64,000 nucleotides of DNA from Cystobasidiopsis lactophilus. Its lineage: Eukaryota; Basidiomycota; Agaricostilbomycetes; Agaricostilbales; Chionosphaeraceae. The notes under the pieces are model-generated. The model was given only the letters and a program-made list of their open reading frames with translations. It was not told where the DNA came from and made no database searches. Within the stretch, counting starts at the first letter, position 1, and each line of letters begins with the position of its first letter. Of the stretch, positions 1 through 64,000 are shown piece after piece. The translations under genes were made by a program, and so were the position numbers. The DNA lies in the NCBI GenBank assembly GCA_001599975.1, contig BCIO01000002.1:310001-374000 (forward strand). The letters run 5' to 3'.

Positions 1-431
1 ACGAGAGTGGGCAGGATGGGGCAGTTGCGGGTCAAGCCACGAAACTCCCAAGACGCTTTCTAGCAGCCTCAACCCCAGATGAGAAAACATGTGCTAGTCG
101 AGGAGGCGAGGCGCTGTGACGTGACAATGCTCCAAGATCTGAGCTTGCCAGAAGCCAAATGAAACGCTGGCGGCAAAAAGACCTCCTGAAATTCTGCAAG
201 GTCAACTTGCTTGACTGTACGGAACGAAGGCATCCAAAAAGGATAAGATAACAAACGACCGCAGCGGGCAAAACCAGAGCAGCCTTGAGCAAGCAAATCA
301 AAGCCGGACCGCTTGCATTGGATGCGGATGGCATGTCATCTGTGCGCGCTTTCGTGCCATTGTCGCAAGATGGTCCGACGCAAACAGAGACTCGAACCTG
401 ATAGAAGTCTAGTGAAAGTCGAACTTTGACA
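1..431. other. left edge, no confident gene
   Basis: A long minus-strand open frame runs through this stretch (32-526), but its amino-acid make-up is not convincing and its start lies inside the duplicated esterase tail. It may be the remains of whatever followed the first esterase copy. By analogy with the second copy, where an orphan gene follows, it could be a decayed orphan gene. I see no splice pattern that supports a protein. Confidence 0.3.
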
Positions 432-1160
432 AGATAGGAGAGGAGGCAACCCTCGTATTGCAAAGTCTCCGCCGATCCCAGTGGCAAAGTGTGAATTATG
501 GCTCTACTTTCGATGGCTACGGGCACGCTTTTGAGGACCAGAAGGCAGAAAGTTGCACTTGGCCTTTGAAGCTAGAGCTGTGTGTGTCGAATCGCCAATT
601 GAATGGAGCGAAGTTGCTGTGGTGGCGGCGGCGAGTGCCAGTTTGGCCGGGTTGGTAGTGTCTGCGGCGCTGGCGTCTGTGCGAAGAAGGGGTTTGGATC
701 AGCCTTTCTGTTGAGGACGGGCTAAAAGGGGAGCCTCAACGCACAGAACGCAATTGGGACCTTGGTGGCCTTGCGCAAGAGTGGGAAGGTCGCCGGAACG
801 CCATGGCTTAGGTATGCGTCGCCAGCTGCTTCAGCGTACCCCGATTCGCAAATCGCTGCGGCGTAGTACTGGAGGTAGTAAACCAGCTCTCTCATCGTAC
901 CGCCCGAGCATGATGGAAGTGGTGAGCACGCTCTCTGGTGCCAATTGGCTGGCAAAGCAAAGCGTACGACACCCCACTGTTCGCACACAGGCAGCATAAT
1001 CAGCGCGAATCAACGGCTGATAGGAGACAAGGTGCAACGAACCCGAGTAGCCCGTCAGATAAGCCCGCTGCCGGTCGGCATTGTACGACACTTGAACCTT
1101 GAGGAGAATGTCCCCAATGCCGTCGGGATGGAAGGCGCCCGTGTTGGTAGAGGCCTAAAA
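432..1160 (-). pseudogene. truncated tandem copy of the CE1-like esterase
   Basis: This stretch is a diverged copy of the 3' part of the intact esterase at 1962-3144. Exons 2-4 and introns 1 and 2 are recognisable, including the GTTCGT donor and the 61-nt second intron, and the spliced nucleophile motif would read GYSVGC. The copy lacks nearly all of exon 1, and with it the signal peptide. It also lacks about 126 bp of the last exon (copy B positions near 2100-2226), which held the GFSHTQ catalytic histidine; GGTGGCGGCG-like microhomology flanks that gap. Without secretion signal and histidine it cannot be a working esterase. It abuts the last exon of the orphan gene at 1160-1852. Confidence 0.8.
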
Positions 1161-1852
1161 CAGCTTTTGGCCACCTGTAGCCGATGAAGGCGATTCATGG
1201 TTCGGACCAGCAAGAAATGGAACCCGGAAGTCAGCTCACTGGCGCACACCTCGTCAAGCTTCCGGTCACTCATCCATCCAAACCATTCAAGGCTCCGCTC
1301 TGAAGTAGCTGCAAGCGCCTCTATGGACGCAGCGACCTGAGATTATAAGCAATGCAAACGATCAGAAAGTTTCACGGTGAGGCGAGGCGAGTACCGTCAC
1401 TCACTATCTCGACATGCTCATCCCACCCCTGCATCTCATCGACGTCTCTGTCCGACCGAAGTGGAGCGGACACCATGTCTCGCCCTTCAGGCTGCCGGCA
1501 GAGTAGGCGCTCCAGAGCAGGCCACATCGTCGTCAAGGGCAGCGAAAGCTCGTCCATAAGGTATGACCACCACATAGTTTCCGGACGGTGAACAGCGTAG
1601 TGCAAGATGATGGCCAACAGCAGGGGGTGTTCCACGAAAAAGCGCCTTGCAGCAGGAGGGGGCGCTTCGCGTACGCCCGTCTCCTTGTTTTCGGAGAGCA
1701 GCAACAAGAAGCTCCTTACTTGCCGGTTCAGATGCTTGAGGGAGTAGAGGCCGCGCTCATAAGCTGACCGTGTGTTCCAGTTCCACACAGGCGACGCTTC
1801 GTCGGCCTTCTTCTGCAAAATGCGTTCCCTTTTGCGGAGGACTTCAGACATG
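1160..1852 (-). CDS. orphan protein, family C (possibly a distant member of family B)
   Basis: Not recognised. The likely start is ATG at 1852 (MSEVLRKRERILQKK), and an open frame also continues upstream into the duplicated tail. Exon 1 ends at a strong GTGAGT donor after ...DEHVEI, and exon 2 begins at 1336 (VAASIEALAATSERS) in phase 0. A further donor after ...RKLDE is likely, so the 3' end is uncertain. The protein looks helical, with a Leu-rich block and a Trp-rich stretch (TMWWSYLMDELSLP). The order Leu-rich segment, short E..G[RD]D block and exon ending in DE before GT resembles the family B genes near 30 and 33 kb; I treat that kinship as tentative. It sits between two esterase copies. 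Confidence 0.5.
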
Positions 1853-1961
1853 GCCAAAAGCAGCAAAACAAGTCGTCTGCCGTTTGAGATAGCCTCCATG
1901 AAATAGGAGAGGAGGCAACCCTCGTATTGCAATTTAAGTGTCCGCCGGTCCAAATTGTGAA

Positions 1962-3144
1962 TTATGGCTCTACTTTCGATGGATACGGGAGCGCTTGTGG
2001 GAACCAGAAGGCAGCAAGTTGCACTTGGCCTTCGAAGCTAGAGCTGTGTGTCAAATCGTCAATGTTGAGAGCGAAGTTGCTCTGTGGTGGCGGCGCGGAC
2101 TCACAGTGCTTGAGCAGCCACTTGTACACGCCCACCTGGTCCCAAATCTGGTACTGCATTTGAGTGTGGCTGAAACCCTTGAGCTGGGTGTAAGAGACGC
2201 ATTTGCCACCGTCGCTCTTGAGCTTGTTGGCGGTGGCGAGTGTCAGTTTGGCCGGGTTGGTAGTGTCTGGGGCGCTGGCGTCTGTGCGAACAACCGGGTC
2301 AGATCAGCCTCTCTGCTGAGGGCGGGCTAAAATGGGGGCTCCACGCACAGAAGGCAATTGGGACCTTGGTGGCCTTGCGCAAGAGTGGGAAGGTCGCCGG
2401 AACGCCATGGCCTAGGTATGCGTCGCCAGCTGCTTCAGCGTATCCTGATTCGCAAATCGCGGCGGCGTAGTACTGGGGGTAGTAAACCAGCTCTCTCATC
2501 ACGCCACCTGTGCATGATCGAAATAGTGAGCACGTTCTCTGGTGCCAATTGGCTGGCAAAGCAAAGCATACGACACCCCACTGTAGTTACACAGGCAAGA
2601 CAATCAGCATGAATCAACGGCTGATAGGATGAAGGTGCAACGAACTCGAGTAGCCCGTCAGATAAGTCCGCTGCCGGTCGACATTGTACGACACTTGAAC
2701 TTTGAGTAGAATATCCCTAATGGCGTCGGGATGGAATATTTCCGTGTTTGTAGGAGCCTGTGCGACAGTACTTACGCCATATCCTCGGTCTGGATGAAGG
2801 GAACGCCTCGAACGCACAATGGGGAAGACCGTGACAAAGTTCTCGTGTATGAACTTGCCCTCCGCGGTTGTGTTGCGAGACAAGGTGCCATTTAGGTAGT
2901 AGCCCACGCCAGAATAGGTGGACTTGACGCGGGCGCCGGCCAAGTTGCTTCTCGCTCCAGAGGCAGTGAGGAAGACCAGCAACGGCGATTTGGCCTTGTG
3001 GGGTTGGTAGTTCTTGGGCAGGGAGACGCAATAAGAATACTCCTTGTGAGGGGCTGGCGCAGCGTAGCAAGGCCAGGGAGCGGAGGCCGACGCGAAGCCG
3101 GCGAGAAAGCCGGCCAAGCTGAGGACGAGAAGGGCGGCTTTCAT
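1962..3144 (-). CDS. secreted CE1 / PHB-depolymerase-like esterase
   Basis: Predicted secreted serine hydrolase of the carbohydrate esterase 1 / polyhydroxybutyrate depolymerase-like group (feruloyl, acetyl-xylan and related esterases). The spliced model has exons 3144-2646, 2580-2534, 2472-2349 and 2281-1962, with introns of 65, 61 and 67 nt, and gives 329 codons in frame. An N-terminal signal peptide is clear (MKAALLVLSLAGFLAGFASA). The first junction restores the nucleophile elbow GYSMGC (G-x-S-x-G), and the last exon carries GFSHTQ with the catalytic histidine. An aspartate in APDTTNP is a candidate third member of the triad. The exact substrate cannot be told from sequence. A decayed copy lies downstream. 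Confidence 0.85.
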
Positions 3145-3760
3145 TATGATTGCCGTGGCCCGTTCGAAAGCTCAAGGTTTGTTAAACGAGTGTGTAGTTC
3201 AAAAGAGTGACTGTGGTGAGCAGGGCGAGGGTGGGATGAAGGCGGTCGCGGAGCAAGCGTCGTTCGACGGAGGCAGAAGCCACAGTCAGCCTTTTCTGGC
3301 GCGTGGTGGTTGCTCTGCTTTTTTGGTAACCGAGAGCAGACAAACAAAAGAGTGCGGTGAAGCGAAACGATCAGAGCTCGACAGAATCTCCCTCCTGAAT
3401 CGGACTTTGCATGGCTTCATTTTTTATTTCGGTTGGCAAGAGGGCTTGGCAAATGTAAAGTTGAGTTTACGTTGAGATGCACGCTTGCATCGCGAGGGTA
3501 AAAGAGCGTCGAAGGTAAGAGGAGAGCAAGAACTGCTCCGAGCAAGCGAGGCCCGCCTGCCCGCCTGAAAGTCATACAAGAGTGGTAAACGAAGGCAACG
3601 GCGATACTGATTGAGATTATACATGGGAATGAGATCGTTTCACTGGCGAAGGGAGCGCGCGAGAGGCCCATTCGCGTTGAAGTTCTTGAACTCGAGAAAA
3701 GAAGTACAAAACCGGCCAGTTGCAACGGCTGGAAAGAGGAGTCCAGTAGGGTGCAGTTCA
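3145..3760. other. intergenic, esterase promoter side
   Basis: About 600 bp between the esterase start (3144) and the stop of the next minus-strand gene (3761). It must hold the esterase promoter and 5' UTR and the 3' UTR of the neighbour. I see no convincing coding exon. Confidence 0.6.
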
Positions 3761-5525
3761 TTACTTATGCTCGACGATCGAGCCGGTGGCCGATGGGAAC
3801 CGGCGTGACGAGGCTGAAAAGGTTCGGCCTGGTGGCAAAGTGTTGGCGCCACCGGTCGATTTCAAAGGCGCACGCTTTCGGATGACCAGTGGCGTAGGTG
3901 GGAGAGGCTTGTTGTAGTCGGTGGTCTTGGCCAAGGACGAGGCCGTGGCTGCGGCGAAGCGAGGGACCGCCTTGCCCGAAGTGCTGGTGGCGGTGGCGGT
4001 GGCGACGCTGGCGTGAGAGACGACCCTCTTGCTGGCATGCGAATGCTGGCCTCCTGCTCCACCTATACCCGCTCCAAATGGTGCCACCGAACTCTTGGCG
4101 GAGACCGCAGTTTTGGCAGAGCTGCCACTCGCCACTCGGCTGCCCATCGACATGCCCGGCTCCCTCATCGACGACGAAGAAGCGGTTCTACTCTTGAGCG
4201 AACCAAGAACGGGATAATGAGGCACAGGCGAGTCCGGTGGGTGGTAGGCAGCCGTCGGGCGAGTTGGCTTCTCGAGGTGCAGGGACGGCTTGGGGCGGGT
4301 GATGGCGCTGAACTTGTCGGCTCCAGAAGCCTTTCGGACCGGCGACCTGGTGGCCAGCTTGTTGGGCGACGCTGTCTTGCGCCTGAGCTTGCTCTGCTGC
4401 TGCGAAGGCAAGGAGCTGCGGCGGCGGGCGCGTTCACGCTCTGGGTTCAGGACTGGCTTGCGGGTGAACTTGATCGGCGCTTGGAAGGAGACAATCCGAG
4501 AGGTCTTGGCAATTGGGGGCTGGGCAGGCTTTGAAGTGCCGGCTTCGTCGAGGCGGACACGTTTGAGGGAGCGCGAGACGAGGGACTCGGTGGCCAAGTT
4601 GATGGCGGCCTTCTTGGATTTGGAGCCAGCGTCGTCCTGCTGCATCATGGAGGCGCTGCGCTTGCGTTGAGCGAGCATAGAAGTCGTAATGGACTCCATG
4701 CTGTGATCACCTGCTGCTTCAGTGCTGATCTTTTCACACAAGAGGACGAGAACCGCAAAACGCACCGTGAGAACTCGCGCTCGTGAGCCTTGTCAAACCT
4801 GCCCCCGCCGCCCACAGAACTCTTGCTCGCACCAGTCCCACCGCCAAAGAAGGAGCCGACCAGACTGCCGAGCATATTGGAGGCCTTTGAGAGGCGCGAC
4901 CCAACCGAGGATGCGAGGTGCGCCTGTTGCCCGGCCGAGGACTGGATCTTGGAGTTCATATCGCGAACCTGGGGCGAGATGGCGTCTTCGAATGCCGCTC
5001 GAGTGCCACGCGGGTCACGGGCGGCAGCGGGCGAGCCAAAGGCGAAGGCTTCTGTTGGGCTGAAGATGTGGCGGGCGCGCTCCTCGTCCAGGGAGGTGGG
5101 CGAGCCGCCAATGAGGATCTGGGAGGATGAAGCCGCGCGGACAGCCCGTATCGCCGGCCCAGATGCACGAGGTGGCGACCAGTCGAAGGACGACGAGCCG
5201 TGTGTGACCTCCTGCGGCTCGTCGATGTCCATAGCGTTGCTGTCACATTCTTGTAAGGCATTCGATTCAGCGGTAGCATCGTCAGCGGCGGCGGCGTCAG
5301 CCTCAGCCAAGCGACTCTGCGCAAACAGGCGCAGCCGAGCTTTGAGGGCATCTGGCGACTGGCTCGCGGCTTCAGAGCACGAAAGCCGGGTTGGACTGAG
5401 CGACTTACGCCTTTGCTGGGCAGTCCAGACCGCTTGCAAAAGTCAACCAGGTCCCGCTGATTGTACAGAGCACTGTCGAGCAGGGTCGACCTTTCAAGTG
5501 GACACCCGTGAGTTTGTGGCAACAC
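3761..5525 (-). CDS. Ser/Ala-rich low-complexity protein, unrecognised
   Basis: Not recognised. Exon order on the minus strand: a short N-terminal exon (LLDSALYNQRDLVDFCKR, ending at a GTAAGT donor), a long middle exon with MDIDEP and Gly/Ser-rich tracts, an intron with a GTGCGT donor near 4783, then a basic Ser/Pro-rich exon to the stop at 3761. Two basic clusters (RKRSASM; REKTASP-like SP/TP sites around PNKLATRSPVRK) suggest nuclear localisation and proline-directed phosphorylation, but that is inference. No catalytic domain is visible. The true start codon is unresolved: the frame upstream of the first exon opens with GTG, so another short 5' exon may exist. Confidence 0.6.
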
Positions 5526-5951
5526 CAGCTCTTGGCAACGCTCTCACAGCACGACATCCTTCAAGAAAGCAAGCGAGAGAGCTTCATCCATCGCTGGCCA
5601 AGGCAAGGACGGGCGAGCTGGTGGGAAGCGGACAACTTTCGCTCTCCAGCAAGAGAGCCGCACTTTCAAAGATCAGAAGGTCTTGTTTTGATTTGTGGCT
5701 TTGGGGCCACTTGCAAGATGTCTAAGGACTTGTAAAGGTCTATGTACTTTCTCGTCTTGGGGGGAGGATCAAACAAGGAAACTGGAATGAAAGCGGTCAT
5801 TTTGCCACCATCGCCATTCGACCCATCTCTAAGCTTTACTGGCTGTAATCCTTTTCTGCGACGTTGAGCTTGTTAAAAACATACAGAGTGAGGAAAAAGC
5901 GTACCCAATGATCTGGAAAAGCCACCTGGGAAGAAGCGCGGGAGGGCGACC
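5526..5951. other. intergenic with one TTTGCCACC element
   Basis: About 425 bp between the start region of the Ser-rich gene and the stop of the oxidoreductase. No coding exon is evident. It contains an exact TTTGCCACC (5801-5809), a 9-mer that recurs through the window. Confidence 0.6.
5801..5809 (-). promoter_or_regulatory. GGTGGCAAA element (PACE-like)
   Basis: Exact reverse complement of GGTGGCAAA in intergenic DNA upstream of the minus-strand Ser-rich gene. It is identical to the yeast Rpn4/PACE core. A regulatory role here is inferred from recurrence only. Confidence 0.4.
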
Positions 5952-7560
5952 TCACAACTCGAATCCCAAGCTCGGTCTAGCCCCCAGGCCGCTCTGTAGC
6001 GCAAAAAAGATTGAATATCGGATGTTGATCAGATTGACAAGGGTGAATCAGAGCTTACCTTTTCGTAAATGGCGTCGATGGCCTTCATCTGGCCGATCGA
6101 GTCCTCAGCGGACATCCAGTACTGCGGTGCCTTCTCGCCCTTGACCTTGTCCACAAACGACTTCAGCTGGTACGTGTAGGAGGCCATCTCTTCCTTCTCG
6201 CCCTCGAACGAGTAATGACTCGTCGTCTTGGAGCTGCCGTTGGTGGTCACGGTCAGGTAGTTGAACAGGTGGGGCAGCACAAAGTTGGTGAGCGTCGCGG
6301 TGCCTTTGGTGCCCGTGAAAGTGATGTTGAATTGAGGGATGCCCTGGGCCTTAGGGTCCTCCTTCGCTGGGCCAGCGGGGCGATCCCACTGAAGGTCGCA
6401 CTGGAACGAAAATTTCACGCCGTTTCTGTGCACAGAGAAAGGCCAGACGTCAGTTTTAAAGGCATACTGAAGACAAAGCGACCTATAGCGCACTCGAAAG
6501 TCATGGACGCTTCCATCGCCCGGTCGATGCCTTCACCCTTAGTGGTGGCCGTGGCAGATTCGACGGTGGCGACCTCCGACTCCGTCACAAAGCGAGCCGC
6601 ACTGATAGGGTAAGTTCCTGTTTGCCGGCCTCAAATCATTAACAAGGTGGACTTTGCAAGCGTTGGGCGGGCCACAAACCCAAATCCATGACAGCACCAC
6701 CGGCGAGCTTGTAGTTGAGCCGGATGTCGTCGTCCTTGCAAATTCCAATAGGCAGCATGAAGTCGGCGTCGATGGTCTTGACCTCGCCGATTTGGCCGGA
6801 CTTGACCACTTCCTTCAGCTTTTGCACGGACGGGTGGAAGCGGTGGTGGAAGGCTTCGAGCAAGACCAGGTTTTTCTCTTTCTGTTAGACAACATTTCCT
6901 GCGTAATGAGAAGGGTTTCACTAGTGGTAAGGAAAGAAAGTCGAACGAACAGCATAGGCAAACACCTTGGTCGTTTCCTCGGCGTTGGAGCACGAAGGCT
7001 TCTCCAGCAAGACATGCTTGCCCGCTTTCAACGACTTCAGCGTCCATTCGTAATGCAGGCCGTTAGGTGACGGGTTGTAAATAGCGTCGATTTCTGGGTC
7101 CTCCAACATGGCTTTGAGGCATTCGTCAGCTTCATTATCGGTTCGGACCAAGGTAAGCTCGACAACTGACCTTCGTAGGAGTCGTACACTTTAGGAATCT
7201 TGTATTTGGTGGCATATTCAGTGGCTCGGGCTTTGTCTCGAGCTGCCACGCCGTGCTGAGGAGCGTCGGCGGCTAAGGACGTAAGCGCGCTGCCTCTCTC
7301 CTTTGCCATTCTCTGTGGGAAGTACTCACGAGAATAGCTCCAGGATACCACTGGCAAGGGTAGATGATAGCATTGGGTCCAATGGCAGCCGCACCTGTTT
7401 CGTCATGCTTTCAGAATCTTTGCTTCGAGAGCGAAGCAGTCGATTCGGGGGGCGAGACGCACCCAGGATGCCAATCTTCAATGCGCCTGCATCCTTTGGA
7501 ATAGTAGGAGGGTTGTTAAGGTACTCGGTGCGCTTTGTGAGCTCGTCGACGTAGTCCATG
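5952..7560 (-). CDS. Gfo/Idh/MocA-family NAD(P)-dependent oxidoreductase
   Basis: Predicted cytosolic dehydrogenase of the Gfo/Idh/MocA family, closest in style to dimeric dihydrodiol dehydrogenases that act on sugars or diols. The start is ATG 7560 (MDYVDELTKRTEYLNN). The Rossmann glycine motif is assembled across the first intron (KIGILG then AAAIGPNA). Downstream come the family's EKP motif (LLEKPSCSNAEE), EAFHHRFHP and LAGGAVMDLG. At least six short introns split the gene. The last exon is tiny: after IYEK an intron with a GTAAGC donor leads to SGLGARPSLGFEL and the stop at 5952. The substrate cannot be assigned. Confidence 0.85.
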
Positions 7561-9097
7561 GTTCGCGGTCGCGCTCCAAGGGACAAATTGCCGACCCTGT
7601 GAGTTTCCTCCTCGACCGCCAAGTGGTCCTTGCCAGCAATTGCGAAGAAAAGTAGTTGATTGATTCGCATCCTCAAGATGGAGGTGAAAGTTTCAAAGAG
7701 TCAATCTTCGAGGCGGCATCGGCAGTTTAAGCGTGAGCTGCGTGATGAGGGAACGTCAGGACGAGATCTGCCTCGCTGGGACTGACGACAATGGATTTCT
7801 ATCTAATGTGCTGTGGACATGGCCATGGCCTTCCCGAGAGAAAGCGAATTGAAGCTCGCATGTGAAATGAATTTGCCACCACATCTCGCAGGTTGGGCGG
7901 TAAAACTTGAGGCCGAAGTCGACCTCGATTCTTGGACCTCAGCAGCCAAGTCAAGCATCTTAGTGAAGCTGCAGCATGCACTTTCATCACACTTGACGCG
8001 CCCCGAAGATCTTTGCCCTGGATTTGTTCTGCTGCTCTCTGCTGCGCATGCCTCTCTGAAGTCTGCCAATGTCCTGGTCGTCTCCGCCACTGCGCACCTT
8101 TGCTTCTATGTAAAAGCAAATTGGCCTCCAAGTGACAATTGTTCAAGCCCCGCGCTGTGGACTCAAGCCGGACTCTCGCTCGCTGCATGTCCAGCCCGAA
8201 AATTGCCCCATGATGCCAGCCCAAGCGATCCCGTAAGACCTGCCATCTGAGATCCTAGCAGCTTCAGCGTCCTCTTTCACCTTAGCTCTACGTCGACGAG
8301 GGTTCGACCTCCGAACCATCAACGTCAAGCCCTGACACCTCTCTGCCTGCCGCCCCTCTGCTGCTACCGCTTTTACACCAGCACTCATCTCACTTCCTTC
8401 ACCCTTCAAAGCTCGATTCGGTGCGCCACTTAGCCCTCAGCGTGACGGCACCTTCTCTCTTCCCGGTCAAGGCTATAGAATCGGTCTTCCGTTAGCCGTC
8501 TCGTCTCTCTAGAGCCGTGTCATCTTTCACCGCTTGAAGACCTCTCTATCTATACTCAAGTGACCCCTCGGCGCCCGATTTCTGCATCTTTGGCTATTTT
8601 TGAAGTTCACATGCCAGCCATGTACAATCTTTGAGAACATGGAAGCGGTCAACTTTGGGTGGGATCAAGCGAATACAACTGTTTGGAAGAGTGAGATTTC
8701 TGGAGGCTGAAGGCTGGCGGGGGCAAGCGAGCAGGTCCCTTGGTTGGGCTAGGGTCGCGACGCGCTGGGAGTGCGGCCGCCGCTCTCCAGCAGCTGGCTT
8801 CGACTTTGTGCTTCAAGAGACTCACTGAGAGGGACCAGAGACGCGGTTTTGGCATGTGAAATGAACCTAGAACCACCAGTGAGCAGTCCGAGCACCCTCG
8901 TGGCCTCGAACTTCGGCGCGGAGGAGGGCCTTGTTGACCTGTGTCGACCTTTTGCTACGCGTCTTGGCCTGTGCCGCTCGCTGTTACCAAGCTGGGAGAG
9001 CTGCGAGAGGCGCCTGCCAATGCCTACGAATTGAGCGTCGCTGCAGTCTGCAACTCATTAAATTAAAGCCGCCTCTCTGCTCGCTCGCTTGCCGGCC
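7561..9097. promoter_or_regulatory. divergent promoter region between oxidoreductase and ZDS gene
   Basis: About 1.5 kb without a convincing gene. It separates a minus-strand gene starting at 7560 from a plus-strand gene starting at 9098, so it holds both promoters. The 8230-8580 part is pyrimidine-rich on the plus strand, as in many fungal 5' leaders. TTTGCCACC occurs at 7872-7880. A short repeat, GCATGTGAAATGAA, occurs near 7859 and again near 8853. Confidence 0.6.
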
Positions 9098-11961
9098 ATG
9101 GACGACGCCATGATCTCGTTCGTGCTGCCTTTGATTGCTGGCGATTGCCTGTATTGAGACTGTTGCTGCTCCTAGACCCGGCGAGATCCAGGCCGAGCTC
9201 GATAGCCGTGAGTTTCCCTCGAATCGAAGCCCTCGTTTGGCTCGCCCCTGAATTTGATGGTGCTGACCCCACGGCCTCTTATCGTCCACAGTTAGGAGCT
9301 TGCGCCGTCGCTCCCTGAGCCAACCTTCAGAAGGCAGGCTCGACCCGGATCTGCCGCCCCCGTCGCCGCCCTCGCTGCCCGCTTCCAGCAGCGCCGGAGC
9401 AGCTGCGGTCGCCGCCATCAATGCTCGCCTCTCCCCGCCCACGTCGCCCACTTCGCCCTTGGGCCTGTCAACAGTGTCAGAGGTGTCGTCGGACAGCGAT
9501 TCGCCGGTAAGCGCCGTTAACGGGGGCGATGCGAGGGCAGGCTTGAATCTCACCTTTGTGCGCCGCAGCTCACCGGCGGACTGAACACGCTGTTCTGGCT
9601 GCCCGCCCGGCTGCACCCTGAGATTGCGCCGCAAGAGTTCAGGCAGTTCCTCTCCGAGCACACCAACCCGGAGAACCTCATGAAGCGCCATGGGAGCCTC
9701 GGCCGCCGCAAGTCGATGCTCAGCCGCCAGTACACGCCCTCCGCCTCCGACGCCGAGCCCTTGCCCGACTCGCTCCCTACGCCCACCAGCCCGGCCGGCT
9801 CAGATGCGGACAAGCTCACGCTCGCCGACCTCCAAAAGCTGGAGGAGCTCGCTCAGGCCGGCGTTGGTGGGGCTGCCGTCGACGATGGCCAGCTCAGGTC
9901 CATTCTGCAGCGCTCCATGAGCATGGGCACCATGCCCTCGACAGGTGCGTCTGACGTCCCATCTCTCTTGTCTTTGTGTGCGGTTTCAAATTCTACATGC
10001 CGTTGCTGCAGCAGGGGAGGAGCCCGACTCGCCGTTGATCGTACCGGCGCCAGGGTCCATCATTAGGCGCAACGCGCGCACCAAGATCCGGAAGCCCTCC
10101 CTGTTGGGCGAGTCGGCGGGCCTGAACAGGTCCACACGGCGCGCTGGCCGCCTCAGCTTTCCAGACCCCTCCTCGGCCGGCCCGTCTTCCGCGCCAGCTG
10201 ACACATCCGCTGAAATCGACAGCGATTCTCAGTCGGCAGGCGATGTCTCAATAGAGCAGGTGTCACCAGCGCCAAAGCCGGCCAGCCCAGAGCTTGCGCC
10301 GACGACCAACCAGCGGCCAGCGTCCACGCCGGTGCTCGCTCCTTTAGACACTTTCAATCTGCCGCCTCCCTCTTCCGTCTCCCTCCACACCCGCTCGTCG
10401 TCCACGGACAGCTTTCTGGACGCCTACCTACAACCTGCTTCGCCCGAGAATCGGACTTCTTGGCCTTCCGCAGCTTCGGCCTCCTCCCCCGAACTTCCCA
10501 TATCGTCCCCGTCCTCCTCCCTAGCCAGCTCCAGGCCGGCTTCCAAGTCGGTCGAGCACCTGCCCGTCCTTTCTCCGCTAGACACGGGCAGGCAGCCACC
10601 GCACTCTGCACCTCCCTCAAGACCCGCTTTGGTCGCACCACAAAACCTGCCAAAGTTCAAACCGCCGCCGCCAGCACCTACGCTGGTGCCTACCCCAGTC
10701 AATGCAAAACCGGAAAAGGGCGAGAAGAAGTCGGCCTGGGCCAGGCTGGTTGGCTCGCGCTCGTCGTCCAGCACGTCGCTGAAGGAGGACGCCGAGTTTG
10801 ACGATGCGGCCAGCGTGGCCTCCACCTCTTCCACCGTGTCTCTCACCGCCATTAAGAAGGGCAAGAAGAAGGCAGCTAAAGCGGCGCCGGTCGTCGTGCC
10901 AGAGGAGGAGTTCATCGCCGTGCCTAAGCGGAAGGACACGCCGCCACCCACTTCGAGCCGAGAGGGTGGCAGCGCCAAGGAAGGGTTCTTTGGTGGGCTG
11001 TTCGGTGGCAAGAAGAAGATGCACGACGTAGACAGCCTGGGCAACGTCGTGCCGCCGCCTTTGCTCCAGCCCGCCGCCCAGATCTCGCCCACCGCGTCCG
11101 GCATGATTGGCAAAGGCGGCCGCTACACCAACTTTTACCGGCTGCCCATTCACGTGGAACGCGCTGTTTATCGGCTCAGCCACATCAAGCTGGCCAACCC
11201 GCGCCGGCCGCTGTACGAGCAGGTTCTCATATCGTGCGTGTGCTGCTGCATCCCCCGCGAATTCCCGGTGCTTACTTTGTGATTGTTGTTGCGTGCCCAG
11301 AAACCTAATGTTTTGGTACTTGTCCATCATCAACAAGCCACAACAGCCGCCACCCCAACCAACGGCGGCCCCAGAACCGTCCTCCTCTTCCATTCCTTCT
11401 GGCTTGCCATACGCAGACGAAGCGCCACCACAGCACCAACAAGATGTGCCGCGCGCTGCTTCCCTCGATTTGGACCGCTCTCTGGCGTACGACGTTGACT
11501 ACGAAGCGTCGCCGGAATTGCCCCACCGGCAACCGAATGGTATCAACAGTGGCCACCACTCCCGGTCACAATCGGCAGAGGCCATTCTCAGTCCTATTGC
11601 CAGCGAAGGCCCATCCTCCCCGCCGCCGGCGCCACCACCACCAGCGCCACCGCATCACACCCCTCCAATCTCGGTCCAGCGAGTGCCGGCAGACACCGGC
11701 TTCGAGGTCATGCGACCTCAAACCTCGCCCGGCCGCTCACAGCCCGAACGCAACCGCACCCAGTCGTCGCCAGAAGCCAAACCTCGGGCGTCACTGCCGC
11801 CCCGGGGCGAGAGCCTCAACAGGAACAGCGACACGTTCCTCGTGACCTCTAGCCCCATGCTGTCTGAAGGGACCGAGCTCAAGCATGCGTGGCACAAGGA
11901 GCAGCCGCGGCCGGACCTGTGGCGGGCGGCAAGCCCGGTGGCGGAGGAGGGCCGTTTGTAA
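9098..11961 (+). CDS. ZDS1/ZDS2-family protein with Zds C-terminal domain
   Basis: Homologue of fungal Zds proteins, which in yeast bind the PP2A regulatory subunit Cdc55 and influence mitotic entry and exit and polarity. Early exons: 9098-9117, 9176-9207, then from 9292; the junctions give MDDAMISPGEIQAELDS followed by LRSLRRRSLSQ. A conserved N-terminal block reads LNTLFWLPARLHPEIAP. The long middle is Ser/Pro-rich and probably disordered. The C-terminal Zds domain is diagnostic: YRLPIHVERAVYRLSHIKL, then LYEQVLIS and, across an intron (about 11230-11301), NLMFWYLSIINKP. A Pro/Ser-rich tail follows to the stop at 11961. The GTTCGT donor of exon 1 matches other genes here. Confidence 0.85.
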
Positions 11962-12509
11962 TCGTACGGGCGCCGAGAGATTTGCAACTTGCTCTTGTTA
12001 CCACTCGTGTACACACCTCGTTCTGGCTTGCATATTCCCATAACCACGATCACCTCGGAACTGAGGCTGCGCGTGTTTGAACTTTGAACTTGAAGTCCTG
12101 GCTTGATCCGATTCTCTCCAGTTCGCGCTTCGACCCGGGCGTGAATTGCTCGCTTTCGTGTAAGCTTTGATAAGGCCGCCTACTGGCCGGCCGAATTGGT
12201 CTCAGAGACCTCTCCGAGTCGCCGTTGAGAGGAAGCTTCAAGCGGGGTTTTGCTGCCTTTATCATCTCTCTCTTCTTCATGACTCCATTGTCATCAGCTC
12301 CATCTGATGCTACATGAACGATGCTGTCCGCGCTGGAGGGCAGGCTCGCTTTGAATCGAAGGTGACGAGAATGAAACTTCCGAATGCCATTCCGACCGAC
12401 TCGAACATGCACCGGAGGAGTGCTGGCGCTGTCTCCCTCGCTCAGGCAACGACTATTCGTTCTCCAGCAACAAGGAATCCTCGCCGTCTTGCCTTATTCA
12501 TCAGAATCA
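11962..12509. other. intergenic, promoter and 5' leader
   Basis: About 550 bp between two plus-strand genes. Short open frames occur, but none has coding character or splice support. Likely ZDS 3' UTR and the promoter of the next gene. Confidence 0.6.
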
Positions 12510-14258
12510 ATGTTCAACAACCATAACCCTTTTCGGAAGGGAGGCAATGGCGGAGCAACGCCGCCCATTCATACAGGCGTAAGGCCCCGGATCCTGTTGC
12601 TTGCCCGTCTGGTCTCATCGCTTCATCGCTTTCGCAGCATATAGTCGCCGAGCTGGTGCGTCCTTTTCGTGCACCCCTCGCATTTAAGTGACTGATTTTC
12701 ATCCAGCACGACCCTTCACTCCATATGTATCTGAACAGTCAACAGAAGGGTCTCGTCGACCTCATTGGTCAATACTTTTCGACCAGCTTAGAACCGACCT
12801 ATCCTCTTCGGGTCTTTCATTTTCATTCCCACCAAGACGGACGCCGCTACGATCCGCGCATTTGCGATCACCGACTGAAGTCTTTTCATCTGCGGACCTT
12901 GATATACTTCTTGGGGGACTCGATTGACTTCATTGAGATCCAGTTTTCAATGGTGCGCCGGCTTTCCTCATCAATGGCCGTGCGACGCCTCTTCTCATTG
13001 CGTTGTCGTAGGGCATTGTGGATGTATTGCTGTTCATGGTTGATTCTCGCATTGAACACGACGCTTTGCCGCGGGTATTGGACCCCGCGGGCAACATCGA
13101 GCATTGCTTCCTCCGAGAGGCAGACGGAAGGCACAAGGTCTTTCTTCTCGCCAAGTTCAATTCAGACGTATGGTGCAAGCCATTTGTTCGGTTGAGCGAT
13201 TTGCTTCTTCTTGAAGAAAAGGTGCCGGTCATGCAAGGCTATCACGTCGAAACGCACCAACCTATCTACTATCACGAATCAGTCTGGCAGACACTTACTG
13301 GAGTAATGAAGCGGTTGCAATGGGACGCTCGACCAACTAGCGTGGTCGAATTCGATGGACAAGTCGTGGCCCATTTTGTTGTCCTCCTTTCTTGCTTGGA
13401 TGGACGGTTTCTCCTTGTGGCCTTCGGACTGGCCCATTCTGGATCTCGCGGGTAGGTACTGGACACTAACTTAAAGCGTACCTGATCCTAATGCACACTA
13501 TGCCCAGAGATCAATTAGCGGACAGGCTCGACATGGTGGCTCGGAGCAACGTTTTCCGACAGTGCCTCTTGCCTCGCATTTTCAGGAGGCCGGATGACCC
13601 ATTCAATTTCGAGAGAAACGTCTTGTACATCCATTACGACAAACAGGAGCAGGTTTGTCCGCAATCAGGCTGTTGCGGCGATGCCAAATTTGAATCACGC
13701 AACGCTCAATACCAATGCAGGCTCTCTGGTTGCTGGAGCAAGGTGCTCGCGTTAAAGCTAAGCAGAACGCAGTGAAGGTGAGCCAGTTTAACCTGTTATG
13801 CGTCCCCCAACAGTGTACACACCGACCTGGGCTCATAGGCGAAGCTCGCCCGCGCGTTTAGGCGACCTCGGCAACCCATTCAGGAGCCAAAGCCCGCAGT
13901 GAATATGGCTGTTAACGAAGAGCACCTCGATCACCGACCCGCACCGTTGCATGCCAACAATCTGTTCGGTCGTGCTGTCCTGGCCTGGGCACAGAAGCGC
14001 AAGCCAGCGGCGGCTCCTCACTATATGGAACGAGCATACTGTGACCTTCCCCGAAAAGAAGCCCAACACTATGCCAAGAATGCGCTGAACCGGCAACTTG
14101 CTTATGATCATGACTACGAGCACCATCCCCTACCTGGTTTTCGCCTTGCCTTCCCTCTCCCAGTGCACGATCCGCCTCCTTTTGCTCCCGAACACCCTGG
14201 GATCCTGAACCCGAACTCTTGGGGCAGCGATACGGATGCGGCCAACGCCAGCTGGTAG
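12510..14258 (+). CDS. unrecognised multi-exon protein, ankyrin-like features
   Basis: Not recognised. ATG at 12510 gives MFNNHNPFRKGGNGGATPP; phase-0 junctions then join HTG, HIVAEL and HDPSLHMYLNSQQKGLVDL, strong evidence for a real gene. Later exons read GIVDVLLFMVDSRIEHDALP, then DQLADRLDMVARSNVFRQ, ALWLLEQGARVKAKQNAVK, and a long C-terminal exon rich in Pro and His ending ...DTDAANASW. RATPLLIALS followed by GIVDVLLF, and later ALWLLEQGARV, look like ankyrin helices, which is only suggestive. One junction near 12.9-13.0 kb is unresolved: an in-frame TAG lies between two coding-looking blocks. The gene converges on PIF1. Confidence 0.65.
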
Positions 14259-14633
14259 ACCTCGCCGCATGGCCGAGGGCATGGAGACGTTGGTGAATGG
14301 GGGCAACTTCTTTATTGATGAATAGAACACGTCTATTCCAGCCTTCATCTGGCAACGGGAAGGCAAGGAGGCGAGATAAACGCTGCAAATGCATTTCATC
14401 ATTTCCGCGGGCGGGTCCCGCGAGCGTGCGTGTGAAGAGGACAAAGAGCGAAGGGTACGAGATACTCGTGCGCGTGGAAAGAAATGCTGTCTATGCTTGT
14501 TGATGCGAGATGGTTCGTATGCTAGAGCATCGTGTAAAGGGAGACCGGGGTGATCGACATCTTGAGAGGGCGCCAAACGGCGACAACGGGGTATATGGTA
14601 AAAGCTGGGCATTGATGATACAGTAGTGGAGGA

Positions 14634-16743
14634 CTAGGCGAGGGTTTGGAGCGATTTGGCGAACAGCTGGACTTTGGGGTGGCTTCGGACCTAGGATTCG
14701 CCACCGTGAGCTCACCACCACTGAAGGAGCAAGCCAACCGGCTGGACTCGTACCTTGCGCTCATCAAAACCCAGGATCTGCAGTGTATCCATGGAGGTAG
14801 CTCGGGATCTGGCCATGGAAAAAGTGAGCGTTTGCCCAAATGAGAACCAGGGAAGAGAGGGGCAAACGCACAAGGCGACGTAGGATTGGCCGGCCTCGAA
14901 GACCCTGTTCAGGTCGACCTTCACGCGAGTGAGGGTCTGTCCCTGGCTCTTGTGGATGGAGACGGCCCAGGCCAAGATGACAGGGAACTGAGAGGCCCAA
15001 GTCAGGACGGTCAGACAAAGACAGCAAGCGACGAAATTCTCGCTGCACTCACCTGCTTGCGGCGAGCCTTGATGCGGTCGCCTTGCTCGACCTTGAACTC
15101 TTCGCGGGCCAAGGGCTCAGGCGCCTGCTTGCGGCCATCGGGCAAGATCCAGGAAACCCAGGGCACCTCTTCGGTCGACTTCATGGTCTGCTTGACCATC
15201 TTGTCCTTGGAATGGGCCGGGGCGGGCATGCGTCCCGGCTGGGCCTCGTTGTCCTCCTCGTCGTCGGTGTAGNNCTCGGTGGCGCCGGGTGGAGCGAAGC
15301 GGACGACCTGTCCAACCGTGCCGTTGACCAAGTTCTCGTCCTTGTTCTTGATGAGCATGACCTGGGCGCCGACCTTGAGGACGAGCCTCTTGGGCGCCAT
15401 CATCTGCTCGAGCGTCTTCTCCCGCTCTTCAGGTGGCGCCTCGCCGCCGTCCTCTGCGCCGTATGACTTGGCTTCACCGGGCAGGCGGTTTAAACGAGAC
15501 TGGTTGGCCTGATCGACCTGCTGGCGCAAGGCGAAGAGCTCGGTGGGCTCGACGCCGTCGTTGGGGTAGTTGGGGGTGCGGGCGAGCGCTTTGAACTTGG
15601 AGATGGACTTGGAGGAGAGCTTGCCGAAGCGCATCTCGTTGAGCATGTCGATGAAATCGGTGTCCTTCTGCCGGAAGACCTGGGTGAGGTTGACGGTGTG
15701 CTGGATGGCGTTCTTCCACTGGTGGGCCTCGAACGCAAACTTGGGCGAGTTGTTCTTGGACACGGGGGGCAGCTGGAAGAAGTCGCCGGTAACGACGAGC
15801 TGAATGCCACCAAAAGGGCGGGTCTTGTCGCGGCGGAGGCCCTGGGCGACGGCGGCGAGCTTGTCGAACAGGTCGCCGTCGACCATGGAGACCTCGTCGA
15901 TGACGAGCACCTCGGTCCTTGTCCACCTGGACAGCGCCTTCTTGTTCTTCTTGACCTTGTTGACGAGCACATCGGCGGCCTCCAGGCCCAGGCCGAAGCC
16001 GGCGAACGAATGGAGGGTGATGCCGCCAATGTTGCAGGCGGCCATGCCGGTAGACGCCGTGACGGCCACCGCGCCCTCACGCTTGCCAAACTTCCTCTTC
16101 AACGACGCAATGATCTCCCGCAGCAACACCGATTTGCCAGTGCCTGTGCGTTGTCACCGCAGACCGTAAGAAAAACAACAAAAATATCTGTCAGGCGACC
16201 AAGGCATGAACGTACCTGCCGAGCCTGTGAAGAAGACGCTGGCCTTGTCCTCGACGACCATGTTGAGGATCTGCTGCTGCTCCTGGGAGAGGAGCACCTT
16301 TTGCTTGATGTTGAGGTTGGACGAGGTGTTGATGGTGGACCTGCTGGTGGAGGGCAGCGAGCCGGTGGCGGTGGACAGGGTGTGGTACACGCTCTTCTCG
16401 GAGATGACTTTGGCCTTCTTGGCTGGCGGGTCGATGGTGTCCCAGGGGAAGGTCCGCGTCTTGACCGGGGCCATGAACTTGGACTCCTTCTTGGAGCTCC
16501 AGTGGCTGCTCGACTTGGCCAGGTTGGTGCTGATGTTCGCTGCTGGCTTTGATGGCTTCTGCTGCTGCTGCTGCTGCGTCGCTGGCCACGCGGATTCGTC
16601 CAGCTCGTCTATGAAGCCTTGACAGCATAAACAACAAGCCGCCTTCGCACATGCAAGTCGCGCTCACCCGAGTCGTGATCCTTGCTGAAGGTGCGCTTGA
16701 TGCCGCGAAGGCCGCTGCCGTTCGAGTCTTTGGCACGCAGCAT
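14634..16743 (-). CDS. PIF1: PIF1-family DNA helicase
   Basis: 5'-to-3' superfamily 1B helicase that in fungi maintains mitochondrial DNA, limits telomerase and unwinds G-quadruplexes. ATG at 16743 ([19 protein letters not shown]). A polyQ run precedes the core. Motifs in order: Walker A split by an intron (FFTGSAG then [11 protein letters not shown]), [13 protein letters not shown], Walker [40 protein letters not shown] and [13 protein letters not shown] across an intron. The last exon follows a GTACGA donor and reads [18 protein letters not shown], the usual Pif1 tail, with the stop at 14634. Two undetermined bases at 15273-15274 fall in a loop after ...FAPPGATE and do not break the frame. 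It shares a short bidirectional promoter with NUP85. Confidence 0.93.
15273..15274. other. two undetermined bases (nn)
   Basis: The only N characters I noticed. They lie inside a PIF1 codon and keep the frame, so the gap length is probably right. They show that this is unfinished sequence. Confidence 0.95.
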
Positions 16744-16899
16744 TGCCTGTTGGACGTGCAGGGTCGAAAAACAACGAACTTGGGAGTAGGTCGGGAACAC
16801 CTGGGAACACCTCGGGGAACTTTTATGGTTCCCCTGTGCTGAAGCGCCGCACAGAGTTCGCTCAAGCGGCCAGAAGAGAGCCAGCGTCCAGCGCCTGCA
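16744..16899. promoter_or_regulatory. bidirectional promoter PIF1 / NUP85
   Basis: Only 156 bp separate the start codons of the divergent PIF1 (16743) and NUP85 (16900) genes, so both must start transcription in or close to this interval. It contains a direct repeat of CTGGGAACACC-like sequence near 16795-16815. Confidence 0.6.
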
Positions 16900-19351
16900 A
16901 TGGAAACGATCTACTTGGAGCCCAGCGACGACTCGAAGGGCGCGTTGCTGCCCGCGCTGTCCCCCAACTCGAATGGCCTCGCTCTCAACAAGGCCGGCTC
17001 CAACTCGCTCTACTTTGCCACGCACGACGGCTTCGAGGGCTACGACCGCGTCTTCCTCGTTGACACCTACCAAATCTTTGCAGGTGAGCACGGGAAGCCG
17101 GCCTTGAAAGCGAAGCAAAGTCGCTGAATCTCGCTCCTTCGCGCCCGAAAAGGCCTGCAAACGCTGGCCACGCTCAATGACGAGGACAATGTGGAGACCA
17201 GCGCTTTCCCAAGGATCGCAGCGCTCTTGAAAAACAAGCTGCTCGACCAGATCAACCGGTTAGAGGTGGGTTTCGACCTTTGCTCGATCCCACTCTTGGA
17301 TGGCGTCTCAATCACTTCAACAGGCCAAAGAGGACACGCCTATTGAGACGCTGATCTTCCTCAAGAACGTCTTCCAAACTTTCTACCTCTGCCAGATCCT
17401 CTACCTCCCTTCCGAAGAGTCTCAGTCGGCGGCCATTAACGAGGACCTCTTGCACTGGGTCAACACCTGCGACCCGGCCCCGTCGCGCGAGGAAGGCCTC
17501 GAGCTGGCGTCCATGGCTGAGCCCTACAACTCGGAGCTGTTCTGGTCCTACCTGCCCCGCTGCATCCTCCGGGGGCTCTTCAAAGCCGCGCTCACTTTGC
17601 TAGGCTCCCTGTCCGACCATCCCTTCGCTTTTGTTCGTAAAGCTACCCGCCTCACTTGCCAGCTCCTCACCGACTTCCCCCGCTCCAACACCTACAACAC
17701 CACTGCCGACTACGCGCGCACCTCGCACGCCTTCCGCCGCAACGTAAAGGACACGATCCGCGACCTCGAGCTCGAATTCGACGACGAGTCGCTCTGGCTG
17801 GCCCCTTCTTCTTCTTCCTCCAAAAAAGGCCGCTCCTCAAAATCGGCCCCGCCGAGCATGGTGTCGGAGGAGGAGCGGTTCGAGTGGTTCGCCAGGTTTT
17901 TGTCCCTGCTCAAGCTCCTCAACGGGGACGAAAGCGGGGTGATTGAGAGCGCCGAGGACTGGCGGGAGGCTCTGGCCGCCTATGCGTTGCTGGTCAGGCC
18001 CAGCTTGGAGCAAGAGGACATCCCGTGAGTCTTGCGTCTCACCTTCCCTCCTTTTTCGAATGTCAAGCTGACTTCCTTTTACGCACAGTGAAACGCTGGA
18101 GAAGATTTTGCAGTCCGAGCACTTGGAGGTGGACGAGGAATCGCCACTAGAAGTTGCTCAGCATGAGCTGTTACTCGGGCACACTGCGGAGGTGAGCCTC
18201 AATGTTGCCTTCTAAGCGATATACTTTCTCGATCTTTACTCCTTCCCACAGGCCATGTCAAAATGCAGCCAAGCCGACATCTGGACGGCCACGCACCTGG
18301 CCGACCTCCTCGAAAAGATCCAAGAGATGGAGCGTGACCCCGAGGCGACGCTCAGCTTCCGCGACTGGTTCATCTTCCGCTACGCCGACCAGCTCTACTC
18401 CGACCCCGCTCTTTGGCGCCTGGCTGTGCACTATCTGTCCTTTGTTGGGCCACAAGGAACCGAGCATATTCGCCAGATCCTGCTCCGAGTGCAATACGCC
18501 GACCCGGTCTCGGCGTCTCCAGCGCCAGGGCAAGAAGAGATGGACGTGGATGGAGCCATCAAAGAACCGGCGGTCGTAGAGACCACAGCTGAAGATGTGA
18601 TTCGAGCTTGCTATGATTATGGCTTGCCAAAGACAGCCAGCGAGATCTGCAAAGTGCGTTGCTGCCCCCTCCTTTCACGCCATCTGCTGGACTCACATGA
18701 TGCTCGACATCTACACAGACCATTTCGGACAAGCTGGTGCGCGCGAGAGAATACGGGCGAGCGGTCGCGTACGTGGTCCAATCGGAGGATCCCGTGCGCA
18801 TGGCCAGCATCGCCGAGGCCTTGGTGGACGAGTACGTGGAGAATGGCGCGGAAGAGTTTGCGCGACTGGTCGACGCCATACCAACCAAGTTGCTGCGACC
18901 CAACTCAGTCTCTGGCGGGCCAGACGACGCCAAGAACCTGCCGGTCGCCTTTGCCGACAAGATCGCCTTCCTCGCCCAATATCGCGACTTCCACGCCTTC
19001 TTCGCACAAGGTGCTCGTCTGGAGGCGGCCAAGCTGCTGGTCAGCATGCTCACCGCCGGCCTGCCGCCGAAGCGCTTCTACGGTGTCCTACTCCTCGACA
19101 GCGTGCCGCTCTTAGAAGACGACGACGTGCAGCTCGACACGCAAGAGACGTATGAACTCATGCGGTGCTTGCAAGACATCGAAGGGGCGGCGCCGAAAGC
19201 AGGCTACCTGGTGCCGCTGGGTCGGTTGGTGGCTGGCCAGGCGAAGGCGTCGGACGAGCAAGTGAGGGCCAGCGCGCTCCAGCAGCTCCAAGTTGTCAAG
19301 CTCGCGCTGGCGAGGAACCTAGGTCGCTGCTTGTCTCTAGGCGCTGTGTGA
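16900..19351 (+). CDS. NUP85: nucleoporin NUP85
   Basis: Structural subunit of the Y-shaped Nup107-160/Nup84 scaffold of the nuclear pore. The start is ATG 16900 (METIYLEPSDDSKGALLP). Exons are joined by short introns near 17083-17152, 17265-17325, 18026-18090, 18191-18253 and 18654-18720. The protein is an alpha-helical solenoid. Family landmarks are present: RYADQLYSDPALWRLAVHYL, the helix pair IASIAEAL-style repeats, AFLAQYRDFHAFF, and near the end QETYELMRCLQDIE, which matches the same position in animal Nup85. A Ser/Lys-rich insert (SSSSSKKGRSSKSAPP) sits in a mid-protein loop. Length, about 750 residues, is normal. Confidence 0.88.
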
Positions 19352-19547
19352 AATTGCACCATGAGCGTTCCACCCGCGCGTTTTGGCCGATCTTCGAGTT
19401 TCAAGGGTTGCTCTATCACGTCGATTCGATTAGGCCTTGGATCACCTCCAGTTCTTGAAAGCGTGAGTCTCATTACGACCAACCGAATCTGGCTAATCAC
19501 TTGTCCCCAAATGTTAGGGCAAAAGGATTCGAAACTCCTCAGAGAAT

Positions 19548-20529
19548 GAGCGGCCTGTTGACCAATGCGTCCGGCTGGGCGGCCTCCGCTCTGCTCACAG
19601 TTGGCGCAATCTGCCTGCTGGCTTTGGCAACCCGCGGAGTCGTGCAAGCGGGGATGGAGAAAGGCTCAAAACCGCGGAAAAGCAAGAAGAAGCGAAAGGC
19701 GCGCTCCAAGGAAGCAACTGGCGGCGCGAGCCCGTTGGAGAAGGACACGGCCGACGATAGCCCAGAAGAGGAGGGCAAAGAGGCGGCCAGTGAGGGCGTG
19801 CCCGGCCCAGCTCAAAGCCGGCGACCCCTGGCAGAGCGAAAGGCAATGGCGAAGAGGAGGAAGCAGCCGGCCGCCGTGCGAGACATGCTAGATCCCGACG
19901 TCGTTCAAGAGCCTTCTTATGCTCGTGTTGCTCGAGTCGGCGGTGAAGGGCCGGCGCTGCCCAAACCTGGTCAAAAGCCTACGCCGGCCCAAAGCAAGGG
20001 CAACATTTCGCCCTCTATTGCCTCTTCAAGTGGCGAATGGGAACGTGTGGATCCCAACAGCACAACAGATCCTCCCTCGGACCACAGCGAGTTCGATTAC
20101 GAGCGCCAGGAAGAGGAGCCGGCGTGGGAAGAGGTCCCTCAAAAGGCGCGCGTTGCCTCTCTTAGTAGGCCAATCACTTCGCCACGAAAGTCCTCTTTAT
20201 AATTGTTTGCTTCAACAGAGATTGGAACGAGCTCCTATGGCTCATCTGCGCCGCCTCCCGGTCGCACTGTGCCTGGTCTGCCGGCTCAAAGTCAGAGCAA
20301 GAAGGCGCGCCAAAACGCTGCTAAGAAGGCACAAGCCAAAGACGCCAGGCAGCAAGCTGAAGAAGAGCGGGTCAGGAAGCTCGAAGAGCATCGAAGGGCG
20401 CGTCAAAGTGAGCAGGGCCGCAAGAGTGCTTTCAAAAGCCAGAACGCGGGAGCCCGGAGCGAGTCCAAGGCGTTATCAGGGGGGATGCGCGCTGCCGTCG
20501 ACTCCCATGGAGCTCTCATTTGGGAGTAG
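19548..20529 (+). CDS. N-terminally membrane-anchored coiled-coil protein, unrecognised
   Basis: Not recognised. ATG 19548 gives MSGLLTNASGWAASALL, running into one hydrophobic segment (LLTVGAICLLALATRGVV), then a strongly basic stretch (KPRKSKKKRKARSK). This type I signal-anchor plus charged cytosolic tail is typical of ER or nuclear-envelope proteins. An intron with a GTAGGC donor (about 20165-20218) joins ...ARVASL to KIGTSSYGSSAPPPGR. A basic coiled coil follows (SKKARQNAAKKAQAKDARQ) and the protein ends ALIWE. It is rich in KR/E repeats, so similarity searches may return spurious coiled-coil hits. It lies between NUP85 and AFI1 on the same strand. Confidence 0.65.
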
Positions 20530-20623
20530 CTCGAAGGCCTTGCATGCAAACCCATTTATTTGGTCGCATAAAGCCTCGCCCAGCCAAAGCGGCGAACGCC
20601 CTTCTCTGTCCTCTGCGGCGGCC

Positions 20624-23038
20624 ATGACCCAGCACATTCGCCACTTGTTGCTGGCAGAGTTTGACATTGATGAAGGATCTATTTGTGCGCAACCTCCAAT
20701 TGAGCCTCTGGCATCTGAGAGCGCGCGAGCTAAACCTGCCATGCGCTTTCGGTCAGTGCGGCATCAGTACCCAACGCCAACGGGCGTCGATGACCACCTC
20801 CTGGCCGAGTTGATGCTACCAGATGGAGCACATCTGAGGTCCGAGGATTGGACTATCTTTTTCCTGCATCACACTCACGACGCTTCTGGAACTGCGACGC
20901 GCGAGCCCCTCTATGCCATCAATTTGGTGCGGACGAAGAAAGACGACCGAGTGAGAAGGTGGGCTAGATATAACGGTGAACTATGGAAGTTTGGGCGTGC
21001 TGAGCAGTCGCGTCGTAGAGGAGCCGTAGTGAAGGCACTGGCCGTTTGCAGCGCTCTGCCGTACATCCAAATCTACAAGGTTTGCTGGTGGCCCCATAGT
21101 GGACATGCTGGACACTTCCTGACTTGTGTACACAGCCCCTGTTGGTGCTGGCGCTGGAAGCTTACTATGCCAACCCGGCGGTGGAAGTACTGCAAGAGCT
21201 GTGGGACGCGATTAACGCCATGGACCTTTCCGCCCTGCCCCAGCTCAACAGGACTGAGCGCTTTCTCCTCAGAGGGACAGAACGCAAGGACATCTTGGAA
21301 GAGCGGTTCGCTGGAAGGCCGCGGACCATGTCGTCGTCGCCAGGGCAGGACAGAAAGCGGCGGCCATCTCTCGAGTCTACCGAGTCTGCAGCCTCCTTGC
21401 GACACGTTTCCACCAAGTCTCAGTCGGCGGGCTCGACCGGCAGCGATCTGACCGACTCGGACGGCCAGTACTCGCTGCGGCCACGCGATACGCACTTTTT
21501 CGACAGCAGCATCACCTACCGGGGCGTGTCCATTCCTATCCGAATTCCAGTTGGCCTAGAAATGGAGGACGTGGGCGACTATTCCATCATCAACCTCATT
21601 CAGACCTTTTCGCCGCCAGCTCATCACTCATTTCCAGCACCCTTCCACCCTCATTTGCATACCAGCGGGGCCAGCACGCATCCCATTATTCTGCTATTGA
21701 ACGGTCTCCTCAGTGGTAAACGCATCGTTTTTCTGGGGAGCGCGATTCCCGCTGGGCAGGTCTCCCAGTTGGTGCTGGCCGCCTGCGCGCTGGCGAACGG
21801 CGGAGGATCTGCCACCGTCCCTGGCTTCTACGAGCGCGCCTTCCCCTACTCTAACCTCATCAATCGAGACAACCACGAGGCGGTACCCGGTTATATTGCT
21901 GGCGTGACCAACCCGCGGTTTGAAGTGTTCACCGGCAGCTGGGACCTGCTGTGCAACATCGATGGCGGCAAAATCACCGTGTCGAAGGACCTGAAGTCGA
22001 CTTCCGCCGCGCCTCTACCTTTTGCAGCTTCGTCAGAAGATAACCTCGTCAGTCCAACAGCCGTGTCGTCCGAGGAAAATGAAAAGCTGGCGGCGCAAAA
22101 TGGCATGATTGGCATTGGGATACCGCCAGTTCAGAAGCAAGACGCGCGAGAAGCGTACGATGCAGTATTCTTAGAAGAGGCAAGGCTGGTGTTCGAGTTC
22201 GCTGCTCGATCTAAATCCTTGTTGCAGATCCTGGGCGCGATAGCCGGGCACGCTAGCGAGGCTTACATCCGCGCTCGGTTCGCAGAATATGCCCAACGCT
22301 TTGTTCGCTTTGCCTCGAAGCACGAAGAGGAGAAGACTGGCTCAACGACCATCGGGTGGCCATCCGCAGGCTTTTCAGCGGCCCAAAACTCCTTGGGCAG
22401 CGGCCTGATAGCAAGTAACGAATCGGCAAAGGAGCTGGCCATACACCGGCCTGTTTTGGACGCGTGGCTTCAAAGCCGCTCCTTCTTGATTTGTCGACAG
22501 GTGAAGCGCTCGGTGCTATGGGTTTCAAACTTGCGCTCAGCTTTATTTGATACCGCAGGCCTTCCAAGATCAATTGAACCAGAGTTGCCTCTCTAACTTC
22601 GACGCCGTACACCAAGTCATGCGCCTGCGGACTGCCAGATGGATGCCGGCAGCCGAAGCAGAGCTGCTCTTCCGAACCCTGGCGACGAACGTTCAGAGCG
22701 ACGCCCAGATAACAGAGGTACGACTTTGCCAGCCATACGAAATCTCTTCCAGAGCTCACCAGCCATTGCTACAGCTTCTCGCCTTGTTGCCTTTGCACGC
22801 GGGAGGGCTCATGCCCCTTTGTTTTGGTTTATTTCATCCATCGCCTTCAGTTCGAGAGCACACGCTGGCGCTTTTACACCGCATCGAGTCTAATCCAGTA
22901 AGCGCTGCCCTCTTCGGACGAAGGCCCTTAGCCTCAAACGAGAAAGCACAGGTCGGCATCAAGTTTCTTGCCTCCCTCAATCATTTCTGCCGGTCTGCTC
23001 TTCAGCGCCTGGAATCGGAAACGAGCCGGCCCAAGTGA
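20624..23038 (+). CDS. AFI1: AFI1-like DENN-domain protein (polarity / Arf3-interacting)
   Basis: Homologue of fungal Afi1/Mesa-type DENN proteins, which bind Arf3/Arf6-class GTPases and help polarised growth. ATG 20624 starts with the family's N-terminal strand (IRHLLLAEFDIDEGS) and later RHQYPTPTGVDDHLLAELML. After an intron near 21080-21135 comes a Ser-rich linker, then the central DENN part (HPIILLLNGLLSGKRIVFLG) and the stabilisation-of-polarity motif VTNPRFEVFTGSWDLLCNI. Two further introns (about 22501-22558 and 22718-22771) join ICRQ to AFQDQLNQSCLSNFD and ITE to LLALLPLHAGG. It ends with the typical helix pair (LALLHRIESNP ... FLASLNHF). Stop 23038, only 27 bp from a convergent gene. 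Confidence 0.85.
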
Positions 23039-23065
23039 TGTTGTGCCACTCACTAGTTCAGAAGA

Positions 23066-23930
23066 CTAGAAGGAAGGAAGGCCGCCGTTGTGCTTGGCCC
23101 AAAGGTGGTCCAGCATTTTGAAGGCATCTTGGGCTGTTCGCGCCTTCTCAGATGAGCATGATGGCTCGAAATGGTCACTTATTTACCTTGCTGGCAAAAG
23201 GTTTGAAGGCCTGCCCGAATATGAACTGGAACAAAGCTGAATGTGTGATCTCTTTCTGTAGGCGGAAAGGAGAGGGCTCTACCTTGCTGTTCTTCTCGCC
23301 GGCAGATTTCATCCAGCCTGAGCAGCGACGTTATTCTGTCAATAGTTCCACGCAAGCTGCAAGTAAGCGGCCACGGTACATTTCTTGGAGACTTTTGTTG
23401 GCCGACGCTCTGGCACCTGAGGCACGCCCTTCAGCCCTGCGTATCGAATTGGCGTTCGAATCTTTCCTGTGAGAGTGAAGAAGCTACCATTCTAAGACCT
23501 CTCGGCACAAAGCCTGGGCTTCGTTGAACAGAGCTGCGTGGGTTCGGCTGTCAGTGAAGCTTCACTGGCAGGGTAATTCAAGCGAACTAGCCTAGATTCT
23601 CGCTGTCCTCCATCTGAGTCAAAGCTTCATATGACTGAATGAGGTCCTGCAAATCGAGGCGCTCGACATCGGGCAGGACTGGCCTGCCAAAAAGGTCGCC
23701 ACTACTTGTCAGACTCGTTCGGCCACCCAGCGGAGCAGTCGCTTACAATCCGAAGGCTCGCTCCATCTTTCGAGCTCTGGGGTTGCCTCTGGGGTGTTTT
23801 CGAAGGGCCAAAAGCCCAGTTGTTGAACAAGCGGGTCGTGGCCGGGTGCAAGCTGCTTCGCCCAGGACCAAGCTTTTGCATGAAGAAATGCGCCCTCGCC
23901 TATAGCACCCGCGTCGGCTGCAGGCAATAC
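23066..23930 (-). CDS. probable minus-strand helical protein, model incomplete
   Basis: Not recognised. Several minus-strand pieces have clear coding character: PENTPE-like FWPFENTPEATPELERW, then SSGDLFGRPVLPDVERLDL, and LIQSYEALTQMEDSENLGY. An intron starting GTTCGC joins this to RTHAALFNEAQALCREVLEW, and a GTAGCT donor leads on to NKSLQEMYRGRLLAACVELL. The C-terminus reads EKARTAQDAFKMLDHLWAKH with the stop at 23066. Two places (near 23.73 and 23.34 kb) need a one-base frame change that I could not explain by an intron, so this is either sequence error, missed introns or a decaying gene. The 5' end overlaps the MIP1 start on the other strand; no start codon is assigned. Confidence 0.45.
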
Positions 23931-26900
23931 GCTTCTGCAGCGACAGCCAAGAATGTGGAACCCCAGATAAGCAGGAAGAGTGAGCTCCGGTCGTCCTCGA
24001 GCCTCCTGCCTCGAACGCTCAAAAAGTCATGCTTTACAAGCTGTCCCGCGAAACCAAGCCGGCGTCCAACTTCTCAGTGCCCAGCTATCAAAACAAGTCT
24101 TTGGAGCCACCGTGGCGCACGTCAACAGCCAAGCAGCAGCGATTTCGGCCGCCCATTTGGCTCGGCATGGTCTTGCGTCGGAGAAGCGGCAGGTGGCTGA
24201 GCAACCAGAGATCGAATTTGCTCTCCCGCCGCTCCAAGGGTTGGATATTAACGACCACTTTCGAAATTTGGGCCAACAGCAATCGCAAGCGTACGGAGAG
24301 CTGGCTGGCGCTTTGGCCTCCGCAACTCTGCCCTTGCAGCCGGCGCAATGGAACGTGGCTGCAGGCTGGACTCGTTATGCTAAGGACGGATCGTTTGAGC
24401 CGGTGGATTATCCCAAAGAGACGGCGCTGGTCTTCGATGTCGAATCGCTCTACAAACAGTCACCTTACGCCGTCATGGCCACCGCTGCCTCCAGCACTCA
24501 TTGGTACTCTTGGATGTCGCCCTGGATCCTCGCCGAGTCGTCTTCGCCTGACCATCTTATCCCGCTGGGCCCGTCAGTTGCTGAGCGCCTTGTAGTTGGC
24601 CACAACATCGGCTACGACCGAGCCCGCGTGCTCGAAGAGTACTCCTTGGACAAGGGCAAAATGCGATACCTCGATACAATGGCTCTTCACGCGGCCTCCA
24701 GTGGCCTATCTTCGCCCCAACGCGTGGTCTGGCAGGCGCACCGCAAGACCAAGGCGGCTGCGAGCGACTCGCCAGACGACGCGGGCGTCGCAACAGATCC
24801 AGCCCAAAGCTCCACCTGGCTCGATGTCTCCGCCATGAACTCCCTCAAGGAGGTAGCCAGGCTGCACTGTGGCATCGACATGGACAAAAGCGTGCGCGAC
24901 GTTTTCGCCGAATACGACCGGGACCAGGTGCTCGAGCAGGCCGACGAGCTCCTGGCATACTGTGCCAATGATGTTCGTGTCACGTACGCCGTTTTCAACA
25001 AGGTTTGGCCACTCTATCTCGACAACTGCCCTTCGCCGGTAACCTTGTCTGGCATCCTCGAAATGTCCACACCTTTCTTGCCCGTCGACCAGAACTGGGA
25101 GCGATTTCTCAAGCAAGCGGAGGGCACGTTCCAGTCGTTGAAGAACGGAGTGACGGACAAGCTGCATGCTCTGGCGGAGCACACCCGCCTCTTGATGTAC
25201 AAGCAGGACGAGCTCGGACAATGCCCGTGGGAAGCGGACCCATGGCTGTCTCAGCTTGACTGGTCGCCCAAAAAGGCACGCCGAGTCATACCCTCTCTGG
25301 CGGCCCCTCATCCAGTCCCTTCCGCTTCTACCTCCCAGTCTGCGCTGTCAACTTTCCCAACCACCGACGATCCACCCAAGGCGACAGCAACAAGTCGGGT
25401 CGAAGAATCGGCATCCGAATCGCCAATCAATGGGCTACTATCTAATTTGCGTGTGACCGGACCCATTCTACTCAAAGCGACTTGGCGCTCTTATCCCATC
25501 CATTACACCTTTGAAGACGGGTTCTGCTTCGTGGTACCAAAGGGTGACGGCAAAGTAAAGTCCGGCAGGCTGCAGCGGAGAGTCGGGGCGCTTCCTGGCG
25601 GCAGCAAGCTGTACCGCATTTCGGCTTCCAACACGGGCGGGAGCGACAGCCAGCTGCACGACCTCTTTCAGCCCGAATTGGCAAAGGCCGTTTCTGAAGG
25701 GCTGTTGGATCTCAAAGGTTATCCCTTGCAGCCCTCAGAACAAGAGGCGCGCCAATGGAGGGGCGAGTTGGAGAAGAGATGCGACGAATACTCGGCCCTT
25801 TCCCCAGCCGAGCGCCGACTTGACCCCTGGTACTCCCAACTTGCTGGGCTAGTGTCTCCTGCCTTGTCAACGGCGACATCGAGTCTTGCCACAGCTCAGT
25901 ATTCGCCGTCACGGCCGCCCGCGCCTCAACCCATGCCCGCGAACCCGCAGCATGAGGTGGACTCAGAGCTGATTTGGCCAAAGTGGTTCTGGGATTTGGA
26001 CCGGCGCCCCGGCTCTGTCTTGGAGCAGGGCGAAGGCCTTGACCTCTCCATCAGGTCCAAGGTCGCGCCTCTGCTTTTGCGCCTGACTTGGTATGGCCAC
26101 CCACTTTTCCACTCGCGCCAGCACGGCTGGCTTTTTCGGGTGCCTCTGACCGCCGACTTGGCGGCTTTCGGCATTGACATGGCGACGTACAAGCCGCTCA
26201 AGTTTCAGCATCACTCCGACATCCACTTGCAGGACGACGTGCTGCATCAGTACGTCAAGCTCCCGCACCACGATGGCGGCGATGCCAACGTCGGGTCGCC
26301 TCTCAGCAAAGGCTTTATCGCGGCTTTCGAAGACCAGCGGCTGGGATCAAACGAGCCGGGCGCGGCCGAGGCCTTGGACATGAACGCGAAATGCTCGTAT
26401 TGGCTGGCGGCAAGGGAGCGCATCCTCAACCAGATGGTCGTCTACCCGCCTGCCCTCAACGCTTCCCTTGAAGGCAGCGATCGCAAACAAGGGATGATCT
26501 TACCTCAAGTCATCACTATGGGCACAGTGACCCGAAGAGCAGTCGAGAACACCTGGCTGACGGCTTCCAACGCCAAGAAGAACCGAGTAGGATCGGAACT
26601 CAAGTCTCTCGTCCGAGCACCACCCGGTTACGCTATAGTCGGAGCCGACGTGGACAGCGAAGAGCTCTGGATCTGTTCAGTCATGGGCGACTCCTATTTT
26701 GGCTTCCACGGCGCCACGGCTATCGGCTGGATGACCCTAGAGGGCACCAAATCGGAAGGCACCGACATGCATTCGGTCACCGCCAAGATCTTGGGCATCT
26801 CCCGCGACGGGGCCAAGGTCTTCAATTACTCGCGCATTTACGGCGCTGGTGTCAAGCACGCTGTCGACCTGTTGCGCAAGTCGAACGCCTCGTTGACCGT

Positions 26901-27767
26901 CCAAAAGGCCAGAACGCTTGCTCAAGGTCTCTATGCCAACACAAAAGGCTCGCGTTCCTTTGGCAACCCCTATTTTTTGGAGAAAAAGTTCTGGCACGGC
27001 GGCACCGAGTCCTACGTTTTCAACATGCTGGAAGCCATTGCGATGTCCACCAACCCTCGGACGCCGGCTCTCGGCTGCGGCATTACCAAGGCCTTGCAAA
27101 AGTCGATGCTGCCAGAGAACGGCAAGGCCAAGGCGGGCGAGGACTATCTGCCGAGCCGGATCAACTGGGTGGTCCAGTCGTCGGGCGTCGACTACTTGCA
27201 CATGCTCATTGTCGCCATGACCTTTCTGTGCGGCAGATATGGCATCCAGGCCCGGTACATGATCTCTGTGCACGACGAGATCCGCTACCTGGTCAAGGAG
27301 GAAGACCAGTACCGAGCGGCGCTAGCCTTGCAGGTGGCCAATTTGTGGACCCGCAGCATGTTCGCCTTCTCCCTAGGTATGCAAGACTTGCCCCAGGTCA
27401 GCGGCCTCCTCTTCTTGCCTCAAAGTCGATCACTGATCATTTATGCGTCAAACAGAGCTGCGCCTTCTTCTCAGCGGTGGACATCGACCATGTCCTGCGG
27501 AAAGAGGTCAACATGGACTGCGTGACGCCTTCCAACCCGGACCCAATCCCTTCCGGCGAAGCCATCGACATTTTCCAAGCTTTGTCGAAGACTGGCAGCT
27601 CGCTGTACGCGGATGGGCGAAGCATGCTGGATGAAGCAAGGGCAGCCAGCGGGAGCTCGGTCAAGCGCCGGGCCGTCAATCTCAAATTCTTGGAGGCCCA
27701 AGCTGCGCCGGACAAGGCTTCTCTGAAAAAGATGACGCGCAAGTGGGATCACGAGGAGGAGTACTAA
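23880..27767 (+). CDS. MIP1: mitochondrial DNA polymerase gamma catalytic subunit
   Basis: Family A polymerase that replicates mitochondrial DNA. The start is ATG 23880 ([20 protein letters not shown]), a basic presequence fit for mitochondrial import. A GTGAGC-donor intron (about 23977-24040, unusual AAG acceptor) joins it to [20 protein letters not shown]. The proofreading exonuclease motifs are [22 protein letters not shown] and [13 protein letters not shown]. The polymerase motifs are A ([20 protein letters not shown]), B ([16 protein letters not shown]) and C ([12 protein letters not shown]). A last intron near 27396-27453 joins GMQDLPQ to [18 protein letters not shown]. Fungal-type C-terminal extension present. 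Length, about 1,240 residues, is normal for fungal Mip1. Confidence 0.95.
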
Positions 27768-27888
27768 GCCAGGCTTCCCTCGATGAAAGACGGGCGAGGA
27801 TGAGCCCCTACGTGGCAAACGATCAAAAGTGCGTCGATTGTTACAGTTTGGCTATGGCATGCAGAATCAAAGTCTCATTAGGAAGCGT

Positions 27889-29158
27889 TCAGGAGTCGTC
27901 CTCCTCGTCCCTGGTGGCCCTCGTGCTCGGGGCTGCGCTCTGCCGCCGCCGTATCGGCTTGGTCTCCTCCTTCCTCTTGGGAATCTCCACCATCTCGCCG
28001 TCGTCCTCCTCCTCCCCTGTTGCCGTCGCTGTCGCTTCCTGCTGCCCATCCTCTTCCTCTGCCAAGCCAGCGGCCGGCTTTGTGAAGGCAAACTCCTTGG
28101 ACTTGAAGTTTGGTGTGGAAAAGGAGGGCGAAAGGCGGGGCGCGGTCGAACTCGCTGGCGAGCCAGGGTTGGCTAGAAGTGTAGAAGACGGTACATTCTT
28201 AGCTGGGTTGAAGTGGCCGCACGCCGGGCACTTGTAAGCTGTAATCCCCATTCTCAAGTAAGGACGCGGACTTGGGCAAGAAAAGGGGGACGACGAGAAC
28301 GCACCGGTGATGGCCAGCTCCTCTTTGAGCACGAGGCCGTTGTGGTTGTGGCACTGGGCGCAGATGAGAGCGTATTTGGACGCCGGGCTGTCCTCGTTCT
28401 CGCCCAGCAGCGCATCCGCAAACTTGTCGACCCAGTTGCGCCGCTGGTTGAGCGTCATCTGGCCCGGTCCGCCGCTTGGGAGCTGTCTGCTGCTGCTATT
28501 GGTGCCGCCTATTGCCGCCGAGGACAGGGCGCCGGCTGGGGTAGAGTGCCGGGGCGCGCGGCGCTGCTGGAGCGGAGTGGTGGCCGGCGTGTTGGGGGCC
28601 GAGTACTTGTCCAGGAGGGATTTGGTCTCGTCGAACTTGGTCTGCTTCTTGATCTTATCGACCTGCTCCTTCTGCTGGGCCCGGAGCAACTTGAGCTGCG
28701 CCTCTGTGCAAACCACGCAGCGAAAATGCCAGTCAACAACGGCTCGCCCGCTCTGCTGGCAATCAGGACCTGCCACACACCTTGTCTGCCCCGTTTGCGC
28801 GAGTACCAAGAAGCCAGGACGGATCTGACGCCGTACACCAAGCCGGGGATGAGGACAAGGAGGGCGGCCTTGAGCAGCTCGGGCAGCTCGTCCTCGCCGT
28901 TGCCGCTGAGCCAGCCGAGGTACCAGGCGGCGGCGTACGCCATGTAGGCCATGCTCGAGTAGGACGTCCAGAGCAGCAGGGTGCGCTGCTTGGCCAGCGT
29001 GAGCTCTTGCAGGGCTTCCTCCCGCGTGGCAATGTCGTCCGCCAACCCGGCCAGGATCGACTCGAACGAGGCCGGCGGCTGCACCCTGTGTTAGTGCTGG
29101 GCTCTTTATCAGGGCAGAGCCACAAGCTCGCCTTCTTGAACCAGTTGAACAGCGGCAT
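27889..29158 (-). CDS. LNP1: lunapark family ER-junction protein
   Basis: Endoplasmic-reticulum membrane protein that stabilises three-way tubule junctions. ATG 29158 (MPLFNWFKKASL) is followed by an intron of about 45 nt, then a coiled segment (EEALQELTLAKQRTLLLW), two closely spaced hydrophobic segments (SSMAYMAYAAAWYLGWL and LLKAALLVLIPGLVYGV), and a coiled coil (KEQVDKIKKQTKFDETK). The C-terminal lunapark zinc ribbon is split by an intron: ALICAQCHNHNGLVLKEE then YKCPACGHFNPAKN, four cysteines in two CxxC pairs. An acidic tail ends at 27889. It converges on MIP1 with 121 bp between stops. Part of its upstream DNA is duplicated at 31.8 kb. Confidence 0.92.
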
Positions 29159-29210
29159 TGGGCTGGGAAACGGCTGATGACGGGCAGGAAATAAACAAGC
29201 TCCAAGTGCG

Positions 29211-29219
29211 GGTGGCAAA
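29211..29219 (+). promoter_or_regulatory. GGTGGCAAA element upstream of LNP1
   Basis: Exact GGTGGCAAA 53 bp upstream of the LNP1 start codon (the gene reads on the minus strand). The surrounding block, GGTGGCAAAATTTNTGG followed by GCTCATGGTTTG, recurs at 31.84-31.89 kb. Confidence 0.4.
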
Positions 29220-29473
29220 ATTTCTGGTGGCCGCTCATGGTTTGGTTTGCGTGTGGAAAGCTAGTCTATGGGATTGCAGAGGAAGAAGGAAGGTCTATTC
29301 AAAGGTGTCGAGGGCGTTTGCAAAGAAGGAGAAAGCCGACAGCGGATTGAATGCAGTGCTTTTTTCAGCCAACCAGCATGCCAATCACCTGAGATCTAAA
29401 GTCAGCTTCAGAACCGTCGAGATAATCGACGAAGTAGGACCAACTTGAGCGGAAGGAAGTAGAAGCCAAAGTG

Positions 29474-31052
29474 TCAAAAACGGACCCACCCCTGTGGAAG
29501 AGCCGCCGCATAGTCAAAAGCCAGTGCCAACCTTGCGCTCCAATGCACTGACGGCTGGAGGGCGCATGCATTGGAGCGCAACTGCAGAATTTCGACAAAA
29601 GCCAAGGAGCGCGACATGTAGAGAAAGATGACGCTCAGGTGGTGCTGTACTTGGTGTAAGGCGCTTCGTCTGTCTTCCGTCGCCCCATGCAGCTGATGGA
29701 GTTGGGTCTGCGTAGAATACTGAGCGACATTACATGTAGACGAAGATGGAGGTGGCACTTGCATTGTAAGTGTGGCAGATGAGAGCGCGAAGCTGATCGG
29801 CACGCCTTGAGCATACTGGTATGCGCCGAAGAATGGATGGGGGGTGTCTCACCTCGTCAGACACCTTACGGAGCATTTTATCGACTCCAGCAAGGTGGTT
29901 GGCTGCAGCGTAATCTGTCGGCCATTGGTGCCCGGCAGCGCGCTCATCAAGCTCCTCGAGGGAGGCCTTGACTTGATCCACTTCAGGCTCGATGGTGTTT
30001 AACTGAAACCTGGTCGCAGAATCGTGGACCATCTAGGCCACATCTCAGCGTTCTGAAGCGACAGCTCTGATTCACGACCGCACCTGTAACAGTCTTGGGA
30101 CAAGCTCGTTTGGTTTGTCCATGTCCGGAATGAAGCGTCGGAGAAGCAAAGCTTGGAACTCGACGAGCAGGTCAGTGGCATCCGATGATAATTCATGGAT
30201 GGCGTCCGCCACAGCTTCCGAACGACCATGGGTTCGGACTCGGCTGTCGGCTGTCCCTTGGACGAAACGCAGCTGGGGGCTACGTCAGCTCGGTGTAGAC
30301 ATGACAGTAATCCCTCACTGAAATAGAAGCCTGGCCAAGTAGAGCAAGGACGTCCCCTTTCTGCTCGGTCCAGTTGACCAAGGCGTCTAAAGACAGCCAA
30401 GGCACTCCAAGGCAACGCTCTCGCAAGGAGCATATATCCTCCTGGCTGCGATGTGTCCATTGATAGCTGAGAACGCGCAGTAGGCTAACGAAAAGCACTT
30501 TGATCTCGAGCTTGAGCAGCAGTTGGGCCTAAACTAGCAATCAGGCCGTGGCAGCAATGGAATACACGAGGCCATGAGTACACACATAATGAAACGCTTT
30601 CAGTGAACTTTCGGGTATCCCGCCATGGAGCAAACGTTGGTGCGTGATGACAATCTCGCACTCCAGAAAACGAGCCTGGTGGCGAACGAGCCCGTCAGTC
30701 TTGCAATCTGAAGCCTCGGCTTTTCCGACCGCACCTCTTCAAGTCGAGCGGAGATTTGATCCAGAGGATGAGTATGCCAGTGCCCCAAGTTTGTAGTCCT
30801 CGCGGCGGCGGCAAGGTATGCATCTCGCTTTTCGATCTGAGGCACGAAAGTCTCAATTTCCGCATCGAGCGCTTCCATATGGTCACAAAATTCGCTTACA
30901 GTAGATTTTGCGATGTCCAGCTTGCACGTCTCAGGCATTTTGTCGTCCGTTCTAATCGTTCTCACTTGAAGCTGGGTCCTGTCGGCCAATTTGCACCACG
31001 CGGCGAAGGATTGGTCGACAATAGCTCTGACCGGGTCATTTGAGGAAGTCAT
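29474..31052 (-). CDS. orphan protein family B, copy 1
   Basis: Not recognised; paralogue of the gene at 32084-33658, with almost the same genomic length. ATG 31052 gives MTSSNDPVRAIVDQSFAAW. Exons then read ARFLECEIVITHQRLLHGG, AQLLLKLEIKVLFVSLLRVL, LSLDALVNWTEQKGDVLALL, LLVEFQALLLRRFIPDMDK, and VDKMLRKVSDE just before a donor. The last exon contains ALHQVQHHLSVIFLYM and FVEILQLR and ends PQGWVRF at 29474. The protein looks helical, with no signal peptide, transmembrane segment or catalytic motif. Every landmark has a counterpart at the same place in copy 2, which is what makes the model credible. Exact splice sites are only partly fixed. Confidence 0.6.
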
Positions 31053-32083
31053 TCGTGAGTAATGATCCCTCTGCGCAATGGGCCTTCGTGGTTTGGGAGG
31101 AAGAGGGACGGGCCGCATTCCAAAAGGAAGTGTCGAGAAGGCGTCGTCACGTCAACAAGAGCAGGCAAACAGGCTCTCGTCTTACATTTGCCACTCTCAC
31201 TCTCTGACACGCCAAGCCAAGACGACTTTAGACAAGCACTGTCAAAGACGGAAGCGCAGGCGCAAAGACAAGTGACAGCAGCAAAGGGCTTCCTTCTCTG
31301 TGGGTATGTGCCAACTTGTCTCACCTGTTCAAGACGAAAACTTGTCCGATTGGCTGCATACACGAGAAAGGAGCAAGAGCCCAGCCTGACAAGTAGCAAT
31401 GATCTGATGCTTGATGCAGGAGATGCCAGCCACGCCCGCGCATTGGCACCCCCAACTCTTCGTAGGAACTTTGTATCAAGTCAAAGAAGGCATCGACGGC
31501 CGGAAAGAAAGCCGTTCATAAGGCCGCTCTCCATCCCGCTCAAAGGGGCCAAAAAAAAGGCGGCAATTTTTCGAGCTGCGCTCGCATTGAAAGACCAGAG
31601 CCACACTGGCAGCACTTCCATAAGACACGAATTGACATCATGTAGTAGTCAAATCAAGCAAACGGTGGCAACCAAGGTCCAAGATTGATGCGCAGTTGAT
31701 CATGATGGCACGCAGCAAATTGAGCGGCTCTGGTCAAGCTTCTGGCTGGACCTGCACCGTCACCATCTCCGGCAACCTCGTCTTTCAATCCGCAGTTCAA
31801 CTGGGGAACGGCTGACTTCGGGCAAGAAGGATCCAGCTCCGCAGGTGGCAAAAGTTAGTGGCAAAATTTTTGGTCGTTGGCTCATGGTTTGCTTTTGTAC
31901 GGCTAGTGTAACAGAAGTCAGAGATGAAGATGGAAATGCAATCTAAAATGTATTCGCAGAGGGGAGGAAGCCGCCAGCAGCCCTTTCGCCCTTTGCCACC
32001 GCCTAAGATGCTGTCAGAGTGGCGCGTCAAAGTGTCACGGAGAGAGCATTACCTCACAGGAGTAAAGGATCGAGCGGGAGCGG
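31053..32083. other. duplicated promoter block and unit junction
   Basis: No convincing gene. 31100-31400 is the upstream region of orphan copy 1 and is clearly similar to 33720-34020, upstream of copy 2. 31600-31790 resembles 34250-34420. From about 31797 the sequence matches the DNA just upstream of LNP1 (29160-29260), marking the junction between two tandem units. Two GGTGGCAAA elements occur here (31844-31852 and, reverse, 31992-32000). Confidence 0.65.
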
Positions 32084-33658
32084 TCAGAAACGTGCCCAGT
32101 CCTTGGGAAGAGCTGGCTCATGCCTGAGGAGCAGTGCCAGAGTCAAGCGTTGCGGCAAAGTCGCAACAGCTCGGAAGCGGAGTCTTAGAACCTCGACAAA
32201 GATGTGGCATCGCTTCAGAAGGAGGTAAATGACGCTCAGGCGGCGCTGCACTTCATGAAGGGCGGCTGGTCTTGCGGCGGTACGCGCATCAGCGGGCAGC
32301 GAAACCAGCGCAGACAGTTCAGTCTGCTCTTCGTCTCAGCATTGGCACTTGGGCGCTGCAATCGCTCTTACTCTGTAGACTTCCGAAATTAGGAGCCCGA
32401 GCTGCTGCTTCTTCAGTACTCTAGCAAAGACTTCAAAAAAAAAAAGAGGAGCCCTTACTTCATCACACACGCCCCTCAGGACATTTGCGATGTGGGACAG
32501 ACGGTATGGGGCTTCAATTTCGAGTCGGTTGGAGCTCGTGGGACTGTTAATTAAGTCGCCAAGTTTGCCAAGTGCGTGTTCGATCTTCAGTAGGGCTGGC
32601 CCAGCCGATTTGAAGTCGTACTGTTTGACAGACTGTTTGGCCTCCTGGTTGCAGCTTATTTCAGAGCTGCGGTCATGAAGAATAGGGTTTGCACGAACCG
32701 AGAACGTGGTGGCGAAAGAATGATCCGCTGCCATGACCGGAATCAAAGGACGCAGTAGGCCAGCCTGGAAGTCGAGAAGCAGTTCGGCAGCCGCATTTGA
32801 CTTGGCTTGTGCTACTTCTACTATTCCCGGGGATTGTCCTCGCTCGCTCGCCCTTTGCCACGATCTCCGCAACTGCCAATGCTTCAGGACAACTTCTCTG
32901 TGCGCCATGATGGTCACTTACAACTTGTGATACCGTCTCGAGCAAAGCAAAAGCATCCCCTCGGGCCTCCGTCCAGCCGATGAGGCTATCTAGGCCCATC
33001 ATTTGACTCGTCTCAGCAGGAATGTGGGTCGCAATATCGCGTAAACGGCCATCCTTGGCGTGAGCCCGTGTGTAGCTGTGAACACTAAGAATAGTGGCGA
33101 ACAAGAGTTTGATTTCGAGGTTGAGCAATAGTTTAGCCTGTTGCAATTTGTCAGCTTTTTTGTCGCCAAGGAAGGCTGGACGATAGTAGTACGTAGCGGA
33201 AAGGCTTTCGCAGCTCCTCCTCGTGGTGGCCCTCCAAAGAAAGTCGCTCAAGGATAATAACATCGCATTCTACAAGGCGGGCCTACGGCGGACAAAAGGG
33301 GTGAGGACTTTGGCCGCCCGTGGCCTTGGGTTCGCGGACGCACCTCGTCAAGCTGGGCAGGCAATGCCTTCATGGGATGCTCGATCCAGTGCTGCTTGAG
33401 AGTTTCGTACTTCTTCTTTAAGCACAAGTTCACCTAAGATGGCAGATTCAGCTTCAGCCCGTCAGCCAAGTCTGACGCGGGGCATGTCGCAAGCTGGCTA
33501 CCTACAGCATCAGAAATCATGTTTGTATGCGAAGAGACGAGGAACGGGTGGTATTCTTCAATCTTCTTGAGTTGGATCAGAACCCGGTCGGCGAGAGAAA
33601 GCCACTGCGGGAATGCTTGCTCAACAACAGCGTTCAACCCCTCAATTGGGTCAGACAT
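32084..33658 (-). CDS. orphan protein family B, copy 2
   Basis: Not recognised; paralogue of the gene at 29474-31052. ATG 33658 gives MSDPIEGLNAVVEQAFPQW. Later exons read LKKKYETLKQHWIEHPMKAL, ARLVECDVIILERLSLEGHH, AKLLLNLEIKLLFATILSVH, LDSLIGWTEARGDAFALLET, AAELLLDFQAGLLRPLIPVM and HIANVLRGVCDE (then a GTAAGG donor). The final exon reads TELSALVSLPADARTAA, ALHEVQRRLSVIYLLL, FVEVLRLRF and ends LPKDWARF at 32084, matching the ...LPQGWVRF end of copy 1. The two copies share only part of their residues, so the duplication is not recent. No domain is visible. Confidence 0.6.
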
Positions 33659-34859
33659 CCCGGCGCGGTAAGTGCTGTGCAGGGAGGGAACGTTGATGCT
33701 GAGTCGTGTTCGCTTGAGAAAGAGGGGGGCCTTCGAGGCGACCCCGGCGAAACAGATGCATTGAGAACCCGTCGTCACGTCAACAGTAGCAGGCAAACAG
33801 ACGCTCGTCCTAGCTCGTCCTACATTTGCCTGTTCAATCCTCTGTGATACTAAGTCGAGGCGATCATAGACGAGCTTTGGTCAAATGCAAATGCGCAGAC
33901 GCAAAGACAAGCGACAGCGGCAAGAGGCCTCCTTCTCTGTGGGTATGTGCCAATCTCTCGCGCCTGTCCAAGACGAGAAGCTGTCTGATTGGCTGTATAC
34001 ACGAGAAAAGAGCAAGAGCAAAGCCTGAGCAGAAGTATGAAAGAACTGGGATTGACGAGAGGCTAGGGCTGCCGGCGTCTGAGCCCGTTTGGCCACCCAA
34101 TTCAAAGCGCACTCTCTAATCAAGTCACAGACACGATTGCCACCCAGAAAACAAGCAGCTTCCAAGCAGTCTGCCAACCTAGCTCAGAGCGGTCAATTTG
34201 GAAGGCAGTTTGTCGAGCCGCAGACTGAACAAAAGCCGCGAATCGCGCTCCAAAGGCATTTGTAAGACACGAATGGGCAGTTCTAAAGCGGTCAAGTCTG
34301 GCAGAAAGTGGCAACCAAGACTTCGGGCTTGGTTGATGCGGCGCAGGAAATTAGCCTCGGCTCGACTTGCTCCGCCGCCATCCTCAGCAACTCTGGCCTC
34401 TGTAGGGGAATAATGGCCGAGATGATGGACCGCGGCTCGCTGGATCGCCGTCGCCCTCGCCCAAGGCTGCTTCACTAGTCGGAATCGTGAGTGGCAAGAT
34501 TTATGCGCAAAGGCTCCTGGACTGATTGGTTCTTGCTGGCTTCTGCAGGCTCATTCTTGTAGGTTCGTTGGTCGCATTAGGCAGAGACCAGACGTGTAGA
34601 CTGACGGCCAGTTGGATTGGATAGTGCTGACTGAGGAGGAGGAGGCTGCATTGGGCTTTGGGAAAATGAGCGTGCGTTGCTAGTCCCCTCTTCCTCCTTG
34701 CCCCCGCCGTCCTCATGCCTTGCTGGATTGACCCACAGTACCTAAAGATGGCAAGGTCGCCATCAAGCTCATCTCCAGGACGCTAATCAGGCTACTCTAT
34801 GGTGCGCTTGCCTTCCCGCTCAGGCCTTTTTCGTGTTGGCTGAACTTTTGCCACCCAGG
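33659..34859. other. intergenic, promoter of family B copy 2 plus an uncertain open frame
   Basis: 33720-34020 is the duplicated family B promoter. A minus-strand open frame at 34179-34475 (ending RLDKLPSKLTALS) has modest coding character, but its counterpart in unit 1 (31590-31800) is interrupted. It may be an old exon or chance. The 3' end of the stretch is the leader of the next plus-strand gene. Confidence 0.45.
34847..34855 (-). promoter_or_regulatory. TTTGCCACC element next to a start codon
   Basis: Exact TTTGCCACC ending 4 bp before the ATG at 34860. At this distance it would lie in the 5' UTR, so if functional it may act as an initiator or downstream element. Confidence 0.35.
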
Positions 34860-36200
34860 ATGTCTGGACGCCGGGCTAGCGTCATGTCCATTGACTTGCT
34901 CAAGAAACGAAGTGGTGAGTCTCAAAAGGTTCGAGTTCAAGTGGCGTGCCAAAGCTGAGACTTCCTTCAATTTCAGGCGAAGGACGTGGTGGCGACATCT
35001 TGCCAGCCCGGTCTTCGAGCTACTCCTGCCTTCCGTGCAAACGATCCACCCCAAGTCCAAGCAGCAGACAAGGGCCAGAACCGCCACCGGGGCAGAATGG
35101 CTTCCACCTTCGAGACTCGCGCGGCTCCTCCGACCTCGGCTCCCGCGACTTTGCAGCTAGCAGGGACCGAAATTACCCTTCCTCCTCGGACCGCTTACCT
35201 CCTCCAAATGGCGTTCACAAGAGCTGGAACGGCAGTGGCGATCAACCGCTCACTCCACCTTTGCCGCCGCCAGCCAGGTTCAACTCAGACTACCGGAACT
35301 CCGATCCGAAGAGCCCTGGCAAAGGCTTCTCAGTACACCGAGCCGCCGCAGCGATCCCCAATGGCCTACCTTGCGTTGGTCCGACTGAGCCAACAGCGCC
35401 GCCGCCGAGGGCTTTGCCCATCTCGACCAACCGGTCCGCCTCTCCCTCTAAACCGCCGCTGTCGCCTCCGCTCCCATCTCGACCTGCCTCTGTGACAAAG
35501 ACGCCGTCGTCCGCCACGTCTTTTGCCCACCCAAACGGGGCCGCGGAAATGGAGGAAGGCGAAGATGTGGATGTGGACCTCTTGCCACCCACCTCAAACT
35601 TTACTCCCCCGCTGCTACCTCAAGCGCCATCAGAAACGGCTTCGATGCCGCTGCAAGCGAAAGAAGAAGGCGAAGAGGAAGACGTGGGCGCCTTTGCAGA
35701 GCGCGTCGGTCAGCATGGACCTCGAAACGCCCTCGACTTCTACCTTTGTGCCGCCGACGCTTTCATTCCTGCCAGAGGAAGCACAATCTGCGCCGTCAAG
35801 TCCAGCCGCCACCGTGCACTTGGGAACGCCCGCCACTTCCACTGTCCCTCCTTCGGCTCTAGCGCTCCAATCAGAAACCGCAACTTCATTCCCGCCTCCT
35901 CCACTATCGGAACCCAACCTCGCACAGCCAGAAGAGGAGACGCACTTGACCGGCATCGCAGCTGCAGACCACGACCAAGCCGCGCTGCCTTCCAGCTCAC
36001 TGGTCGAAGATGGGCAAGCCCCAGAACCTTCCCTTCTGCCAGTCGACGATCTACAAAAGATTGAAGAGTCAGAAGCAGAGCTTGCACCACCGGCACTCGG
36101 ACCTCTGGCAACTCGGACCGCTGGCCAACGAGCCGAGGGAGGCGTGCAGTTGACACCTCGTAATGGACTGCGACGCCCATCATGCCTGTTGATAGTTTGA
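34860..36200 (+). CDS. Pro/Ser-rich low-complexity protein, unrecognised
   Basis: Not recognised. ATG 34860 gives MSGRRASVMSIDLLKKRS; a GTGAGT donor and TTCAG acceptor near 34977 join it in phase to GEGRGGDILPARSSSYSC. The rest is Pro/Ser-rich with acidic patches (EMEEGEDVDVDL, EEGEEEDVG) and is probably disordered. Near 35.69 kb the coding frame jumps: the second half (SMDLETPSTSTFVPPTLSF and DDLQKIEESEAELAPP) reads in the next frame with no plausible intron. I infer a one-base deletion in the draft, or a real lesion. The stop used is 36200, uncertain. Confidence 0.5.
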
Positions 36201-36387
36201 GCAGTCGATCTAGTACCGCGTACAATTCCTTGAAAATTTCAGACTTCGGGGCAAATACAACCTTGGAAGGAAGCCGACATTTGCGAGTAGACCCTTGTCC
36301 TAATACAGCGAATGCAAATCTGCCCTTGGAGTGCACCTCTTCACGCTTGCCGTCCACGTTCACTCGAACTTCATGTTCGTCCTCCTC

Positions 36388-37655
36388 TCACGGTCTCTCG
36401 AACTTCATCGTGGTTCTCCTCTCCCGTTTGTCTTTTCGGACCGTGTCAAAAACGGTCACCTCCGCAACGTTTCGACCGTGACCCAGGCGAGCCATGGCGT
36501 CGAGATCACTCTGCATAAGAAAGGGAGGATGAGAGATCACCACTATCTCAGCTGACGGAAACACTCACCGACAGAGAGTCTCTTCGGCCCCGTTTTTTGC
36601 TGCTGCTGCTGTCCGGGGTGCTCAGCTTGGTGTGGGCGAGAGCGGCGCTAATGGCTTTCGAAGGTGTGGAAGGCGCGCTAGCCATGGGGATGGTGGGCTG
36701 AGAAGTGCGAAACTTGCCGCCGACGAAGTCCACCTCCGCCTCTTGTTGTTCACCGTCGAGGGAGATTTGGGAGGTGCGACCATGTCTGTGGTCGGAGAAC
36801 GCCGAGGAGATGGGATCGTCGAAAACGTTGGTGGACTTGGCGAGGAAAGGGTTGTTGGACTCCTCGTCCGAGTAGGAAGGCGACGCAGGCAGCGACGTCT
36901 TGACTTGAGAGCGAGGACTCTTGTCGACTTTCTCCTTGGCGTTCAAGACGGAGGCAGGCGAAGATGTCGCGTCTTTAGTCACACGAGCGTTGCTGGGAGG
37001 AGAGTCACTGCTGCCAGTGAAGGCGGACAAAGGCGATGGCGAGGCAGGGCTACCAGCTTGGCCGGCTGGCGGAGCTTCTCCAGTTTTCTCGCCCTCGACA
37101 TCCACAACCCTGTGATCCGAGTTCTTGCTAGAGCCAATGCCATGGGCCTCGTCCCAAAGCGCTTCAAACTGCAACCCTGACTTGTTCAGATTGCTCTTTG
37201 GTTCATCAATGAACGGATTGGTAATCAAAGCACCTCCATCACGTAGTAGCAGTGGAATAAATCCGTCTCTTCTGGATCGAAGACGTGCTTGGACAGGCGC
37301 ACCAAATCATTGTAATCAGCGGTGTCGACCTCGAGCTTGGCCAGCTGGTCGACGATGGAGGCCATGCGCGCGGCCACTCGCTCGCTCTCTGGAAAAAAGG
37401 CGCCCGAGGCGAAGTGCGCTCGAGCGAGTTGCTCGGCGCAGGTGGACGGCGAAGCTTCAATGGGACTGTGGTGGGTTTTGTAAACAGAAGGGCAAAAAGG
37501 GCCTAGAACCGAAAGACGTACTCAGAGAGGAGCAGCGCCCGGGGCACTTCGTGCATGAGGGCTTCGGCAGCCTCTGAGGTCCATTCTTCAGGCTGCAAGG
37601 CCTCTTGAGCGGCGGCCAGCTCGAGGATGGCTGCAAAGCTCAGAGCCTGCCTCAT
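36388..37655 (-). CDS. unrecognised protein with N-terminal helical part and Ser-rich tail
   Basis: Not recognised. ATG 37655 gives MRQALSFAAILELAAAQEAL; an alternative first exon begins at ATG 37734 (MPVQFDVKDT). A GTACGT donor near 37520 joins ...RALLLSD to PIEASPSTCAEQLARAHF. The next exon has MASIVDQLAKLEVDTADY and EETDLFHCYYVME; here the frame shifts by one base into GALITNPFIDEPKSNLNKS, again possibly a sequence error in a G-run. A Ser/Pro-rich region follows, then a GTGAGT donor after RRDSLS. The last exon reads LDAMARLGHGRNVAEVTVF and ends MKFERP at 36388. The overall shape, helical head plus disordered tail, gives no function. Confidence 0.5.
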
Positions 37656-39491
37656 TTCTCAGCGCGTTGTTGCCGCCAGTGGCCAGGCTGCACTCACCGT
37701 GTCTTTCACATCGAATTGAACAGGCATGGTCACAGTGTGGACACTTGGGAGAGAGCGAGAGGCGCAAGAGCATCGGGCGAGGTCTGGGTCCAGCAGAAGG
37801 CCCAGGTGTCACAAGTGGTGCAGGGCCAACAAGCGGCTGGCTGCCCCCAAAGTGCCAGCAGAGTTCACTCAAGCAACAGGAGACCGAACAGGGATCTCGA
37901 CTGCAAAACACGGGAACTCAAGGCGCGAGGGCGACAACTGCAAACGATGGCAAACGAGCGCGGTGGCAAATTTGTTTCGTTGCACAGACCCCATTTGATG
38001 TTCGTCCATATCTCAGAAATAGAAGCAGAGAGAAGCTCAGACAGGTAGATGAGACACTTTGACGGCTTAGGCGGCGAGTCCGCGCGCAAACCCCCTGGAC
38101 TCCATCCGGTCTGAGATCTTCTCCGCCCAAACCGAATCTTGCCGCACTCACAAGAAGACGAAGTATAGCTAGTTCAGAGATTGATGAATACCTGGTGATA
38201 AGCAACAGCAAAGTCAGACAGGGACGATGTGACCCACATAGCTTGAGAAACCGACCTACTGCATTTAAAAGCTCCATAGGACGTGAGTGGCGCAAAGTGG
38301 CATGTCTAGAGCTGACCTATACACGCTAGAGCGATGGCCGCAGCCACGAGGCGCTTGTGCCACCATCCTCCCAGACACAGCAACTCTCGTGGCTAGCCTG
38401 CAAGCAGTTCACATACTGCTCGCGCTGTTCGCAGGTACACATCACCGCCCGAGATTTGTGTTCTAGCATCGCGAGAAGCAATAGCAGCACAAGCGCGAAG
38501 TGAGGGGGTTTGGCAGTCCACGCCGAAAACGACGGACGTTAGCCCTCTTCAGAGGAAACAACCAGTGCCGTAGCAGAAAGAAAGATGTCAAGAAAGACCG
38601 CGGAAAGCGAGCGGATCATGGCCGACCCAGCGAGGGAAAACAAAGGCGATCGAATAATAGCAGCTATCGACAGCCTCGCAGCGGATTCATATGGGGTGAT
38701 CATAGCGATAAATCGGTGGCACACAAGCGAAAAGCAGGCTCAAAAAGGCAAAGCAGGATTGAGGAAATTAGCTGGTGGTTCGTCTCCAAAACAAGCTTGA
38801 AGGCGTGAGGAATGCTGATCAATACGCGGTCCGAAAAAAAAGGCTTAGGTTGAGGAATGTAATGAGAACCAGTGTTGAGCTGGACAACGCTGCGGGGATG
38901 CCTTGCTCGTCAGCAAAGGCGCGCAGTTTGTCGAATCGCCCCCGGGTTGCCTGCCGACCCCTCTTATCCGAAAGGTTTAGCACGCGCAACTGGGTGACTG
39001 AATCCTCTAGTATTCCGGTGGAAGCAATTCTGCCTAGGCTAAGGCAGAATCGCAAAAGGCACTGTTGCGTTCTGCGTGTAATGCGTGTCGGTGGCCGTTG
39101 AAACCCAAAAAAATTTGGTGGCGTCGTGTCAGCCGTTTACCAGAAAGCGGCAATCCGCCTTCAATTCCGGGGGGCAATCCTTGAACAGAAGCCACACATA
39201 GGTCAAGTAGAGCATCAGGCAAGACCGAGCACACGTAATCTGGAGAACAGAGGCAAAATATGCCCCATGTCATTTCAAACTGAAGGAAAGCAAGGCACAC
39301 CTCCGCATTTGCCACCGCTTGCTTTGGCGCAGGTCCTCTCTTGGTAGTCGAGAAAAACGAGGGAGGCGGTCGTGGGACTCGAGCGATCGCCAGCAACAGA
39401 GCCGGGCGCACGCCGTCTCCCACCGCCATCGCAGAACATGACCACGCCCACTTTGTCCGCTCTCCACTGGCACAAGTCGAATGAACACTCT
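37656..39491. other. 1.8 kb without a confident gene
   Basis: Contains promoter DNA of the gene at 37655, with an exact GGTGGCAAA at 37962-37970, and a second copy, reversed, at 39308-39316. A minus-strand open frame at 38819-39055 (LEDSVTQLRVLNLSDKRG) has some coding character but no start or partner exon that I can fit. Another near 38180-38300 (MELLNAVGRFLKLCG) is similar. They may be exons of an orphan gene I cannot assemble. Confidence 0.45.
37962..37970 (+). promoter_or_regulatory. GGTGGCAAA element
   Basis: Exact GGTGGCAAA followed by TTTG, about 230-310 bp upstream of the two possible starts of the minus-strand gene ending at 36388. Role inferred from recurrence only. Confidence 0.35.
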
Positions 39492-39997
39492 TCACTCTGA
39501 CCAGTGAGCTCCTCCCAGCACTCTTCCGACCTTGTCTTCGTTCAGCGACTTGGTGTCCTCGTCCGCCCTGCTAGACCGCGCTGGACTGGAGGTGCTGGAT
39601 TGGGAATCGGCCACATTTTCTAGCAAGCGGGTCGTGTACTCTTGCGCAGACGCTGCCATCCAATCCGCCTCGCTTAGCCTTGCGCGCCTGCAATTCCGGC
39701 TCGAGGTCACTGCCTCGCGAAATGCCTGATCAGGACTTTCTCCTCTAGCTGATCCAAATAATAGGAGCGCACTTATTGTACTCCTTCTTGACGTTGTCGG
39801 TAGCGTGGTAGGACAAGGGGATGTCATAGCCAGTCACCGCTGACATTCACCACCTGAGACTTGCTGGTCAGCATTCATACCTGGCAGATGAAGTTGAAGC
39901 GGCCACGCACACTGATCATATCGTAGGAGTCAGAACAAAAGCCACCGAGTCTACGAACGAGTCCCGCGTAGTTCGAGCTGGCCGCCGCAGAGCCCAT
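39492..39997 (-). CDS. small unrecognised protein
   Basis: Not recognised. ATG 39997 gives MGSAAASSNYAGL; the best-fitting model then uses a GTTCGT donor, a 31-nt mini-exon, and a GTATGA-donor intron into VTGYDIPLSYHATDNVKKEY. A 28-nt stretch from a GTGCGC donor to CTAG would be a very short intron but keeps frame into GESPDQAFREAVTSSRN. The last exon ends LNEDKVGRVLGGAHWSE at 39492. About 120 residues, acidic/Ser-rich C-terminus, no signal or membrane segment. The mini-exon and tiny intron lower my confidence in the 5' half; the 3' exon looks sound. Confidence 0.45.
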
Positions 39998-40379
39998 TTT
40001 TGTTATTTGTAAGGACTGCCTCTTCCTCATCCACTCAAGCGCAAGGCAGCACTACCGCATTTCTGCCAAATTCAAATCAGCAAGACGAGCACCTCGAAGG
40101 CCGCGACTTTGCCTTGAAGAACAGGGGAAGGCAGGCCGGGCCGCGGAGGGCTCTGATGCAAGGCAGACAGCAATAAAGACGAGACGGCCAAGGCAGCTGT
40201 CGATTAGTGAGCAACAGACTCGTTTTGCTTGAAGCAATCGAACAACAGCGTCGCCCAAAGGCAGACTCCAAAGGAGCGCCCGCCGACGTCTTTTTGGCGG
40301 AAGAAGCGCAAGACGCGAAGGTTGGCTCGAAGTGCTCAGTTTTGGGTTGGTGCAGTTCGTGGGAATGCATTTCGAAGCT

Positions 40380-41062
40380 ATTCAAGGAAGAAATTATGGA
40401 CTGTTTCACCGAGACGTACGAGGGAGCTATGTGAGAGAAGCGGCAGGCAAGGCGCCACCGAAGAGAATCCGCCACCCATGTCTGGACGCTTGCCTGATGC
40501 TTTGTAAAGTCTACAGGAGATGTCAGAATGAAATTTTCGCATCCAGAACGACATGAAGCTAGAAAGGAACGAGCCTGGCGGAGGTGGTGGTTGCACCACT
40601 TTGGCCGGCTTTAGCGAGGCGACGTCTTGTCGCTTAGAAAATTTTGGCCATAGATTAAGTGTGAAAAAGAGGAAGGCAGCCACCAGGCCGGATGTAAATG
40701 AAGAGAGATCGCCACAAAGGTGATCACCGTCATTTTTGCCCTAAGCCGGCCATCAGAAGAATGAGGCATGGATGAGGAGAGAAAGGCGTACGAATCATCA
40801 TTTGGGGGATCATGCGATCATGGCCAAGTTTAGCCAGAGCAGGAGGGAAAGAAATGGCCCTGCGGCGGTGGAGGAAGAACACGATGCTTGTCGCACCAGA
40901 GCAAGCGGGAGTTAAGACGTTGCCTGTGAGTAGCACATCAATAAGCATCTCTGAAGAGGTAGCAGCGCTCAGAACGCACAATTTCATTTCGATTCCGTTC
41001 CCCAGTTGGACCTGCAGGGTCAATCGGGCGGCCATTGAGAGCCAGCTGCCATAGGAGCTCAT
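40380..41062 (-). CDS. possible DUF6534-like fungal membrane protein (partial model)
   Basis: Fragments on the minus strand resemble the conserved half of basidiomycete integral membrane proteins of the DUF6534 type. One exon reads KLCVLSAATSSEMLIDVLL and then SIVFFLHRRRAISF followed by LAKLGHDRMIPQMMI. After an intron comes FTSGLVAAFLFFTLNLWPKF. In the family a helix with a conserved Asp is followed by a FLxRxR loop, D.MI and a helix with TxGL, which fits. About 12 extra residues between LLTG and SIVFF may be an in-frame insertion or a small intron. The N-terminal helices expected upstream (41.1-42.0 kb) were not found, so this may be a relic. The C-terminus is uncertain. Confidence 0.4.
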
Positions 41063-42077
41063 CTTGCAAATTCAGTCACATCTGAGGAGGTCATGACATC
41101 TTCTGGCTGTGTGGATGGCATAGCTCGAATGAAGCAATGGTTCGCGCATGCCTCCACCCTTGTCAACTAGACATCCGAGCAAATATGGCGAGACAGCACC
41201 CAAAGAATGTGAAGGGTACAGAATTACCGAGCTTAAGGGTCTTTCAGGACGATTGGCTATCAAGGAAGGTTGTCCATGCGCAAGGTTGAGGCTGAAGCAG
41301 TCTTGTTTGGCTTCCGATCCCCTGAAAAGAGAAGGGTCTATCAAAGCCACATGATGGACGTGCCTATCCTTTAAACAGCACGAAGAAGGGCCCCAAAAGG
41401 CGTCGCTGTTTCCCGGCTAGCATGGAAAGAGAATTGCTAGCGGCCGGGCGCAGGTGAAGTTGAAAGGCAGAAGTGCGCCGTCTGGTCGATGAAACGGTCC
41501 GTGTCAAAGAAGTAGATCAATCAAAACGCCCAGAAATAGCCATAAAGATGGCTTCGATGTCTTAAGAGTTAGTAAGGCATTGTCCTCGGGAGAATGCCAT
41601 TTGCCAGCTTCTTCGAAAGCGTGGCGTACGTTGGGCGACCTGAGTCACGGAGCAGACAGTGACGCTACTAGTGAGATATGACAATCTTCCAGAGCATAAG
41701 AGCGCCAACGGCACAACAGTCATCTGGCAATTGGGCAATGGCACTCATACGACTCCAAAATGGCGCATATCGCTGAGACGACCCTGCAGGATACTTTCTA
41801 TAGTGTATAAAAACACTACCCTCTGCCAAAGTGGAACCATTTTGTAGTCATTTCTGTGCGTCAGGTCAGACGGGTCACATTCGCGCACAGTTTGCTGGGC
41901 CACATTCTCATCAAGGGTCGAGAATGGCGCTCGCAGCACATTGAAAAGTCATCAATAAGCAGTCCCAGGCACTCAAACGAAGCCCCAAGCGAAACCATCG
42001 GTGGCGGCACCTGCGCAAGCCGTTTTCGCCCCTCAAAAACCGTTTCTGACTCGCTCCACGAATTCGCGGTTGCCAAC
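41063..42077. other. intergenic, TAF12 promoter side
   Basis: About 1 kb. Short minus-strand open frames occur (41072-41350, 41562-41744) but none forms a convincing exon. The right part is the TAF12 promoter and leader. Confidence 0.5.
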
Positions 42078-43576
42078 ATGTCTGCTCCCTTTCAACCGAT
42101 GGACCAGACCATGCTGGAGACCCTCATGAGTAGGTAGCGGCCTAGTGCGGCCTTCGAAAAGCTTTCCTCATCCTCCTTTCGCGGAAAGACCAGCAGCCCC
42201 AGCTCATTCCAAACCTGTTGGCCGCGTACAAGAACGGCACCTTGCCGCCTGAGCACCAAGGTCTCTTCACCTCGGTGATGGCGGCCATGCGGGAGAGGCA
42301 AGGGCGGATCCAGCAGCAACAGCAGCAGCAAGGGGGCAACACGCCAGGAGGCGACAACGGCGGCCCTCCTCCGTCTGTGGGCGGCCCAGCTCGCACTTCG
42401 ACGCCCGTGCCAGCAGCTGCCGCGCCGTTGAACTTGGCAACGGCCTCCAGCAACGAGATCCTCATGGATTTCAAGACTTCCAAGGAGCGCGAGAATCAGC
42501 TGAGGGGCTTTCTCAGCCGCCCGGGCACCTCAGACCAGGATCGCCAGCGGGCGACTTCCTTGCTGAACCAGACGATTGCCCACATCACTCAACTCCAACC
42601 TCGCATCACCGCCATCATGAACGCTGCCAACATGAACGGCAACCGAATGATGGGTGGCTCGCCCGCTTCCACGCCCGCTGCCATTCCGCCCGCTGGCAAC
42701 GCTGGCGCTACGCCCGGCGCTGGCTCCCCAGCTCCACTCGCCCGCCCCAGCCCCGCCGCAATGACCATGCCCAACCCAACCGGCGCTTCCAGTGGCAGTG
42801 GGGCGCCCTCCAACTCGACTGCGGCTGCTCCCAACGACCCGTCCGCCCAGCAGGCGACGCAACCCGCTCAACCCCAGAGCCGGGCCGCCGCACCCACCAG
42901 CGCTGCCTATACCTCTGACCAGCACGCCATCTTGGCCGGCATCGCTGCCCAGCCCGTCAAGGCCGAGGCAGGAGGCCCCTCTCGCCCTACGCTCACCCAG
43001 GGCCTCTCCACTCTGTCGCCCGGATTGGGCACTCCGGCCATCACCAAGCCCCCACAGACTACTGCGCCCGAGAAAGGCATCGTTTCCCGGCGCAAGTTGC
43101 AAGAGTTGCTGGAGAGCGTGATGGGCGGCGACCAGAAGGCCGAGATGGAACCAGAGGTCGAAAATGTAGGCTGCCCTCATCATGCCCCGCCCATTTCAAA
43201 TCTAAATATCTCGATGTCAGCTTTTGCTCGAAGTGGCCGACGAGTTTATCGACTCAGTGACCCGCTTTGCCTGCAAGCTGGCTCAGCACCGCGGAAGCGA
43301 ACGCTTGGAGGCTCAGGTACGCCTCGCTGTTCTGTTGTTACTACTGTCTGACGTTCTTTAACAGGATGTGCAATTGCATTTGGAGCGCAGCTGGGGCTAC
43401 AAGATCCCAGGATGGAACTCAGAATCCGTTCGCATCACTCAAGTATGCCCAATCATGCTTTTGATGTCGGCCGCCCATGCTGACGTTTTGGTGCACAGTC
43501 CAAGAAGCCCCAAATCCCTGCAGGCCACCTGGCGCGCCTGAACGCTGCCAAAGAAGCCCAACGCAAGCGCATGTGA
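42078..43576 (+). CDS. TAF12: transcription initiation factor TFIID subunit TAF12
   Basis: Histone-fold subunit shared by TFIID and SAGA, where it pairs with TAF4 or Ada1. ATG 42078 ([19 protein letters not shown]) is followed by an intron near 42137-42190. The N-terminal half holds a polyQ run and long Pro/Ala/Ser-rich disorder. The H2B-like histone fold is at the C-terminus, spread over four exons: [18 protein letters not shown], then [37 protein letters not shown], and a final exon ending KEAQRKRM at 43576. Each junction keeps the frame (for example EVEN joined to LLLEVADEF via a GTAGGC donor). The TOK channel starts 270 bp downstream on the same strand. Confidence 0.92.
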
Positions 43577-43846
43577 ATTTGTTGCCCGTTTCTCGGCGCG
43601 CTCGCGCGAGAGGGCCCCGTGTACTATATTTGAACGTGAATCGTGCTACCAAAGATGCTAGCAACGCATTGCCACCACTGTCCCCCTATTGAGATTCACG
43701 GCCGCTCCCTCGAGGAGCTTCTCCGCGTGCGACCGACGAAAATCCCCTTCTGAAGGAACGCCTTCCTTCGTCCTTCGATGTACTCGCCGTCCGTCCGTCA
43801 GGACTTCTCTTTGACACTTTGAAGCCTGAAGGCACCTCCTCGTCGA

Positions 43847-46070
43847 ATGCCGGCAGCCAAGAAAAGGCCCAACGCGATCAAAGCGGAGGCTGAAAGGCAA
43901 GCCGACGATGTCGACACGCCGGCCACCTGGGAGACGACTTCGACTATCAGACAAGTCAAGTTTACACCGCCTCGCTTCGTCAAGTACATTCAGGCGACTT
44001 TCAAGGTCATTTTTAGGTTCTCGGTGAGCGTTGTTTTGGAAAACTGGAGTGCCGCCCCTAAACACTTTGCTCTAAGATCCTGTTTGCTGCTGTGCTGGCT
44101 CCACTGGTGCGTATCAGAGGTCTGTCAGTTAGCCCCGCGAGCTAAAGCCGAAGCCACAGGCCGTACTGTTCGATGTGCCTGCACTGTCGGAGCGGTGGTT
44201 CGACGAGCTCTCGGGCGCCGACGCTCCCGATCCCACGGCTTCAATCGCTCTGTCGGCAGTGACCCTTGCACTTAGCTTGGTGGCCAACATCTTTTTGGTC
44301 TTCCGCTTCTCCAAACTGCTCAACACCTCGCTCACCACCCTCTCCTGCTTGCTGTGGGTCATCAAGACCATCATCGAAATCGTCAACCTGGGGCTATTTG
44401 CGCATCGACCAACCGAGAAATGGGGCGAGGGGGTGTGGTGCTCGGTTTGGGCCACGGTGCTGTCAGGCCTGACGGCGGTACTGCTGGCCTATGACTACTT
44501 TTTCGTCGGCGCCGATTCGCTCCACATCCTCACCACGGGTCGGCGCTTCATGTTAAGTGTGGTCGCTATGGTCATTGCGCTAGGCGTCCAAGCCATCATC
44601 TTCAGCAAGATCGAAGGATGGACTTTCTTCATCGGCATTTACTACTCGGAAGTGACCATGCTTACCGTGGGATTTGGAGATTATTATCCTACACAAACAG
44701 GTACCGCCTACCTTCTGCCATGGCTTCAAAGACTGAGCTTGCAAATTGACAGCGACCAAAATTCTCCTGTTTCCGTTCCTAGTCCTCACCATCTCGCTCT
44801 TGGCACATCAGGTTACCGAAATCGTGGGGTTCTTCTCGTCTGTGCTGGACGAGAGACGAAGAGTATGGCAAGCCAAGTACAGTGAATCGCTCGAGCGCCG
44901 GTGGACAACCCGCGGGCGCAATCCAACAGGCTTGTCGGAAGAGGTGGACTTTCTGACTCGGCTGTTTCGCAAAGAGGAGGGGCTGCACCAGTATATCGAG
45001 ATGGGCGTCTCCATTTGCTTCTTGTTAGTGGCAACTTTACTTTGGCAGAGCAAAGCTGAAGTACTCCCCTTCCTCAGTTTACCCTTCTGGTTCTTTGGGG
45101 CTCTCGTGTTTAGCTACACTGAAGACTGGAGCTATGGAAATGCCCTATACTTTGTCTACGTCTTTTGTAGGACTTTTTCTTGTTGGCGAAGCGGTTCATT
45201 ATTGAATGCGTCCATGTTTAGTCTTCACTGTCGGCTGTAAGCCATTTTCTATCTCCAAAACACTTAATGCTGACAACGCATTCACAGATGGCGATTACGT
45301 TCCTGCCACTGTGCGCTACTTGCTGACTGCCGAAATGCAGGCTGACACTCACTTAACAGCCGGCCGGCCAATCGTTTTTCTGCGTATACGGGCTAGTTGC
45401 CATCCCAATCATTGCTGCACTGCTTCTCCAGACGGTGCGCTGGCACACATCTTTTAAACGACAAGCGCTTAATATGGAGGTTATAGGTTCGCAATGTGGC
45501 AACATTTTTGGGCACGCGCTCGACCAGTGCCGACAAGATGGCCCAAAAATGGGGAGAAGGGGCTATTCAACCCCACGAAGAGCTCATCACCATGCACCGC
45601 CACGACTTGGAGAGCTTGCTCGGCGACGAAATTGTCGAAGGCGACTTCAGCGACAACAAAACCGCGGAAGAGCTCATCCGGTCCATCGCTCGCCTCGAAT
45701 CTGAGAGCCGAAGCATAATGCTCAGCTTGATGTCGCCCAACGATCACGCGGCTGTTTTGCTGCAGGCGGACTACCGGCAGCAGATCCGAACCCTCCAGTC
45801 TCTGAAGCCGGACTCGGACGGCCTTCTTCGGTTGCTCTCGGGTGCCATGAGTGGTACAGAAGAAGACTCGATGGTTCATCGCGTCAGCGAATACCGCAAG
45901 ACATTTGCCAAAGTGCTTGTGCTCTGTGGCGGCATGCTCAACCTCAGTCAGTTCCCGTTCTTTTTTGATCGATCCAACCCACTAATGCTCCCATTATAGA
46001 GCCTGAGCATCGCCATATCCTGGAGAGGCGGATCTCCAAGGAGTTTCTGCCGCGGTCCCTCACGGTGTGA
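43847..46070 (+). CDS. TOK-type two-pore-domain outward-rectifier K+ channel
   Basis: Plasma-membrane potassium channel of the fungal TOK1 class (eight transmembrane helices, two pore loops in one chain). ATG 43847 gives MPAAKKRPNAIKAEAERQ, a cytosolic N-terminus. Hydrophobic helices follow (IALSAVTLALSLVANIFLVF, LSVVAMVIALGVQAIIF and others). The first selectivity filter is MLTVGFGDYYP. The second is assembled from three small exons with GTAGGA and GTAAGC donors: VFFFTVGYGDYVPAT, then QSFFCVYGLVAIPIIAALLL. A cytosolic C-terminal tail with a coiled segment ends RISKEFLPRSLTV at 46070. Both filters are intact, so a working K+-selective pore is expected. It ends 90 bp before the RpiB-family gene. 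Confidence 0.9.
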
Positions 46071-46160
46071 GAAAGGGCCACCACAAGTGCGAATCGACTC
46101 GAAATCAGCCCGACCCCATTTTTTTGCGCCGGAATCTGGGAGTGTTTTCTGCATCCAACC

Positions 46161-46809
46161 ATGTCGGAAATCAAGTGGCGAGTCGTTGTTGGCTCTGACA
46201 AGTGAGTTTGGCCGCATTCCCAATGCTCCGAACGCCACAGCTGAAAGTGGTGACGCCAGCGCGGGCACTTCCTACCGCAACAAGATCAAGGAGGACCTCG
46301 CCAAGGATCCTCGCGTTACCGAGGTCATTGATGTCGGCGTCCCTGACGCCAAGGACTCTACTGCCTACCCGCACATCGCTGTTGACGCCGCTCGCAAAAT
46401 CGTCGCTGGCGAGGCGGACCGCGCCATCCTCATTTGCGGCACTGGTCTAGGTTGGTTCCCATCGCTCTTGTGAAAGCTTACACCCCACTCAATGACAAGC
46501 TGCAGGTGTTGCGATCAGCGCCAACAAAGTGCCTGGCATCCGCGCCGTCACCGCCCACGACTCTTTCTCCGTCGAACGTGCCGTCCTCTCTAACAACGCT
46601 CAAGTCTTGTGCATGGGCGAGCGTGTTGTCGGCATCGAGCTTGCTAGGCGCTTGGCAAAGGAGTACCTCGGTTGTGAGTCATAGCTATTGCTGAGCCCTC
46701 AGCCGCGAAAGCTCATCAGCCTCCTCTTGCAGACGTTTTCGACGAGACGTCCGCTTCCGCTGAGAAGGTGGCAGCCATCTCTTCTTACGAGCAAACTACC
46801 ACCGCATAA
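46161..46809 (+). CDS. RpiB/LacA/LacB-family sugar-phosphate isomerase
   Basis: Small isomerase that interconverts aldose and ketose phosphates; the family includes ribose-5-phosphate isomerase B and tetrulose-phosphate isomerases. Exon 1 is 46161-46201 ([14 protein letters not shown]) and the intron 46202-46259 restores the family motif SDNAG, then [15 protein letters not shown]. Further motifs: ICGTGLG with the active-site cysteine, split by an intron from [18 protein letters not shown], then [17 protein letters not shown] last intron precedes [18 protein letters not shown] and the stop at 46809. About 155 residues, the family's normal size. The next gene on the same strand is a DAK-type kinase, which hints at a shared ketose-phosphate route rather than the pentose phosphate pathway. 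Confidence 0.88.
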
Positions 46810-47940
46810 TCTAGATATCCTCACGCATTGCCTTATGCCCCGTTGTTGCACTTTTGCACTTGAACTCATATCACATCATTTGCATCTCCACCTTGCGGCC
46901 CACTGGCTTCTCTTCCGCTGCCCCGAATTACTTCAGCTTGCCCAGTCGGATACCATCGGCGTTGCCGCATGCTCCGTGCGAATTTGAAGGCCTTGAAGGC
47001 TTAACTACCTTCCACCACGATTTACCCAGGCGTGTGCTTCGCGTATATCCTGAGCTTCCATGTTCTCGCTATTGGTGATGATTGCGACCCTTCTGACTCC
47101 TGAGTTGGCTTGCGTGCCATTGAACTGGCACAATTCGTTTGCCGCGAGCGGCGGCTGTGCCTCTGCCTCTTGAGGATTTCGAAACCTTCTGTAATGCCTG
47201 CTTGCGACTGCTGCCATCGAAATTATATCTGATCGAAGAAGAAGCTGCCCAAGAACTTGGTAAGATGCCTCGTTGTTCGGTCTGTCCAATGGTCAGAGGC
47301 ACTTCAAGGGATAGTCTACCCCGTTCATTCGTCTCCATCTTCTTGCCTATTTGTCCGGATCAAAAGACCAAGAAGAGTTCAATAACCGCTCCATGTGGCT
47401 TCAGTCTTGTTTCATGGAGGCATTCTGGTGAGCCAAATCCCATCTTCCCTGACTGACCCCCCGGCCACCTCATTGCGCTTTAGGCAGGATACATTTCTGA
47501 ATCTGTTGGATTAATCAGGCATTTCCTCTTGACCCTCTGCGCTGGGATGATGATAGGTACGACCGCCAACGAATGGCCTTCGCACGCGCTGGATGAAATT
47601 GGTGGCGAAAGCTGATTTTCTTCATTTTCAAGCCAGCGAGCTCCACTTTCAAAACACAGCTTCTCAAAAGGATCAACAGGGCGACGGAGGGAAGATGGGG
47701 CACATGATGCTGGCCAGGCTAGGGCACACCCAGGCCTGCCTCCGCATTTCTCATCGGGCCAGAAAAATAGACCCGGAGTTTCCTCCACCCTTCCTTCCTC
47801 TGTGCAAGCTTCCCCAAAGTTTTCTTCGCGCCCATCTCTTCAGCTGCACTTGCGTATAGCTCAGCTCGGATCCAGCGCGGTGCCAAAATCCCTTCAGTTC
47901 TCCGCTTTTTCGCTCTCTTGATCCCTCTCCGCCGAAAGCT
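46810..47940. other. 1.1 kb between isomerase and kinase
   Basis: No confident gene. One plus-strand block near 47155-47262 (LEDFETFCNACLRLLPSKL) has coding character and is followed by a GTAAGA donor, but I cannot fit a start or partner exon. The right half is pyrimidine-rich and is probably the kinase promoter and leader. Confidence 0.5.
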
Positions 47941-50346
47941 ATGACTGAAAGACATATCATCAACGATCATGCGACCTTGGTCGAGCAGTCGCTCAAGGGC
48001 GTCGTGTCCATGCACCCGACGAACAAGCTCATCCCTGCGCTGAAAGTCGTGTTCGACCCGCTGCACGACACCAAGAAGGTCTCGCTCAGTGGGTGGCCCT
48101 CCTCCCGTTTGAAGCTTGGACCTTTGAGCTCATTATCTTGCTTCTCTGCTTGCTCAGTTTCTGGAGGCGGCAGGTGAGACTCATGCATTGCGCGCTTTTG
48201 CTGCATCTCATGACGAATGAGTCTGCAGTGGACATGAACCTTTCGCTGGGTGCTGTACGTCTGCCGACTTCCTGCATTTCTCTACGCCACTGAACGTCTG
48301 GTTGCCATAGTCGTTGGAAAGGGCTTTTTGTCTGCGAGTGCCAGCGGCGACGTTTTCGCTAGTCCCTCCGCGAAACAAGTTTGTGAGCTGAACTCTCCAC
48401 TTTGGCTTTCTTTCGGGCTCTCGAGCTGAATCATTGGCAACAGCTGCTGCCATTAATAGCGTGCCTAGCGAAGAGGGCATTATCGTATTAATTACCAACT
48501 GTAGGTGGCTTGGCGCGCAGAGTGGCAAAAACGCGGGTTGAACGTCGCGCGGCTATAGACACTGGCGACAACCTGCACTTTGGCTTGGCCTGCCAGCAAG
48601 CTCGTGCTAAGGGCAATGACAAGATCGAAATGCTGGCGTGCGCTGACGATGTTGCTGTGTGAGTTCGCTTTCTGCCCGCGACATTCTCCACTAAATTTCG
48701 GAACTGGACAGCGGACGAAAGGCTGGTGCTTTAGTTGGCCGGCGAGCTCTGGCTGGCACAGTGCTAGTAGCTAAGGCTTTGGGCGCTGCTTCGGAGGCCG
48801 GCTGGTCGTTCAAGGACAGCGTGGTGCTCGGGCGGGCTCTGACTGGCGCCCTCGTTTCCGTCGCCGCCACCTTGGACCACTGCCACGTCCCTGGCCGCAC
48901 TGAGTTCGCTCAGATCCCGAAAGACACCATCGAGATTGGGCTGGGTCTCCACAACGAGCCTGTGAGGCGCCTCTCTAGCTCGACCAACACCTTTCAAAGA
49001 TGCTGATGCCGGTCTCATCTCCTCACAGGGCCGGTTTGTGGTGACTCCCCAGCCTTCTTCGCACGATCTCATTGAGCGCCTGCTCAAGCTGTGCCTGGAC
49101 CCGACCGACGAGGACCGGGCGTACGTCACGTTCAAGCCGGAGGACGAGGTGGTGCTGCTGGTGAACAACATGGGCGGCATGTCGGTGCTGGAAATGGGCG
49201 CCACCGTTCAAGAGACCTTGGTCCAGCTCCGGGCCGACTACAAGTGCCAGCCGGTGCGCGTCTACCAGGGCGCCTTTGTCACCTCCATGAACGCGCCCGG
49301 CATTTCGCTCTCCTTGCTCAACGTGTCCAACATTGCCAAGGATATCAAGAGCACCACCGCTAAAGTGCTCGAGCTCTTTGACGCGCCCCACGAGACGCTC
49401 GGCTGGCCCAGCTTGTCCCACTTTGCAAACGCCCAAGCGCCGCTCACCGACTTTGCATCGAAGTGCGTCGATTACAAGAAGGAGAACGTCGCCATCGTGC
49501 CCGGTGCTGCTAAGGCTCCCAAGTTGACCAGTAGGTTGCCCTCTCTTTCATTCAAACTTTCGTCAACTGAGCGCTGGTCAATTCACAGTCGACGCCAAGC
49601 TGCTCACTTCTGCCCTCAAGTCTGCCGCTGAGACGGCACTGGCGGCCGAGCCCGACTTGACCAAGTGGGACACGATCGTCGGCGACGGAGGTTCGTTCTC
49701 TCGGCCAGCTTCCAGTCCACAATTTTCCAATGCTGACTTCAATCGCTTGTGAGCATGAACAGACTGCGGCGAAACAGTCGCTTCCGGCTGCACTGCGGTC
49801 CTCAACGCGCTGAAAGACGACGGGCTAGGCAAGGACGGCGACCTGGTGGCCGTCTTGGGCGAGCTGACCGAGATCACGGACGACAAAATGGGCGGCACTT
49901 TGGGCGCCATCTTCTCCATCTTCTTCGCCGCCTTGACCATCCAAACCCGGGCCTACGCCACTTCCAACCCCTCTGGTCCCGTGCCATGGGGACAATTGAC
50001 CTCTGGAGCGCTGGAGGAGCTGTTCAAAGCTACCCGAGCAAGGGTGGGGCACCGGACAGTGATGGACGCGTTGATTCCCTTCGTGGAGACGCTCAAGAGC
50101 AGCGGGTTCGACCAGGCCGTCGAGGCGTGCCGGAAGGCGGCGGATGGCACGGGCGACATCCCGGCCAAGTTGGGACGGGCCACTTATGTCGAGGAGGGCA
50201 AGACCAAGGGCGTGCCCGATCCAGGTTTGTTCTCTTCCCGCTTCCTGCGCCACTTTTCGGGAGGCTGATGTGAACCTTTTGAAACAGGTGCCAAGGCGCT
50301 CTCCGAGCTGGTGGAGGGCATCCAAAAGGCCATCAAGAGCGCTTGA
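47941..50346 (+). CDS. DAK1: dihydroxyacetone kinase family protein (DAK1 + DAK2 domains)
   Basis: ATP-dependent kinase that phosphorylates dihydroxyacetone or related short ketoses. ATG 47941 (MTERHIINDHATLVEQSLKG). The 5' third is broken by many short introns; splicing restores ISGGGSGHEP, VGKGFLSASASGDVFASPSA, AAINSVPSEEG, NYTGDNLHFGLACQQAR and GRKAGALVGRRALAGT. The DAK1 domain carries the histidine that binds the substrate carbonyl (LDHCHVPGR). The DAK2 (ATP) domain has DTIVGDGDCGETVASGC, DDKMGGTLGAIFSIFF, GHRTVMDALIPF and DIPAKLGRATYV. The stop is at 50346. Residues expected for activity are all visible. Substrate could be dihydroxyacetone or erythrulose; the RpiB-family neighbour makes the second worth testing. 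Confidence 0.92.
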
Positions 50347-50642
50347 TCTTCCGACATCCTCCAGATAGCCGACTTCCTCCTCTGTGCTCTTAAGCTGTGT
50401 GTCTCTCGTATGGGTATTAAAACCAAGGACCTTTTCGACGCTTTTGCATTTTGATATTTCTTCTCTCGCCTGTGCGATGTTACCTAACGCCAAAAGGTAG
50501 TTGTGCTTGTACAATGAGCATGAGAGAGTGCCAAACAATGCAAATGGGGGGAATCTCAAGTGTGCGAACAACAAAAAAACGGGGAAATCTACGCAAGCCC
50601 ATGCGCCATGCCCACTTCCACCTTCACGTCTCCCTTTATAGC

Positions 50643-51906
50643 TCAGAACCTCAGCCTGACCTCCTGCACCTCCCACTCCTCGCCCAACCACGCGTTGACG
50701 AGCGCTTCGACCCTGCTTTCCAGCCGCTTCGCCTCCGCCACGGTCAAGCCCTCTGCCTGGCCGGCCACGCGCAGCTCCAGGACGCTCTTTGACCCGCTCT
50801 TGAACAGCGTCACTTGCTCCACTTCGCCTGGTAGTTCGACATCTGTGGAATCCCGGAGGAAGGCGAGGAGGGAGTAGGAGTAAAGCCTAGGGTTGGGCGA
50901 GGCGTCGAGCAGTTCTAAGAGGGAGGTGAGCAGGAGGGAGAGGCCTTGATACGCTATGACTCCTGTTCGTTTCGACGTTCTCGGCATCTAGACATGTGTA
51001 GATAGAGGGGAGCAGGAACGAACCTGCGACGATGATCCCGCCTAATGGGTCGGCGAGGTGGAAGCCGAAGTAAGTCGTTCCCTGTGCGATGTCCGGTACA
51101 AGTCAGCTCCAATGCGCGATAAGTAGCTAAGAGGTTGAAGGAGGACGCACGATCGCAACGAGCGCTACGAGGCCGGACCAAGCGTCTGACCGGTGGTGTA
51201 GCGCGTTGGCGGTGAGCACATTGGACTTTTCTTCCTTAGCCACCTTCATTGCTGTTCGCCGATACCCTTACTTCCTTAGCATAGATCTGAATGCTTAGGG
51301 TGGAGGGAAAGGGCAACGAACTGATGCGGTAGAGGTACTCCTTGATCAAGATGGACGCCAGAGCGAACCACGCTGCGTTGGGGTCCAGCTCGCCATGGTG
51401 GCCGCCGTGGCCCGCGTGCTCGCCGTGTTTTAACAAAGCCCAAGAGTGCATTCCTGCAAAACAGCACCCACACATCAATCGCCGCTTCCGAGCAATTGAG
51501 GCTGAGGAGGGTGCAAGCTCACCAATGCCGGCGCCTCCGCCAATCAACAGGCCCGCCACCGCTGCCGAGCCCAGCGATTCGAACTTGCCGTAGCCCAACG
51601 TAAACCTCTCGTCCGCCCCGCGCGAGGCCAGGCGGAGGGTGGCGAGCACGACGCAATCGCCCAATAAGTCGCTCAAAGAGTGGAACGAGTCGGCCAGCAG
51701 CGACGCGCTGTTCAGATACCTGCATCCACGCCACACGCCACCTTGAGTACGATAGATGAACTGGCTTAAAGCACGAACAGGGCAGCGATGGCTTTGACGC
51801 AGGCGAGGGCGATGTTGGTCAACAAACCGACCAAAGTGATCCACGAGCCCCGGCTGCTCGTCGTTGCTGGGCCATGCGAATGCGAGTGCGAGTGCGAGTG
51901 AGCCAT
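50643..51906 (-). CDS. cation diffusion facilitator (CDF) metal transporter, MMT-like
   Basis: Membrane antiporter that exports divalent metals (iron, zinc or manganese) from the cytosol or mitochondrion; style is that of fungal Mmt1/2. The likely ATG at 51906 begins with a His/Ser metal-binding run (MAHSHSHSHSHGPATT), though an upstream exon with a targeting sequence may exist because the open frame continues to a TTG near 52020. Helix 1 is ITLVGLLTNIALACVKAIAA. Helix 2 has the metal site ADSFHSLSDLLGD; helix 5 has the matching ALHHRSDAWSGLVALVAI. YFGFHLADPLGGIIVA and a C-terminal ferredoxin-like domain (VEQVTLFKSGSKSVLELRV) follow to the stop at 50643. Six or so short introns. A decayed copy of the 5' end lies at 53.9 kb. 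Confidence 0.85.
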
Positions 51907-52307
51907 CGCCAAGGCCACCGCTTCGGGGCAAAAGCGAGAAGGCGCTTGGAACTCAGGTCGGCGTGCGGAGGGAGGACCAGTGGGTGGTGGCGAACGCTCT
52001 CGGTCATCCTCAGGGCTCAACTATAGTTATGGCGATCTATGGAAAGAGATTTCAAAAGTACAAGAAGTGGAAATGGTCAAAGCGAAGGTCAGGGGGAGAG
52101 GGCACAAGAACCAGCTTGAGCTCCACTTCGCTTGCCTAGGCTAAAGAGACTGAAGCGATATTGGACGGGGAGACGAGATAAAAGTACAGAAAGAGATGGT
52201 GGTGCATTGGTGAAAAGGAGGGGGGCATAGGCGGAGGTGATGGAGGGACGATGATCACTTCCTCTGGCCGGACGGGCCGGGCTGTGTTTTGTATGTCAGC
52301 TGCTGGA

Positions 52308-53558
52308 CTACAGGGCTGTCGTTGTGGGAGAAAAGCGCACTTGGGGTTTGATCATCCGCTGCAATAATCCAGACAATTTGGGCCGCAATCCCCGGTGAAG
52401 CGGCTGTTGAGCAGCGGTAGGAAGGGCAGCGGGTGCGGCGGCGGAAGGACCAGCCCGATTGTGTTCGAAAGCCATCCGTGGCAAACCCGCTGGCACAATG
52501 TGTTGACCAGAAGCAGCAGGGGGTGCAGGCGAGCCAGTGCGAGATCGGAGAACGGGAAAGCGGACAGCAGGAAGTCCAATGTCCGCATAGTTTTCGACTT
52601 CGGCAAACGACATGAACTCGACCTTTCGGGGCGTGTGCTCCCATGAGGGATGGAGCTCGGAATCGTGGGGTCTCTCGACGATCATCACCATCCAGCGGTC
52701 GTGACTGGGATGGCCAGTCTCGAGCGGGTCCGGCTCGCCAATGATGTCCACCCATTGGGCAGCAGGCTGAGCCCACTTTGAAACTGGTCGTCAGATAGGC
52801 GATGAAACTTGAGGTGGTCAGCTTACAGTATTGTCGGCACGGGCGTGTGCCATCGGAAACGCAACCTCAGAGGGTCCTGCGGCGAACTTGTTGCCCAGCT
52901 GATACAACCCTGGCCTTGAACACAGAATGTCAAAAACCAATAGGTTGACTACTCACCTGGAGTTCAGCGGCCGAGCCCCCCTGCCTCATCAGAGAACCGA
53001 ATCATCAGGAGGAACTTTGTGGTGAGATCTAGGCTGAGGTCCTCACCAATTTCTTCAACTTATCACTAAAGTGCAACCAGACGCCGTATATGACAGTCCG
53101 AGCCAGTTTTTCCACAAGATCGGCGGCAAATTCTCCTGCGGCATTCTTGAAGCCTGTCCCTCCCCTTTGCGAAAACTTCTGGAGCTGGCGCGACACTTGA
53201 CCAAGGCGGTGAATACGAGGAAAGCTGGCAGCTTACAATGTCGCGGCTGTACAAGCTGCATAAGTCATGATAGGCGTGGTCGTTCGTAGCTTCGCCCTGT
53301 CGATGGTCCGGTTTGACACAGGGTCGCTCTCGGGTATGAAAAACCACTTACAAAACGCCACTTGTAAAAGACTTCTATGGCACGCTTGACATCATCCCAA
53401 GAGCCGCCCGCCGTTGCGTCTCTGAGCCTGGGAATGATACAGTCGAAGGCTTTCTTTTCTTTGGCATAAAGTTCACCGATGAGATATTCTGTCTTTGAAT
53501 GTTCCAGGCGACCATGCGTGCCAAAAGGAGAGTAATCAGGCCTTGCCGGCGCAGCCAT
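52308..53558 (-). CDS. orphan protein family A, copy 1
   Basis: Not recognised; first of three tandem paralogues. ATG 53558 gives MAAPARPDYSPFGTHGRLEH; an in-frame extension upstream (VRYYQIFDDL) resembles copy 2, so the start may be earlier. Family block 1: LRDATAGGSWDDVKRAIEVF YKWRF region. Block 2: AGEFAADLVEKLARTVIYGV followed by WLHFSDKLKKL and a GTGAGG donor. The last exon starts near VDIIGEPDPLETGHPSHDRW, contains MVMIVERPHDSELHPSW and ends VRFSPTTTAL at 52308. Rich in Trp and Tyr, no signal peptide or membrane helix. Its tail is longer than in the other copies. Confidence 0.55.
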
Positions 53559-53882
53559 GAGGTCGTCAAAAATCTGGTAGTAGCGGACCAAGGAGCGAGG
53601 AATGCAGAGCAGAGAGCAGTCGCCTTAGTGTTTCAAGAATGTCTTTTGAGCAGCTTCTGGCAGGACCCCGTCCTCGGAAACAGCAAAGGCCGAGGGGCAT
53701 GCAAAACAGACGAGAGCAGATGCAATCTTCGGAGTCCAAGTACATAAGCCGGGGCAGCCCGCCAAGAGTTTTAGCGAGACACATTGGAGTTAGACATCTA
53801 AAACTTGAACAGAATTGGAAAGAGATACGCTGGCCAGGTAGCTCTTAAGTCAAAGTAGACGATTCAAGCAATGCATTTGCAA

Positions 53883-54133
53883 GTCGACCCGCCGACCACA
53901 GTGATTCACGAGCCCCGGCTGGACGTGGCTGCTGCTGTGGCATACGAATGCAACGAGAATGCGAGCGCGAGTGACAGTCGCCGAGACCACTCTTCAGGAA
54001 AGGGCCAATGAAAATGGTGTCACGATTTGAGCGAGTTCGGAGCGGACGCGTGGGCGGTGGCGAATCTCAAGATGACTTTGAACTTCAGGCAATGGGTATA
54101 TTTTAAGACGGGTTTCAAAAGTACAACGAGCCG
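53883..54133 (-). pseudogene. decayed copy of the CDF transporter 5' end
   Basis: Matches the start of the CDF gene (51820-52070) in order and orientation: the block GTGATTCACGAGCCCCGGCT pairs with GTGATCCACGAGCCCCGGCT, followed by the GCGAGTGCGAGT-like His/Ser-coding repeat, now interrupted, and then TTTCAAAAGTACAA. No transporter exon beyond this follows, so only the 5' tip was duplicated. It marks the junction between orphan copies 1 and 2. Confidence 0.75.
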
Positions 54134-54329
54134 CTAAGAGCCTAAAGCTAGAAGAGGGGGAAAATGCACAAAAACGACCTTGCAAGCCCTTCCCTTTCTC
54201 AAGATAGCAGGACATAGCTGAGGTGATAAGAGTACAGATCGGGATAGCGAAGATGGCCAAGAGCATGCTGGGGTGTTGTATGGAAGAAGGCGGCGTGGTC
54301 CGTCATTGTTGGAACTGGATTTCCGCCAA

Positions 54330-55422
54330 TCACTGCTTGCTGCCACGCCCGCGAACAACATTGCCCAAGTTTCGAAGTTTATGAGCCTCTGAAGCACGCG
54401 TGGTGGGCCTGTCAGCGAATGCCTTTGCAATTTCCGCGTAAGGGTGGAAGGTGCACGGGACGGGTTCGTCCGCTCTGCCCTTCGACCTGTTGAACCTTTT
54501 GAAAAATCGGTAGATCGGGGTAGGCTTTTGAATCACAGTGGGCTGAATGTGGTGGTCTGAGATGAGGAATACGCCGGCCTGCGAAGGATGCGCTTCCCCC
54601 TCAGGTTCTGTCCAGTGTGGCGTCGGACCGCTTGGCTGTTCGGCAGTCTTAATTTTCAGTCGCATTGACACAGCGGATGGCAATTGTAAGAGGAACGCAC
54701 AATGGCAGATTGGAGGCCGCTGCCGACCACTACGTACTTCTGTCCAGACCGCAGCTCGATCGTACTACCCGTCTGAGAGCAGGACTGAGACTGGTCAGCT
54801 TCTTTGGAGCAAACTCTCCAACTCACCTTGGAAGCATGCTTCAGCCATTCGTTCAAAGGAGGCTGGTTTAGGGGGATTTTGGTCAGCGTGCACGCGGTTG
54901 GTCCCACAATGGGACGAGACCACTCACAAGGCATGTGAGCTCATATCCCAGGTTCCACCATATCTTCTCCATGACCAGGAGGCACATCTGCTGCACCTCC
55001 CCGGCCACATCGGTGAACTTGCCATGCTCTTTGTACACCTTCAGCTGCAGCAGGCCCAGAATGACCTTATTCGCTCCTTCTTCCGTTCGTTAGATGACGG
55101 CTTACAATAATTGCAGTGCACGCGCCGCTTTCTTGTGCCTTGTCCCCGTCGGACTCTTCCCAGCCCTGATGAGCAGATGTGAGCGCGGCCGCCCACCCAC
55201 CAGACTCAATAAACATACGTAATACGAGATGAAGAGGCTGCTGATGTCCTGTTTGACGGCCTCCCAATGACCTTCAGACATCTCCTTTCTGACCTTGGCG
55301 AACAACGCGAGCCGCTCCTTCTGAACTGACGCGCCGTCTGAAGCAGCTGAAGCGATAGCCTTTCGACCTCCACGTCCATGCAGACCCGTGAATTTGTAGT
55401 AGCGAGAGTCAGGCGCTGACAT
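54330..55422 (-). CDS. orphan protein family A, copy 2
   Basis: Not recognised; paralogue of copies 1 and 3. ATG 55422 gives MSAPDSRYYKFTGLHGRG. Block 1: ERLALFAKVRKEMSEGHWEA then VKQDISSLFISYY. Block 2: EVQQMCLLVMEKIWWNLGYE before a donor. Later exons read PPLNEWLKHASK and TGSTIELRSGQKYVVVGSGL. The last exon (HIQPTVIQKPTPIYRFFKRF) is basic and ends NVVRGRGSKQ at 54330. Blocks 1 and 2 occur in the same order and spacing as in the other copies; the C-terminal exon does not align well with copy 1, so the tails diverge fastest. Its promoter block (55495-55607) is duplicated upstream of copy 1 (53628-53740). Confidence 0.55.
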
Positions 55423-56130
55423 GATGAAGCGGACTTTGAGAGAAACTTGGGCTTGGTGGCAGAGCAAGGAGTGCAGAGCAGAAATCAGTCGCCATAGCGT
55501 TTCAAGAAGGTCTTCTGCGGAGCTTCTAGCAGGACCCTGCCCTCGGAAAGAGAGAAAAACCGAGGGGCATGCAAAACAGATGAGAGCAGAAGGCGCATCC
55601 CCAAGCCGGCCTTTTCAACGTGCTGATCTGGGAAGCTGAGGCTATTCATCCTGAACCCGAGCAGAACGAGATCAGTTCACAAAACACTGAGCAAGTCGAT
55701 GTCCGAATGAGCGTCAAAAGGACAACCGCGCGCCGAAAACCACGAAGTGACAATGACATCTTCAGCCCGGCGTCGCGCTTGGGTTGCGATGTTCATTTGT
55801 GATGATGCTAATAATAAAAAGCACCGCATAGGTTAAAGGACGGACAAGGACTGCAGAAGAGCTGGAGCAGCCTGGCAAGCGGACAAGTTTGCGGCGCGTG
55901 GTTGGTGGCAAAGTCGGTTGGCCAGGGCCCATGGCCCCGATTGGCCAAAGCTATACACATATAAGAGAGGGTAGTAAATGAAAATGCACAATGAAGAAGC
56001 AAGATATAAGGGAGGCCGAAATAGGGATAGCGAGAAGCGAGTAGCGTTGACTTTGAGTGGGAAGCCAAGAGTACCTGAGAGTATGCATCAGCAGAGTAGA
56101 GTGAAGAGGTGGGACGTCATTGAACTCACC
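55423..56130. other. intergenic between orphan copies 2 and 3
   Basis: Holds the copy 2 promoter, including the block 55495-55607 shared with 53628-53740, and an exact GGTGGCAAA (55914-55922). The part near 55980-56045 (AAATGAAAATGCACAATGAA) weakly resembles the DNA below copy 1 and copy 2. No coding exon seen. Confidence 0.5.
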
Positions 56131-57274
56131 CTAGCGACGGTTTCCGGAGGCGCCCACAGTTGCAGCCTCAGCCTCAGCCTTCCGCAGATCCTGCAAGGAC
56201 ACGAACACCAGTCTATCGTCCGCAGGCGAATCGCCGACCATGAGCAGGAAACCTTCAATCTATATACCATGACGGCAGAAACATCACATATCTGTACAGG
56301 AGCCAGACCAAACTGGGACATGACTCAACTCCGACGCCGCCAGACCGTAAGTGGTCCTCCTTCCAGCCCTCGAAGTTGCTTGGAGGAGGAAGTCCCGTCA
56401 GCCACGCTTCCGAGTTTTTTCTCAAATCTGTGGCATCGAAGAACTCGGTCCACTGTTTGAAGCGGGCAAAGTCCACTCTCAATATGATCGAAAGAAACCG
56501 AGCGAGGCACTCACAGTGTTGGCAGTCGTGCCATAGGCGACAACGGTAGCTTCTGAGGATGGACCGTGTCTGAGTCGAGTTCCAATCTAGAACAAGGGTG
56601 GTGAGGCGAAGGACAGATCAAAGTGCCTGCGCTCACCCCAGGAATGTGCTTGCGCATGGTGGCATTTCCATAAGCTTCGGGCTAAGCGGGTACAAGCCAT
56701 AGATAATCTCTCCAGTGAGAACTCTGCGTTTGTCTAGCGGAAAGGCAGAAAAGCTCACAATACTGTGATGCTCCCAGCCCAAGTGGTACCACACGCCCAT
56801 CAGGACATCGTGGATCATGCCCCTGACAAAGTTAGACCGAATTGCTTCTGCTTTGGGTGAGGATTTCATGAGACATCGAATCTGGGGTGAGCAAGCGCCA
56901 GCGGTCAAGTCGACGTTGCAAGATGGGAAGGCAGCAGCAAGCCGGCTCACTATGCGAATAGCGAGCGTATCGCACTGCCTCGCGCTGGCGATGTCATTGG
57001 CTTTGTCTTGCTCGTTCGTAGCCTGACGTGCAACGTCGCCTTTAATCTTGACATCCCAGAAGTAGAACTTGTAGAAGCGCCAAATCTCGACCTGAGCTTC
57101 GGTCCATTTGCCCGCCAACGCGTACTCTGCGATCACACCGAGTCGAACGTCTCGTTCATCGACATGAGAGTCCTCGCCGGCGTTGAAACCCGTCGGCAGA
57201 GGGTCGCGGCCTTGATGGACATCCGGAACAGTAGTACGGGCATAGTGCGCCGCCGTATAATGGTGTTCGAGCAT
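56131..57274 (-). CDS. orphan protein family A, copy 3
   Basis: Not recognised; paralogue of copies 1 and 2. ATG 57274 gives MLEHHYTAAHYARTTVPDVH. Block 1: RLGVIAEYALAGKWTEAQVE then IWRFYKFYFWDV. Block 2: RSNFVRGMIHDVLMGVWYHL followed by GWEHHSIV. A later exon reads FKQWTEFFDATDLRKNSEAW and LPPPSNFEGWKEDH. The last exon, DDRLVFVSLQDLRKAEAEAA, ends ASGNRR at 56131; its position corresponds to MVMIVERPHDSEL in copy 1. No known domain. The family core is two amphipathic blocks about 150-200 residues apart. Confidence 0.55.
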
Positions 57275-58142
57275 GAAGTCGCAGTATCAATATGAAATCA
57301 CCTCGTCGACCTTGGTCGTCTTTCCCAAACCAAGACGCTGCGCAATGTCCAGAAGAAGAACACTCGAAACAGAACCTCGTTGAAACTTGAGTGACAAGGT
57401 CTAGACAGGAAACCGTCGTGTCGTGTCGAGACTGGCATCAAGCTCAAATAACTGTCTGTACCATTGACCGTGGTCGCGATGAGAGAAAGAGACAGAATGA
57501 GGGAGCGAGTCAACTCCCGAGAGAGGAGCAAAACAGGTCAAATAGCTCATAACCTCCCAAGGTGCAGAGGGGCAGGGAGCACGTTCAAGACCGACAACGA
57601 TGGCAGCAAACGGAGGCGCAGAAGCAGTGACCAGAGCCGCAACAAGACGAATGCGAGCGCGACCGACTTTCTCAGAGCGCGACAGAATGGCCGGGCGATG
57701 GCGAGAGGCCTGAAGATGATGGCTCAGGCATTTGGGCATTGGCAAGCCGCTCCGAGAGTGCATCAAGAACAGTGATTTGCAACGCGGTTTCGATGCAAGG
57801 TGCGAATTTGGCATGGACGCGCGCGGACAGCTTTGACTGGGTGGCGGCGACAAGCTCCGTTCAAGAATAAAAGGCCACGTTTTGTGACAGAATGAGGGCC
57901 TTCTCTGAGCGATTGAACGTCGAATGAAGGCCTGTGAGCTCCTTTCATGCTGCGTTCAAAAGAGAGCGTGCAAAATCTCGCTCCAAAGCCGGCTCTCTTG
58001 TTCGTGGCCTGGCAAGCTGGTCTGTGGCCTCTGTGTGCTGCTGCTGTCGACTGGCGTGCACGGCTACCACGGATTTGACGGGCAAACTCTCGAGTGGACT
58101 TGATTTCGAGAGTCTTGTCCCGACACGACGAGCGAGCCAAAG
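57275..58142. other. intergenic, divergent promoters
   Basis: About 870 bp between the start of orphan copy 3 (minus) and the protease gene (plus). Open frames on both strands lack coding character. The protease signal-peptide exon may lie in the last 200 bp (for example LLCGLCVLLL-like hydrophobic frames near 58000-58060), but I could not fix it. Confidence 0.45.
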
Positions 58143-60243
58143 ATGGACTCGATGCGAATCACGACTGTAGGCGGCCTCCTCTGCATTTATGGAGCTTTTC
58201 TGACCTTCCAGAGCTCATACAGGTCAGGAACTCTGACTACAAGCCCAATGGGGTTGCAGCATACGCAAAGGCTGTTGGAAAATGGCAAGCTCGCTCTCTG
58301 CTCCCCTTTGCGCACAGCCGGCTCCCGAAGCTGACATTTAGTCTAACAGGGGCATCAAACCTAGCATGCACACGCAGATGGTGAGCTCCCTTGAGCGCCC
58401 TTAAAGCTGGGGAGCGCGCTGACCCCGGACCTGTCAACAACAGTTCTCCAAGGACAGGATCATCATGCGCCGCAATGCTTACGGCAAGTTGCTCTGTTTA
58501 AAGCCTTACAATGGTCGTTTGCTAACACCGCACGCAGTCTCGCACCAACACGGCAAGCCAGCGAGCGTGCCCAAGCCGGACGACGAGAAGTCGACCCGCG
58601 TGCCCGCTGATGCGTATGCCCCTTTCCCATGTCTCTTTCTCGCCTGTGTTATAGAATTACTCAAGCAAGTACGATCAGCATGGAGAATGACAACGAGTCA
58701 GTTCAGCCAAGTCTTGACGTCGCTTCGTCCGGCTGACCCCTCTTGGCGCCTAACCAGGTTCATCTTCCACATCAAGATCGGCGGCCAACAGGTCAAACTG
58801 AGCCCAGACACCGCCTCCGCTGACCTCTGGGTCTTGACCAGCGACCTGCAGATGACCCCCTCGCAAAAGCTCAAGCACTCGCTGTACGACCCGGTCCAGA
58901 GCAAGACTGCCAAACCCTCGAGCGGCTCGGCCTGGAGGGTCCCTTTTGGAGAGGACGTCTACGCTTCGGGCAACTGCTACACTGACACCGTCGGCTTGGG
59001 CGACTTGCTCGTTCCCAACCAAGTCATCCAGTGCGCCAACACCGTGGTTCGTCTGTTTTCTCTCTGCGCTTGGCTTTCGTTGTTGGCTGATGCGCCCATT
59101 TTACAGTCGAAGAACTTCAAAGAACACAGCAACTCGGATGGCGTCTTGGGATTGGCTTTCAAGACCCTCAACGTGAGCATCGTCCCTCCGTGCTTGGCTT
59201 GACATGCCTTAAGCGTTAGGGCCAATTCGCAGCACGTCAAACCCGAACAGTCCGTTCCCATCTTGGAGAACATGGCCAAGCAAGGCATCATCTCCCAGGC
59301 CATCTTCACCGTGCGTCGCTTCTCCTGCCTTCCTTCGCGCCTAATTGACCTCTTGCCGTCTTCAGGTCAATCTCGAACCTCGCACCAGCGACAAGGAGAG
59401 CTTCTACACTGTGAGCCACACCCTGTTTCCCTAAGAGCACTCGTTGATTGGGGCACTCAAGTTTGGCGCCGTCGATCCCGAAGTCCCATTGGACAAGCTG
59501 TCCTTCTGCCGCGTCGACAATTCTCAAGGTGGGCCTCACCTCCTCTTCTAGTATGAAGTGCCAGCTGGGGCTTACATTCCGGGCGTGGTCTCCAGGCCTT
59601 TGGCAGATCAGCACCACCAAGTACAAGGTCGACGGCGTCGCAATGGAGCGCCAGACGGACATCAAGGAGGCCGTCATTGATACTGGGTCCGTCGTATTAT
59701 CCTCCTTCGACGATCTAAGCTGACGACCGTCGCAAAACAGCACCACGCTTTTGCTGTGCTCGGACGAGGTCTGCGAAATGGTGTACAACAAGATCGAGGG
59801 CTCGATCAACAGTCAGTGTGCTCCCATCTCATCAGTCACGAGAGTCTGATGGATTTTTGATACGTCGACAGACTCTGAGCTGGGCGGATTCTGCTTCCCT
59901 GTTGGCGCCAAGTGCCCCGACTTGGAGTTGCAGTTTGGCGCGCAGATGGTCAAAATTCCCGGATCGGCTTTGAGCTACGTCGAGCTCGGCGACGGCAGCG
60001 ACATGTGCTTTGGCGCTTTGCAGAGCTGTGGCAACTCTTCATTCGAGTACGTCGTTTGACTTTGGCCCTCAGGAGAGCTTCCGTTGATCTCTCTGTGCAG
60101 GATCTGGGGCGACGTCTTCCTCAAGCAAGTCTACTGCGTCTTTGACCTTGACAGTGAGTCGTTCTCTCTGGAGCAAGAGGGCGGTGGCTGAACGAGGCAT
60201 TATTGGCTCAGACAAGTGCATCGGCTGCGCCCGCTCCGCCTGA
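58143..60243 (+). CDS. pepsin-like aspartic protease (family A1), probably secreted
   Basis: Bilobed aspartic endopeptidase. The propeptide is recognisable (ELIQVRNSDYKPNGVAAYAK, then GIKPSMHTQM and FSKDRIIMRRNAY), but the signal-peptide exon and start codon upstream are unresolved, so the 5' limit is nominal. Active site 1 is KLSPDTASADLWVLTSD: the usual DTGSS/DTGSA is DTASA here. Active site 2, split by an intron, is EAVIDTG then TTLLLCSDEVC. Other landmarks: SDGVLGLAFKTLN, a cysteine pair in GGFCFPVGAKC, and IWGDVFLKQVYCVFDLD. The last exon after a GTGAGT donor reads NKCIGCARSA, stop 60243. At least ten introns of 45-70 nt. Confidence 0.85.
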
Positions 60244-60672
60244 TTGTCCCCAGCATCGTCCTATCCCGCTTCAAGGGTCGGGCTTCCTATCTCGCATGGC
60301 TCTCTGAGATCCCAGAGATGCTTCTGCCCTTTGTAAACAAGGCTTATGAAATTTCGGGCGCGTCGGTGCCCCCAGCATTCCCATGCCTCAATCTTGCTCG
60401 ACAGCAACCGTCGCCCGCTTTTGTTGTTTTGGCAGGCCCGTTGTGGGATCCGTGGCCTTTTGAGTTGCTCGCCAGTCCGCCCCCTTGCTCCCGTTCTGCC
60501 ACCTTGCTCTCGCTGCTCATCCGAAAATCGGACGCGTCGCTCTCCCCAAATATGCTCAAGGTCGACACACTCCGCAATGAGGACTCTGGCCGGTGCACGC
60601 CGTGAGCTTCTTATTTCTATTCGATAGCCATTGCAAGCCAGGGCTGACGGGAGCGCTGCTGCATTCAGGCCA
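60244..60672. other. intergenic
   Basis: 430 bp between two plus-strand genes. I see no coding exon; it must hold the protease 3' UTR and the promoter of the next gene. Confidence 0.6.
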
Positions 60673-62216
60673 ATGGTAAGCATTCGGCTCGCCCCCGGCC
60701 AGAATTGATGGACGCGTCTGACTGACGAACATCCGCGAGCAGATCACCCCGCCGTGCAACCAGCAGTCCTTCGACTTCTTCTTGAATGGCGGCAAGCCAC
60801 AGCGACCCAAGCTGCTCCGCCGCCAGTCCTCCCTCTCGTCCGTCTCGTCCGTGGACAGCGACGACGGCGAGAACCCGTTCAGCAACGCCCATACCGTGCC
60901 CTGGACCTCCGAGCACCTCTCTGTCCTCCAGTGCGCTCTGGACGAATATATCGCGCTCTCTAAGCGCACCAATACGCCCTTCACTGTGCGTTCCTGCTGC
61001 GTCGACGTGTCGCATCTGTCGAAGCTGATTTGGTCACGCGTCTGCAGGGCCTGCCGCCATCCCAATTGACGCACGCTATGGCCAGAGCCGTCTTGGACCA
61101 ACAAGGCGCGACCTGGCCTCATTCTCTTAAGAACACTCGCATTAAGATCCTCCACTTGGGTGCGTTCTTGTGTCCTTCTCCGCTTCAATGTGAGCCGAGA
61201 CTGACAGTGAAGACTACATAGCCAAGGCCAACTCGACTGAAGAAGAGGAGGAATACATCTGGCCGGCGTCGACCATGCACGACATTGAGGCCACCCCTCG
61301 ACTTTCGTCCTCGTCCTCCTCGGGCTCTGACATGGATGACAACATGTTGGACCCAGAAGCCACCCCGAGAGTGCCTACCCAGAACAAGAAGAGAAGGGTC
61401 ATGGCCAGGCAGAACAGCATGGACGTGTTCACGCCACCCTCTTCAGTCGAACGCGACTCGACTTTGGCTAGGTTCGTTTGCCTTTCCGTCTAGCTTGACA
61501 TTAAAGTCTTACAAGTGTAATGGCTTTGCAGGCTCTCTAATAAGCTCCACCAGTCGGAATTTTCGGCGCCCTATAGAATTCCACCGCCCATGAACCGGTC
61601 GGCTTCGCTCTCCTGCACGTCCCCTACGCTTGGCTGCTCCGATACTCTTGGAGCCGTGTCGCTGCTTCAGTCGCAGGCCCAAACGGCGCCCACTTCGCCG
61701 AGGATGTACCGAGCCAACTCGACCGGTCTGATCGGTGGCCTTCAGCCTATGTCGCCCCCTCCTTCGTCGGCCCACCAGTTCGGCGCCGTCCCGCCGTCCC
61801 CAACTTTGTCCGACTCCGGCTTGGCTTTCTCTAACCTGTCGCCCTTCTCCTCCTCCGCCACCGTCCAAAAGCTGCAGAGCTCGCCCATCGCACCCACCGC
61901 AGCCTATCCCACACCTCCCAACTCTCGCAAAAGACCGTCAATAGCCATGGAGGGTCGATTGACCGCCATGCCGCTCAAAAGAGGCCACACCATGGACTCG
62001 CTCCCTCTTTCCACCATGTCCGACCTTGACTCGCTGCCGGATTCGCCCACCCCCTCAAGGGCAAGCGCCTTCGGCTTGATGAGCGCTCCTCTGACGCTGT
62101 CGTCCGTGGGATTGGCGCCGGGCCTAGGTGCCCCAGGAATGGACCTGGACTCGCCCTTCCACGAAGGCTTTCCCCAAGAGCCCCGACACGGCTGGCCAAC
62201 CGCCACGACCTTTTAA
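60673..62216 (+). CDS. uncharacterised fungal protein with one conserved helical region
   Basis: Function unknown. The best start is an ATG at 60673 followed at once by a GTAAGC donor, so exon 1 contributes only the start codon; exon 2 begins ITPPCNQQSFDFFLNGGKP. A conserved-looking region follows: PWTSEHLSVLQCALDEYIAL, then across an intron GLPPSQLTHAMARAVLDQQG and WPHSLKNTRIKILHL. It looks like a small helical domain; I recall similar uncharacterised fungal proteins but no named function. The rest is Ser/Pro-rich with SP/TP sites and a basic cluster (QNKKRRVMARQNSMD), compatible with a nuclear, kinase-regulated protein. Stop 62216. Confidence 0.65.
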
Positions 62217-63144
62217 ACGCGCGCCTCATCTTCCCTCACTCGTCGTTCTCCCCTCGCATATCACTCATCCTCTCCGGCCTGTACAAAGATCAAGAGCTGG
62301 CTCACCTTTTGGCTTCGTTCCTTCTTACGCTCGCTTTCTTTGGGTTGTTCGATTTCATTCTCAATGTAGATAACAAGACCTCCTCGTTCGCACTCCTTGC
62401 ATGTTGTTAGCTCCCATCACTGAACTTGCCACCCTGCCCGCGGGTTTAAGTCGCCTACGGACTTTGAGCTCATCCGGCCACTTGATCCTGATTCTGCTAT
62501 AGAACTAAGCTTGTTGCTCTGTGGACCTGTCCGTGCATTTTCATGTCCCAAGCCGCTTTGTTCTCTTCTGCGAAAATTCGACAGGCTCTCGGCAATATTC
62601 CGCCCCGTCACTTCTCCCCTTCGCCCGGCTGTTGCTTGTGTTCTATGCCCTGCCTCCTAGACATCAATTTTGCCCACAAGCTGCCATTCTGGTCGAAGAG
62701 AGACCCTGCACTGCCACCTTGCCGCCTTCTGAACATGCCCAAATTGGCCGGGCCGGCCTGGAGGAGAAGGATGGTGACAGACTGAACGGAATTTGCGCTC
62801 TGCCAGGCTTCTGTTCCGCTGTCAATTCGTTACATTCGTGAGCTATTGCTGATCGCGATGATTTGCGTGGCGACTTCTTGGAGAAGACGTCGTACGTGGC
62901 GATGCACTCCCAAGGCCTGCGCGTCCGCCTCGTCCTACCCTCTTCTTCGACCACCATCGAAGCGTCTCCCTCCCTCTGCTCTCTTTGCCCTCGAAGCAAC
63001 CCTGCTGTAACAGCTCGCTCTGCCTAGCTCCTCCTCGACCGACAAGAAACCTGCAGAGATTGTCTTTCCGACCTTTCAGCTGTCTGCCTCGACTCTGGCA
63101 TCTGGCATCTAGCCGTCCCAAGTCGAGTGTCGACCCGCTGAACT
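62217..63144. promoter_or_regulatory. long pyrimidine-rich promoter and leader
   Basis: About 930 bp without a convincing gene between two plus-strand genes. The last 250 bp before ATG 63145 are strongly C/T-rich with TCTTCGACC/CTCCTCGACC-like runs, as in many fungal 5' leaders. Confidence 0.5.
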
Positions 63145-64000
63145 ATGGCTCAAGGTGGTGGCAGCGGCATCGGTGGACGAATGCAAGCTCCCATCCGCAG
63201 GGTCGTCGGAAAAAAAGCCGCAACAAACGTCAAAGCTCCCAATGAGATCGCTCAAATGTTCAAGGCTTTGATGAAGGGGGCTTATCCTGCACCAAAAGCT
63301 CCGCTCAAAAAGGAGGCCAGCAGGGACGGGCTAGGCCCTTCTCCTGGGCCTCCGAAACCCATTCCTCCTCCGCCTGCACCGTCGTCCTTCCACTCTTCCA
63401 ACCTTTCTACTGACAGTAGAGATGCTGAAGCCAGAGATGGAGATAACGTAAGTCAAGGCAAAAGCGCAACGATGAATGGTGACGCACATCAGCACCAGAT
63501 TCCCCGAGCACCAACACCATCGGACAGGATTGTGCCTTATACTCATCCTCTTGGTCCTGATCCTCTCCGACCTTGTGATTCTTGCCTTCCCCTTAAATGC
63601 AGCAGAGCGCACAGTTCTTACCGCTGGCTATGGGTATGTCATGGCAATATCGCGGTAGATTCGAACTGATTCAACCTTCACAGCCTCACAGCAACCCTTA
63701 CGTAGCAGTACATTTTCACCAACAGCAGAGCGATTGGTCGGACCTGAATCACGAATTCCCTTCCGATGACGAGAACCGGCGACGTGGCAGCCAATCCGAA
63801 AGCCGCAATCACCCACCAATGACAAACATCTTGAAAACCGGTACGGTCACTCCCTGACTGTTGTGGCTGTAACTAATTTCTCGCAGAAATCGAACAATGC
63901 CGCCTTCAGATCGAAGCATATTTCCACGCCTTACCTGAAGACCTCCTCGTGCGGGTGGACGATTCCGAACTCGGTCTATTCCTTTGGAGAACCGCTTTCT
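63145..64000 (+). CDS. unrecognised protein, cut by the right edge
   Basis: Not recognised. ATG 63145 gives MAQGGGSGIGGRMQAPIRR, then KAPNEIAQMFKALMKGAYP, a short helical block that could be a docking motif, followed by Pro/Ser-rich sequence. Introns near 63449-63600, 63634-63681 and 63840-63885 join AQFLPLAMG, SQPHSNPYVAVHFHQQQSDW and MTNILKT to the last visible exon (QCRLQIEAYFHALPEDLLVR). The gene continues beyond 64000, so its domain content and length are unknown. Confidence 0.5.

Follow-up and report, generated by a model that had tools for sequence, protein, structure and literature searches.

The 64-kb window (the whole stretch of DNA analysed, 64,000 nucleotides) contains direct duplications at three loci, here called A, B and C, and these loci are probably the remains of independent gene-sized head-to-tail tandem duplications in a gene-dense genome. 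B and C are head-to-tail tandem duplications of a unit composed of an orphan gene and the start of the next gene: in both, a minus-strand orphan pair lies upstream of a conserved gene, a fragment of the 5′ end of that gene is placed between the orphans, and the units are collinear, adjoining and in the same orientation. An earlier note had described the same architecture three times, with a conserved gene, a truncated copy of it and tandem orphan genes. That observation is largely real and was confirmed in part, the direct duplications being present at all three loci and the tandem orphan set being missing at A.

The conserved gene at locus B is lunapark (PF10058 above the Pfam cut-off), and the locus has the following features:

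27889..29238, minus strand: lunapark, full-length gene model
29163..31894, minus strand: duplication unit 2, extending into the lunapark 5′ end
29474..31052, minus strand: orphan B2, modelled with 406 aa and 6 exons, 37% identical to B1
31135..31389, minus strand: B2 leader
31801..31894, minus strand: lunapark-leader copy between B1 and B2
31801..34527, minus strand: duplication unit 1, having 31894-31801 in common with unit 2
32084..33658, minus strand: orphan B1, modelled with 400 aa and 6 exons
33763..34028, minus strand: B1 leader, 80% identical to the B2 leader
34434..34527, minus strand: third, weaker lunapark-leader copy, upstream of B1

Self-alignment placed both units in one collinear alignment (34527-31801 vs 31894-29163; 2861 columns, 55.6% identity, E 6e-89), with the lunapark-leader copy as their meeting point. 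The copy of the lunapark 5′ end scored above all 500 shuffles. Regarding the third copy, none of 500 shuffles scored as high in the comparison with the middle copy and 10 of 500 did so in the comparison with lunapark itself; this extra copy is a sign that B went through more than one event.

At locus C, the conserved gene encodes a CDF cation transporter (PF01545 above the Pfam cut-off):

50643..51906, minus strand: CDF cation transporter, full-length gene model
52255..53558, minus strand: orphan C3, modelled with 317 aa, C2 homologue (phmmer E 1e-5 in a set of 12)
53593..53722, minus strand: C3 leader
53861..53999, minus strand: dead duplicate of CDF exon 1 and the 5′ UTR before it, with indels and no start codon
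54330..55422, minus strand: orphan C2, modelled with 272 aa
55462..55592, minus strand: C2 leader, 85% identical to the C3 leader
56131..57274, minus strand: C1, orphan-like gene model

Two direct repeats were found here (55592-55092 vs 53722-53223, 60.6%; 54293-53861 vs 52224-51796, 59.8%), with a gap of 139 bp between the units. The exon 1 copy scored above all 500 shuffles, and its differences from the transporter gene were evenly spread over codon positions 1, 2 and 3 (9/37, 9/36 and 8/37) and the 5′ UTR (6/23), which fits a dead fragment. C1 had previously been grouped with C2 and C3, but no clear kinship with them was detected (phmmer E only 0.05-0.13 in the set of 12). A CDF leader before each C gene was also considered and was rejected upstream of C2 and C1, with 365, 269 and 148 of 500 shuffles scoring as high; the best hint of such a leader upstream of C1 was a 35-base match (E 0.009).

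Locus A consists of a single orphan between two esterase-like sequences:

432..1159, minus strand: 5′-truncated esterase fragment, beginning at exon 2 (exon boundary set by eye)
1157..1899, minus strand: orphan A1, with exons at 1899-1405 and 1336-1240 and a short terminal exon; its 3′ end is truncated where the esterase fragment joins
1962..3144, minus strand: esterase-like copy 1 (est1), given in two pieces by the gene finder, middle exons unsettled

The repeats at this locus (2759-2178 vs 1156-572, 85.7%; 2107-1901 vs 642-432, 82%) correspond to esterase copies that flank A1 and are 82-88% identical, and the homology of the fragment ends a few bases from the position of the A1 ATG. A third esterase-like copy just outside the window (L005) aligns with 3262-2006 at 65%; a 183-bp repeat in L005 also lies outside the window and was left out of the count. 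The truncated copy beside the orphan was as the earlier note had it; the name esterase is not firm, given that a sister copy outside the window has sub-cut-off Pfam matches only (DAO, E 0.00035; Esterase, E 0.012). The tandem orphans claimed for this locus reduce to A1, and no second A1-like sequence was found past the esterase fragment (428 of 500 shuffles scored as high).

The frequency of such layouts was determined in 22 random 10-kb stretches, out of 60 places drawn from contigs 1 and 2 with the surroundings of the window excluded; the rate excludes L005-L009 and L032, which had been selected deliberately. Pairs that overlapped, lay more than 6 kb apart or scored below 60 bits (one scan) or 42 bits (later scans) were excluded; one 42-bit scan also dropped low-complexity pairs, and L016 appeared at the lower threshold only. 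A comparable layout with other orphans was present in three of the 22 stretches (L014, L016 and L028), and one of the four random duplications (L030) involved a glycosyltransferase-like gene, not an orphan. All the pairs listed in the 32 scanned stretches were direct and none was inverted. The density of three loci in the 64-kb window vs four in 220 kb of random stretches showed no significant excess (binomial p = 0.19). Gene-sized local copies with edges cutting into a neighbour are a known kind of event, and they are also met in random stretches.

L014 and L028, like A, have the order fragment, orphan, fragment with a single orphan. L014 has in addition a second repeat past the neighbour fragment (about 5250-5050 vs 4490-4300; 0 of 500 shuffles as high), as expected if a unit formed by flank, orphan and gene start had lost one orphan; this flank repeat indicates adjoining units of the same orientation there as well. 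No clear match to a second orphan was found beyond the L014 fragment (36 of 500 shuffles as high; 9 of 500 for its 3′ part), nor was any remnant found by the L028 fragment (173 of 500). No second copy of the contained gene was found at A, L014 and L028; either it has disappeared, or the layout arose through some other event.

The orphan proteins A1, B1, B2, C1, C2 and C3 gave nothing better than E 0.05 in Pfam, and no N-terminal signal was obvious by eye in the B or C proteins. In whole-genome protein searches the B proteins matched each other only, and the C proteins matched only themselves, in a weak search in which C2 and C3 miss each other and which would overlook any copies of similar divergence; the L014 orphan was not found elsewhere in the genome by a search with this same failing. 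Neither family A nor family B had a match at E <= 0.01 in a large protein collection (7998 candidates scored for each), and the lunapark control found only 2 distant relatives there, so these negatives say little about orphan status. A single orphan superfamily was unsupported, the families of A, B, C, L014, L016 and L028 having no detectable mutual similarity.

The shared mechanism proposed in the earlier note finds partial support, as a common type of event seen at B and C and in three of the 22 random stretches; no significant excess of density and no common orphan family was detected. Duplication seeded at the orphans was not demonstrated: among the other gene models of the window, five of 11 likewise lack a Pfam match in the exons tested, and the L030 duplication concerns a non-orphan gene. 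Spreading of orphans by capture of flanks is not supported: in the genome search the B2 and C2 leaders matched at their own loci only. No duplicated neighbour was detected at L008 and L009, which hold dispersed relatives from family A, or at L032, which holds one of the L028 orphan; the A gene of L007, the sole dispersed relative between repeats, was flanked by a 29-bp direct repeat (93%).

According to the proposed explanation, a unit of about 1.6-2.7 kb would have been duplicated head-to-tail independently at each locus, with one unit end inside the neighbouring gene on the same strand. Such an event keeps every edge gene intact once and adds a piece of it at the junction. Two orphans separated by a neighbour fragment and followed by the complete neighbour are what this geometry predicts, and no special element is required. 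Both orphan copies are retained at B and C. L014 keeps one orphan, and the flank of the presumably lost copy is still duplicated. Loss of one orphan copy is assumed at A and L028 because no remnant was found there; the lack of any remnant at these loci, and of a clear one at L014, means that clean deletions have to be assumed, or that the orphan was inserted. The end of the esterase homology so near the A1 ATG likewise counts against the explanation. Later, the neighbour fragments would have decayed and the leaders would have been retained, possibly through a promoter or 5′ UTR function. The orphan bodies diverged very fast at B and C.

In an ordinary tandem pair, gene bodies are better conserved than leaders or scraps. 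At B and C, the leaders were 80-85% identical and the dead neighbour fragments 75-77%, whereas the orphan bodies showed 60-61% identity in exons and 57-59% in introns (shuffles, 53-61%). Exons plus introns were significantly more diverged than the neighbour fragment (Fisher p 0.0009-0.006), in a comparison of two pairs only, with 84 and 127 aligned bases. Equal divergence throughout one tandem unit was therefore not found at either locus, and this profile is not predicted by a single event of one age. The contrast between leader and body was observed again at L016, where the 3′ flank was no different from the body (p 0.66).

One possible explanation, though not the favoured one, is that the duplications are old, that constraint or gene conversion keeps leaders and fragments alike and that the bodies change at the ordinary fast rate of orphans. 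Synonymous sites near saturation in B1/B2 and C2/C3 (dS about 1.9 and 2.6, respectively, both rough), with dN/dS < 1, agree with this reading, as does the CCAAT box, a motif with a promoter role, seen by eye in both B leaders. However, constraint is not obvious in the CDF fragment, where the start codon is gone and differences show no bias by codon position.

It is rather unlikely that an orphan was copied into a broken site and that filling-in of the break ends placed the neighbour's end to either side of it. Such patch-like repair of breaks produces insertions with flanking duplications in rice, and the loci resemble that system in having sequence between two direct target copies. The single orphans of A, L014 and L028, the dispersed members of the A and L028 families and the repeat around the L007 gene would all suit an insertion. 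Unlike in rice, no donor was found, and B and C display tandem units; L014 gives an indication of one through its extra flank repeat, as expected of a tandem unit. Family A relatives (C1:753 kb, C1:1079 kb and C2:3435-3437 kb, genome positions) are only about 31-37% identical to A1 in protein, although the surrounding esterase copies are far more alike, and no recent donor was found; L008, L009 and L032 stand without duplicated neighbours.

We likewise give little credence to flanks and bodies of different age, in which the tandem genes would be alleles captured from a hypervariable locus and sharing their leaders, through unequal crossing-over between two old, highly divergent alleles or through later exchange of bodies. 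The identity profile of B and C and its recurrence in the L016 leader are consistent with it, and the divergence of introns implies that selection on the protein alone is insufficient. Nevertheless, flank gene conversion or leader constraint could give the same profile, the fragment comparison comprises just the two short pairs, and the L016 3′ flank behaves as the body does. Its fullest form is improbable: the tandem orphans would be ancient divergent alleles joined by unequal crossing-over, with recombination between haplotypes keeping the flanks alike while bodies and introns diverged. The comparable layout at six loci with six orphan families (A, B, C, L014, L016 and L028) would suit a shared mechanism, mobile or hotspot-like, residing in the orphans. 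This is nevertheless very improbable, since the families show no detectable similarity to one another, the B and C leaders are local, dispersed relatives lack duplicated neighbours and the frequency of Pfam-less genes leaves a preference for orphans unsupported.

Tandem duplication, the preferred reading, has known parallels. PMC2728529 gives a median span of 1.4 kb for Caenorhabditis elegans duplications, about 50% of them partial or chimeric, and spans of about 2.5 kb, with no partial duplicates, for yeast duplicates not derived from whole-genome duplication. The loci resemble these small duplications of about 1-2.5 kb, which in the worm often fall short of whole genes; in worm and yeast it is the gene bodies that identify a pair, whereas here the leader and the clipped neighbour are better kept (PMC2728529). 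In Drosophila yakuba, as outlined in PMC5460883, tandem duplications shuffle regulatory ends and exons; there, as here, duplication edges set parts of different genes side by side and can create new structures, but those cases are population variants and ours are diverged copies in one genome (PMC5460883). Among the titles and abstracts listed in literature searches, none described such an arrangement for fungi.

A dead neighbour fragment, if copied in the same event, would provide a built-in neutral clock for the orphan gene, and by this clock the B and C orphans changed faster than neutral sequence. If the clock holds genome-wide, it would offer a direct test of whether orphans originate through runaway divergence, through the capture of alleles or through replacement of the body; if the reading as alleles were true, clipped neighbour fragments would mark balanced, recognition-like loci throughout the genome.

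Scans of the whole window gave no Rfam match at gathering thresholds and no tRNA. The word TTTGCCACC lies close to several gene starts and occurs at 11 places within the window; its close variant TTTTGCCAC reaches only 1.3 times the Markov expectation.

At locus B, which comprises lunapark and the orphans B1 and B2 on the minus strand, both orphans have several splice sites in common and their proteins are 37% identical; in searches of the whole genome, these proteins matched each other only. An unbroken DNA alignment was obtained of positions 34527 to 31801 with 31894-29163, and the two duplicated units, each made of an orphan and the start of the next gene, join at 31894-31801. Since the end of the second unit lies inside the lunapark 5′ end, the lunapark leader copy represents the boundary of a tandemly duplicated unit. 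A third, weaker copy of this leader was found upstream of B1, with 0/500 shuffled sequences scoring as high against the middle copy and 10/500 against lunapark itself. Both B leaders keep a CCAAT box (window 33990-34005 and 31350-31365, by eye), suggesting that the conserved leader may act as a promoter.

At locus C, also on the minus strand, the orphans C2 and C3 were shown to be homologous (phmmer E 1e-5, set of 12), with leaders 85% identical. Between them lies a copy of the 5′UTR and exon 1 of the CDF transporter gene (75% over 127 aligned bases), whose start codon is gone and whose changes are about equal across codon positions, indicating that it is a dead fragment. The evidence that loci B and C are tandem duplications is direct. 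In the whole-genome search C2 and C3 each found itself alone; as they missed each other, other copies equally distant could be missed as well. The neighbouring orphan-like gene model C1 matched this pair at no better than E 0.05-0.13 (phmmer, set of 12), which establishes no kinship, and no CDF leader was detected upstream of C2 or C1 in the shuffle comparison.

On the minus strand, locus A runs from a first esterase-like copy (copy 1) through orphan A1 to a fragment that starts at exon 2 and shares 82-88% identity with copy 1; a third copy (65%) completes the series immediately beyond the window. No second A1 was found after the fragment in the shuffle comparison. The same architecture, as had been proposed for the three loci, is therefore retained for duplications with a clipped neighbour, but not for the orphans, since locus A holds one. 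By eye, A1 meets the fragment at the exon-2 acceptor (window 1157-1175), where the two share a short AGGC, and the last A1 residues just before the cut resemble those of A1 relatives. The A1 family is dispersed, with members at 753 kb and 1079 kb of contig C1 and a tandem pair at C2:3435-3437 kb. In the chosen stretch L007, a family A orphan lies between 29-bp direct repeats, 93% identical (L007:5086-5114 and 6114-6142). Just outside the window, a 183-bp direct repeat (84%; L005:6005-6187 and 6292-6475, spacing 287 bp) lies downstream of an HP1-like gene model (by eye).

The host genome has 22.1 Mb in 8 contigs (window, G000:C2:310001-374000), and in our judgement both its gene content and the shortness of its introns resemble those of a basidiomycete. 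Gene models, from a small purpose-written splice-aware predictor and some of them hand-mended, are approximate. The identities of lunapark and of the CDF transporter were confirmed with Pfam, matches to the esterase-like protein were all sub-cut-off (DAO, E 0.00035; Esterase, E 0.012), and nothing better than E 0.05 was obtained for A1, B1, B2 and C1-C3. Of 11 further models from elsewhere in the window, five were without a Pfam hit, with one or two exons of each tested and one model merging at least three genes; as models lacking a hit are this common, a preference of the duplications for orphans would be hypothetical. A mitochondrial DNA polymerase (PF18136, PF00476) is located at window 24043-27396.

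Sixty random 10-kb places were drawn on contigs 1 and 2, and 22 were obtained. Local direct duplications were present in 4/22 (L014, L016, L028 and L030), three of them (L014, L016, L028) with a layout comparable to that of the window loci. The suggestion that three loci in 64 kb exceed chance was not borne out by the comparison with four in 220 kb of random sequence (p = 0.19); for the orphan layout alone, three in the window vs three at random, p was 0.13. All pairs listed in the 32 stretches scanned were direct, and none inverted. In L016, adjoining gene models have leaders 75% identical (L016:4609-4479 and 3254-3125), and their two proteins showed no significant likeness (E 0.04-0.07). A flank is also duplicated ahead of the gene that follows; this repeat was matched by 0/500 shuffles and is absent from blastn output at E 0.01. 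The following gene had no Pfam match within its first 366 residues and is thus candidate-conserved at most; the first orphan had sub-cut-off coiled-coil matches only. The L030 duplication consists of two tandem copies of a gene that looks glycosyltransferase-like by eye and had no Pfam match.

In L014, an orphan sits between a DUF3752 gene and a dead copy of that gene's start, and beyond this fragment there is a second, diverged direct repeat (about 5250-5050 with 4490-4300, 0/500 shuffles). As the flanking DNA past the fragment has a counterpart on the opposite side, the layout is that left by a tandem duplication and loss of one orphan, and L014 would have arisen by these two steps, the second being a deletion. 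The DNA beyond the fragment gave no clear trace of the lost orphan (36/500 shuffles as high). In L028, an orphan has the 3′ end of a membrane-transport gene on one side and a second copy of this end on the other; for locus A and L028 the loss of one orphan copy would have to be assumed, and insertion with flank duplication is a possible alternative. The orphans do not carry flanks along, because the B2 and C2 leaders match their own loci only, and relatives of A1 (L008, L009) and of the L028 orphan (L032:2943-3715, contig 4, 36% over 89 residues) have no duplicated neighbours, the 29-bp repeats around the family A gene of L007 being the exception. These data do not support the earlier proposal that orphan families spread by capturing flanks.

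The duplications are real, recurrent and ordinary in kind. Gene clipping by small duplications has been described before: in worm, young duplicates have a median span of 1.4 kb and about half of them are partial or chimeric, and the yeast set of the same study is without partial duplicates (PMC2728529); in Drosophila yakuba, gene ends are shuffled by tandem duplications (PMC5460883). None of the titles listed in literature searches concerned this layout in fungi. The interesting residue is that, judging from sequence identities, at two loci the orphan bodies (exons plus introns) appear to have outpaced the dead DNA copied alongside.

Identity between duplicated parts of loci B and C (single set of alignment settings; in brackets, mean of 200 two-base-block shuffles each)
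B leader: 0.80 (0.56)
B lunapark fragment: 0.77 (0.56)
B exons 3, 4 and 6: 0.61 (0.56)
B introns: 0.57 (0.54)
C leader: 0.85 (0.58)
C CDF fragment: 0.75 (0.57)
C exons 1-3: 0.61 (0.56)
C last exons: 0.60 (0.61)
C introns: 0.59 (0.53)

At both loci, exons and introns were each below the fragment in similarity (Fisher p 0.0009-0.006, uncorrected and with sites taken as independent), the 3′ flanks were intermediate (B 0.64, C 0.66), and between leader and ATG similarity was at noise level. Rough dN/dS was below 1 (B1/B2, 0.65/1.9; C2/C3, 0.98/2.6) with synonymous sites near-saturated, so that the orphan proteins look constrained but old, and the dead fragments look younger than them. Constraint on leaders accounts for the leaders only; the fragments could be explained by gene conversion of the flanks, by separate events of differing age or by tandem capture of divergent alleles.

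The contrast between leader and body is not general to orphans, since in the tandem family A copies of L009 the coding sequence is the part most alike. In L016, leader identity was 0.75 vs 0.62 (0.59) in the body (p 0.004), and no difference was seen between the body and the 3′ flank (0.64; p 0.66). The L030 pair showed the opposite pattern, with 0.68 (0.57) in the coding sequence and 0.56 (0.56) and 0.61 (0.55) in the flanks.
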